The position numbers and the translations under genes are program-made. Below, one piece after another: positions 1 through 35,873 of a stretch of DNA of 35,873 nucleotides (position 1 is its first letter; each line of letters opens with the position of its first letter). Source of the stretch: a virus; IMG/VR virus record IMGVR_UViG_3300020233_000127, positions 1 to 35,873 of that record; one strand, written 5' to 3'. The notes beneath the pieces were generated by a model that made no database searches, was not told where the DNA came from, and worked only from the letters and a program-made list of their open reading frames with translations.

Positions 1-91
1 AGAAATATTTTCTGCATCTTTTAAAACAGAGGAAGAAGCGAGAGAATTCTGCAATAATTGGGAGCATCTTTTTTATTTACACGGTAAAGAA
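1..91. repeat. Exact 91-bp terminal direct repeat, left copy
   Basis: These 91 bases are identical to 35783-35873. The repeat lies inside an open reading frame that is continuous only if the two copies are merged. The simplest reading is an assembler overlap from a circular or circularly permuted molecule, not a biological terminal repeat. Confidence 0.95.
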
Positions 92-163
92 GCCATAGAA
101 ATAGATCGGATTTATGAACGAAGAAAGCGTAAATATTATGACAAAATCAAAGATAAAACTTAA
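2..163 (+). CDS. 3' part of an 82-aa AP2-like DNA-binding protein (5' part at window end)
   Basis: This is the downstream part of a gene split by the window ends. Joined with 35697-35782 it gives 82 residues ending at the TAA at 161-163. The pattern is a short beta-strand region with W-x-x-Q and R/K residues, then KTEEEAREF and a basic tail (YERRKRKYYDKIK). Small AP2/integrase-arm-like DNA-binding domains of phage proteins have this layout. It is the first plus-strand gene after the divergent promoter region at 35.6 kb and lies upstream of the replication initiator, so a regulatory or recombination-accessory role is possible. The family call is weak; the reading frame is well supported because the phase matches exactly across the junction. 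Confidence 0.75.
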   Translation, partial: EIFSASFKTEEEAREFCNNWEHLFYLHGKEAIEIDRIYERRKRKYYDKIKDKT

Positions 164-374
164 CTTTTATGAAATGCTATAGTAATACCACAAGTATAGT
201 AAAAGACGAGGAGGTCCGCGAACCACTGCATTCCTCCTCAGACAACACGAAAGACCACAAGTTGTTTGAAACGTCTTGTGGCAAACGCTACTTGGCGGTT
301 GTACCCATCAAGTTGAAGCTGACGATAGCAGGGTTAAAAAATATATGGAAGGCCTAAAGCAAAAAAATTAGATC
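164..374 (+). promoter_or_regulatory. Structured leader region upstream of the replication initiator
   Basis: About 210 bases with no convincing gene. It holds a copy of the recurrent leader element (208-250) followed by a hairpin CCACAAG (255-261) / CTTGTGG (275-281). CCACAAG also occurs at 188-194, so the 275-281 strand could pair with either copy and switch between two folds. A 62-codon frame (169-357) has no ribosome-binding site. A 31-codon TTG frame (276-371) is also open and equally unsupported. The region is most likely the 5' leader of the replication gene, but its function is inferred. Confidence 0.5.
208..250 (+). promoter_or_regulatory. Leader element copy E1
   Basis: Stem GAGGAGG (208-214) / CCTCCTC (233-239), with GAACCAC at 220-226 in the loop and ACAACACGA at 242-250 after the stem. 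This is the order seen in the leaders of the capsid and fibre genes. Unlike those, no start codon follows within 10 nt. A second hairpin comes next instead. Confidence 0.65.
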
Positions 375-438
375 AAAAAAAAATGGCTACCTGAAATCTG
401 CCCTGATCGATGGTAGCCACTACAATAAGGTATTTATG
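375..438 (-). ncRNA. Predicted antisense RNA against the replication initiator start
   Basis: On the minus strand a sigma70-like promoter (468-473 and 445-450) would start a transcript near 438. It would run through the hairpin TGGCTACC / GGTAGCCA (384-391 with 412-419, 20-nt loop) and end in nine consecutive U (opposite 375-383), a textbook intrinsic terminator. The product is about 60-64 nt and fully complementary to the Shine-Dalgarno (AAGG, 427-430) and start codons (436, 439) of the initiator gene. Its size, single terminator hairpin and position match countertranscribed RNAs that limit plasmid replication. This is predicted from sequence only. Confidence 0.6.
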
Positions 439-1467
439 ATGGCAAATATACATCACCCTCCAATTAATTCCAATAGTACAGAAGAAAAAATCTCACTTTC
501 CTATACGGTGGGGGTACCAACTGCTCTTTTAGAAGACCCTAACCTCACCGATCGACAATTTAGGCTGATGATTCACCTTATAGGCTTAGCTAGAAAAGAA
601 GGTTATTGCTGGGCTTCGGATAAGTATCTATCTCAGAAAATGAATGTCTCTATCAAGCAGATTCAAAGGGAGCTTCAATCTTTAGAAAAAAATGAATGGA
701 TAGTAAGAAATACCATCAAAGAAGGGATGAAATCTGTCCGATCTATCTATGTAACTCCGGCGTTTTCAAAAAATTCTTACGAATACTCACGTGTGAGTAC
801 CTCGGATACTCCCAGTGGAGCACCTCGGATACTCCCAGCTGACGTACCAATATCTAAAGCTTCTAATACATTAAGTAAGAAAGATAGTCCGAACTCCAAA
901 AGTTCAGACGTTACCCCTATTTTTTCTAAATTTTCTAAAGATATGGAGACGGCTTGTGAAACTCTTCTCTCCCATGTTTTCTCCCTTCCAGTTAAATCTC
1001 ATGACCCTCGAAAAGTGGAAACTACTTGGTTTAATTGGCTAGACTCTATGAGAAAGATAATGGAGATCGATCACAGATCTATATCCGAAGTAACCGAAAT
1101 GATCGACTATATCCACACCGACGACTTTTGGGACATAAATGTTCGTTCACCTCAGAAGCTTCGGGAGAAGTGGGTTGAGATAGAACTCCAAAAGAAAAAG
1201 AAACTTTCTAATCCTAAAAAAGAAGACAGACCTAAGGTTCATAAAGCCATAGCCCAAAAACTTCTAGACAAACTTAATGAAAAAAAACAGGAACTATCCG
1301 AAGAAATAAAAAATACAATTAAATATTCAATCCATCCTCAAGAAGTTGTGATTGGAATGACCAGTGCTCCTATGAACGATAAGACAATCCCATATGCCGA
1401 TCCTGAGTTCGTTCCTCATCTGCGTGGGTTCTTATCTAGATTTAATTTACAACAATATTTGACCTAA
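436..1467 (+). CDS. Phage/plasmid-type replication initiator with N-terminal winged helix
   Basis: A 343-residue protein. Residues about 35-100 form a winged HTH: LTDRQFRLMIHL, then a recognition helix region MNVSIKQIQRELQSLEK. This arrangement is typical of replication initiators and replisome organisers of phages and plasmids. A variable linker follows, then a C-terminal helical region (WFNWLDSMRKIM, TDDFW, LREKWVEIE) of the kind seen in O/DnaD-like loaders. It probably binds the origin and recruits host helicase. No phage polymerase, primase or helicase gene is present, so host enzymes must be used. Two ATG codons (436, 439) sit 5 and 8 nt after AAGG. The start region is covered by a predicted antisense RNA, suggesting translational control. 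Confidence 0.75.
   Translation: MMANIHHPPINSNSTEEKISLSYTVGVPTALLEDPNLTDRQFRLMIHLIGLARKEGYCWASDKYLSQKMNVSIKQIQRELQSLEKNEWIVRNTIKEGMKSVRSIYVTPAFSKNSYEYSRVSTSDTPSGAPRILPADVPISKASNTLSKKDSPNSKSSDVTPIFSKFSKDMETACETLLSHVFSLPVKSHDPRKVETTWFNWLDSMRKIMEIDHRSISEVTEMIDYIHTDDFWDINVRSPQKLREKWVEIELQKKKKLSNPKKEDRPKVHKAIAQKLLDKLNEKKQELSEEIKNTIKYSIHPQEVVIGMTSAPMNDKTIPYADPEFVPHLRGFLSRFNLQQYLT
445..473 (-). promoter_or_regulatory. Predicted sigma70-type promoter for the antisense RNA
   Basis: Read on the minus strand: TTGGAA (473-468), a 17-nt spacer, then TATATT (450-445). Both boxes are close to consensus and the spacing is optimal. It lies inside the first codons of the replication initiator gene and fires leftward across its start. 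Confidence 0.6.
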
Positions 1468-1507
1468 AATTGTTTGATAGGTATTGAATATTAAAAAGGC
1501 ATAATTA

Positions 1508-2107
1508 ATGGAATTTACTTTTGATTACAAACCAGAATCTAAACAGAGACCACGCTTCGGAGCTAAAGGGAAGGTTTACAACCCTCAACGGAAGAAATCT
1601 TTAGGATATAAATGGGATGCGGCTAAGCAAATGCGCTCACAAAGCTCAGAAAGGCCCCTAGAATCGCCTGTTTGTGTTAATATGATATTCCATATGCCTA
1701 TGCCTAAAACATGGTCACACAAGCGCAAGAAACAGCAATTAGGGAAACCGATGACTTCCAAGCCAGATGTCGACAATCTTATGAAGTGGATTCTTGATGT
1801 GTTAAATGGAATAGCTTACCAGGATGACAGGTACGTCACAAGCGGATACTTTCAGAAGATGTGGGGCTATGAAGGAAAAGTTCAAGTCTTTCTTCAAGAG
1901 GAAGAACTAAGCCTGATAGACGAGCTGCGCATCATAGGATCAGCTGCGGTGGAAATGCACGAAGCTTTAGATGACCTTTATCACTGGTCCGAGAGCCTCA
2001 CAAAGACTTATCCCAAAAATAATCAAATGCTCGCCTGCGCCAATATGGTAAAAGAGAAATGTCTTGATGGCGGTTTATTTGAAATATACGGAGAAAACGC
2101 ATGCTAG
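1508..2107 (+). CDS. rusA: RusA-family Holliday junction resolvase
   Basis: A 199-residue protein whose first ~125 residues match the RusA fold: an N-terminal KQRPR motif (12-16), then KPDVDNLMKWILDVLNG (about 85-101) and YQDDRYV. Asp87, Asp89, Lys93 and Asp106/107 correspond to the acidic and lysine residues that bind metal and cut the junction in E. coli RusA. The usual family length is about 120-140 residues, so the C-terminal ~70 residues are an unassigned helical extension. It would resolve branched recombination or replication intermediates before packaging, consistent with the recT/exonuclease operon elsewhere on the circle. An AAAGG precedes the ATG. Confidence 0.88.
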   Translation: MEFTFDYKPESKQRPRFGAKGKVYNPQRKKSLGYKWDAAKQMRSQSSERPLESPVCVNMIFHMPMPKTWSHKRKKQQLGKPMTSKPDVDNLMKWILDVLNGIAYQDDRYVTSGYFQKMWGYEGKVQVFLQEEELSLIDELRIIGSAAVEMHEALDDLYHWSESLTKTYPKNNQMLACANMVKEKCLDGGLFEIYGENAC

Positions 2108-2319
2108 GTGGTTGGAGAAGATTTAATCAAGAGAAGCCTAAAACAAAAAATCCTTTCGCTTTTTTGAGAGGTAGACGAGGGATTCTTTCTTTTGAAAAAG
2201 GATGTTGGGAGTTCATTTCAGGAAGACCCAAAGATAAGATTAATATCCCAGCAGTATTTCTGAAAGAGCTTTTTTTTATGGACGACTTTAGAGGTCGTAA
2301 ACAACTAAATAGGAAATAA
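2101..2319 (+). CDS. Small basic hypothetical protein
   Basis: A 72-residue protein starting at ATG 2101, 7 nt inside the end of the resolvase gene, with GGAG upstream. The overlap and good Shine-Dalgarno indicate translational coupling. It is rich in Lys, Arg and Phe (for example FAFLRGRRGILSFEKGCW) with no membrane segment or recognisable motif. I do not recognise it. It belongs to a run of small early genes that often encode host-takeover or accessory functions, but nothing in the sequence says which. Confidence 0.6.
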   Translation: MLGGWRRFNQEKPKTKNPFAFLRGRRGILSFEKGCWEFISGRPKDKINIPAVFLKELFFMDDFRGRKQLNRK

Positions 2320-2322
2320 ATA

Positions 2323-2586
2323 ATGGACAGTATTGAAAAAAAGAAAAAGATTGATGAAAGATTCATGAATGAAAAAGATTTCTATAAAATTTTAACTCCT
2401 GGTGACGGCGTATCTTCTTTACAGGTTTATGTAGTAGGAGGAGGGCAACAGCTATTGCTTTTTCTTAGAGCTTTTGAAGATAGGGATATTCCGTTTAGAA
2501 TTTTTGACTTTCAAACAGCTGAAGAAATTCTTCCCAACGAAATTTCCGTAAGAATAAAAAAACCAAATAAGAAAGAAAAAAAATGA
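2323..2586 (+). CDS. Small hypothetical protein
   Basis: An 87-residue protein that begins 3 nt after the preceding stop, with AGGA upstream of the ATG. A charged N-terminus (EKKKKIDERF) leads into a likely alpha/beta core (LQVYVVGGGQQLLLFLRAF, IPFRIFDF) and a lysine-rich tail (KKPNKKEKK). No known family is recognised. The next gene overlaps its stop by 4 nt (ATGA), so both are probably translated from one message. Confidence 0.6.
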   Translation: MDSIEKKKKIDERFMNEKDFYKILTPGDGVSSLQVYVVGGGQQLLLFLRAFEDRDIPFRIFDFQTAEEILPNEISVRIKKPNKKEKK

Positions 2587-2864
2587 AGTTTATGAATTGT
2601 GGAAGCTGCTCGGGAACGTGCCAAACTAACAACACCGGCATATGTCTTGGTTGTCAGCGCGGATTTGTCAACGTTCCCCAAGAAGATGCATGGATAAACT
2701 CCGAAGAAAGAGAAAAAGTTAAGCTTCAAGAAAGAAAAGAGGAAGTAGAAAATGCCCTTAAAAAGCCAAGCCCAACGGAAGTTCCTATGGGCAAAAGACC
2801 CAAGGCTAGCGAAAGAGTTCGAGCAGGCCACTCCCAAAGGGGAAAAGTTGCCGAAAAAAGTTAA
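2583..2864 (+). CDS. Small Cys-rich zinc-finger-like protein
   Basis: A 93-residue protein that overlaps the previous gene by 4 nt. Its N-terminus carries six cysteines, MNCGSCSGTC followed by GICLGCQRG. This resembles a small four-Cys zinc ribbon or rubredoxin-like knuckle. The rest is a charged helix (about 40-60) and a basic tail. There is a second possible ATG four codons in (MNCGS). The function is unknown; zinc-knuckle proteins of this size often bind nucleic acid or protein partners. Confidence 0.6.
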   Translation: MKFMNCGSCSGTCQTNNTGICLGCQRGFVNVPQEDAWINSEEREKVKLQERKEEVENALKKPSPTEVPMGKRPKASERVRAGHSQRGKVAEKS

Positions 2865-2885
2865 GAAGACGAAAGGAAAGAAGAA

Positions 2886-3143
2886 ATGAACCGGTGTGAA
2901 GAAAAAGTTTTAGAAATGATGGCCGAATGTGAATCTGATTTTTCCCCTCTTCAAATGTTTCACGCGTTAATTAATGGGGCCATAACTCTTGGTCTAAAAA
3001 ACTTTGATATCGATGGTAATAAACTTGGTTCCCTCTTAGAAGGGGCGCTTTCCAATGCTCTGACTGCCTATAATCTCGCTAATTATGCCGAAATATCAAA
3101 CGGTAAACAAATTCATTTTGGACCTTCACCAGGAGACGGATAA
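2886..3143 (+). CDS. Small acidic helical hypothetical protein
   Basis: An 85-residue acidic, mostly helical protein (EEKVLEMMAECE, LQMFHALINGAITLGLKNF) with a strong GAAAGGA before its ATG. Its TAA shares one base with the next ATG (TAATG), an arrangement typical of coupled phage genes. No domain is recognised. Confidence 0.6.
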   Translation: MNRCEEKVLEMMAECESDFSPLQMFHALINGAITLGLKNFDIDGNKLGSLLEGALSNALTAYNLANYAEISNGKQIHFGPSPGDG

Positions 3144-3520
3144 TGAGATGGAGAAAAAAATTTATAGATACCGAAAAACGAGTGGATCAAACCGAAAAAC
3201 GACTCGATCAAATAGAGGAAACCCTTAAAGAAATAAATTCAGGTCTTTATCAGATTAGGCATGAAATAAACCTCCTTATTTTAGAAAAAAGTAAAAGGGC
3301 CCATGAATATCCTATTGAGAAAGAGTATAGAATAGCGGAAACTTTAGAATACAAACTTTACAATATCCCCTTGGGTTTATCTGGCCCTCAGCCGTGCTGC
3401 CAAACAGGAAATACCTTAAGAAAAAATGGATTTCAGTTAATTGAAAATTTCCACTGCCTTACGCGTGAATCCCTTGATGTAGAAGAACTATGGGTGAAAA
3501 AGGAAGAGGTAGATGGTTAA
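3143..3520 (+). CDS. Coiled-coil hypothetical protein
   Basis: A 125-residue protein. Residues about 5-50 form a strong coiled coil with a repeated unit, EKRVDQTEKRLDQIEETL, so it probably oligomerises. The C-terminal half is globular with a CC pair (PQPCCQTG). It overlaps its neighbour by one base upstream and eight bases downstream. Function is unknown. Confidence 0.6.
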   Translation: MRWRKKFIDTEKRVDQTEKRLDQIEETLKEINSGLYQIRHEINLLILEKSKRAHEYPIEKEYRIAETLEYKLYNIPLGLSGPQPCCQTGNTLRKNGFQLIENFHCLTRESLDVEELWVKKEEVDG

Positions 3521-3824
3521 GTGCATTAAATATAACTCTTATGTGAAAGGGACCCTACTGGGCTTTGCCGACATCTTTGTTCCCAAGTGGGGAGTAGAGA
3601 TCTACGGTCTAACCTACCATCAGAAGGATGGGAAACGATGGGTAAACTTTCCATCAAGAGAATACGAGAAAGACGGAGAAAAGAAACGAATGTCCTACTT
3701 CAGGTTTCCCGATTCAGGGCACTACACTCTTTTTTGTGAAAAGGTCAAAGAGGCCATAGAAAATAAAATCAAAGAAACTCTAGGAGAAAATAACAATGAG
3801 TCTGATAGCACGTTTTGTTTTTGA
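3513..3824 (+). CDS. SpoVG-like small protein
   Basis: A 103-residue protein whose core reads LLGFADIFVPKWGVEIYG, then GKRWVNFPSREYEKDG and MSYFRFPD. A strand reading 'gxxDIxxPKWGxEI' followed by 'GKRWxxFPxR' resembles the SpoVG fold and the related small phage proteins that bind nucleic acid. The match is by eye, so the family is tentative. Its last 29 bases overlap the next gene in another frame, an unusually long overlap. Confidence 0.55.
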   Translation: MVKCIKYNSYVKGTLLGFADIFVPKWGVEIYGLTYHQKDGKRWVNFPSREYEKDGEKKRMSYFRFPDSGHYTLFCEKVKEAIENKIKETLGENNNESDSTFCF

Positions 3825-4041
3825 TAAAGGCGACCCAGTTGATGTTCGCTTAAACAGTGAGCAGAAAGATGAATTTCTGACCGCGATAAGAGATGGAAAT
3901 GTTTTCCATGATGATGAAGGAGAAGGCGTTTTTTATGCGAATCTAGAACACGCCCGCTTCTTTTATATTTCCAAAGAAGGAGTGGCTGCTCCTGCTAAAA
4001 CGGAAGAGAAACCAGAGGCAGAAGTCGTAGCTGAAAAGTAA
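3796..4041 (+). CDS. Small acidic hypothetical protein
   Basis: An 81-residue protein starting 29 nt inside the preceding gene, behind a clear AGGAG. A compact beta-rich body (LIARFVFDKGDPVDVRL, VFYANLEHARFFYI) ends in a low-complexity Ala/Glu/Lys tail. The fold looks like small single-domain phage proteins of unknown role. It is the last gene before a 52-base gap holding a degenerate copy of the recurrent leader element. Confidence 0.6.
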   Translation: MSLIARFVFDKGDPVDVRLNSEQKDEFLTAIRDGNVFHDDEGEGVFYANLEHARFFYISKEGVAAPAKTEEKPEAEVVAEK

Positions 4042-4057
4042 AAGTCAGCGCTTATGT

Positions 4058-4093
4058 TATAGTTAGAAGAACCCGAGAACCACTTTAGGGCTT
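4058..4093 (+). promoter_or_regulatory. Degenerate leader element copy E2
   Basis: GAACCAC at 4077-4083 lies in a loop closed by CCC (4072-4074) / GGG (4088-4090). TATAGT at 4058-4063 looks like a -10 box. The ACAACACGAGG tail is missing before the start codon; a loosely similar AAACACGGGAG lies just inside the gene. It may be a decayed copy of the element. Confidence 0.3.
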
Positions 4094-4612
4094 ATGGAAT
4101 GGCAACGCGAAACACGGGAGATTAAAACCCTCCGTGAAAACCCCGATAATCCACGCAGCTTATCAAAAAAACAATGCGAAGAGCTTAAAAAATCACTTCG
4201 TAAGTTTGGGCAGTGTGAACCAATCGTTATCCAACCAGATGGAACGATTATCGGCGGTCATCAAAGATTCAAAGTACTCAAGAAAATGGGAGCGAAGCAC
4301 ATCGATGTGTACACTCCCGAAGTTCCTTTATCAGACGACGAAGTTAAAGAGCTCACAATCCGCCTTAACAAAAACCATGGCGATTGGGATTTCGATATGC
4401 TCGCAAATGTCTGGGACGTTGACCTTCTCCTCGAAAGTGGTTTCTCTGCTGAAGAGCTTCACCTCGATATCTTAGAAGAAGAGACCAAACCCACCAAGTT
4501 TACTCTAACCGCTAAGTTCGAAAATGAAGACGACCTGCGCGAGGCAGAGCTAGACATCAAGGCTGTTATCTCCAAGTACAACACGGCAAGTTACAAGGTG
4601 AAGATGAAGTGA
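4094..4612 (+). CDS. ParB/Srx-fold N-terminal domain protein
   Basis: A 172-residue protein with the ParB N-terminal (ParB/sulfiredoxin) fold: ENPDNPRSL near residue 15, then PIVIQPDGTIIGGHQRFKVL with the signature GGHQR at 54-58, which binds the nucleotide in CTP-dependent ParB-like proteins. It lacks a separate ParB HTH and no ParA gene is nearby. Phages often carry this domain alone or with DNA modification enzymes, so a role in partition cannot be assumed. The next gene starts at a GTG overlapping its stop by 4 nt. Confidence 0.75.
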   Translation: MEWQRETREIKTLRENPDNPRSLSKKQCEELKKSLRKFGQCEPIVIQPDGTIIGGHQRFKVLKKMGAKHIDVYTPEVPLSDDEVKELTIRLNKNHGDWDFDMLANVWDVDLLLESGFSAEELHLDILEEETKPTKFTLTAKFENEDDLREAELDIKAVISKYNTASYKVKMK

Positions 4613-4887
4613 GAAGCTTAGCTGAGGTCATAGAGATGGATTGCCCAATAAGTCCAACTCTCGGCTCTGTCACTGTTACGGCTCTTCTACGGAGAGGAAG
4701 GAAAACACTTCTTACCCCACATAGAGAGTCTTCAGACATGGAATGCCAGGATTGTGGGTCAGTAGAAGGATACACTTGTAGAGATGGGGACCACCGTTGT
4801 TGGTTCTGTGCTCACGAAAAGTGTTTAGAGAAAGATTCAGAAATAACCAGAAAGATGGCCCAGAGAGCCAGTAGAAGTAAGTTTTAA
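4609..4887 (+). CDS. Zinc-finger-like small protein
   Basis: A 92-residue protein if translation begins at GTG 4609, which overlaps the ParB-like stop codon (GTGA). An internal ATG at 4738 would give a ~49-residue version starting right at the finger. The C-terminal half has CQDCG, CRDGDHRCWFC and HEKC, seven Cys and two His that could form one or two zinc sites. This is a phage early zinc-ribbon type of protein. Function is unknown. Confidence 0.55.
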   Translation: MRSLAEVIEMDCPISPTLGSVTVTALLRRGRKTLLTPHRESSDMECQDCGSVEGYTCRDGDHRCWFCAHEKCLEKDSEITRKMAQRASRSKF

Positions 4888-4898
4888 GGATAGGATAT

Positions 4899-5288
4899 AT
4901 GAGCAGACCAGAAAAACATATTGACTGGAGCATGGTAGATAAGCTTCTTCAAGCCCATACGCCGGGTACTGAAATTTCAGCTAGCTTTGACATGCATCCC
5001 AATACTTTTTATGACCGAGTGGAGAAAGAGTTCGGATGTGGTTTCACTGAGTATTGTGCACAAAAGAGAAAGAAAGGGAAAAATAACCTTAGATTGTCCC
5101 AGCTCAAAAACGCTTTAGAAGGAAATACTTCCATCCAAATTTGGCTTGGAAAAAACTGGCTTGGTCAGAAAGATGAGCCCAGGGAAAACAAAGAAATGGA
5201 TGCCCCTTTGGCCACAGCATTGCGAAGGTTACTGGAGGTAGAAAGCCCCGAGGAGTTCAAGAAAAATGAAGAAAGCCCCGAAGTTTAA
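4899..5288 (+). CDS. HTH protein, possible terminase small subunit
   Basis: A 129-residue protein. Residues about 8-45 form an HTH (WSMVDKLLQAHTPGTEISASF, MHPNTFYDRVEKEFG). A basic linker KRKKGKNN and a helical segment follow, with IQIWLGKNWLGQKDEP. This layout (N-terminal HTH, middle oligomerisation helices, 'IWLGKNWLGQ') recurs in phage proteins encoded just upstream of large terminases, and in some small terminase subunits. It sits about 1.5 kb before the large subunit. It probably recognises a DNA site; the terminase call is tentative. Confidence 0.55.
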   Translation: MSRPEKHIDWSMVDKLLQAHTPGTEISASFDMHPNTFYDRVEKEFGCGFTEYCAQKRKKGKNNLRLSQLKNALEGNTSIQIWLGKNWLGQKDEPRENKEMDAPLATALRRLLEVESPEEFKKNEESPEV

Positions 5289-5532
5289 ATGGACGAGCTG
5301 TGATGACAAATATCCTAAAGAAAAAACCTGGAATATTGTTTTGTGTGGAGACCCTGCGGTCTATGTAATTGCCTATTGGGTGGGGTGGCCCCATCGGTGG
5401 GAGGCTGGATACGGCGATGAAACAGCAAGACGCTGGCATCTTGAGAGAGATCTCTTCTGGACCCCTATCCCCGACCCCCCGGAGGGATATAGAGAGATGC
5501 CGCCCACATGGATACCAACGAGAGACCAATGA
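5266..5532 (+). CDS. DUF551-like small protein
   Basis: An 88-residue protein that overlaps the previous gene by 23 nt, with GAGGAG ten bases before the ATG. The pattern W-x-S-x-x-D-x-x-P near the start, a central Trp-rich strand region (VIAYWVGWPHRWEAGYG) and the ending LFWTPIPDPPEG match the layout of DUF551 proteins of phages, which usually end in 'HWMPLPEPP'. The role of the family is unknown. The next gene overlaps by 4 nt. Confidence 0.6.
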   Translation: MKKAPKFKWTSCDDKYPKEKTWNIVLCGDPAVYVIAYWVGWPHRWEAGYGDETARRWHLERDLFWTPIPDPPEGYREMPPTWIPTRDQ

Positions 5533-5903
5533 GCCATCTGAAGAGACGTAGTCTGTGTAAGAGCTGTAGGGTGTGTTTCATCAGAGACAATGACACTCAG
5601 GTGTATTGCCATTCATGTCTTTCTGAATCTTTCTCCCAATCTAAAAAACGTATTGAGGCATGGGAGGAAAGACGCAAGAGATGTTTTATTTGCCAACGAT
5701 GGTTTTTCGCGATAAATGGAAGAAGCACCTGCGGGGATAAATGTAAGGAAGATCTAGTTCTCGACAATAAAAATAGATATGCCAAAAACAAAAAAGAAAA
5801 AGAAGCCGCTTCCGAGGGGCTCACCTATGAAGGGAAGCAATGGCTGCGACTGAAATGGTCCCCGTCTTCTTTTATAGGCGATGAATGTGAGGCGCGCCAA
5901 TGA
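5529..5903 (+). CDS. Double zinc-knuckle protein
   Basis: A 124-residue protein. ATG 5529 is chosen because it overlaps the previous stop as ATGA; an upstream ATG (5508) would add seven residues. Two Cys clusters are visible: CKSCRVCFI with YCHSC, and CFICQRWF with CGDKC. Each looks like a treble-clef or zinc-ribbon finger. The second half is basic and helical. Function is unknown; nucleic-acid binding or adaptor activity is possible. Confidence 0.6.
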   Translation: MSHLKRRSLCKSCRVCFIRDNDTQVYCHSCLSESFSQSKKRIEAWEERRKRCFICQRWFFAINGRSTCGDKCKEDLVLDNKNRYAKNKKEKEAASEGLTYEGKQWLRLKWSPSSFIGDECEARQ

Positions 5904-6136
5904 TGCCATTAGTATACGGACTATGGAGAGAAGTTTTGACCTATCCCACCACCCAAGAAAATAAACTTACTGCTATCTGCGCAATCCTCCAGGTCTACAG
6001 CGCTCTTCTAGGGATGACCGATGATGACTTCAAAGATCTAACGGATCAAATAGGAAGCGCCTACAGGGGCCCTCTCCCTGACGGATACAGTGAAGAAGTA
6101 ATAAGATTTTACGAGGAGAGCAAGAGTCATGAGTGA
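5900..6136 (+). CDS. Small helical hypothetical protein
   Basis: A 78-residue, mostly helical and acidic protein that overlaps the preceding gene by 4 nt. The segment TAICAILQVYSALLGMTDDDFKDL looks like a packed helix pair, not a membrane span. No family recognised. Confidence 0.55.
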   Translation: MMPLVYGLWREVLTYPTTQENKLTAICAILQVYSALLGMTDDDFKDLTDQIGSAYRGPLPDGYSEEVIRFYEESKSHE

Positions 6137-6332
6137 AGAGTTTCGAACCCAAAAGTGCAATGAATGCGAAAAGGAACTTCCTATATATGAGTTTGGTTTT
6201 TCTCCCACTAGAGGAACCAATTTTACTAAGTGCAAATCATGCACAAAGAATAGAAGAAAAACTTGGTATCAGAAGGATCCCAACTTACTTCATGGCACAT
6301 GGAGAAAGAAGAAAGCTTTTCAGAAACTATAG
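6129..6332 (+). CDS. Small zinc-ribbon protein
   Basis: A 67-residue protein with CNECEKELP and CKSCTKNRR, a classic CxxC...CxxC zinc ribbon followed by a basic tail. The same N-terminal module is often found alone in phages or in front of HNH nuclease domains, but no HNH residues follow here. A competing frame (6133-6357) lacks the Cys motif and is rejected. A GAGGAG lies before the ATG. Confidence 0.6.
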   Translation: MSEEFRTQKCNECEKELPIYEFGFSPTRGTNFTKCKSCTKNRRKTWYQKDPNLLHGTWRKKKAFQKL

Positions 6333-6381
6333 AGAAGAGAGGGAAGACTGTTCTTAGAAAACAAAACAATACGGTGAAGAT

Positions 6382-6801
6382 ATGGACCTACCATCAAACT
6401 TACAGAAAGATATTTTAAATACTGCTGAGATAGCAGAGTACATGCGCGTTACAAGAAGTACCGTGGCCAACGCTCTTCATAAGGGAGTGATCAAAGGAAA
6501 CCAAATGGGTGGGAAGTATGGCATCTGGATAGTTCGCCAAAAAGATTTTATAGAGTATCTCAAAAAGACATTCCAGATTCCTGACGAGCAGAAAGAAGAA
6601 GCTGCTCTTGATGAGGGAAAGGTGGTGGATATTACTTTGAGCCTCAAGCCCAAGACAGCCACGGTTGACTCCAAGCCTGTTACTTGTCGCGTCTCGCCAG
6701 AAACTCTAGAGAAGATCGACAGGGAAAGAGCAAAGTCTCTTCCTATTCTTAGTAGATCAGCGCATCTAGGTAAGGTGGTAGACCAGCTTTATGTTCATTG
6801 A
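6382..6801 (+). CDS. Excisionase-type HTH DNA-binding protein
   Basis: A 139-residue protein. Residues about 11-60 match the excisionase/MerR-like small HTH: LNTAEIAEYMRVTRSTVANAL, then GGKYGIWIVRQKDFIEYL. The C-terminal half contains PVTCRVSPETLEKIDRERA, which could be a ribbon-helix-helix or dimerisation module. It overlaps the terminase gene by 11 nt. Position and DNA-binding domain make a packaging-site recognition or regulatory role plausible. With no integrase present, a true excisionase role is unlikely. Confidence 0.65.
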   Translation: MDLPSNLQKDILNTAEIAEYMRVTRSTVANALHKGVIKGNQMGGKYGIWIVRQKDFIEYLKKTFQIPDEQKEEAALDEGKVVDITLSLKPKTATVDSKPVTCRVSPETLEKIDRERAKSLPILSRSAHLGKVVDQLYVH

Positions 6802-8038
6802 ACAACTCAGTCAGACCCAGCTTGACTGTTATCAAAAGTCAGATGCCAGGATAAATATCTTTGAAGGACCCGTGAGGGCAGGCAAGTCTTTCATCTCTAT
6901 GTTGAGATGGCTGGAATTCTGTCGAAGCGGACCTCCTGGACCTCTTTTGATCTGTGGGAGAACAGATAAAACCATAAAAAGAAATATTATTCTTCCTCTC
7001 CAAGAGCTGGTTGGAAACGCTTTAAATTACTCAATTGGAAAGGGGGAAGTTACTCTTTACAATAGACTTATGTACGTGGTCGGTGCCAATGACGAAAGGG
7101 CAGAGGGTAAGATACGCGGTTCCGAGTTCGCCGGCGCGCTAATTGATGAAGCAACATTGATCCCTGAAGGGTTTTTTAAAATGTTATTATCTCGATTATC
7201 TGTCGAGGGTGCTCAGCTGTTTGCTTCTACAAATCCTGATTCGCCATATCACTGGCTGAAAACAGACTACATTGATCGGCCCGATGAACTCAACATAAAA
7301 ATATTTTCCTTTAATATACGGGATAATCCCTCTCTCAGTGAGACATTCATACAGGAGATTTCTCGTGAATACCAGGGACTTTGGTACAAAAGATATATCC
7401 TCGGGGATTGGGTGTTAGCGGATGGAGCTGTATATGACTTTTTTAATGAAGATTATCACGTTATACAAATGCCTCAGTCTGTCGCTGATTATTATATTGT
7501 GGGTGTTGATTATGGGACTACTAACCCTTGTGTATTTTCTCTTATCGGCTATAACCCTGGTGGGTACCCTAATATGTGGCTGGAAAAAGAATATTATTTC
7601 GATTCTAAAAAAGAACTAAGACAGAAAAGTGATTATGATTATGTAAAAGATTTACAAGAATTTGTTACCGGATACAATGTAAAAAGAATCTATATAGATC
7701 CTAGTGCTGCCTCCTTTAGGCAAGAGCTACGAAGAAATGGAGTAGGAAATGTCGCTGACGCTATTAATGATGTCCTTCCAGGAATCCGATTTACGGGGCA
7801 ACTGTTAACCAATGGTACGTACAAAATCTGCGCCAACTGCACCCAAACGCTCAAAGAGTTCAGCAACTATCTCTGGGATTCGAAAGCCTCGCAAAGAGGC
7901 GAAGACAAGCCGATTAAGCAAAATGATCATGCGATGGATGCACAAAGGTATGCGCTCTATACGCACTTTTTTAACAAGAAGCTAGGCCCGTCGATGAACG
8001 AAGATGATGCCGAGAGACTAGAGGAAATGTACTCATGA
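6791..8038 (+). CDS. terL: Terminase large subunit (packaging ATPase and nuclease)
   Basis: A 415-residue protein. The ATPase half has Walker A GPVRAGKS (26-33), Walker B ALIDEA (116-121) and the coupling motif FASTNPD (144-150). The nuclease half has the RNase H-like pattern: VGVDYGTT near 237, YIDPSA near 298 and DHAMDAQRYA near 386, supplying the metal-binding Asp residues. It packages DNA through the portal and cuts the concatemer. The length fits PBSX-type large subunits. It overlaps the gene before it by 11 nt and the small gene after it by 4 nt. Confidence 0.95.
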   Translation: MFIEQLSQTQLDCYQKSDARINIFEGPVRAGKSFISMLRWLEFCRSGPPGPLLICGRTDKTIKRNIILPLQELVGNALNYSIGKGEVTLYNRLMYVVGANDERAEGKIRGSEFAGALIDEATLIPEGFFKMLLSRLSVEGAQLFASTNPDSPYHWLKTDYIDRPDELNIKIFSFNIRDNPSLSETFIQEISREYQGLWYKRYILGDWVLADGAVYDFFNEDYHVIQMPQSVADYYIVGVDYGTTNPCVFSLIGYNPGGYPNMWLEKEYYFDSKKELRQKSDYDYVKDLQEFVTGYNVKRIYIDPSAASFRQELRRNGVGNVADAINDVLPGIRFTGQLLTNGTYKICANCTQTLKEFSNYLWDSKASQRGEDKPIKQNDHAMDAQRYALYTHFFNKKLGPSMNEDDAERLEEMYS

Positions 8039-8190
8039 AGAAACAAACTAAAAAAGACAAGATGGACGAAAGCCTTGGAATGAGAAGAGGCAAAGAGTCC
8101 ACCAAGAAACAATCTTATAAGAGCAGACGGCATGAGTCTACTGGCATGAAAAAGGCCATGGGACGCGGCAGCAGCAAAAAGGGTAAGTAA
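8035..8190 (+). CDS. Small basic protein, paralogue of the gene at 11002
   Basis: A 51-residue protein starting at an ATG that overlaps the terminase stop (ATGA). It has an internal repeat: DESLGMRRGKEST and HESTGMKKAMG. The stretch MDESLGMRRGKES..KKQSY is almost the same as MDESLGMTRGKES..KKQSY in the gene at 11002, and the DNA is identical over 17 bases at this point. The two copies flank the portal region, so this is probably a small virion or assembly protein. Its strong positive charge could allow DNA binding. Not recognised as a named family. Confidence 0.7.
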   Translation: MKKQTKKDKMDESLGMRRGKESTKKQSYKSRRHESTGMKKAMGRGSSKKGK

Positions 8191-8379
8191 ATGCATAAAG
8201 ATTATAATGTAAAAGATGAAGTGGAATATGGAGAGCCTAAAATGAGGACGCAATCGAATGCGACTTATTTGGATGTCCCCATTGTCGCACGTTCTCCCTC
8301 GTATCAACAGCCGGTTGAAGAAGCGATTGAGGAAACTCGTGAAGCTATGAAGCAAAGGACTCCTCGTTATGGCTACTAA
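8191..8379 (+). CDS. Small hypothetical protein between terminase and portal
   Basis: A 62-residue protein that begins directly after the preceding stop. It has an acidic, low-hydrophobicity sequence with Tyr and Pro (DYNVKDEVEYGEP, YLDVPIVARSPSYQQP) and a short C-terminal helix. Probably a minor structural or assembly protein because of its place in the head operon. It overlaps the next gene by 11 nt. Confidence 0.5.
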   Translation: MHKDYNVKDEVEYGEPKMRTQSNATYLDVPIVARSPSYQQPVEEAIEETREAMKQRTPRYGY

Positions 8380-8656
8380 AAAAGTAACGATCGGGAAGGG
8401 AATGAAAGTTCCTCGGGGTAAAGAGTCCAAGATGCAAAAGAAAGCTGGAGGTTCCAATGTTGGGGAATATAAAACAGTTTCCTCTAAAGATTTTGCGGGC
8501 CCTTCGGGTGGTGCACCAAAAGGTAGCTATCCAATTAATACTAAAGCTAGAGCGAAAAGCGCGTTAAAACTTGCGCACAATGCTCCGAGACCTTCTGGTA
8601 TCAAGAGTGCAGTATATAGAAAGTATCCTGAGCTTAAGGACAGCAAGAAGAAATAA
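8369..8656 (+). CDS. Small basic head-region protein with a YPIN module
   Basis: A 95-residue basic protein. The segment SSKDFAGPSGG, then YPINTKARAKSALKLAHN and a C-terminal IKSAVYRKYPEL, resembles a short module of phage structural proteins in which 'YPI..' is followed by an Ala-rich helix and an 'R.KYP.L' ending. It also has the RGKES tripeptide context seen in the two paralogues at 8035 and 11002. It probably takes part in head assembly. It is the last gene before a 252-base untranslated leader. Confidence 0.6.
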   Translation: MATKKVTIGKGMKVPRGKESKMQKKAGGSNVGEYKTVSSKDFAGPSGGAPKGSYPINTKARAKSALKLAHNAPRPSGIKSAVYRKYPELKDSKKK

Positions 8657-8908
8657 CATCAATGTTATCATTTTGGTAACGTTTGTGCAGTCGCGACCTC
8701 GGACTTAAATAAGAGACTGGAGTTATCCCAGGGAAAGACGGTAGCCCTTCGAGATCCGTCGACAAATTGAGGATGGGCAAATTTACTGGCTGAACCACTA
8801 CTAGCCATATAACAACACGCGAGGTTGGAGTAGCTCTCCTTTCGGTGCCGTATCATCGGCCTCGCACTTTCAATACGGTATGAAGGTGCAACCCAATTGT
8901 GAGTGCGA
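8657..8908 (+). promoter_or_regulatory. Long structured leader of the portal gene
   Basis: About 250 bases without a gene. From left to right: an inverted repeat ATAACAT/ATGTTAT (8653-8668), hairpins CTGG/CCAG (8717-8731) and GACGG/CCGTC (8737-8760), leader element E3 (8787-8824), then a cloverleaf-like fold at 8823-8893. The fold is GGTT(G)/CAACC closing three hairpins: GAG/CTC at 8828-8838, GCCG/CGGC at 8847-8860 and CACTTTCA/TGAAGGTG at 8865-8888. It is the longest gene-free stretch in the head operon and looks like a cis-acting RNA. It is not a tRNA: no T-arm sequence is present. Confidence 0.5.
8787..8824 (+). promoter_or_regulatory. Leader element copy E3
   Basis: Stem TGGCT (8787-8791) / AGCCA (8803-8807) encloses GAACCAC (8792-8798). 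AACAACACGCGAGG follows at 8811-8824. The Shine-Dalgarno-like GAGG is 84 nt from the portal ATG, not 5-7 nt as in other copies, with a cloverleaf-like fold in between. Confidence 0.65.
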
Positions 8909-10999
8909 ATGTCGACTGTTTACGACGGTTTATCGATTGTTAATGAGTATAACGATTACTACCAAGAAGCCTACTATGCCTGGAATCCTTTCTACCCACT
9001 TGCCGATAGAGACCTGCGTTTCTATTTAGGAGAGCAATGGGATGAGAAAGAAAGACAGAAGCTCTTCCAAGAGAACCGCAATGCGTTCACCTACAATCTA
9101 ATCCGTAAAAATATCAATCTTATCCTGGGCTATCACATCCAGCATCAAAATAGTCCTATAGTTCAGCCCCGTGAAAGTACTGATCAACAGTCTGCTGACG
9201 ATTTAACCGAGCTTCTCCTCTATGCTTTTGATACCGGGGAAGGATATAGGCATGTTAGCAACTCCTTTGGTGGAGCGCTAAAAACTGGATTCAACCTTTT
9301 AACAATGTGGATGGATTATCGTGATGACCCCATTAACGGAGATATTCGTTTTGGTAGGGAACCTTATTCTGGTTTTATTACTGATCCTTATTTTACTCAA
9401 CTAGACTTCTCCGACTGTTCTTACGTCATGAGAAGGAAATATCTGAGCCCCGAGCAGGCCGCTTCTCTCCTTCCAGGAATGGAAAAAGAGGTCTATGAGC
9501 TTCATAAGATGGGGTGGTCCAGAGACGACAAGTTTACGTGGCTCCCTTATCAGACCCAACCTAATGGACAGGATTTTATTGCTTACGATGAATTCTACCA
9601 GCAGAAGTGGAAACAAGTCCCGATGCTGGTGGATGAAGAGACCGGCGAATTCATAGAGTGGGAAGGTAAAGAGAAGGACATGAAGTTCTTCATGGATAAG
9701 TATCCTCAAATTAAGAAGGTGATGCGCCCTCAGCGATACATCGAGTGCCATATCATCTTAAACAATAACTATATGAAGACTGAGATTAATCAATACGGTC
9801 TCAATGAATACCCTTTTGTGCCTTTTGTGGGAATCTTTGAACCTGAGTCAGAGCACTGGGGCCTAAAGGTTCAATCGTTGGTACGCCCTCAGATCGATCC
9901 TCAGCGCGAATCTAACCGTCGACGCTCTCAGATGGTCGATATTTTAGACTCACAAATCAATTCTGGATGGATAGCAGACGAAGAATCTGTCATCAACCCT
10001 CGTTCGCTTTTCCAAACTAGTCAAGGGAAAGTAATTTGGAGAGATAGAGATGCTAAGCCTGGTGCTATTGAAAAGATTCAACCGGCTCAAATACCTCCTG
10101 GTATGTTTGAGCTTCAACGACAATTTGATGCAGACATTTTATCAGCTGTTGGTATTAACGATGCTTCTTTTGGACAAACTCAAAATGATCAGGAATCTGG
10201 AATTATGATGATGCTTCGTCAAGGAGCTTCTCTAGTTAATATCCAGGATCTAATGGAAAACCTTCGCTATGCTCAGAAGCAAGCAGCTAAGAAATGCGTT
10301 AAGATGATGCAGAAGTGGACCCCCCAAAAGATCGAAAGAATCTTAAACCGTAAGCCAACCGACCAATTCTTCTCTAAGGACTTCATCAAATACGATATTA
10401 GTATCCAAGAAGGAATGCTTACTGGTACGCAAAAACAAATGTATTTCAGGCAACTCCTTGATCTTAAGGCAGCTGGTGCCCCTGTTTCTGGAAGTATGCT
10501 CGCTAAAGCAGCTCCAATTCAAGGGAAAGGAGAATACCTCAAAGAGCTTGAACAAGAAGAACAAGCTCAAAGTCAACAGGCACAAGAGGCTCAAAAAGTC
10601 CAAATGTCTCTGATAGATGGACAACGACAATCGCAGCAAGCCAAGGCTATCTCGGATATTGCTCTCAGTAAGGAAAGATTCACAAGGGCCGTTGCTAATA
10701 TGGGTCTCGAAGACGAAAGGGCGGCACGAGCCGTTGATGATAGAGCCTCCGCGGCATTAGATAGGGCAAAGGCTATCACAGAGCTGTCATCGATTGATGA
10801 TGAAAGGCTCATTAAATATTTAGGCATTGTCCGGATGATGGAAGAGATGAACCGAGTAAAAGAAGACCAGATTAAGTCTGATGATGTCGAAACAGCTGCA
10901 CGAGGATTGGAGCAAGTTGCTCCTCCTCAGGCAAATCCTCTTGGGGGAGAAAGTATCCCGCAGGAGACATTACAAACGCCTGAACCTTTGGAGGTTTAG
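8909..10999 (+). CDS. Portal protein (P22-type)
   Basis: A 696-residue protein. ATG 8909 is preferred over the in-frame GTG at 8903. It has the features of P22-like portals: an N-terminal FYLGEQWDEKERQ segment, a central stem and wing region (VRPQIDPQRESNRRRSQMVD), the conserved FGQTQNDQESGIMMMLRQ and a long Gln/Ala-rich C-terminal coiled coil (about 540-650) that may form the barrel inside the head. Twelve copies normally form the DNA channel and the terminase docking site. The start is preceded only by a weak GAG, while a good Shine-Dalgarno lies 84 nt upstream in leader E3. Confidence 0.9.
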   Translation: MSTVYDGLSIVNEYNDYYQEAYYAWNPFYPLADRDLRFYLGEQWDEKERQKLFQENRNAFTYNLIRKNINLILGYHIQHQNSPIVQPRESTDQQSADDLTELLLYAFDTGEGYRHVSNSFGGALKTGFNLLTMWMDYRDDPINGDIRFGREPYSGFITDPYFTQLDFSDCSYVMRRKYLSPEQAASLLPGMEKEVYELHKMGWSRDDKFTWLPYQTQPNGQDFIAYDEFYQQKWKQVPMLVDEETGEFIEWEGKEKDMKFFMDKYPQIKKVMRPQRYIECHIILNNNYMKTEINQYGLNEYPFVPFVGIFEPESEHWGLKVQSLVRPQIDPQRESNRRRSQMVDILDSQINSGWIADEESVINPRSLFQTSQGKVIWRDRDAKPGAIEKIQPAQIPPGMFELQRQFDADILSAVGINDASFGQTQNDQESGIMMMLRQGASLVNIQDLMENLRYAQKQAAKKCVKMMQKWTPQKIERILNRKPTDQFFSKDFIKYDISIQEGMLTGTQKQMYFRQLLDLKAAGAPVSGSMLAKAAPIQGKGEYLKELEQEEQAQSQQAQEAQKVQMSLIDGQRQSQQAKAISDIALSKERFTRAVANMGLEDERAARAVDDRASAALDRAKAITELSSIDDERLIKYLGIVRMMEEMNRVKEDQIKSDDVETAARGLEQVAPPQANPLGGESIPQETLQTPEPLEV

Positions 11000-11001
11000 A
11001 T

Positions 11002-11280
11002 ATGGCACAAGGATATGACGACCGAATGGACGAAAGCCTTGGGATGACACGCGGGAAAGAGAGCAGTAAAAAGCAATCTTACCATGATCGTAGAGATGAG
11101 TCTCGCGGCATGCGTAAATCCAAGGATCGTGGTGGAGTTTTTAACCTAAAAGACAACACACAGGCCGGCAACGTGAAGTATGTTTCCACTAATTCGGAAC
11201 AATATGACATGGGTCGAGTCCAATACGAAAGTGTGGGTAGCAAAGGCTATCCTGCTGAAGCTTGGAACTACGAATATTAA
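11002..11280 (+). CDS. Small basic protein, paralogue of the gene at 8035
   Basis: A 92-residue protein starting 2 nt after the portal stop. Its first ~40 residues (RMDESLGMTRGKES, KKQSYHDRRDESRGM) duplicate the 51-residue protein at 8035, including the internal DES.GM repeat. The extra ~50 residues are polar and Tyr-rich (NLKDNTQAGNVKYVSTN, YPAEAWNYEY). Probably a minor virion or assembly factor. Duplication on both sides of the portal is unusual. Confidence 0.65.
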   Translation: MAQGYDDRMDESLGMTRGKESSKKQSYHDRRDESRGMRKSKDRGGVFNLKDNTQAGNVKYVSTNSEQYDMGRVQYESVGSKGYPAEAWNYEY

Positions 11281-11281
11281 T

Positions 11282-11313
11282 ACCAATTCGTTAGATATTG
11301 GTAGGAAATTGGT
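11282..11313 (+). repeat. Inverted repeat with two alternative partners
   Basis: ACCAATT (11282-11288) can pair with ATTGGT (11297-11302) or with AATTGGT (11307-11313). It follows the stop of the preceding gene and lies 7 bases before leader element E4. There is no U-run, so it is not a clear terminator. It may be an operator or an alternative RNA fold. Confidence 0.4.
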
Positions 11314-11319
11314 AATAAC

Positions 11320-11370
11320 GCTCTGAACCACTGTACACCGATAAGTGTACAAAGAGCACAACAACACGAG
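11320..11370 (+). promoter_or_regulatory. Leader element copy E4
   Basis: Outer stem GCTCT (11320-11324) / AGAGC (11353-11357). GAACCAC is at 11325-11331. Inner stem TGTACAC (11332-11338) / GTGTACA (11345-11351) has a CGATAA loop. The tail ACAACAACACGAG (11358-11370) is followed 6 nt later by the ATG. This is one of the best-formed copies. Confidence 0.8.
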
Positions 11371-11376
11371 ATTACT

Positions 11377-11748
11377 ATGAGTCAACAGACTGGGGAAACC
11401 CGCGACGCAATTATTGAAGAGGACAACAAACAAATTGCCGACATCGTCGATGCAAATAAGAACCTTCGGGAACCTTATTGGATTGTGGTGTTTGCAAAAC
11501 CCTCCAAGAGTTGGGTAGACGGGATGCCTACATTGATAAAACACATCAAAGCTTATAAGGCCGAGCCTTCATCTCAAGTGGGGATGATTGCTGGAAAGGT
11601 CGATAACCTGAAAGGGACTATCGATTGGGAGGTCAATATGCCTCAGCGTCCTTTTAATTTTGATGCCCTCCCAGGATTGGGAGCTAAGGCGTGTGATGAA
11701 CTTGTCGTAGAAACAACAACCATCCCGCAAGCCTACGTAACACAATAG
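11377..11748 (+). CDS. Conserved-looking phage protein before the scaffold, function unknown
   Basis: A 123-residue protein between portal and scaffold genes, with its own leader element (E4). The core is alpha/beta (YWIVVFAKPSKSWVDGMPTL, SSQVGMIAGKVDNL) and ends with WEVNMPQRPFNFDALPG. The strongly patterned 'WEVNMPQRPFNFD' suggests a conserved family, but I cannot name it. Position suggests a head assembly or minor head protein. The strong leader suggests that it is made in quantity. Confidence 0.6.
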   Translation: MSQQTGETRDAIIEEDNKQIADIVDANKNLREPYWIVVFAKPSKSWVDGMPTLIKHIKAYKAEPSSQVGMIAGKVDNLKGTIDWEVNMPQRPFNFDALPGLGAKACDELVVETTTIPQAYVTQ

Positions 11749-11760
11749 TGCCGCCAACAT

Positions 11761-11785
11761 TAGCACTGAGACACTGAAGGTGCTA
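11761..11785 (+). promoter_or_regulatory. Hairpin upstream of the scaffold gene
   Basis: TAGCAC (11761-11766) / GTGCTA (11780-11785), 13-nt loop, with no U-run after it. AAGGAG (11801-11806) then precedes the scaffold ATG by 10 nt. It lacks GAACCAC and ACAACACG, so it is not a copy of the recurrent leader element. Confidence 0.4.
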
Positions 11786-11816
11786 GAAAGGGCGTATTTA
11801 AAGGAGTAACACCGCG

Positions 11817-12497
11817 ATGAGCGAAGAAGTACAAGTTTCGGGCGAACAAAATATGGAGGCCGCCGCTCCAGTAGAAGCGAATGTTGAACAATCTCAACCT
11901 GAGAGTGCTAATGAAGGAAATGCGCAGGCAGTTCCATTGTCAGCATTACAGTCAGAAAGAGAGCAGCGTCAGCAACTACAAGAAGAGCTTCGAACGATTA
12001 AGGACCATTTGGCTCTGGTTGAGTCCAATCAAAACCGCCCTACACCTCCTCCTTCCAAGGACGAGTTTGAAGGGATAGATGATGGCGATGTATTGACATA
12101 TGGGGATGCTAAAAAGCTCCTCGGGTCAGTGCAAAAAAATTATCAAGGTTCGATTGAAGAACTCAAGATGACTCAAAAACATCCCGATTATCAAGAAGTG
12201 ATTCAAAGGTATTTACCGGAAGTTTTAAAGACGAATCCTGCGCTGCGCAGGTCACTGGAGCAAACTCAAGATTATGAACTTGCTTACCATTTGGCTAAGA
12301 CATCTGTGTCTTTTATAGACCAGAATAAGAAAACGAAGAAGTCCCTAGATGCCCAACGCATAGTGGAAAACTCGGCACAGGCCGGTAGTTTATCTAGTCT
12401 AGGGTCGACTTCTCCTATTTCGCAAGCCAAGAGATACAAGGACATGAAGGACAGTGAGTTCCGTGAGCTGGTAAATCGTAATTTAGGAGTCGTTTAG
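11817..12497 (+). CDS. Capsid scaffolding protein
   Basis: A 226-residue protein directly before the major capsid gene. It is rich in Glu and Gln, with a disordered N-terminus (about 1-40), a coiled coil (SEREQRQQLQEELRTIKDHLAL), a Pro patch, helical middle parts and a C-terminal segment with basic residues (KRYKDMKDSEFRELVNRNLGVV). This order is typical of scaffolding proteins of P22- and N4-gp56-type phages, whose C-terminus binds coat protein. The identification rests on composition and gene order, not on a catalytic motif. Confidence 0.8.
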   Translation: MSEEVQVSGEQNMEAAAPVEANVEQSQPESANEGNAQAVPLSALQSEREQRQQLQEELRTIKDHLALVESNQNRPTPPPSKDEFEGIDDGDVLTYGDAKKLLGSVQKNYQGSIEELKMTQKHPDYQEVIQRYLPEVLKTNPALRRSLEQTQDYELAYHLAKTSVSFIDQNKKTKKSLDAQRIVENSAQAGSLSSLGSTSPISQAKRYKDMKDSEFRELVNRNLGVV

Positions 12498-12502
12498 AAA
12501 AC

Positions 12503-12560
12503 GCTCAGAACCACTTCTCTAGCACAGTGCTGGAGAGATGAGCACGACAACAACACGAGG
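12503..12560 (+). promoter_or_regulatory. Leader element copy E5 (major capsid)
   Basis: Outer stem GCTCA (12503-12507) / TGAGC (12539-12543). GAACCAC is at 12508-12514. A long inner hairpin pairs TCTCT/AGAGA and AGCA/TGCT (12516-12538). The tail ACGACAACAACACGAGG (12544-12560) is followed 5 nt later by the ATG of the most abundant virion protein. Confidence 0.82.
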
Positions 12561-12565
12561 ATATT

Positions 12566-13507
12566 ATGACTATAACCACAGTAAGTGTGTTACCTCCAGC
12601 TGTTCGGGAATACTATGACAGACTGCTATTGATGACTGCGTATCCAACGCTCATCTATAACAAGTTTGCTCAGAAACGTGTTCTTCCCGAAAAGAATGGT
12701 GACACTATTGTGTTCCGTAGATATTCAAGGCTCTCGACAGTGCCTATCCCACTTATTGATGGTACAACCCCTCCTGGGGCACCTCTTAGTGCGACAGACA
12801 TTAAAGCGCGAGTTTCTTTTTACGGAAACTTTGTAACTATAACGAACCAAGTTGAACTGACAGTAGAAGATAGGGTTCTTAACGAATCTGCTCGCCTACT
12901 TGCACAAAACATGGCTCAGACAATGGATGAAGTGACTAGAGACGTTCTTGCGTCAACTAGCTCAGTTCTTCAATGTTCTAATGGTTCTAACGGAAACACT
13001 CCGACTGAACTTACAAAAGAAGATATCGATTCAGCAGTAAATACACTTCTTGGAAACGACACAGATATGATTTCTGAAGTCGTTACAGGTCGTGATGCTC
13101 TAGGTACTTCTCCTGTTCGCCCTGCGTTCTGGGGATACCTTGATACTGATATTCTAGATGATCTAGAAGCTGTATCTAACTTCTTAAATACAAGCAACTA
13201 CGCTCAACAAGGAACTGTTCTTGACGCGGAATGGGGCTCAACTGGAAACGTAAGATGGCTCTACACTTCTGTAGGATCTGTTTCTAGCGCAACTCCCGCT
13301 GTTTATAACAACTTCATTGTTGGTAAAGAAGCTTATGCACTTGTTCATCTACGTAGCGAAACTGGAGACTTCTATATTGAGCCTCTAGGTTCTGCTGGTT
13401 CTGCCGATCCTCTTCATCAAAGAGGTTCTGTAGGTTGGCAGCATCCTTTCGTAGCCCGTATTTTGAACGATGCTTTCATGCTAAACCTAATGTCAACCCA
13501 TAGTTAA
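12566..13507 (+). CDS. Major capsid protein, N4-gp56 family
   Basis: A 313-residue protein with the layout of the N4-gp56 coat family: N-terminal YYDRLLLMTAYPTLIYNKFA and VLPEKNGDTIVFRRY, then TPPGAPLSATDIKARVSFYGNFVTI (the E-loop and spine of a HK97 fold) and a C-terminal GKEAYALVHLRS, GWQHPFVARIL. Hundreds of copies form the icosahedral shell. It lies between the scaffold and a decoration-type gene and has its own leader (E5). Codon choice looks regular, as expected for a highly expressed gene. Confidence 0.92.
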   Translation: MTITTVSVLPPAVREYYDRLLLMTAYPTLIYNKFAQKRVLPEKNGDTIVFRRYSRLSTVPIPLIDGTTPPGAPLSATDIKARVSFYGNFVTITNQVELTVEDRVLNESARLLAQNMAQTMDEVTRDVLASTSSVLQCSNGSNGNTPTELTKEDIDSAVNTLLGNDTDMISEVVTGRDALGTSPVRPAFWGYLDTDILDDLEAVSNFLNTSNYAQQGTVLDAEWGSTGNVRWLYTSVGSVSSATPAVYNNFIVGKEAYALVHLRSETGDFYIEPLGSAGSADPLHQRGSVGWQHPFVARILNDAFMLNLMSTHS

Positions 13508-13518
13508 GGAGAACGGAT

Positions 13519-14124
13519 ATGTCACAGATGAAAGTTAGTGGTTTTACCAATCCTGCTTCGGGAACGGCAGCCACAAATGTCAGTATGGGATTCCAAGTGG
13601 ATTCTATCACTGTCACCAATAGTACAACAGGGGCAATTAGATCATGGAATTCTTCCATGGTTGATGGTTCTTATTTTGATGTAGCAGCAGGAACATATAC
13701 CGCAACAAACGGTTTTACTCCTCTCTCTCAAAGTGCTACTTATGGAGCTACTATTAGTGGCTTCACAAATGCAAGTCCTGGGGTCCTTACAGTGAATAAC
13801 ACTGCTGACTTTGGATTTGCGGTTGGAGACACAATTAAAGTTGCGGAAGTCGCTGATGACGGCACTGGAACTGTGGATCTGAATGAAAATTACGTAATTG
13901 CTTCTCTAACAGCAACGACAATCACTACTGCTACTGATACTTCAGTAACAGGATATAGTGTTTACGTTTCTGGAGGAGTCGTAACAAGAGTATCTGATAC
14001 AAATGGAGTTCCTATTGCTACCGAAAACGTAGCAATTCAAGGTCTTACATTTGGAACAGGTGTGATTGGAACTGATAGTGACGTAATAACTTACGTTGCG
14101 CTTGGTTCTAATTCTGTAGTTTAA
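13519..14124 (+). CDS. Head decoration-like protein with a FCCH-like beta domain
   Basis: A 201-residue Thr/Ser/Gly-rich beta protein next to the coat gene, typical of head decoration proteins. Residues about 78-160 (ISGFTNASPGVLTV, GFAVGDTIKVAEV, LNENYVIASL, YSVYVSGG) form a small beta module like the FCCH domain of ubiquitin-activating enzymes, which is widespread in phage structural proteins. Similar modules occur in the proteins at 16191 and 28094. TAAGGAG precedes the ATG. A strong terminator follows the gene. Confidence 0.7.
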   Translation: MSQMKVSGFTNPASGTAATNVSMGFQVDSITVTNSTTGAIRSWNSSMVDGSYFDVAAGTYTATNGFTPLSQSATYGATISGFTNASPGVLTVNNTADFGFAVGDTIKVAEVADDGTGTVDLNENYVIASLTATTITTATDTSVTGYSVYVSGGVVTRVSDTNGVPIATENVAIQGLTFGTGVIGTDSDVITYVALGSNSVV

Positions 14125-14131
14125 ATAACTT

Positions 14132-14161
14132 GGGAGGGGACTAAATATCCCCTCCCTTTTT
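14132..14161 (+). terminator. Intrinsic terminator after the capsid genes
   Basis: Stem GGGAGGGG (14132-14139) / CCCCTCCC (14149-14156), 9-nt loop, then TTTTT. It closes the capsid-decoration unit. Leader element E6 begins at the end of the T-run. Confidence 0.85.
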
Positions 14162-14205
14162 CTCCGAACCATCTACCGAAAGGTAGGGAGAACAACAACA
14201 CGAGG
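14161..14205 (+). promoter_or_regulatory. Leader element copy E6
   Basis: Outer stem TCTCC (14161-14165) / GGAGA (14187-14191). GAACCA is at 14166-14171. Inner stem CTACC/GGTAG is closed by a GAAA tetraloop (14178-14181). The tail ACAACAACACGAGG (14192-14205) comes 5 nt before the ATG. It directly abuts a terminator, leaving no room for a conventional promoter. Confidence 0.8.
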
Positions 14206-14210
14206 TAAAC

Positions 14211-14570
14211 ATGGACCAAGAAGCCAAAGATAAACTTAAGTTAGAAAAATATAAACAACTTCCAATCGTTGGAGAACAACCAAAGTCAGAAAAAGAAGAA
14301 GCTTTTTTGAGAGAAGTTTGTGAATACGAATTCATGAATCTCGAAGAGCCTGGGCTAAGCATTTCTTTTCCTTATGGTAATACAAAAAATAAAGAGGACT
14401 TTACCTTTTTCCATGGAGCCAAATACAAGCTCCCCCGTTTCATTGCTAGGCATATGGAAAGCTGTTCAAAGCCTATTTGGAAATGGAGACCTGACGGCAC
14501 TGGCCGCATGGATAAACAGAAGATTGGGAATGATCCCCGTTTTCAAATGCGCCAAACTTTTGCGCTCTAA
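14211..14570 (+). CDS. Small head protein, function unknown
   Basis: A 119-residue protein with a charged N-terminal helix and a patterned core, FTFFHGAKYKLPRFIARHMES, then KPIWKWRPDGTG. The 'FxxFHGxKYxLPRxxxRHxES' string looks like a conserved phage virion family, but I cannot give a name. Position between decoration protein and the head-tail adaptor fits a head completion role. It has its own leader element (E6). Confidence 0.6.
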   Translation: MDQEAKDKLKLEKYKQLPIVGEQPKSEKEEAFLREVCEYEFMNLEEPGLSISFPYGNTKNKEDFTFFHGAKYKLPRFIARHMESCSKPIWKWRPDGTGRMDKQKIGNDPRFQMRQTFAL

Positions 14571-14579
14571 AGAGGAATT

Positions 14580-15473
14580 ATGAGTACGTGGACATTAGCT
14601 GATATTCGTCAAAAAGTTAGACAGGTAACTGGTCGATTTAGCTCTAACGAGATCACCAATACCCAATTAGACGACTATATTAATAAATATTATACACTGA
14701 CGTTCCCTGCTGAAGTGAAGCTAGAGCAAAAGCATGTGTACTATTCGTTCACTACTGCTGCCAACCAAGCTTTTTATGATCAGCCGGAGACCACATTCAC
14801 GAACTTTGAACCACCTGCTACTGTCAATAATCTTCAGTTGCTATGGTATCAAGACCCTTCCTATTTCTTCGAAAATAACCCTCTTCAATACACATTTTTA
14901 ACGCCCTGGACAGGAGACGGCTCCACGTTGTTGTTCAGCACAACCGTGACAGGGTTTCCTATCTATCCAGGGACATTAACCATTAGTGATACCGTAGAGC
15001 TTTTCCAAGACACCAACGAAGATTGGACGGAGAGCAATGTCGTCATCACTGGAGACCAAGGTGGGACTGCGACCATTAATTATGATACGGGAAGCGTCAG
15101 CGTTACTTTTGCTACAGCCCCTACCAATGGACAACTCATCAATCTTAACTATGTGATTTTCCAACCTGGAAGACCCCAGGCAATTTTGATGTACAACAAT
15201 CAATTTCAGTTATTCCCTGTCCCCGATCAAGCCTACATCGTAGAGATGCGCGCTTATTCAGTAGTAACAGAGCTTACAAGCGCTACTGACACTCCTGACT
15301 TAAACGAGTGGGGCCCTGCTATTGCCTATGGAGCTGCTAGAGATATTTTCTCTGACTATGGAGAACTCGACTCGTATGCAGAGACTACGCAACTTTATAA
15401 AGAACAAATTGCCTATGTACTTAAACGAACCAACCAAGACCTGCTGAATACACGGTCTACACCAAATTTTTAG
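14580..15473 (+). CDS. Head-tail adaptor-like protein
   Basis: A 297-residue protein. The N-terminal helices (LADIRQKVRQVTGRF, QLDDYINKYYTLTFPAEVK) and the C-terminal WGPAIAYGAARDIFSDYGE with a final helix resemble head-tail adaptors of podoviruses. A beta insertion sits in the middle (FLTPWTGDGSTLLFSTTVTG, TGSVSVTFATAP). It is expected to form a ring under the portal. The gene order (head protein, adaptor, fibre tip, nozzle) supports this. AGAGGA precedes the ATG. Confidence 0.7.
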   Translation: MSTWTLADIRQKVRQVTGRFSSNEITNTQLDDYINKYYTLTFPAEVKLEQKHVYYSFTTAANQAFYDQPETTFTNFEPPATVNNLQLLWYQDPSYFFENNPLQYTFLTPWTGDGSTLLFSTTVTGFPIYPGTLTISDTVELFQDTNEDWTESNVVITGDQGGTATINYDTGSVSVTFATAPTNGQLINLNYVIFQPGRPQAILMYNNQFQLFPVPDQAYIVEMRAYSVVTELTSATDTPDLNEWGPAIAYGAARDIFSDYGELDSYAETTQLYKEQIAYVLKRTNQDLLNTRSTPNF

Positions 15474-15482
15474 GAGATAAAG

Positions 15483-15623
15483 ATGAAAACGACAGCGCTT
15501 ATTAGCCTTATTTTCTTACTGGGAGGATGCACCATGCATCTCAAAACTGATAATAAACAAGACGAAAAGGATGTCTGCGTAGAAAAGGAATTCTATATCG
15601 GGCCTAAAGTCGGTAAAAACTAG
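15483..15623 (+). CDS. Small lipoprotein
   Basis: A 46-residue protein starting 9 nt after the adaptor stop, behind AGGAG. It has a lysine-containing N-terminus, a short hydrophobic stretch (ALISLIFLLGG) and a lipobox LGGC with Cys16, so it should be lipidated and anchored in the cell envelope. The mature part is only about 30 polar residues. Phage lipoproteins of this size serve as outer spanins or block superinfection. It lacks the Pro-rich composition of many outer spanins and sits far from other lysis candidates, so exclusion is at least as likely. Confidence 0.65.
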   Translation: MKTTALISLIFLLGGCTMHLKTDNKQDEKDVCVEKEFYIGPKVGKN

Positions 15624-15632
15624 GAGATTATT

Positions 15633-16190
15633 ATGGCTTTTGATCCAGCTCTTCCTGCAAATAGTACAAAGTTAAGGTTGGCTCCTGGGGTCATTCAAGA
15701 CAACTGGGTCGCAATTGAAGAAGCCCAATCTTCATTTAAGCCTCAAGCAATTAACCTCGACAATAGAACTCCTCTGGCAGTTTCTAATGACCCTACTGCT
15801 ATTGCTGATGCTTATATTACTTATTGTAAAGACGATGCGGCGGGTAACCCCGAGTTTTTCGGAATCAACGAGAGTAGTCAGATTACTCAGTTGACTAGAG
15901 GATCTCCCGCTTATGCGAAACCAGGCCAAATTTATTTAGCTGGTGGGATGTTGATCCAATGGAATTCGGTTTCTGTAGCTTCAGGGGGCACCATAACCTT
16001 CCCTACGGCTTACATAGAAGCGGCCTATTACGTGAATTTTATTGTCGGGGGCTCTCCTCCGAGTAATAGGGTTTATCAAAGGATTGTAGGTACTCCCACT
16101 TCTACTTCATTTGTTCCTTCCCTTTTAGATAAAGCTGCAAACGCGATCACAGCGACTATTAATTGGATATCCATAGGAAGAGTAACTTAA
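15633..16190 (+). CDS. Tail fibre tip-like protein
   Basis: A 185-residue protein. The C-terminal ~80 residues (GGMLIQWNSVSVASGGTITFP, AYYVNFIVGG, INWISIGR) match the layout of the beta-sandwich at the tip of many tail fibres ('IQWG..tVtFP..F..ayyv.......W.aiG'). The N-terminal part is short and may attach to the tail. It probably contributes to receptor binding or plugs the tail. It is followed with no gap by the nozzle-like gene. Confidence 0.65.
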   Translation: MAFDPALPANSTKLRLAPGVIQDNWVAIEEAQSSFKPQAINLDNRTPLAVSNDPTAIADAYITYCKDDAAGNPEFFGINESSQITQLTRGSPAYAKPGQIYLAGGMLIQWNSVSVASGGTITFPTAYIEAAYYVNFIVGGSPPSNRVYQRIVGTPTSTSFVPSLLDKAANAITATINWISIGRVT

Positions 16191-18125
16191 ATGAGTACAC
16201 CGGTTTCACAACTCATAGCTCCTTTTAAAACTGGGTTAGATACCGATATTCAACCTTGGCTCGCTCCTCCTGATTCTTTTTCTGTGCTCAATAATATCCA
16301 CATAGAGCATGGATTTTTAGAAAGAAGAAATGGATTCCAGTTTTTTGCTCCTTCTGGACAGTCCCAATTAACTAATGCGACAGCCGTAACAGGGTTTGGT
16401 ACCTATATAGAAACCGACACTGGGGCTCAAACTATGTTGGCGTTTGATACTCTGAGCGCTTACACCTACAGTGGAGTTACGGAGTCTTTTACCCAGCTTA
16501 CGAATTCTGGCGGAGCCATGTCAGCTACGATTTTTTCGGGAGTAGATAGTGACTTTATATGGAGCACCAGTTGGCAAAGTACAGCTATATCCAATGTGAA
16601 TAGACTCTATTTTTCTAATGGATTGACCTGGAATAATACCAATGAAACCGATGGATTATGGTATTTTGATGGAAGTACAACCGTTACTTCTTTAAAGCCC
16701 ACGACAGGAGGGGCTAATTTTCTCGTTGGAGGAAAGTTAATTTTCAGCTTAGGCCAACGATTAGTGGTCCTTTATACCTATGAAGCGGCAACCGTTGCTA
16801 CGGCTTCTACACGATTTCCCCAGAGAGCGAGATGGTGTGCAAAACAAAATCCTGCTAATTGGAGTGATACTGTGGCTGGTGGGGGAGATTTTGCGGACGC
16901 TGCTACTTCGGATCAAATCATCTCGGCTCAACTTCTTCAGAATCAAATAATCGTTTTCTTTACCAATTCTGTTTGGTCTCTTCTTCCTACTTCCGATCCC
17001 AACAAAGCCTTTAGATGGCAAAAGATTAATAACTTCCGCTCTTGTGATGGGAAAATGGCGAGTGTTGCTTATGATCGCTTCACAGGCGCTTTAGGAGTCC
17101 GAGGAATTACCGCAACAGATGGTATTAATACTACTCGCATGGACGAACGAATTTCGGACTTTACGATCGAAGAAATTTCTCAATCTGATTTCGGAAATAC
17201 TTTCTGTGCACGAGATTATAACAATCGTCGATGGTGGTCTCTTTACACCGATGGATCGAGCAGTTCTAACACCAGAGCGCTAATTTTTGATGATGATTCT
17301 GGTGGATTTTCTACTTACGACATTGCAATGAATTCTTTAGGTTATGGAATAGAAGGATCCGATTATGAATTTCAAGATTTTAGCGTGGCTAACAATAAAG
17401 ATTTTTCCTTCGAAGATTTTGGGGAGGATGAAACGTTCCTTTCTTACTACTTCCAAGGGAATGTTCAATTATTTTTGGGAGGAGATACTTCCGGTTTCAT
17501 TTATCAGTTGGACATAACGAGCGCGGATTTAACCGCGGCTATCGATTCTACCCTAACATCTGCGGCGTGGAATCCCTTTAAGGAAGAAGGGAAAGAATGC
17601 CTGATGCCCTACATGGACTTTTTTGTTGAAACTTCTCCTTGTACTACAGCCACCATTAGCTTTTATAAAGATACATCTCAAACTCCTTATACTTCCCAAG
17701 TTATAGACTTTCTTCCTGATCTCAATTTTATCACTCTTATTGCCGATATCGATCTGTCCAATCCTTGTAATGTTAATGCCCCTGGACATGGTCTTACTAC
17801 CGGCGATGAAATCTATATCTATCTTGTAGAGGGAATGACAGAGATAAATAGTGGAGAAGAGGGTTTGCCTTATACCGTTACCGTCGTTGATGGAGATAAT
17901 ATTACGTTAGATGGAATCGACAGCGCCGCCTTTACTGCGTACACGTCGGGAGGAAGTCTTTTTTTCCGCCAATTTTATCGTACCAAAACTTGGAAACGAG
18001 CTTATGCAGGAGGTATAGGATTCCAGCATCGAATTATGTTTAGTGCGTCTGGAGCTCAGGATCCTTATAGAATTCATGCGATGAAGCCTTATTTTAAAGC
18101 ACGAGGGAAGAGGACGATTAACTAA
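16191..18125 (+). CDS. Tail tube/nozzle-like protein with embedded FCCH-like domain
   Basis: A 644-residue beta-rich protein. Its N-terminus (FKTGLDTDIQPWLAPPDSF, GFLERRNGFQFF) and following blade-like repeats resemble nozzle or stabilisation proteins of podovirus tails, which extend the adaptor ring. The part FPQRARWCAKQNPANWSD is typical of these. Residues about 515-595 contain a FCCH-like insertion (CNVNAPGHGLTTGDEIYI, YTVTVVDGDNITLDGID, FTAYTSGG). The ATG follows the previous stop directly and the stop shares a base with the next ATG. Confidence 0.7.
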   Translation: MSTPVSQLIAPFKTGLDTDIQPWLAPPDSFSVLNNIHIEHGFLERRNGFQFFAPSGQSQLTNATAVTGFGTYIETDTGAQTMLAFDTLSAYTYSGVTESFTQLTNSGGAMSATIFSGVDSDFIWSTSWQSTAISNVNRLYFSNGLTWNNTNETDGLWYFDGSTTVTSLKPTTGGANFLVGGKLIFSLGQRLVVLYTYEAATVATASTRFPQRARWCAKQNPANWSDTVAGGGDFADAATSDQIISAQLLQNQIIVFFTNSVWSLLPTSDPNKAFRWQKINNFRSCDGKMASVAYDRFTGALGVRGITATDGINTTRMDERISDFTIEEISQSDFGNTFCARDYNNRRWWSLYTDGSSSSNTRALIFDDDSGGFSTYDIAMNSLGYGIEGSDYEFQDFSVANNKDFSFEDFGEDETFLSYYFQGNVQLFLGGDTSGFIYQLDITSADLTAAIDSTLTSAAWNPFKEEGKECLMPYMDFFVETSPCTTATISFYKDTSQTPYTSQVIDFLPDLNFITLIADIDLSNPCNVNAPGHGLTTGDEIYIYLVEGMTEINSGEEGLPYTVTVVDGDNITLDGIDSAAFTAYTSGGSLFFRQFYRTKTWKRAYAGGIGFQHRIMFSASGAQDPYRIHAMKPYFKARGKRTIN

Positions 18126-18682
18126 TGACACTTCCCATAAATTATAAGCTTCCCGAATTAAATAAGGATCAGTCTCCTGAGCAAACCACTTCTTATCTCC
18201 AAGACTTAACTTATGAACTTCAAAATATGTATGAGAAGACAGCTCAAAACGTCAATGGAGTTTTTCGTAATAGCCTCGATGTGGATGGGTCTGAATATAT
18301 TCCCACCTTAGCAGGTTCGACGAACGCAGGAAGCTATACTTACAATCGTCAAGGGTCCTATGTGTTGCGCCAAGGTTTAATGACCGATGTTTGGTTTGAT
18401 GTGGGCTGGACAGCGAGTGGAGGGGCATCTGGTCAACTGAGACTCAATCTTCCTTATCGCCAAGCTAAACAGGGGCAAATATTCTTTGTTGGTACCTGTT
18501 TTATGAATCAAGCCCCTTTTCCCGTAGGAGCCACCCAAGCGGTCATTTTGGGAGTCACAGGAACTTTCCAGGCTTCCTTCCAAGCTTTTGGGTCAGGAAC
18601 CGATACTAGTGCGATTAGTGCGTATAGTGGTAGGGGCCGCGTGGGGGGTCATTTACGATATATAGGAGTAGAAGATGAATAA
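18125..18682 (+). CDS. Tail-associated receptor-binding-type protein
   Basis: A 185-residue protein with a helical N-terminus (YLQDLTYELQNMYEKTAQNV) that probably attaches to the tail, and a C-terminal beta domain: YIPTLAGSTNAGSYTYNRQGSYVLRQ-type start, WFDVGWTASGG, LRLNLPYR. The module 'YxPxLxG...Y..Q.GxYxRxGxxxxV' recurs in phage fibres and also in the protein at 31874. It overlaps the next gene by 8 nt. Confidence 0.6.
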   Translation: MTLPINYKLPELNKDQSPEQTTSYLQDLTYELQNMYEKTAQNVNGVFRNSLDVDGSEYIPTLAGSTNAGSYTYNRQGSYVLRQGLMTDVWFDVGWTASGGASGQLRLNLPYRQAKQGQIFFVGTCFMNQAPFPVGATQAVILGVTGTFQASFQAFGSGTDTSAISAYSGRGRVGGHLRYIGVEDE

Positions 18683-19256
18683 AATTGACGACCTTAAATG
18701 GATTCGTATATTTACACCTTCACATATCCCTAAATACTTGGTCGAACAGGTCAGAGATAGGGATTTTAGTGTAGAAGATTTTTATAAATATCATGAAGTG
18801 AACTGTACGATTCCATCGAGCGATGGGAGTGTAAAACTAAATCCTTTTTCCCATCTTTACGTTCTGGCTAATACTGAGAACGAAGTGAAGGGAATGCTTT
18901 GGTTTAGTGTAGATCCCTTAACCAAGGATCTAGTGATTCAGACCTTTAGTATGGATAAAGAGTTCTGGATGAAAGGGGTAGCAGTAAAAAAACTATCTAA
19001 ACATATTAAAGAAATAAGAAAGAAAGGTAATCTTAATAAAATTTATTGGGTTACTAACTATCCAAAACACTCTGAAAGGAACGGATTTAAACGTGCAAAA
19101 AGTGTGTTGATGGAATACAATGAAGAAAATGAGGTAAATAATGGGAAAGACATTAATGGGAGGGAGCACACAGAAGGAGAACATAGACCTTCTATCTCCC
19201 CAGCAGAGCAGCTTTCTGAGCAGTGCATTGGGACCCCAGCAGCAGCAGCTTGCTAG
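18675..19256 (+). CDS. GNAT-like protein with C-terminus overlapping the next gene
   Basis: A 193-residue protein. HLYVLANTENEVKGMLWFSVD, then VIQTFSMDKEFWMKG and INKIYWVTNYPKHSERNGFKRAK-type order, suggest an acetyltransferase (GNAT) fold. Many podoviruses carry such a protein between tail and ejection genes. The last ~38 residues (from about GKDINGREHTEG) are encoded in a 116-base overlap with the following gene in another frame. Whether this tail is functional is unclear. Confidence 0.5.
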   Translation: MNKIDDLKWIRIFTPSHIPKYLVEQVRDRDFSVEDFYKYHEVNCTIPSSDGSVKLNPFSHLYVLANTENEVKGMLWFSVDPLTKDLVIQTFSMDKEFWMKGVAVKKLSKHIKEIRKKGNLNKIYWVTNYPKHSERNGFKRAKSVLMEYNEENEVNNGKDINGREHTEGEHRPSISPAEQLSEQCIGTPAAAAC

Positions 19257-19641
19257 TGGTGCCTACTCAGACTTTTTACAACCCTACAATCAGCAAGGAT
19301 TCCAAAATCTATTCCAAACGTCCTTTATAGATCCGGCTCAACAGGCTCTACAACAACAGATTATTCCTGGTCTTAAGGAAAGCTTTTTGGGATTGGATGA
19401 AAGTGGCTCAGGGTCTTTAAATAGAGCTCTAGCCCAAAGCGCATCGGATGTTTCGACGGGTTTAGGATCTCAAATGATGAATTTCTTCAACCAACAACAG
19501 CATAATAAATTAGGTGCTTTAGGACAACTTGGAGGCTTAACAGGTCAAAGAGGATTTGAGCCTCATATCGAGCAAACTCAAGGAATTCTGGGTCAACTGA
19601 TCGCAGCTTTAGGCCAAGTAGGCGCTGCCGCGCTTATTTAA
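19141..19641 (+). CDS. Gln-rich ejection protein, first of three
   Basis: A 166-residue Gln/Gly/Leu-rich protein with FLSSALGPQQQQLASG, FIDPAQQALQQQIIPG and a small-residue C-terminus (LIAALGQVGAAALI). Small Gln-rich proteins with short amphipathic helices, encoded after the tail genes and followed by larger ones, are typical of podovirus internal (pilot/ejection) proteins that build a channel across the cell envelope. GAGG lies 9 bases before the ATG. The 5' end overlaps the previous gene by 116 nt. Confidence 0.6.
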   Translation: MGKTLMGGSTQKENIDLLSPQQSSFLSSALGPQQQQLASGAYSDFLQPYNQQGFQNLFQTSFIDPAQQALQQQIIPGLKESFLGLDESGSGSLNRALAQSASDVSTGLGSQMMNFFNQQQHNKLGALGQLGGLTGQRGFEPHIEQTQGILGQLIAALGQVGAAALI

Positions 19642-19650
19642 GGAGATAAA

Positions 19651-20772
19651 ATGGTATTAGTTACACAAAATAATTTAGGCGGATTAGGCCAAGGAATTCA
19701 GCAGGTTGGGAGCGCTCTAGCTCAGGCTCTCTCACAAAGAGGGGAAAATAAACGATTCCAAGAGATTTTTAATCCTCAACAGCAGCAAACCCAAAATGTT
19801 GGGGAAGATGAGGCATTTAGAACTAAGTTTATGGATATGCTCCAAACTTATGAAAATGAGAGCGGAGAACTTCTGGAACCAAATCAAGTTGATTTCTTAT
19901 GGAATAATGCTGTTTCTGCTGCTCAACAACCTTCCCAAGAACCAGGTCAACCCCGACAATATAATCAAAGGCAATTAGCCGAGATTGCTCGTACGAATCC
20001 TCAACTTGCATCTATGCTTCAACAAGGTCAACTAGCTCGCGATAAGATGACGCAGAAAGAGGAAATGGAAACCTCTAAACGCGCTTTTGAAGAAAATAAG
20101 CCTTTTGTAGAGCAAATGAATAAAATTCGTGATGGACTTGCTACCAAGGAAATAAATCTTTTTAGGATTAATGAAGCTTTGGATTCTGGAAATGTCAAGA
20201 CCTGGCAAAACTTTATGGCCGATTATTTTGATAATGAATTTATTAGAAGTGTGGAAGGAGCGGAATTATTATCCGCCACAAAGGAAGAGTTTTTGTCCGA
20301 TATGCAGCAAATGCCTCCAGGAACTCGTTTAAATCAATACCTTGAAAAGAACATGAGAGAAGCTCTCCAAACGATTGGGAAAAATGTAGAAAGCAATAGA
20401 ATAATTACTCGATTCCAAGAATTTAAACTTGATATCAGTAAGGAAAAATTAAAAATATTTGACAACATAAGAAATAAATATTTGGATAAAGGGTTAGAGC
20501 CTCCTAGAAATCTACAGTCTATGGTAGACAATCAATTAAAAGAGTATACTAACAAAAGACAAAAAGAATTTACTAAAGATGTTAGAGACATTCGGGCTGG
20601 AAAAATTAAATCTACTGGAGGTTTAGCTTTGGAAGAAGCGCGTAAGAGAGTAAAAGAGCTCCCTTCTGAGCCTGGTACCGTCTGGATGCTTGCTCCCGAT
20701 GGGAATACCTATCCGATCCCAAAAAATAAAGTTAAGGAAATGCAATCTAAAGAAGGTGGAATAATTTTATAA
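19651..20772 (+). CDS. Ejection (internal virion) protein, second of three
   Basis: A 373-residue helical protein. It begins with a Gly/Gln-rich segment (NNLGGLGQGIQQVGSALAQAL) and a QQQQTQN run, then long charged helices (ENKPFVEQMNKIRDGLA, FQEFKLDISKEKLKIF) to the end. Composition, length and position fit a DNA-ejection protein packaged in the head. AAGGAG precedes the ATG, and the TAA shares a base with the next ATG. Confidence 0.6.
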   Translation: MVLVTQNNLGGLGQGIQQVGSALAQALSQRGENKRFQEIFNPQQQQTQNVGEDEAFRTKFMDMLQTYENESGELLEPNQVDFLWNNAVSAAQQPSQEPGQPRQYNQRQLAEIARTNPQLASMLQQGQLARDKMTQKEEMETSKRAFEENKPFVEQMNKIRDGLATKEINLFRINEALDSGNVKTWQNFMADYFDNEFIRSVEGAELLSATKEEFLSDMQQMPPGTRLNQYLEKNMREALQTIGKNVESNRIITRFQEFKLDISKEKLKIFDNIRNKYLDKGLEPPRNLQSMVDNQLKEYTNKRQKEFTKDVRDIRAGKIKSTGGLALEEARKRVKELPSEPGTVWMLAPDGNTYPIPKNKVKEMQSKEGGIIL

Positions 20773-22457
20773 TGAGTGCATCTACCGCTTGGTCACAATA
20801 TACTCCTTTAGATGATGGAAACGAAACTCCCCAAGAAATGGATGCCTGGTCTCAGTTTACTCCTCTACCTCCTCCTGAAGTAAATGTTCCCGAACTTCTA
20901 AAGGAAACAGCTAAGGGGCTTGGAAGAACCGCAGGAAGAGGCGCAGCTTCTTTATTAGCGGCTCCTTCTAAAGGAATTGGAGGAATCTTAGAATTATTAT
21001 CTAAAATCTATCCGGAAGATGAAGGATTAAGAGGCGCACCTCGTAAAGGTTTAGAATCTGCTGGAATGTTTCTTCAAGAAATTGGAGAAGGCGGACAAGA
21101 ACAGTTAAAGGGACTAGTAGAAGATGTTTTAGGTAAAAGTTATGGATCGGGGGAAGAAGCTCTAGCAGAATTTACGGAGCGAGCGGCAGATATCTATGGA
21201 CGTGGCCCTTTAAAAGGGATGGGGGCTCCGTCAGTCATTGGGGGTGCTTCAGGACAAATAGCCAAAGAACTCGGAGCTCCCGAAGGGATACAAGAGATAG
21301 CCGAATTGATTGGTATTGGAGTTCCGGATGCTAAGAAAGCCGTTTCTGCTGTAAAATCAGTGCAAAAAATTAAAGAAAAATCTGGTCTAGTGCTTCCTAG
21401 AATTATGGATAAAACTGAGGAAGGATGGAAATTCCTAAAAGGGAAAGTTTTTCCTAAGGCCAAAGAAAAAGCCTATGAAAAAGTTTCAAAGCAGGCTGAA
21501 GAACTTCTCAATTCGATGAAATCTTCTAAATTTCCCCTTTCTGTAGAAATTGAAAAAGGAGTTGATGTTGAAGCAAGATTAAATAAAGATTTAGGTAAAT
21601 TAAATAAACTTGCTTCTAAAATGGATCATAAAATTGAAAGTAATTTCATTTCTAATTATCTTAATAAAACAGAAAAAAATATCAAACTGACCCCTGTGCC
21701 GTCTAAAGAAGAAGAAGAAATATTAGGATTAATTTCTAAATTTAAAGAAAAGTTTGGGGAAGGTGTTGGAGGGAAGAGATTTTATACGCCTCAAGAGTAT
21801 GTAAGTCAATTTAGAAAAATAAATCAGGATGCGAAATCTTTATATGAAAGAGCTTTTATTGAAGGTAAAAAGGGACAGGTCCGACAGTTCTATGGAGGAT
21901 TAAATAAAGAAATTGGGAAAACACTCGAAAACGGAACTCCAGATTCTTTTTCAAAATTATTTAAAGAAACTAATGCCCAATATAGTGAATTGCAAAAACT
22001 TAATTCCTTTGAAGAAATAATTGAAAAAGTTACTTCCAAAGGAGTTTTAGATGCTAAAAAGTTTAGTAATATATTTAAATCTCCTTCAAAGTCTAAAGTA
22101 TTAAGGAAACAAGTAGGCCCCGAATCTTTTGAACAAATGAGACTTATTTCTGGTGATTTAGAAAAAGTAAAAGATAAATTGGGTCTTCTAGATGAAATTG
22201 GAGTAAAAGAAATTGTCAAATCAGCTGCTGTGGGGGGAATTCTAACTAAACTTGGGCTTGGTAAAGTGGGTATCCCTATCCAAGCGGGGAAAAAGGTATC
22301 GGAATTAGGTTATGGTTATTTTTTACTTAACCCAAAAGGACAAAGGGATTTTAGAAATTTCTTAAAAGCTCTTCAATCGGGAAATAAAAAAGCCGTTGAA
22401 AGATATCTGAAGACCATGGATAAACATGCTCTCAAGGAAGAGGAGAAAACTCAATAA
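20772..22457 (+). CDS. Ejection (internal virion) protein, third of three
   Basis: A 561-residue protein. The N-terminus has two WSQ(Y/F)TPL repeats, then Gly/Ala-rich amphipathic helices (GLGRTAGRGAASLLAAPSKG, APSVIGGASGQIAKELG) able to contact membranes, and a long Lys/Glu-rich helical C-terminus. This resembles the large ejection proteins that cross the envelope ahead of DNA. No lytic transglycosylase motif was seen, though such a domain is common in this class. It ends the rightward virion operon. Coding resumes on the minus strand 74 bases later. Confidence 0.6.
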   Translation: MSASTAWSQYTPLDDGNETPQEMDAWSQFTPLPPPEVNVPELLKETAKGLGRTAGRGAASLLAAPSKGIGGILELLSKIYPEDEGLRGAPRKGLESAGMFLQEIGEGGQEQLKGLVEDVLGKSYGSGEEALAEFTERAADIYGRGPLKGMGAPSVIGGASGQIAKELGAPEGIQEIAELIGIGVPDAKKAVSAVKSVQKIKEKSGLVLPRIMDKTEEGWKFLKGKVFPKAKEKAYEKVSKQAEELLNSMKSSKFPLSVEIEKGVDVEARLNKDLGKLNKLASKMDHKIESNFISNYLNKTEKNIKLTPVPSKEEEEILGLISKFKEKFGEGVGGKRFYTPQEYVSQFRKINQDAKSLYERAFIEGKKGQVRQFYGGLNKEIGKTLENGTPDSFSKLFKETNAQYSELQKLNSFEEIIEKVTSKGVLDAKKFSNIFKSPSKSKVLRKQVGPESFEQMRLISGDLEKVKDKLGLLDEIGVKEIVKSAAVGGILTKLGLGKVGIPIQAGKKVSELGYGYFLLNPKGQRDFRNFLKALQSGNKKAVERYLKTMDKHALKEEEKTQ

Positions 22458-22531
22458 ATTCTTTAGTCGTTGCACAACCATACTATTGGAACTAAGAAAG
22501 CGAAAAAAGTTATGATTCCTTCTACCATCCT

Positions 22532-22741
22532 TTAATTCTCCTTTGCGTCGTCGTCTTTCTTATAGGGATGTTCATGAGGATCTAAGCGAAATTTAATCCA
22601 CATTATTTCTTCTCTGTTTTTCTGTATCTCTTTTTGAAGTTCCTTCATCCCAGAGTCCATTCTATTGAGAAGAAAGACAAAAAAGACCAAATTGATCCCA
22701 AAAACGCTTAATATAATCGTCAGAATTGAAACTACATCCAT
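22532..22741 (-). CDS. Single-TM phage membrane protein (holin-like)
   Basis: A 69-residue protein with one N-terminal membrane span (VSILTIILSVFGINLVFFVFLL, 4-25), then a charged coiled coil (MKELQKEIQKNREEIMWIKFRL) and a His/Asp/Lys tail. Small one-TM proteins with this outline occur in lysis cassettes (XhlA-type or holin-associated). AAGGA lies 7 bases before the ATG. It converges with the end of the ejection operon. A holin role is a guess from topology. Confidence 0.55.
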   Translation of the reverse strand: MDVVSILTIILSVFGINLVFFVFLLNRMDSGMKELQKEIQKNREEIMWIKFRLDPHEHPYKKDDDAKEN

Positions 22742-22800
22742 ATTTTGTCCTTATTTTCCTATATTCTACCACAAAGCCGTTTAAAAGCGATATAAAGAGA

Positions 22801-22836
22801 TTATTATAAAAATAAGGGGAGCATACTACTCCCCTT
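22801..22836 (-). terminator. Leftward intrinsic terminator of the outer-membrane-like gene
   Basis: On the minus strand AAGGGGAG / CTCCCCTT (22814-22821 with 22829-22836, 7-nt loop) is followed by a U-rich run opposite 22801-22813. It sits 57 bases past the stop of the gene at 22893-23417. Confidence 0.75.
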
Positions 22837-22892
22837 CAGATAACGCACGAGACACGCAATCTGGACATCAACTTTGGGTTCTCCCCACCAAG

Positions 22893-23417
22893 TCAGTACA
22901 AAACCCCTACTTTTAGCCCAATTTTATTGATCTGGTCGTAGGTACCTCTATAAAATCGAGTAGGGATATAATAAATTTCCGCAAACGGAGAAGGTCCCTC
23001 GTTTCTCTTGAAAGAATAACCCCAACAAAACGATGGGCACCAACAAAAGCGGTCCTTTTTGCGGTAAGAAGAATTCTTAAGGGAGTAAAATTCTCCTCTT
23101 ACCCCTACTCCAGTATAGAACAGAAATGAGGGAGTTTCTTTTGCGATGGAAAGAAAGTGAAAAGAGAGGCTCGTAAGATGGCCATGAGTCCAGGAAAGGT
23201 TTAGAAACTTATAGGTCCCATGGAAATCGTACATAAAAACGTTGCGCTGATAGCGATATCCAATCCCAGCCTCTTCGCTTGATATGTCATATGAGACATA
23301 AGGAGAGTGTCGTGTGTGAGCCAACGATAATTCAGAAGGTGGAGTATTTTCTTCAGCATATCCATTAACGAACAGGGTAAAGAGGGAAAGCATAATAGAT
23401 AGAGATATTTTTTTCAC
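22893..23417 (-). CDS. Secreted beta-barrel-like outer membrane protein
   Basis: A 174-residue protein starting at GTG with AAGG 7 bases upstream. A signal peptide is clear (KKISLSIMLSLFTLFVNGYA, then EE). The mature part alternates polar and aromatic residues in short strands (SPYVSYDI, GIGYRYQRNVFMYDFHGTY, SPFAEIYYIPTRFY) and ends in ...KVGVLY, an aromatic C-terminus as required by the BAM machinery. A CWCPSFCW stretch is notable. It is a monocistronic unit with its own promoter and terminator, so it may be a cargo gene that changes the host surface, for example to block superinfection. No exact family is assigned. Confidence 0.65.
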   Translation of the reverse strand: MKKISLSIMLSLFTLFVNGYAEENTPPSELSLAHTRHSPYVSYDISSEEAGIGYRYQRNVFMYDFHGTYKFLNLSWTHGHLTSLSFHFLSIAKETPSFLFYTGVGVRGEFYSLKNSSYRKKDRFCWCPSFCWGYSFKRNEGPSPFAEIYYIPTRFYRGTYDQINKIGLKVGVLY

Positions 23418-23426
23418 GGTTGAGCC

Positions 23427-23444
23427 TTAAAAAACTGGTTTAAA
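23427..23444. promoter_or_regulatory. Dyad site 1 (AAAAAAC-TG-GTTTAAA)
   Basis: An imperfect inverted repeat around a central TG, in the untranslated leader of the outer-membrane-like gene just downstream of its probable -10 (minus strand). It is closely similar to the site at 23845-23864 upstream of the recombinase unit. It may be an operator or a recombinase core site. Confidence 0.4.
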
Positions 23445-23641
23445 GATATAGAGTTCAAGTTTTTTTTTCAATAAATTTAGGATAACTCACTCTAATTAGA
23501 AGACAGAATACCTGTTTTTTGTTTTTCCCTCTATGAGAAAACCGGAATTTATAGATTAAAAAGATCGTTCCTTCCATCTCCACCTAAAAAGGGTAGTGTT
23601 TTTAAAAAAAGACCAGCTAGAATTCTAGCGCCTCTTTTCTT

Positions 23642-23743
23642 TCTACCCCCCCACTCAAAAAATACGTCTTGACTAGGGGGGTCTTCATAGAGAGAAATAA
23701 GTTTATGACTGAGGGGTTAGTCAAGTTTGACTAGGGGGGTAGA
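23642..23743. repeat. Four iteron-like repeats, consensus TTTGACTAGGGGGGTAGA
   Basis: Copies: 23642-23660 (inverted; reads TTTTGAGTGGGGGGGTAGA on the minus strand), 23668-23682 (CTTGACTAGGGGGGT), 23704-23720 (TATGACTGAGGGGTTAG, diverged) and 23725-23743 (GTTTGACTAGGGGGGTAGA). GACT starts of the direct copies are 36 and 22 bp apart. TAGTCAAGTTTGACTA (23718-23733) adds a dyad. The arrangement resembles protein-binding iterons. Confidence 0.6.
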
Positions 23744-23844
23744 TATAAGAGTTCACTATACGCCCATTAATGGAATCCAAAGCACAAAGTCTAATTTTTA
23801 TGTCGGCACGGTGGTGGACACTTTTAAAAAACGCTTAATTTCAG

Positions 23845-23864
23845 TTTAAAAACTGGTTCTTAAA
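23845..23864. promoter_or_regulatory. Dyad site 2 (TTTAAAAAC-TG-GTTCTTAAA)
   Basis: A 9-bp inverted repeat with one mismatch around a TG core. It overlaps a possible -35 (TTAAAT, 23860-23865), which is 17 nt from TATAAA (23883-23888), for the two-TM protein and recombinase genes. Same orientation as site 1, 418 bp away. Its form (short arms around a 2-bp core) recalls Hin/Gin-type crossover sites. Confidence 0.4.
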
Positions 23865-23920
23865 TCAACGGTCAGTTATGTTTATAAAAATACAAATTCG
23901 GAACATAAAAAAGAGGTAAA

Positions 23921-24094
23921 ATGAGAATAATTAGAAGTGTGGGGTATGTTCTCGTTATCATTATTTTAGTCGGCATGCAATTTTGTATTAATACTGAGAA
24001 CTGGATAGGGTTGATAAAAATATATTTGAGCCTTATAGGAGGGACTCTTGGAGGAGGACTTTTTTATAATGTTTGGAGATGGACGGATAAATAA
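23921..24094 (+). CDS. Two-TM small membrane protein (class II holin-like)
   Basis: A 57-residue protein behind a good AGAGG. It has two hydrophobic segments, VGYVLVIIILVGMQFCI (7-23) and IKIYLSLIGGTLGGGLFY (32-49), separated by a short polar loop, and a basic end (WRWTDK). This hairpin topology is that of class II holins, but superinfection or transporter-like mini-proteins look the same. Its TAA shares a base with the ATG of the recombinase, so the two genes are translationally coupled. Confidence 0.6.
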   Translation: MRIIRSVGYVLVIIILVGMQFCINTENWIGLIKIYLSLIGGTLGGGLFYNVWRWTDK

Positions 24095-24660
24095 TGAAAT
24101 TTGGTTATGCACGTGTTTCCACTCCTGAGCAATCATTAGAAAACCAAGTCGCTAATCTTGAAGCTGCCGGATGTGAAAGAGTCTTTAGCGATAAAGTCTC
24201 GGGAACTAAATCTTCGCGACCTGGATTTCAAGAACTCCAAAAACAACTACGTCCAGGAGACGTCGTTACCCTTACTTCTTTAGATAGGCTTGGAAGAACT
24301 AGCAGATTGCTCTTAAGATTGCTAGAAGAATGGGGAAAAGAAAATATTCATATCCATGTTTTATCTTTAGCGATGGACACTTCCACATCGGGCGGAAAGC
24401 TTATGTTTTCTATCATGGCAGCTCTGGCGGAGTGTGAAAGAAATCTGGGACGTGAAAGAACGCTTAAAGGGCTTCAAGGAGCGCGCGCTAGAGGAAGAAA
24501 AGGGGGACGTCCGAAGAAGCTCACTGATACACAAGTGAGTCGAATGATACAAATATATGAAGAAAAAAGACTGAGTCTGAAAGAAATTCGCATAATGTAT
24601 GGAATTGGTAAAACTACTCTTTTTAATTACATAAAGAGAGAAAATAAATCCCAATTGTAG
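24094..24660 (+). CDS. Small serine recombinase (resolvase/invertase)
   Basis: A 188-residue protein of the resolvase/invertase family. The catalytic domain shows YARVSTPEQ with Ser9 as nucleophile and Arg7, and LDRLGR (Asp64, Arg65, Arg68). A long E helix carries MAALAECERNLGRERT. The linker GRKGGRPKKL leads to a C-terminal HTH (SLKEIRIMYGIGKTTLFNYIKRE). Such enzymes resolve multimers or invert segments; they do not normally integrate phage genomes. On a circular replicon, dimer resolution fits. Dyad site 2 and G-rich repeats lie upstream and may be its targets. Confidence 0.88.
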   Translation: MKFGYARVSTPEQSLENQVANLEAAGCERVFSDKVSGTKSSRPGFQELQKQLRPGDVVTLTSLDRLGRTSRLLLRLLEEWGKENIHIHVLSLAMDTSTSGGKLMFSIMAALAECERNLGRERTLKGLQGARARGRKGGRPKKLTDTQVSRMIQIYEEKRLSLKEIRIMYGIGKTTLFNYIKRENKSQL

Positions 24661-24707
24661 TATAATTATTATGTAAGATATAAGTTAATTTTTTGTTTGG
24701 AGCAAAT

Positions 24708-24926
24708 ATGGAACAACTATCAATTCAGCAGATGGATATGTTTGACGGACCAATAACAGCCGACTTTTTACATGGAGAAAAAATCAGAAGGCTCGAAGAG
24801 CAACAAAATAATCTTCGCAAGGGGATATTTCGGAGATGGAAAGAACAAGAAGATAAGATTCAGACATTGTCAGAATCACTGACTCAGGTCCTAAAACTCC
24901 TCGAAAGGGAGTGTAATGATGGATGA
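24708..24926 (+). CDS. Small coiled-coil protein
   Basis: A 72-residue protein. ATG 24708 is chosen because GGAG ends 6 bases before it. An acidic start (MDMFDGPITADFLHG) leads into a helix (EEQQNNLRKGIFRRWKEQED, LSESLTQVLKLLEREC) likely to form a coiled coil. It overlaps the next small gene. Function unknown. Confidence 0.55.
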   Translation: MEQLSIQQMDMFDGPITADFLHGEKIRRLEEQQNNLRKGIFRRWKEQEDKIQTLSESLTQVLKLLERECNDG

Positions 24927-25071
24927 GACTCTTGATTTGGTATTGTCCGATGAAACCATAACCTTCATAGAAGCAATTTTTTTGCTTAGAGATCATTTAA
25001 ACTCTCTCCAGAAAAATGCCCAATATGAGGTGATTGAGGATTTAAAATATGCCTGCTCGTCAGAGAGGTAA
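24916..25071 (+). CDS. Small acidic helical protein
   Basis: A 51-residue protein with tandem ATGs (24916, 24919) preceded by AGGGAG and overlapping the coiled-coil gene by 11 nt. Sequence is helical and acidic (DETITFIEAIFLLRDHLNSL, EVIEDLKYAC). It ends 12 bases inside the convergent gene at 25060. No family recognised. Confidence 0.5.
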   Translation: MMDETLDLVLSDETITFIEAIFLLRDHLNSLQKNAQYEVIEDLKYACSSER

Positions 25072-25374
25072 AGACGGTTTCCCATATTCCTCTAGAAATT
25101 GCCTAAAAGGTCTAGAGCAGTATTCTTCTTGATCCTTCATTATTTTATCACTTTCTCTGGCTCTTTCTTCCCGAAGAAGGGCTCTATCTTTGTGTATTTC
25201 TTTAAGGATCTTGTCCATTTCCTTTTCGTGTTCTTTATGACAGTAACATCCACATTCTACATCAAAAGCAGGAGCAATTATGGCCTTATCCGGTCTCTGA
25301 TAAATAAACCCACCTACTAACAGCAAAAGCGAAACGACCATTAATATAATCGTGGGACGAGAAGGAGTGGTCAT
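25060..25374 (-). CDS. Membrane-anchored coiled-coil protein (spanin-like)
   Basis: A 104-residue protein with an N-terminal membrane span (TIILMVVSLLLLVGGFIY, 8-25), then ECGCYCHKEH (Cys41, 43, 45, His46, 49), which could bind a metal or form disulfides, and a long charged helix (HEKEMDKILKEIHKDRALLR). TM plus periplasmic coiled coil matches inner-membrane spanin topology. The Cys/His cluster is unusual for that class. Its ATG overlaps the stop of the gene upstream (ATGA). Confidence 0.5.
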   Translation of the reverse strand: MTTPSRPTIILMVVSLLLLVGGFIYQRPDKAIIAPAFDVECGCYCHKEHEKEMDKILKEIHKDRALLREERARESDKIMKDQEEYCSRPFRQFLEEYGKPSLPL

Positions 25375-25745
25375 TTTTTCTTATCTCTTTCTTCTTTTTC
25401 TTTAGCTTTTCGATCTAGATCCCGACGGTGGTCTTCCCAGGCTTTCTTTTCTTCGTCTTTTCTACGCTTTTCTTCCTCTGCTCGCTTGCGTTCTTTTTCT
25501 TCTTTTTCTTTCTTCTCTCGGGCTTGCCGCTCGTGATAATCTTTCCAATACTGAGCTTCTTTGCGGTCGGCCGCATCCTGACGCATTCGCCTCTCCGCTT
25601 CCTTCTTGATTCCCTCTTCGTCAGCATGAAGATCTAAGCTATGAGAAAAGGCAAAGAGTTTAGAGCCCCCTGAAACTTTCACGATTCCAGCGAATAGTAC
25701 TCCACACAATGCCCAATACGATGCAGACAGAAATAATTTGTTCAT
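25371..25745 (-). CDS. Membrane-anchored highly charged coiled-coil protein (spanin/TolA-like)
   Basis: A 124-residue protein with an N-terminal hydrophobic segment (LSASYWALCGVLFAGIVKV) and a very Lys/Glu-rich continuous helix from about residue 44 to the end (EKKEKEEKERKRAEEEKR), similar in form to TolA domain II or long inner spanins. Its ATG lacks a nearby Shine-Dalgarno; a strong AGGAGG lies 19 nt upstream and better serves the nested ATG at 25758. Translation may therefore be coupled to the nested peptide. Confidence 0.5.
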   Translation of the reverse strand: MNKLFLSASYWALCGVLFAGIVKVSGGSKLFAFSHSLDLHADEEGIKKEAERRMRQDAADRKEAQYWKDYHERQAREKKEKEEKERKRAEEEKRRKDEEKKAWEDHRRDLDRKAKEKEERDKKK

Positions 25746-25758
25746 AATTTATAACCAT
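25660..25758 (-). CDS. Nested 32-aa membrane peptide overlapping the coiled-coil gene
   Basis: On the minus strand, AAGGAGG followed 6 nt later by ATG opens a 32-codon frame: a short polar start, a hydrophobic run (IISVCIVLGIVW) and a basic end (IRWNRESFRGL). It overlaps the first ~28 codons of the gene at 25371-25745 in another frame, and both frames encode a membrane segment. The Shine-Dalgarno is itself in a hairpin CCTCC/GGAGG (25765-25777). It may be a lysis or control peptide, or simply a leader for coupled translation. Confidence 0.4.
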   Translation of the reverse strand: MVINYEQIISVCIVLGIVWSTIRWNRESFRGL

Positions 25759-25785
25759 TTTACACCTCCTTTGGAGGCTTTCATT

Positions 25786-26007
25786 TTAGCGCGTTTCTAT
25801 TTCTCTGTCTTCCTTCATTACTTCTTTAAGATAGTGACGAAGAGCCCGAATGACAAATGTAGCCATAGTGATTCCGTTATCGGCTGCTAATATCTTTAAA
25901 AGTTGGTGATCGCTGGGAATAACGTTCACCACAATTTTTTTAGACTTAGGCTGTTCCTCACGGGCACGATATCTCATCAATTTCTCATTTAGGTAAATGT
26001 TTACCAC
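25786..26007 (-). CDS. Ribbon-helix-helix DNA-binding regulator
   Basis: A 73-residue protein if GTG 26007 is the start; ATG 25977 would give 63 residues. The C-terminal half, KKIVVNVIPSDHQLLKILAA then GITMATFVIRALRHYLKEV, has the short beta strand and two helices of the CopG/Arc fold, which binds DNA as dimers. The basic N-terminal extension resembles ParG/CopG tails. An inverted repeat GGTAAA-N2-TTTACC lies over or just before its start, consistent with autoregulation. It is divergent from the fibre operon at 26101, which it may control. Confidence 0.65.
   Translation of the reverse strand: MVNIYLNEKLMRYRAREEQPKSKKIVVNVIPSDHQLLKILAADNGITMATFVIRALRHYLKEVMKEDREIETR
25992..26005. promoter_or_regulatory. 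Probable operator GGTAAA-N2-TTTACC
   Basis: A perfect 6-bp inverted repeat with a 2-bp centre, overlapping the GTG start or 15 nt before the ATG start of the ribbon-helix-helix gene. Such short dyads are usual targets of this regulator fold. Confidence 0.45.
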
Positions 26008-26022
26008 ATTTGTATTTTTTTG

Positions 26023-26051
26023 TTGAATAAAAATCGTTACCGAAGAGAATA
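26023..26051 (+). promoter_or_regulatory. Possible promoter of the fibre operon
   Basis: TTGAAT (26023-26028), a 17-nt spacer, then AGAATA (26046-26051). A start near 26058 would place leader element E7 at the extreme 5' end of the message. The -10 box is only fair. Confidence 0.4.
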
Positions 26052-26060
26052 AAAAGTAAA

Positions 26061-26093
26061 AGCCTGAACCACATCTAGGCTCTCAACACGAGG
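26061..26093 (+). promoter_or_regulatory. Leader element copy E7 (fibre operon)
   Basis: Stem AGCCT (26061-26065) / AGGCT (26077-26081) encloses GAACCAC (26066-26072) with no inner hairpin. CAACACGAGG (26084-26093) is followed 7 nt later by the ATG. This is the smallest copy and defines the minimal element. Confidence 0.78.
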
Positions 26094-26100
26094 TATAATA

Positions 26101-28065
26101 ATGGTCTCCGCTAAACGAGTATATGGATTAACAACTCCTTTCGTGAGTGTATTTCCTGATCCAATAACTAAAACAACTGCTCCTACTGCTTCGGAAAAAA
26201 ACTTTCCTAACGGTTTTATTTGGATACATAGAAGTGGAGATACGCGTACGGCCTATACCTTTGGGGGGATTGATTCTAGTGATGATGCTGTCTGGATTCT
26301 TTCTGGCCCAGGTGCCAGTGATGTAGACACCTTAACCGGAGATGGTGGAGGGGCGATTAGCCCAGCAGGAGGAAATATAACCCTAGCGGGCGGTACAAAT
26401 ATTACTACTGCCGGAGCGGGATCTACTATTACTACTAATATGGATGCAGCTATTACTCTAGCCACCTCCGTTTCATCCCCTATCTACACTGTAGCCGCTG
26501 CTACAGATATGAATATTAATTCCGCGACCGGCCAAGATATAATCATGGTCTTGGGGGATAATGCAGGAGCTAATAAGCTTTCGATAGAAGATTCTGATAA
26601 TGCCGAAGTCTTTGCGGTCGATTCTAATGGTGGATTAACTTTTTCGAGCCTAACAGTCACCGGAGCTTTTACTCAAACAGCTGGAGTCGTTTCCATCAGT
26701 GAAGATAATTCTGCTAATGCTGTAGGAATTGCCAATGGTACTACGGCTCGGGCAGTTACACTAGCTAGCTCGGCTGCTGCTCATACGGTAACCATCGGTT
26801 CTGTTACAGGAGTTGCCTCCTTAGACCTCCAAGCTGGAACTGGCAACTTCACTCTTGAAGGGGGAACAGCTACTACCTACGATATTTCAGCCACGGGAGC
26901 AAATACAGGTACCATCACTATTTCAGGTGGAACCGGAGCCCAAACAACCAATATTTCTACAGGTGGAACCGGAATTAAAACAGTCAATATTGGTACAGGG
27001 GCAATCGGAAATGTTCTCACCATGGGTACTGTCACCGGAGCAGCCAGTTTAGATCTTCTATGCGGTACTGGGAACTTTACTTTAGAAGGAAACGTTGCCT
27101 CTACCTACGATATTTCTGCTACAGGCGCAAATACTGGAACTGTAACCATTGCTTCAGGAACAGGAGCCCGAACGGTTGAACTTGGTGGTGGAGGAACTGG
27201 TATTAAGACTATCAATATAGGTGCAGCAGCTACAGCCGATGTCATTACTATTGGAACCACAACTGGAGCTGGTGCTACTACTATTGCAGCCGGAACAGGA
27301 GATATCACTCTAAGTGGAACCATTAAAGAGGTTAATTCCGAATTCGCCTTTTCTTCTGGAACCGACCTAACAGTGACTCAGTCTCCTGTACTGCAAACAG
27401 CTGCGAACACCGGTGGGGTCCCTACAGGTGCAACTGGAGATGTCAACCTAATGTCTCTTCAAGATGGATGTTTAATGGAACAATTCATTTTGGGAGCTGG
27501 TCAAACTATCATTGCTCCTCGTATGACTGCTAACGGGCTCGATTTGGCTCTTGATCAAACATCGACTGAAGGAGCGGAATATAACTTCGGAGCTCGAAGT
27601 AATGCTAAACATGCCTATACGATTGGAACGAGCGATGCTTTCTTCATAGAAGCAACATTCTTTGTCACTGATTATAGCGGATGTGCCCCTCTCATGATGG
27701 GATTTAGAAAGGTAGAGGCTAACAATGCCGTCCTAGCAGACTATACCGATTATGCTGCTATTGGAATTAACTCTGCGACATCGGCTTTAAATGCGGTTAT
27801 CTTGGATGAATTGAATGGTACAGGTCAAACAGCGACAGATACTACCGACGCTCTAGCAGCTGAACCCAACTCTTTTGTAGTTAAGGTGCTTGTGAGTGGA
27901 GCAGGTGTTGTAACATTTGAAGTAGACGGAAGCGCGGCGTCTGTTGCCCCAGCCTATACTTTCGATAATACAGATGTGGTAATGCCCTTCATTCATTTCC
28001 TAAATGGTGCAGACATAGCGGGTGAAGTTGGATTACAGACCCTTAAAATTGGATTTCAAGCCTAA
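26101..28065 (+). CDS. Repetitive tail fibre / adhesin with jelly-roll-like C-terminus
   Basis: A 654-residue Gly/Thr/Ala-rich beta protein. The N-terminus (FPNGFIWIHRSGD) looks like a tail attachment domain. The middle has at least two long repeats: a LD...GTGNFTLEG unit, YDISATGANTGT(I/V)TI and GGTGIK(T)(V/I)NIG near residues 238-305 and 315-385. The last ~200 residues (FGARSNAKHAYTIGTSDAFF, MMGFRKVEANNAV, FIHFLNGADIAGEVGLQTL) resemble a LamG/concanavalin-type sandwich. It probably forms a trimeric fibre that binds the host surface. It is first in the fibre operon and has leader E7. Confidence 0.7.
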   Translation: MVSAKRVYGLTTPFVSVFPDPITKTTAPTASEKNFPNGFIWIHRSGDTRTAYTFGGIDSSDDAVWILSGPGASDVDTLTGDGGGAISPAGGNITLAGGTNITTAGAGSTITTNMDAAITLATSVSSPIYTVAAATDMNINSATGQDIIMVLGDNAGANKLSIEDSDNAEVFAVDSNGGLTFSSLTVTGAFTQTAGVVSISEDNSANAVGIANGTTARAVTLASSAAAHTVTIGSVTGVASLDLQAGTGNFTLEGGTATTYDISATGANTGTITISGGTGAQTTNISTGGTGIKTVNIGTGAIGNVLTMGTVTGAASLDLLCGTGNFTLEGNVASTYDISATGANTGTVTIASGTGARTVELGGGGTGIKTINIGAAATADVITIGTTTGAGATTIAAGTGDITLSGTIKEVNSEFAFSSGTDLTVTQSPVLQTAANTGGVPTGATGDVNLMSLQDGCLMEQFILGAGQTIIAPRMTANGLDLALDQTSTEGAEYNFGARSNAKHAYTIGTSDAFFIEATFFVTDYSGCAPLMMGFRKVEANNAVLADYTDYAAIGINSATSALNAVILDELNGTGQTATDTTDALAAEPNSFVVKVLVSGAGVVTFEVDGSAASVAPAYTFDNTDVVMPFIHFLNGADIAGEVGLQTLKIGFQA

Positions 28066-28093
28066 TTGCTAATATTTTAACCAAGAGGTAGTC

Positions 28094-28642
28094 ATGGCGA
28101 AAAATTCTCAAAATCGTCCATTTAAATTTGGTGAAAGGGATAGACGCGAATTAATCGTTCAAGATTCTGAAGTAAGCTTGGTAACCATTAATGATACCAC
28201 CGGCAATCCCATTTTTCTGGGAAGGGCCAAAGCTGGAGAGCCTTTATCCGACGATAAGTGGCAAATTCGGAAGGTCGAATATGATGCTTCTGAAGGAGTT
28301 ATTAGAGTCACCTGGCCAGAAGATAGTGAAAGTAATGCTTCACCCGATTACGAATTCATATGGTCTTCAGTTTCTGATTTAGTCATCACAGGCATCACTC
28401 AGGCTAATCCTGGAGTAGTCACAGTTTCGGATATTTCCACTCTTCTAGATGGGGATATGATTGTGATCCAAGAAGTTGTAGGGATGACAGAAGTAAATTT
28501 TACGGGAAGTAATATTTACACAGTAGCCAATAGCGCAGGAAATACTTTTGAACTTCAGGGAATAGATACAAGTGCTTTTACTGCCTATAGTTCGTCTGGA
28601 ATTGTTATCTACGGCGAAGTAATTAATCATACCTATTCGTGA
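28094..28642 (+). CDS. Fibre-associated protein with C-terminal FCCH-like domain
   Basis: A 182-residue protein. The N-terminal half (VTINDTTGNPIFLGRAKAG, WQIRKVEYDASEGVIRVTWP) looks like a small phage virion domain that reports a 'type/unit' beta fold. Residues about 95-178 (ITGITQANPGVVTV, LLDGDMIVIQEVVGMTEVN, TFELQGIDTSAFTAYSSSG) form a FCCH-like module, the third in this genome. AGAGG precedes the ATG. It may join the two long fibres encoded on each side. Confidence 0.6.
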   Translation: MAKNSQNRPFKFGERDRRELIVQDSEVSLVTINDTTGNPIFLGRAKAGEPLSDDKWQIRKVEYDASEGVIRVTWPEDSESNASPDYEFIWSSVSDLVITGITQANPGVVTVSDISTLLDGDMIVIQEVVGMTEVNFTGSNIYTVANSAGNTFELQGIDTSAFTAYSSSGIVIYGEVINHTYS

Positions 28643-28648
28643 GGATAA

Positions 28649-31600
28649 ATGGCTTATAGATATAATCCTTTCACAGGGGAATTCGATAGGGTAGATTCCG
28701 GTGGAATTCCTCTTAAAAATCGCTTTCCTATCACTCCTTACGTAGTCGGACCCACTGGTCAGGCAGGATATCAGACGATCCAAGCTGGAATAGATGCCGC
28801 TAATGCAGCTGGAGGAGGGATGGTATGGATTCAAACCGGAACCTATACCGAAGATTTAACTCTTTATGACGGCATCGCATTATTTGGAGACGGGGAACAA
28901 AATACTTTTATTACAGGAACTCATACCCCTCCTTCCAGTGGGACTCTTAATCTTAATCGACTAACCTTACAGGATGCTACAGCTATTTTCAGTTCAGCAG
29001 CCGCCGGGACTACTGCTATTATAGTAGAAGATTCTACGATAAATGTTACTAATGGATATGCCTTTGATTTATTAAATTGGACAAGTTCTGGATCCGTCGC
29101 AGTTTTTAACATTGGAAATTTTGGAACCGACGATGGATTTGTAAATAATACCGGAGGAATGGGATTTTTTTGCTTTGCGGCAGGAATTGGGAATGGGACT
29201 TCCAACTCTATGATTTTGTCCGGATTCTGTGAATTCGCTGGAGCTGTAGAGGTAGGGTGTCCTATTAGTTTACAAACAGGAGCGGCTCTGACTACGATTG
29301 GATGTTTATATGATCAGACTATAACCGTAGGAAATAACGCTACTTTTACTTCTCAAGAAGATAGTTTTAATACGGGATCCGATGCAGCAATCCTCTATAG
29401 TTCTTCTGGAAACTCTTCTATTACCAACAGCTCTATTAAGACCAGTAATAACCCAGCAATAACGGGAGCGGGGGCCGGAACCCTTACTTTGTCAGGAGTA
29501 GATTTTGTAGAGAATTTTAATATAGCTACTACCCTGACGATGGCGAGCGGAATGATTAGAGGAGGAAACTTCATCTCCCAATATGTCGTGGCTACAGACG
29601 GAACAGCCCCTTACACAACCATACAAGCGGCTATCGACGACGCAACCTTAGCGGGCGGCGCTCATGTAATTTGGATCCAACCAGGCACCTATACGGAAGA
29701 TTTAAACATTACTTCTAGCATTACCTTTATGAGCATAGATGGAGCTGCGACGATTGTGGGAGTCCACACTCCTCCTACCACGGGAACGGTTACTTTTGAT
29801 GGATTCGTCCTCGTAAGTGCTACTGACATTTTAAATTCTTCGGCAGCTGGAGTTACTACCTTTAACGTTAATAATTCCTTCATCGTTATCACTAACGGAT
29901 ATATCTTTAATCTCCCCAATTGGTCTGGAGAGCTCTTAATGGACAACTGTGGAGAAGCGAGCACCGAAGATGGAGTAGTAAATAATATAACAGGATCTTC
30001 TTCCATTAAATTTCTTAATGTAGAAATGGGAGCTGGCTCTAAAACCATGGAGCTCAACGGGGATGCGGCCGGATTTTTACGTTTTGATACAGTTAATGTG
30101 AATTGTCCCGTTAACATGTTAGGCGATGGGGATTTATTCTTGCAAAATGGAGTTAAGTTCGCCAACACAGTAACCATAGGGGGAACTCTATCAGGTTTTG
30201 CAATAGACACTAACTTTCGAGGAGGAGCCAGTCAAGCTCTGACCTATAACTCGTCAGGAAACTTCTCTATTTCCAACGGAGAAATTCAATCTACAAATAA
30301 TCCAGCCATAGGAGGAACCGGCTCAGGGACATTAACTCTAACCTCAGTCGCCTTTCCTGATGATAATAATCTCGCGGCCACCTTGACAGTAGCCGGTGGA
30401 AATCAATATAGCGCCACTTATAAATCCGATTATACGGATGGAGGAGTCATCCTAGGCCAAGGGGCTCTCACCAACATGGTAGCCACCACAGCTGGAACTA
30501 ATGGACAACTTCTCATAGGGGGAACTGGAGTTGACCCAGCGTTTGCTGATTTAACCTCCACAGGAGCTACAATCACAATTACAGCTGGCTCTAACACATT
30601 GAATGTAGAAGCTGCTGCTGCTGTTCCCACCTCATTTGATACCGATTCAGGAACTGCTACTCCTGCCGCAAATGTTCTGGATATTGTGGGAACTTCCGCT
30701 CAAGGAATTTCTACGAGCGGCGCCACTAATGTAGTTACCGTCACTGCTTCTGATGCCACAACATCTCAAAAAGGTGTCTCCGAACTGGCTACAAGTGCAG
30801 AAACCCTTACTGGAACGGATACGGGACGAACTATAGTCCCTAGTGGTTTAACGGCTAAACTGGGGGTGCAGACAGCTGATGGAATAGGTTATGGAACAGG
30901 TACTACTACGGCACTTGCATGGACCGCAGGATTAACCGACGGACAATTAGCCATTGGATCTACCGCAGGAGTACCTGCCGCAGGAGCCATCGCTTCCGCA
31001 GATGGTTCGATAACGGTCACGTTAGGAGCTAATACTATTGATTTAGCCACGGCTGGAACGGTTGCGGATTCTTTCCCCACTGATTCAGGAACAGCTACTC
31101 CATCTTCAGGGGTTCTCAATGTAGTAGGGGGCGGAAGCACCACCACTAGCGGGGCGAGTAATACGGTTACAGTGGTCCTCACTGGTTTGACAAATCATGC
31201 TGTTCTGGTGGGCGCCGGCACCACTACAATGACTAAAGTTGGTCCCGATGCTGCTACGGGGATTCCTCTTATTTCTCAAGGAGCATCTGCCGATCCCGTC
31301 TTTGGGACAGCGGTTGTCGCTGGAGGAGGAACAGGAGCGGTTACTCTGACAGATGGGGGCATTCTACTCGGGTCGGGTACAGGGGCAATTACGGCCACTG
31401 CTCAACCCGCGTCGGGAGAGCTCTTAATAGGCTCTGTAGGTGTGGATCCCGTATTAGCTACATTAACAGCAGGAACTGGGATAACAATTACCGAGGGAGC
31501 CGGATCCATAACAATCGATTCAACCGCTGGAGGGGTGACCTGGAATGAAGAGACTGGGACTTCGGCTACAATGGTGGTGAATAATGGGTATATTACTAAC

Positions 31601-31861
31601 AATGCAGGACTTGTAACAATGACTCTTCCCGCCACGGCTGCTCTAGGAGATTTAATCCAGGTCAACGGGAAAGGCGCGGGAGGGTGGCTTATTGCCCAGA
31701 ACGCAGGGCAAACTGTCCATTTCTTAGCCCAATCCACTACAGCGGGAGCAGGAGGAAGTTTAGCTTCTACCGTTCAGTATGATTGCGTCACCTATAGATG
31801 CATCACCGCCAATACCACCTGGGTTGTAGAAACCGTAGTAGGAAATTTAACAGTAGTATAA
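28649..31861 (+). CDS. Large adhesin with two pectate-lyase-like beta-helix modules
   Basis: A 1,070-residue protein, the largest here. Two tandem modules, about residues 31-300 and 310-590, share the order 'YVV...Y.TIQA.ID.A..AGG...VWIQ.GTYTEDL' and 'HTPP..G', with later 'TNGY.F.L.NW' and 'DG.VNN'. Such repeats build right-handed beta-helices as in phage depolymerases, but no catalytic site could be identified. Residues ~600-1000 are Gly/Thr/Ala-rich with repeated 'SF.TDSGTATP...VL..VG' units. The last ~70 residues (TMTLPATAALGDLIQVNGKG) form a common fibre tip domain. Probably the main host-recognition fibre. Confidence 0.7.
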   Translation: MAYRYNPFTGEFDRVDSGGIPLKNRFPITPYVVGPTGQAGYQTIQAGIDAANAAGGGMVWIQTGTYTEDLTLYDGIALFGDGEQNTFITGTHTPPSSGTLNLNRLTLQDATAIFSSAAAGTTAIIVEDSTINVTNGYAFDLLNWTSSGSVAVFNIGNFGTDDGFVNNTGGMGFFCFAAGIGNGTSNSMILSGFCEFAGAVEVGCPISLQTGAALTTIGCLYDQTITVGNNATFTSQEDSFNTGSDAAILYSSSGNSSITNSSIKTSNNPAITGAGAGTLTLSGVDFVENFNIATTLTMASGMIRGGNFISQYVVATDGTAPYTTIQAAIDDATLAGGAHVIWIQPGTYTEDLNITSSITFMSIDGAATIVGVHTPPTTGTVTFDGFVLVSATDILNSSAAGVTTFNVNNSFIVITNGYIFNLPNWSGELLMDNCGEASTEDGVVNNITGSSSIKFLNVEMGAGSKTMELNGDAAGFLRFDTVNVNCPVNMLGDGDLFLQNGVKFANTVTIGGTLSGFAIDTNFRGGASQALTYNSSGNFSISNGEIQSTNNPAIGGTGSGTLTLTSVAFPDDNNLAATLTVAGGNQYSATYKSDYTDGGVILGQGALTNMVATTAGTNGQLLIGGTGVDPAFADLTSTGATITITAGSNTLNVEAAAAVPTSFDTDSGTATPAANVLDIVGTSAQGISTSGATNVVTVTASDATTSQKGVSELATSAETLTGTDTGRTIVPSGLTAKLGVQTADGIGYGTGTTTALAWTAGLTDGQLAIGSTAGVPAAGAIASADGSITVTLGANTIDLATAGTVADSFPTDSGTATPSSGVLNVVGGGSTTTSGASNTVTVVLTGLTNHAVLVGAGTTTMTKVGPDAATGIPLISQGASADPVFGTAVVAGGGTGAVTLTDGGILLGSGTGAITATAQPASGELLIGSVGVDPVLATLTAGTGITITEGAGSITIDSTAGGVTWNEETGTSATMVVNNGYITNNAGLVTMTLPATAALGDLIQVNGKGAGGWLIAQNAGQTVHFLAQSTTAGAGGSLASTVQYDCVTYRCITANTTWVVETVVGNLTVV

Positions 31862-31873
31862 GGAGAGAAATTT

Positions 31874-32530
31874 ATGACCCAGAATGCGATTAATAATACT
31901 GCTTCTATCTTAGCGGTAGATAATCTAACGCTTGATGGAAACACCTTAAGCTCGACCGATACCAATGGAGATATTGTTTTAGCTCCTGATGGGACGGGAG
32001 ACGTTTCTGTAACTACCTCTCCAATTGTTCCGTCTGGTGATCGAGCAGATTCTTTAGGTTCGGCCACAAACTCATGGGATAATGTCTACGCTGATGGACT
32101 AACTTTTGATGATGGGACCAATATTCTAGCTAATTTTGTAGATTCTACCGCCTTTACTCCTGTTCTTGAATTTGGTGGAGGAACGACTGGAATTGTCTAT
32201 GTGGTTCAGCAGGGAAGTTATACCCGTATAGGAAATATGGTTTTCGCTAATATTGCTATTCACATATCTAATCAAGGATCTTCAGTCGGAAACGCTACTA
32301 TTACAGGTTTTCCTTTTACAGCTGCTTTAGCTCGTCAAGCTTTTGCTATAGGTCAATGGAATGCGATTACTTTTTCAGCTAATAATTATTTAGCGACTGC
32401 CGTTTTTACGGGAGCTACTTCCACAATTGGATTGCAACAATGCGGTTCAAATGTTGCTTTTACTGCGTTAACTGATGTCAGTTTGTCCAATACATCTCGT
32501 ATATTTTGTTCTTTAACAGTGAGGATCTAA
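31874..32530 (+). CDS. Fibre protein with receptor-binding-type C-terminal domain
   Basis: A 218-residue protein. The N-terminal half (LDGNTLSSTDTNGDIVLAPD, LGSATNSWDNVYADGLTF) has the strand repeats common in fibre stems. The C-terminal ~110 residues (FTPVLEFGGGTTGIVY, QQGSYTRIGNMVFANIAIHI, ATITGFPFTAAL) match the module also seen in the tail protein at 18125 and in many phage receptor-binding proteins. AGGAGAG precedes the ATG. Confidence 0.65.
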   Translation: MTQNAINNTASILAVDNLTLDGNTLSSTDTNGDIVLAPDGTGDVSVTTSPIVPSGDRADSLGSATNSWDNVYADGLTFDDGTNILANFVDSTAFTPVLEFGGGTTGIVYVVQQGSYTRIGNMVFANIAIHISNQGSSVGNATITGFPFTAALARQAFAIGQWNAITFSANNYLATAVFTGATSTIGLQQCGSNVAFTALTDVSLSNTSRIFCSLTVRI

Positions 32531-32531
32531 T

Positions 32532-32849
32532 ATGAAAAGATTATATGAGGGAGCTAGCGCGGCTAGTGTAGTTTTTTTTCTGATTATTGTCGTTGGAGGA
32601 TTTCTGTTTGGGACCAAAACCCATAAAGATAAATCGCGACACAATAGAAAAGTGGAAGAGAAAGTCGAAAAAGCAAAAAGAGAAAGAGATGAGCACTATC
32701 AAGATCAAATGTCGGAAGATACTGAGGAATTAGAATATCTTCGAAAGATGAATGATCCCCTCTGGCATTACTATGATGAAGAGAAGATGCGTTATGAGCC
32801 TATCCCAGGAAGATATAACGTTGATGTCCCAGCAAGACCCAGGCAATAG
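32532..32849 (+). CDS. Single-TM coiled-coil membrane protein (spanin-like)
   Basis: A 105-residue protein with one membrane span (ASVVFFLIIVVGGFLFG, 11-27), then a charged helix (KVEEKVEKAKRERDEHYQDQM, EDTEELEYLRKM) and a Pro/Tyr-rich tail. The topology fits an inner-membrane spanin. It is the last gene of the fibre operon, right before the terminator, where lysis genes are often placed. No partner lipoprotein is adjacent, although one exists at 15483. Confidence 0.5.
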   Translation: MKRLYEGASAASVVFFLIIVVGGFLFGTKTHKDKSRHNRKVEEKVEKAKRERDEHYQDQMSEDTEELEYLRKMNDPLWHYYDEEKMRYEPIPGRYNVDVPARPRQ

Positions 32850-32880
32850 AATGTTGATGGAAGGTTTAGGATTAGAAATA

Positions 32881-32950
32881 GGGCCTCATTTTTCCTACGT
32901 AATAATAAGTCTAACTTTCTTATTCTAACGATTGAGGCCCCCTTTTTTAT
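32881..32950 (+). terminator. Terminator between fibre operon and recombination operon
   Basis: Long hairpin with base stem GGGCCTCA (32881-32888) / TGAGGCCC (32933-32940) and inner pairs including AATAAG/CTTATT, followed by CCTTTTTT. On the minus strand the hairpin is followed by a weaker T-rich stretch, so it may also stop the convergent operon, whose last stop codon lies within its T-run. Confidence 0.8.
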
Positions 32951-33819
32951 CGCGACGTGAGCGTCCACATTGAAGAGCTGGGCTTCCGGTAGATCTCTAA
33001 ATTAATCCCCTCCAGCTCGGGCACTTTCTTATAATCAACGCTTCCTTTCCTAATGCTACCAGTATAGCGTAAATCATCAAAAAAAGAATTCTTTCCTTCA
33101 GACATCGTGCGTAGAGACGCCTCAGCCTCCTTCTCTTCCTTCTCTAAGGTCTTCCGCCTCTCTTTGATTTCTAGGACACGGGAGGCATGTTTATACCATT
33201 CCTTATCCCTTTCACGATAATCATTGTCAGTCAGAGCGGGAGCTTTAAAGTTTCTTACGCAATCCCAGAATTCCTTCTCTTTAGCGTACATCTCTTCCAA
33301 ATAGTTATCATCTCTCTCCACTTCCACCACTACTCCCTCTCCTTTATGGAAAGAAAAATAATGCATCCCATCTAGACCGATACAGGCCAGCTGGTGTTGA
33401 AGCTGAGGATAATATTTATCCGGAACTTTTTTTGTCTTAGCTAACGAATGGTCTTCGGCGTTAGCATTCTTAATCTCCACGATCTTTTTCCCATCGATAG
33501 AAATCCCGTCTAGGCTTGCCATCAGATAGTTAATGTCTTTATGGAAGCATACTTTAGGAGCAAAAAAGTCTCCTACCTTTTCTTCATAAGATTGGCGAGC
33601 TGTCTCCTCCATCTCTTTACCATACCTCATTGCCGATGTTTCTGTTTCAGCGGGGAGGAGGTCCAGTTTCTCCATCCATAAGACGTGAGGGGTCTTTCTG
33701 AGCCCGTCAGAGCGTTTGAAGGGTGATACGCCCATAATAATTGGAGCATCACTGGCACACACAAACTTTTTTCTCATATCTAACCATTCAGTACTTCCTT
33801 GGATTAAATTCCTTTCCAT
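32947..33819 (-). CDS. YqaJ-type (lambda exonuclease-like) recombination nuclease
   Basis: A 290-residue protein. It has the PD-(D/E)XK layout of YqaJ/lambda exonuclease: GSTEWLDMRKKFVCASDAPIIMG (8-30), MRYGKEMEETA (Glu71 region), ASLDG with Asp104, VEIK with Glu115 and Lys117, and YYPQLQHQLACIG. It would resect double-stranded ends 5' to 3' and leave a 3' tail for the annealase encoded upstream. The C-terminal third is a long charged helix and a basic end. It overlaps the HNH gene by 16 nt and ends at the operon terminator. Confidence 0.88.
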   Translation of the reverse strand: MERNLIQGSTEWLDMRKKFVCASDAPIIMGVSPFKRSDGLRKTPHVLWMEKLDLLPAETETSAMRYGKEMEETARQSYEEKVGDFFAPKVCFHKDINYLMASLDGISIDGKKIVEIKNANAEDHSLAKTKKVPDKYYPQLQHQLACIGLDGMHYFSFHKGEGVVVEVERDDNYLEEMYAKEKEFWDCVRNFKAPALTDNDYRERDKEWYKHASRVLEIKERRKTLEKEEKEAEASLRTMSEGKNSFFDDLRYTGSIRKGSVDYKKVPELEGINLEIYRKPSSSMWTLTSR

Positions 33820-34301
33820 GATTCCTCCTTAACTATTCGACCTATTTGTCTTTTGCTGATATTAAAAATCTTTGCCAACCTATGCCATCCATAAGGCCTG
33901 CCATATACGGCTCTAATTGCAATAACATCCTCTTTGCTTAATTTAGCATTCCCATTTTTTTCATGAGGACACGCTTTTTTTGGATGAGGGCCAGTTGGAT
34001 GTTGGCCTCTTTCGAGGGCATCTTTAGCATTTTGTTTTGCATCTCCTATATAAAGATGATCGGGATTGAAACACGCCGGAACATCGCATCTGTGAAGAAT
34101 CATTTTTTTTAATGGTATCTCTCCCTTAAAAAGAAGATAAGATGCCCGATGGCATTTAAAAAATTTTCCACTTCCAAAAATTCCATATCCATTTTTATCT
34201 TGGGGTCCTTCCCATGTCCAGCATCCAGTAGAAGTTATCGTTCTACGAGATAACAATTTTTCTTTTTGTTTTTGTCTCCACTCCGGAGTATTTTGTTTCA
34301 T
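33804..34301 (-). CDS. HNH endonuclease (homing-type) with C-terminal HTH
   Basis: A 165-residue protein. GCWTWEGPQDKNGYG and CHRASYLLFKGEIP lead to the HNH core ILHRCDVPACFNPDHLYIG (His70, Asn79, His82, with Cys72 and Cys77). NAKDALERGQ then precedes a C-terminal HTH (LSKEDVIAIRAVYG, RLAKIFNISKRQIGRIVK). This domain order is that of free-standing phage homing endonucleases. It sits between the annealase and exonuclease genes, overlapping both neighbours (16 and 4 nt), so it has been built into the operon without breaking it. Confidence 0.85.
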   Translation of the reverse strand: MKQNTPEWRQKQKEKLLSRRTITSTGCWTWEGPQDKNGYGIFGSGKFFKCHRASYLLFKGEIPLKKMILHRCDVPACFNPDHLYIGDAKQNAKDALERGQHPTGPHPKKACPHEKNGNAKLSKEDVIAIRAVYGRPYGWHRLAKIFNISKRQIGRIVKEESWKGI

Positions 34302-34489
34302 GATTGTGGTCCTTTTTCAATGATTTGTAATGGGACGTCTCTAAACTTTTGGTGTGACTTTGCTCTTATAATTAGTTCTGCCTTATCAACAGCTTCATCA
34401 AAAGAGCGAGCATTTATCGTTAGAACGCCGTGGGAGTAAATGCTCCCCGAGAGGGGAACGGTGCGCCACTTGAGGCAGTACTTTTTCAA
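34298..34489 (-). CDS. Small hypothetical protein in recombination operon
   Basis: A 63-residue basic protein with a small alpha/beta pattern (YCLKWRTVPLSG, ARSFDEAVDKAELIIRAKS). It overlaps genes on each side by 4 nt. No family recognised. Its place between recT-like and nuclease genes suggests an accessory role in recombination, without direct evidence. Confidence 0.6.
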   Translation of the reverse strand: MKKYCLKWRTVPLSGSIYSHGVLTINARSFDEAVDKAELIIRAKSHQKFRDVPLQIIEKGPQS

Positions 34490-35286
34490 ACAACTACCTC
34501 TTCTTGTTGACGTTCATTCGACATTTTAAGTCTGTTGCAGAGCCAGTCTTTGTCTTCATGGGCTAAGTGTTCGAATTGGGTCACTTTGAACTTCTCTTCG
34601 ATGAAATAAAGAACAGACTTTCGCCTTTCGTCATCATCTCCAATCATATCTTCAATCTCTTGGACTTCACCCTCAGAAAGAGACACTGTATTTTCTTCCC
34701 TATGGGAAGTGGGCTTAATTGGCTCTATCACTGTAGTTTCTGGGGTGTCATAAAGGGGAGGAGCATCACTAATTTCTCCCTCGATATAGCAATTCCCAAT
34801 TACATCAGGAAAAAGCTGACGAGCAAGCTTAGATAGAGCTCGGTTGTAGCACATGGTGTCAGGATATTTACTCCACGGACCCCCTTGCTTATAGATACCC
34901 GCTCTCTTCGCGTCTTCAATACAGAAGGAAACTTTCCAGGTATCTCCGTTGTCCTTACGCTTGCCGTGAAGGATGCAGACATCATTGTTAGAGTTCTTAT
35001 CGAGTGTAATGGAATGCCCTTTTGCCCTAATAAGTTTAGCCATCATGATAGCAGAGAGCTCAACTTTCCCCTGGACGAAATACATTCCTCCATTTAAGGC
35101 ATCCATAGGATTAATGGACAGGGAATTTGCCTTCTGGACGATGGCAAAAATGCCGGCTTCTCCCATTTGCTGGTAGTGCTTCGTTTTTAAAAGCTCCATG
35201 CAAAGGGATTTAGTTTGGTTGAATTCTTCCATCAGTGCGGGAAGCTTAGGTTGTGGCTTTAAAGCTACGGTGTGGTTCACTTTCAT
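34486..35286 (-). CDS. recT: RecT-family single-strand annealing protein
   Basis: A 266-residue protein. Its N-terminal two-thirds fit RecT/Red-beta-type annealases of phages: AIVQKANSLSINPMDALNGGMYFVQGKVEL-type order with SAIMMAKLIRAKGH, then GPWSKYPDTMCYNRALSKLARQLFPDVI, the signature of this subgroup. It coats ssDNA and promotes annealing with the partner exonuclease. The C-terminal ~70 residues are acidic and may contact host SSB or other proteins. It overlaps the next gene by 4 nt. Confidence 0.85.
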   Translation of the reverse strand: MKVNHTVALKPQPKLPALMEEFNQTKSLCMELLKTKHYQQMGEAGIFAIVQKANSLSINPMDALNGGMYFVQGKVELSAIMMAKLIRAKGHSITLDKNSNNDVCILHGKRKDNGDTWKVSFCIEDAKRAGIYKQGGPWSKYPDTMCYNRALSKLARQLFPDVIGNCYIEGEISDAPPLYDTPETTVIEPIKPTSHREENTVSLSEGEVQEIEDMIGDDDERRKSVLYFIEEKFKVTQFEHLAHEDKDWLCNRLKMSNERQQEEVVV

Positions 35287-35287
35287 G

Positions 35288-35578
35288 TTATTCTCCTGTG
35301 GTTCTAGAAAGTACTCGCGCTTGGTGCTTTGATAAAGCTACTCCAAACTCAAAGTACGGGTTCTTTTTCGTGATTGTCAGCTCCTTATTAGGAAAAGGAA
35401 CTTTAAGATAAGCGCATGCTTCTTCCAAAGAGCGCTCCATTTGTTCTAAAGGTTTGTCCCCATATAGTCCTTCGACTACATCAGCAAGAAACTCTTTAGC
35501 ATGTTCAACGTCTTCTAGCTCAGATACATGTACGTATTCTGATTCGGGCTCATAGTCCCAATGTTCTTCTTGGTTCAT
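35288..35578 (-). CDS. Acidic hypothetical protein, first gene of the recombination operon
   Basis: A 96-residue acidic, helical protein. ATG 35578 is preferred because GGAG lies 7 bases before it; the longer frame from 35614 begins inside the leader hairpin region. YVHVSELEDVEHAKEFLADV and LEQMERSLEEACAYLKV are likely helices. I do not recognise it. One base separates it from the recT-like gene, so it is probably cotranslated. Confidence 0.6.
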   Translation of the reverse strand: MNQEEHWDYEPESEYVHVSELEDVEHAKEFLADVVEGLYGDKPLEQMERSLEEACAYLKVPFPNKELTITKKNPYFEFGVALSKHQARVLSRTTGE

Positions 35579-35584
35579 CGTGGT

Positions 35585-35631
35585 TCTCCGATTTCGTGTT
35601 GTCCTAAACCTCACACTTCCATGTTGAGGTT
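35585..35631 (-). promoter_or_regulatory. Leader element variant E8 (recombination operon)
   Basis: On the minus strand a hairpin AACCTCA / TGAGGTT (35607-35613 with 35625-35631) is followed by ACAACACGA (35602-35594) and then GGAGAACCAC next to the ATG. The parts resemble the recurrent leader, but GAACCAC lies after the tail and not inside the stem. Either a permuted variant or a coincidence of short motifs. Confidence 0.35.
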
Positions 35632-35652
35632 AATTAATCAAGACCATAACAT
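35624..35652 (+). promoter_or_regulatory. Possible rightward promoter for the early genes
   Basis: TTGAGG (35624-35629), a 17-nt spacer, TAACAT (35647-35652). Transcripts would start near 35659, enter the AP2-like gene at 35697 and continue across the window junction to the replication region. It overlaps the leftward promoter at 35656-35684. Confidence 0.4.
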
Positions 35653-35655
35653 AGG

Positions 35656-35684
35656 TTCATATTTATGCGCCACACAAAATGCAA
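35656..35684 (-). promoter_or_regulatory. Possible leftward promoter of the recombination operon
   Basis: On the minus strand TTGCAT (35684-35679), a 17-nt spacer, TATGAA (35661-35656). A start near 35649 would give a leader of about 70 nt that contains the E8 hairpin. Confidence 0.45.
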
Positions 35685-35696
35685 AGGAAATGAAAT

Positions 35697-35873
35697 ATGG
35701 CCTGGGTTGGCAAACACATCTACCCTAATACGGGGACAGTTGTCTGGAGAATTCAATTTCGAAGACAGACAAGAAAAGGAAAAGAAATATTTTCTGCATC
35801 TTTTAAAACAGAGGAAGAAGCGAGAGAATTCTGCAATAATTGGGAGCATCTTTTTTATTTACACGGTAAAGAA
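35697..35873 (+). CDS. 5' part of the 82-aa AP2-like DNA-binding protein
   Basis: Starts at ATG 35697 with AAAGGA about 10 bases upstream and is open to the window end. The first residues are MAWVGKHIYPNTGTVVWRI. Merged with the left end it is an 82-residue protein (see 2-163). The shared phase across the repeat is independent support that the molecule is circular. Confidence 0.75.
   Translation, partial: MAWVGKHIYPNTGTVVWRIQFRRQTRKGKEIFSASFKTEEEAREFCNNWEHLFYLHGKE
35783..35873. repeat. Exact 91-bp terminal direct repeat, right copy
   Basis: Identical to 1-91. When one copy is removed the circle is 35,782 bp. Confidence 0.95.

Follow-up and report, generated by a model that had tools for sequence, protein, structure and literature searches.

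A recurrent RNA element, composed of a variable stem, a conserved loop (consensus nnACCAC) and an A/C-rich unpaired 3' tail with the core ACACG(NG)A, precedes many genes in a group of uncultured tailed phages and is most likely a cis-acting RNA module. It was analysed in the window, a stretch of viral DNA of 35,873 nt (IMG/VR record IMGVR_UViG_3300020233_000127, positions 1-35,873), and in related phage records. Most copies end within ~20 nt of a start codon, where the tail overlaps or flanks the Shine-Dalgarno sequence or the AUG; copies occur between genes across long operons, with or without an adjoining start codon, and some early copies, in which the tail core is retained without a Shine-Dalgarno sequence, adjoin no start codon. 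We give an even chance to the reading that the module is recognised by a phage-encoded RNA-binding protein and acts on translation initiation.

Table 1. Copies of the element and associated RNA structures in the window
Feature	Positions	Strand	Structure and sequence
Early copy 5' of replication gene g436	208..250	+	GAGGAGG/CCTCCTC, inner GC(GAACCACT)GC, tail ACAACACGA, then second hairpin CCACAAG/CTTGTGG
ParB-like gene g4094 copy	4070..4094	+	CCC/GGG around GAGAACCACTTTA, directly 5' of ATG 4094
Portal gene copy	8787..8824	+	stem TGGCT 8787-8791 / AGCCA 8803-8807, loop GAACCACTACT, tail AACAACACGCGAGG 8811-8824
Second RNA domain of portal leader, overlapping the tail	8819..8911	+	helix P_a GCGAGG/CCTCGC
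g11377 copy	11320..11370	+	GCTCT/AGAGC, GAACCAC, inner hairpin TGTACAC/GTGTACA, tail ACAACAACACGAG; ATG 11377
Third RNA element, at gene 11817-12497 (putative scaffold gene, by position)	11747..11875	+	CGCC...GGGCG hairpin in leader
Major capsid gene copy	12503..12560	+	GCTCA/TGAGC, GAACCAC, 9-bp inner hairpin, tail ACGACAACAACACGAGG; ATG 12566; orthologous copies known
g14211 copy	14160..14205	+	TTCTCC/GGAGAA, GAACCAT, inner hairpin, tail CAACAACACGAGG; ATG 14211
g26101 (fibre-like, putative) copy	26061..26093	+	AGCCT/AGGCT, GAACCAC, tail CTCAACACGAGG; ATG 26101
Early leftward copy, permuted order	35579..35640	-	stem AACCTCA/TGAGGTT, tail ACAACACGA, then GGAGAACCACG, ATG of 35288-35579 gene

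The original prediction counted at least five clear copies, and a covariance model run at full sensitivity recovered all five, at 8787 (36.0 bits), 11320 (29.7), 12503 (33.0), 14161 (33.4) and 26061 (29.4), with E-values from 9e-9 to 7e-7, against 5.5 bits and an E-value of 4 for the next match in the window; the five copies belong to the training set of the model, so these scores show separation and not independence. Each clear copy folds as drawn (z-scores -2.1 to -3.1) with a single-stranded tail, part of which is drawn paired in the fold prediction for the copy at 26061, and every copy named at the outset sits on the coding strand. The tail string has seven matches in the window at up to three mismatches, compared with a mean of 2.0 and a maximum of 6 in shuffled sequences. 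The assumption that the tail carries the Shine-Dalgarno sequence held for some copies only: in others the tail has no GAGG, lies between the Shine-Dalgarno sequence and the AUG or falls within another helix, and the copy at 11320, credited with a GAGG ending, ends in GAGA. The Shine-Dalgarno sequences of motif genes are slightly weaker, the difference being small. The product of g26101 (26101-28065) has no PHROG match, and its earlier label "fibre" was a guess.

The proposed RNA structure is supported by compensatory changes in the stem, which extend across homologues: 39 two-sided changes were counted, against 10 after shuffling. In the related phages, 94% of stem cells are paired, compared with 21–48% when the partner strand is slid. 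The covariance model matches 22 of 35 related phage records, and in the locus search all model matches lie on the gene-sense strand. The original prediction assigned the element to no named Rfam family, and none was matched even at permissive E-values: Rfam 15 covariance models gave no hit for the whole window at gathering thresholds, for positions 8600-14300 at E ≤ 1 or for four loci at E ≤ 2, and three relatives searched at E ≤ 1 gave eukaryotic chance matches only. The letters alone are not the element, since unrelated contigs selected by the same letters score no higher than 19 bits under the structure model; most matches of letter-only scans of IMG/VR were CA-rich leaders or an unrelated coding string. 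The loose stem-and-tail descriptor taken alone occurs about 1.6 times as often as in shuffles. A very narrow range, suggested by a capsid-gene motif limited to relatives of at least 96% capsid identity, was corrected by the portal leaders. Two marginal matches among 234 chlamydial genomes were taken as noise, and the portal query found no match in cellular genomes.

The view of the element as one of late genes proved too narrow, as copies also sit beside both divergent early operons. The copy proposed at 208 is real, though divergent, and folds (z-score -2.8), and the closest relative has it in nearly identical form; its tail, however, is ACAACACGAAAG without GG, and the supposed order of tail and then gene does not apply, the copy preceding a second hairpin and not a start codon. 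Two further forms add to the copies listed initially, one at 4070-4094 and one of permuted order at 35640-35579 on the minus strand; the stem of the former is imperfect in the window and perfect (AACCC/GGGTT) in the relative G001. Some early copies lie away from start codons and are not explained by translation control.

The portal tail is not the plain Shine-Dalgarno sequence it was taken for: AACAACACGCGAGG (8811-8824) runs into a structured leader of ~85 nt, and the portal AUG lies at 8909. Besides helix P_a, which pairs in 21 of 21 cases, this second domain contains a hairpin with a GATC or AGCT loop and two hairpins whose kissing loops (CCGTAT / ATACGG) covary and are complementary; next to the AUG lies an alternative helix, TCGCACTT/GAGTGCGA. 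The domain has no Rfam match, and this kissing-loop RNA is previously unreported. The tail here also forms the 5' strand of GCGAGG/CCUCGC, a rival to the helix CGCAYCC/GGRUGCG that reaches the AUG, and binding of a partner could flip a translational switch. Only a few copies of portal protein are required per particle, and the leader offers a testable model for its low-level expression. At the gene 11817-12497, the third RNA element has a second hairpin inside the coding sequence (~11854-11870, loop GCCGCCG); several relatives have the main motif nested between its CGCC and GGGCG, and the tail at g11817 lies between the Shine-Dalgarno sequence and the AUG and reaches into the latter.

Each genome has homogenised the letters of its loops and tails, but not those of its stems. 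In hand-curated copies, with shuffling that takes genomes as exchangeable, loop identity is 0.942 within a genome and 0.733 between genomes at orthologous sites (P 0.0002), and the tail shows a genome effect as well (P 0.0002), whereas in the stem it is absent (P 0.84) and a gene effect is seen (P 0.006). For example, the loop reads ATACCAC in each of the five G001 copies and GTACCAAC in each of the three from L315, and both L316 copies carry ACGCTAY (RNA ACGCUAY) in place of GAACCAC; a search for further L316-like phages with this loop gave no new one. Because each phage has its own unpaired letters at all its copies, the sequences suggest that one matching factor, probably phage-made, reads all copies of a phage. 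Among the functions listed originally, this pattern best fits that of a site bound by a phage regulator, and the natural variants already suggest that loop and tail are specific and the stem a scaffold only.

The variable stem would present the loop, so that many transcripts of one phage would be marked for one shared, co-evolving factor that acts in trans. This partner is most likely an RNA-binding protein of the phage itself that recognises specific sequence in loop and tail together. Its most likely target would be translation initiation, given that most copies lie so near a start codon with the tail at the Shine-Dalgarno sequence or AUG, and it would coordinate the early operons with the genes of morphogenesis, portal and capsid among them. 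The existence of this partner, its protein nature, its coding by the phage and its action on translation are what we infer from the observed structure, covariation, placement and genome-specific letters; a host factor differing between hosts would yield the same letters. A phage RNA as partner is disfavoured, since neither loop nor tail has a consistent complement in the same genome, and inspection by eye revealed no conserved complementarity for a loop-tail pseudoknot. A comparison of genes revealed none exclusive to motif carriers, and the analysis did not yield the partner; the only RNA-binding-like candidate, a protein at 3513-3824 whose SpoVG fold is supported, also occurs in relatives without the motif and has an SSB-like acidic tip.

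It is unlikely, though worth considering, that the element is a site of processive antitermination or attenuation, at which the nascent transcript, unaided or together with a phage protein, lets RNA polymerase pass terminators by modifying it, as lambda nut or HK022 put do. Such a site would suit the copies at both divergent early operons, the intrinsic terminator (14132-14161) directly before the g14211 copy and the terminator-like hairpin directly 3' of the early copy in G005. In lambdoid N/boxB systems a phage protein reads short hairpins whose loop letters are phage-specific and common to the left and right sites, so genome-matched loops are known there too; but their boxA lies 5' of boxB, whereas the present hairpin is followed by its unpaired element, and the consensus has no U-rich boxA. 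No N-like protein is annotated, such peptides being hard to detect; the first leftward gene (35288-35579) encodes an acidic product. HK022 put measures ~70 nt, and its two stem-loops form a V with a triplex; it works without dedicated trans factors, and putL and putR occupy both early operons (PMC9378689). Put sites are not at start codons, however, while most copies here are one hairpin of 35–60 nt with a tail before structural genes, a second hairpin being found only in early copies. Most late copies, unlike lambdoid sites, abut start codons and recur within 1–3 kb of the same operon, the g11817 tail reaches into the AUG and the portal leader shows predicted switching at the level of the start codon, all of which argue against antitermination.

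Smaller is the chance of a purely cis-acting mRNA stabiliser and translation enhancer, in which a 5' hairpin, an unstructured CA-rich spacer and a weak Shine-Dalgarno sequence need no dedicated partner. The CA-rich unpaired tail, the slightly weaker Shine-Dalgarno sequences and the promoter-like sequence close to the hairpin at some copies (208, g4094 and the g26101 homologues) agree with it, but the invariant ACCAC, the parallel genome-wide replacement of loop letters at unrelated sites and the copies without a start codon are left unexplained. An RNA processing site, where an endonuclease cuts the tail and separates operon segments with hairpin-protected ends, seems improbable: it would account for copies between genes throughout long operons irrespective of start codons, but the hairpin lies 5' of the tail and would remain on the upstream fragment, and no candidate nuclease was identified.

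The preferred reading, a protein acting at translation initiation, has partial parallels. The portal here is P22-like (PF16510), and autoregulation by the P22 scaffolding protein is a precedent for post-transcriptional control of head genes; we know of no repeated hairpin-and-tail module in P22. The small T4 protein RegA competes with the ribosome at initiation regions and thereby controls ~30 mRNAs (PMC3014915), and the present element likewise overlaps the initiation regions of several genes, but RegA sites are A+U rich without clear secondary structure, whereas every site here has a hairpin whose loop and tail are defined. Pfam and PHROG scans of window proteins, covering a subset of ORFs, gave no RegA homologue. 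In the T4 gene 32 and gene 43 mRNAs, similarly, a phage replication protein binds structured RNA at the ribosome-binding site (PMC3014915), but each operator is a single-gene autoregulatory site, unlike the set of copies across many genes seen here.

The element would make up a phage regulon built on multiple structured RNA sites, with no counterpart in Rfam. The natural letter swaps turn the search for the reading factor into a direct experiment and could give new orthogonal RNA-protein pairs. It is conceivable, at somewhat less than even chance, that this phage clade runs much of its gene expression via a phage-encoded RNA-binding regulator and sites diverging in step with it, a private code, together with the portal kissing-loop switch and the coding-embedded structure before the capsid gene.

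All five copies of the repeated RNA hairpin with an unpaired tail named in the original prediction were recovered at their coordinates, each on the coding strand and each with its own stem that pairs. Single-strand folding drew the hairpin in every one of them (z-scores −2.1 to −3.1), and the Rfam search found no family matching the motif. The covariance model that the prediction had proposed was built from curated copies (R2, alignment A4) and gave the five window copies 29–36 bits in an unfiltered window scan, with the next match at 5.5 bits; the five copies belong to the training set, and these values indicate separation, not independence.

Structured RNA elements of the window
Element	Position	Strand	Location and features
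Main motif	8787	coding	portal gene
Main motif	11320	coding	g11377
Main motif	12503	coding	major capsid gene
Main motif	14161	coding	g14211
Main motif	26061	coding	g26101
Main motif, early copy	208		one of the pair flanking the divergent early operons
Main motif, early copy, permuted	35579–35640	minus	partner of the copy at 208 at the divergent early operons
Separate structured RNA	8819–8911		leader of the portal gene; helix, hairpin whose loop is the palindrome GATC or AGCT, two hairpins whose kissing loops covary, alternative helix adjoining AUG
Third RNA element	11747–11875		spans the start of g11817; 75 homologous sequences

The predicted compensatory change of the stem was borne out in 24 curated sequences with a six-pair stem, where two-sided changes occupied 39 cells, compared with 10.1 ± 3.0 in shuffled controls (0/500 as high). 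The stem was formed in 94% of cells and in 21–48% when the partner was slid by 1–3 columns; the 3′ strand had been placed by eye to pair, so the slide and shuffle controls overstate the effect somewhat. The chief support for pairing is the agreement of independent folding together with the many different stems.

Three parts are conserved, namely a stem free in its letters, a loop (nnACCAC) starting directly after the 5′ strand, with an extra hairpin present or absent on its 3′ side, and a tail rich in A and C with the core ACACG(NG)A. The tail carries the predicted Shine-Dalgarno sequence at the capsid gene and g14211 (GAGG adjoining AUG), but it is not simply a Shine-Dalgarno spacer; at g11817, the gene directly before the capsid gene, several relatives have a separate AAGGAG upstream and a tail continuing into AUG (TACACGCGATG). 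The assignment to late genes is too narrow. The early-copy tails end in GAGA, GAGT or GAAAG, without GAGG, and a second hairpin, which resembles a terminator in one phage, comes directly after them, so the motif also flanks divergent early operons, which the first reading had missed. An A-run precedes the early copies of phages L374 (G005), L370 (G032), L369 (G004) and L371 (G009), which makes the opposite strand look like an intrinsic terminator, and a further A-run hairpin lies downstream; in these four, the leader of the replication gene may have an antisense transcript.

Capsid and portal protein searches gathered about 100 related virus contigs. The motif is retained at the capsid gene in very close relatives only and is widespread at the portal gene, down to about 60% portal identity. 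An initial model (R1), for which nine portal leaders were the only training set, also detects those of L101, L102 and L103, picks up the L098 capsid leader (E 0.06) and matches the window portal copy weakly (E 1). R2 has matches at E ≤ 0.05 in 22 of 35 related records; the locus search gave 58 matches, some only at chance level, and every one lies on the plus strand of its locus, and 97 unrelated contigs picked for the same letters reach a structure score of at most 19 bits. Upstream of the window portal copy, positions 8700–8780 contain a conserved non-coding stretch (GACTGGAG..CCCAG..AAAGACGGTAGCCCTTC..GATCCGTCGA.AAATTGAGGATGGGC), common to L314 and partly to L315. Unrelated phages (L289, L306, L280 and related contigs) carry a leader hairpin TTGCGGG-CCACCAA-CCCGCAA, then ACCAACCAACACGAGGAGACTGTATG, before a protein of about 430 aa.

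The 35,873-base record has a terminal repeat of 91 bases and is therefore probably a complete genome, encoding a P22-type portal (PF16510) and a phage capsid (Phage_capsid_4, PHROG 1357). In the collection of cellular genomes, the one relative to turn up was L383 (JAAKFB010000001.1), a 36-kb phage contig in a metagenome-assembled genome labelled Chlamydiae, with a capsid 85% identical to that of the window; it is a possible host hint, and this whole phage-sized contig may also have been misbinned.

At the portal gene, the motif's tail supplies the 5′ strand of a helix, P_a (GCGAGG/CCUCGC). At least 21 phages have the separate RNA domain that this helix closes, and P_a pairs in 21/21. The domain lies upstream of the portal gene in L126, L143, L158, L160, L324, L336 and others, is present also where the main motif is lacking and appears to be an element in its own right; Rfam gave no match for it. 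Within each phage, two hairpins of the domain have mutually complementary loops; some ten distinct pairs occur (CCGTAT/ATACGG, CCAATA/TATTGG, CTACCA/TGGTAG, CGTAAC/GTTACG and others), and complementarity is 5.8 bases for own pairs versus 3.9 for mismatched ones (0/400 permutations as high). CGC of P_a can alternatively pair with GCG directly before AUG (CGCATCC/GGATGCG, CGCTTCC/GGGAAGCG and others; 7.2 versus 5.96 ± 0.26 bases, 0/300 as high), this second helix being absent at the chosen start codon in 5/21 phages. Since the two helices share bases, the leader has, by its predicted pairings, the build of a translational switch.

The leader of g11817 contains a CGCC/GGGCG hairpin, between whose strands the main motif is nested in some sequences. 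A further hairpin, with the loop GCCGCCG, lies in the coding sequence. Covariation of its stem extends to 74 of the 75 distinct sequences, with a mean of 4.8 pairs versus 2.2 ± 0.15 shuffled (0/1000 as high); replacement of GAG..CTC by GAA..TTC in the stem alters Ala to Val.

If the main motif were a passive structure, orthologous copies of two phages would be more alike than different copies of one phage. With G002 excluded as a near-duplicate of the window, the stem letters fitted this expectation, with an effect of gene (P 0.006) but none of genome (P 0.84); the loop did the opposite, its identity being 0.94 among different copies of one phage versus 0.73 among orthologous copies across phages (P 0.0002), and the tail also showed a genome effect (0.77 versus 0.71, P 0.0002), the P values being indicative, as copies were hand-curated and shuffling takes genomes as exchangeable. 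When the comparison was confined to the six closest phages, the loop effect was equally strong (0.95 versus 0.63) and the tail effect was absent (0.74 versus 0.75). The window and G002 combine GAACCAC with ACAACACGA, G001 and G033 combine ATACCAC with CCAACACGA and ACACACGA, respectively, the G023/G028/G030 group has ACACGTGA, three genes of L315 have GTACCAAC with AAACCACGCGA, and both hairpin copies of L316 have ACGCTAC or ACGCTAT in place of ACCAC. Judged from these letters, such replacement in parallel at unrelated sites bears the signature of a putative trans-acting reader co-evolving with its sites; a passive enhancer would leave the genome-specific loops unexplained.

No gene divides the motif-bearing phages from the motif-free ones, and nothing consistently complementary to loop or tail was found in the same genomes, which makes a phage antisense RNA an unlikely reader. 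The small protein encoded at 3513–3824, found in motif carriers and without a match in Pfam or PHROG, has a predicted SpoVG fold (pLDDT 89), a nucleic-acid-binding fold; its homologues also occur in motif-free relatives, and many terminate in an acidic tip (such as DDSDIPF or EEEEVPF) resembling the one on single-strand binding proteins, so it is a weak candidate only. The reader might possibly be a host factor differing among hosts.

The strongest rival is a nut- or put-like antitermination site, consistent with the early copies and nearby terminators; put RNA works without a trans factor and differs in build from the main motif (PMC9378689). T4 RegA, a single phage protein, controls some thirty mRNAs at ribosome-binding sites, which are unstructured (PMC3014915), unlike the present motif. 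Because most copies sit at start codons and the portal tail doubles as a strand of P_a, we favour a phage-encoded RNA-binding regulator, which would act at translation initiation.
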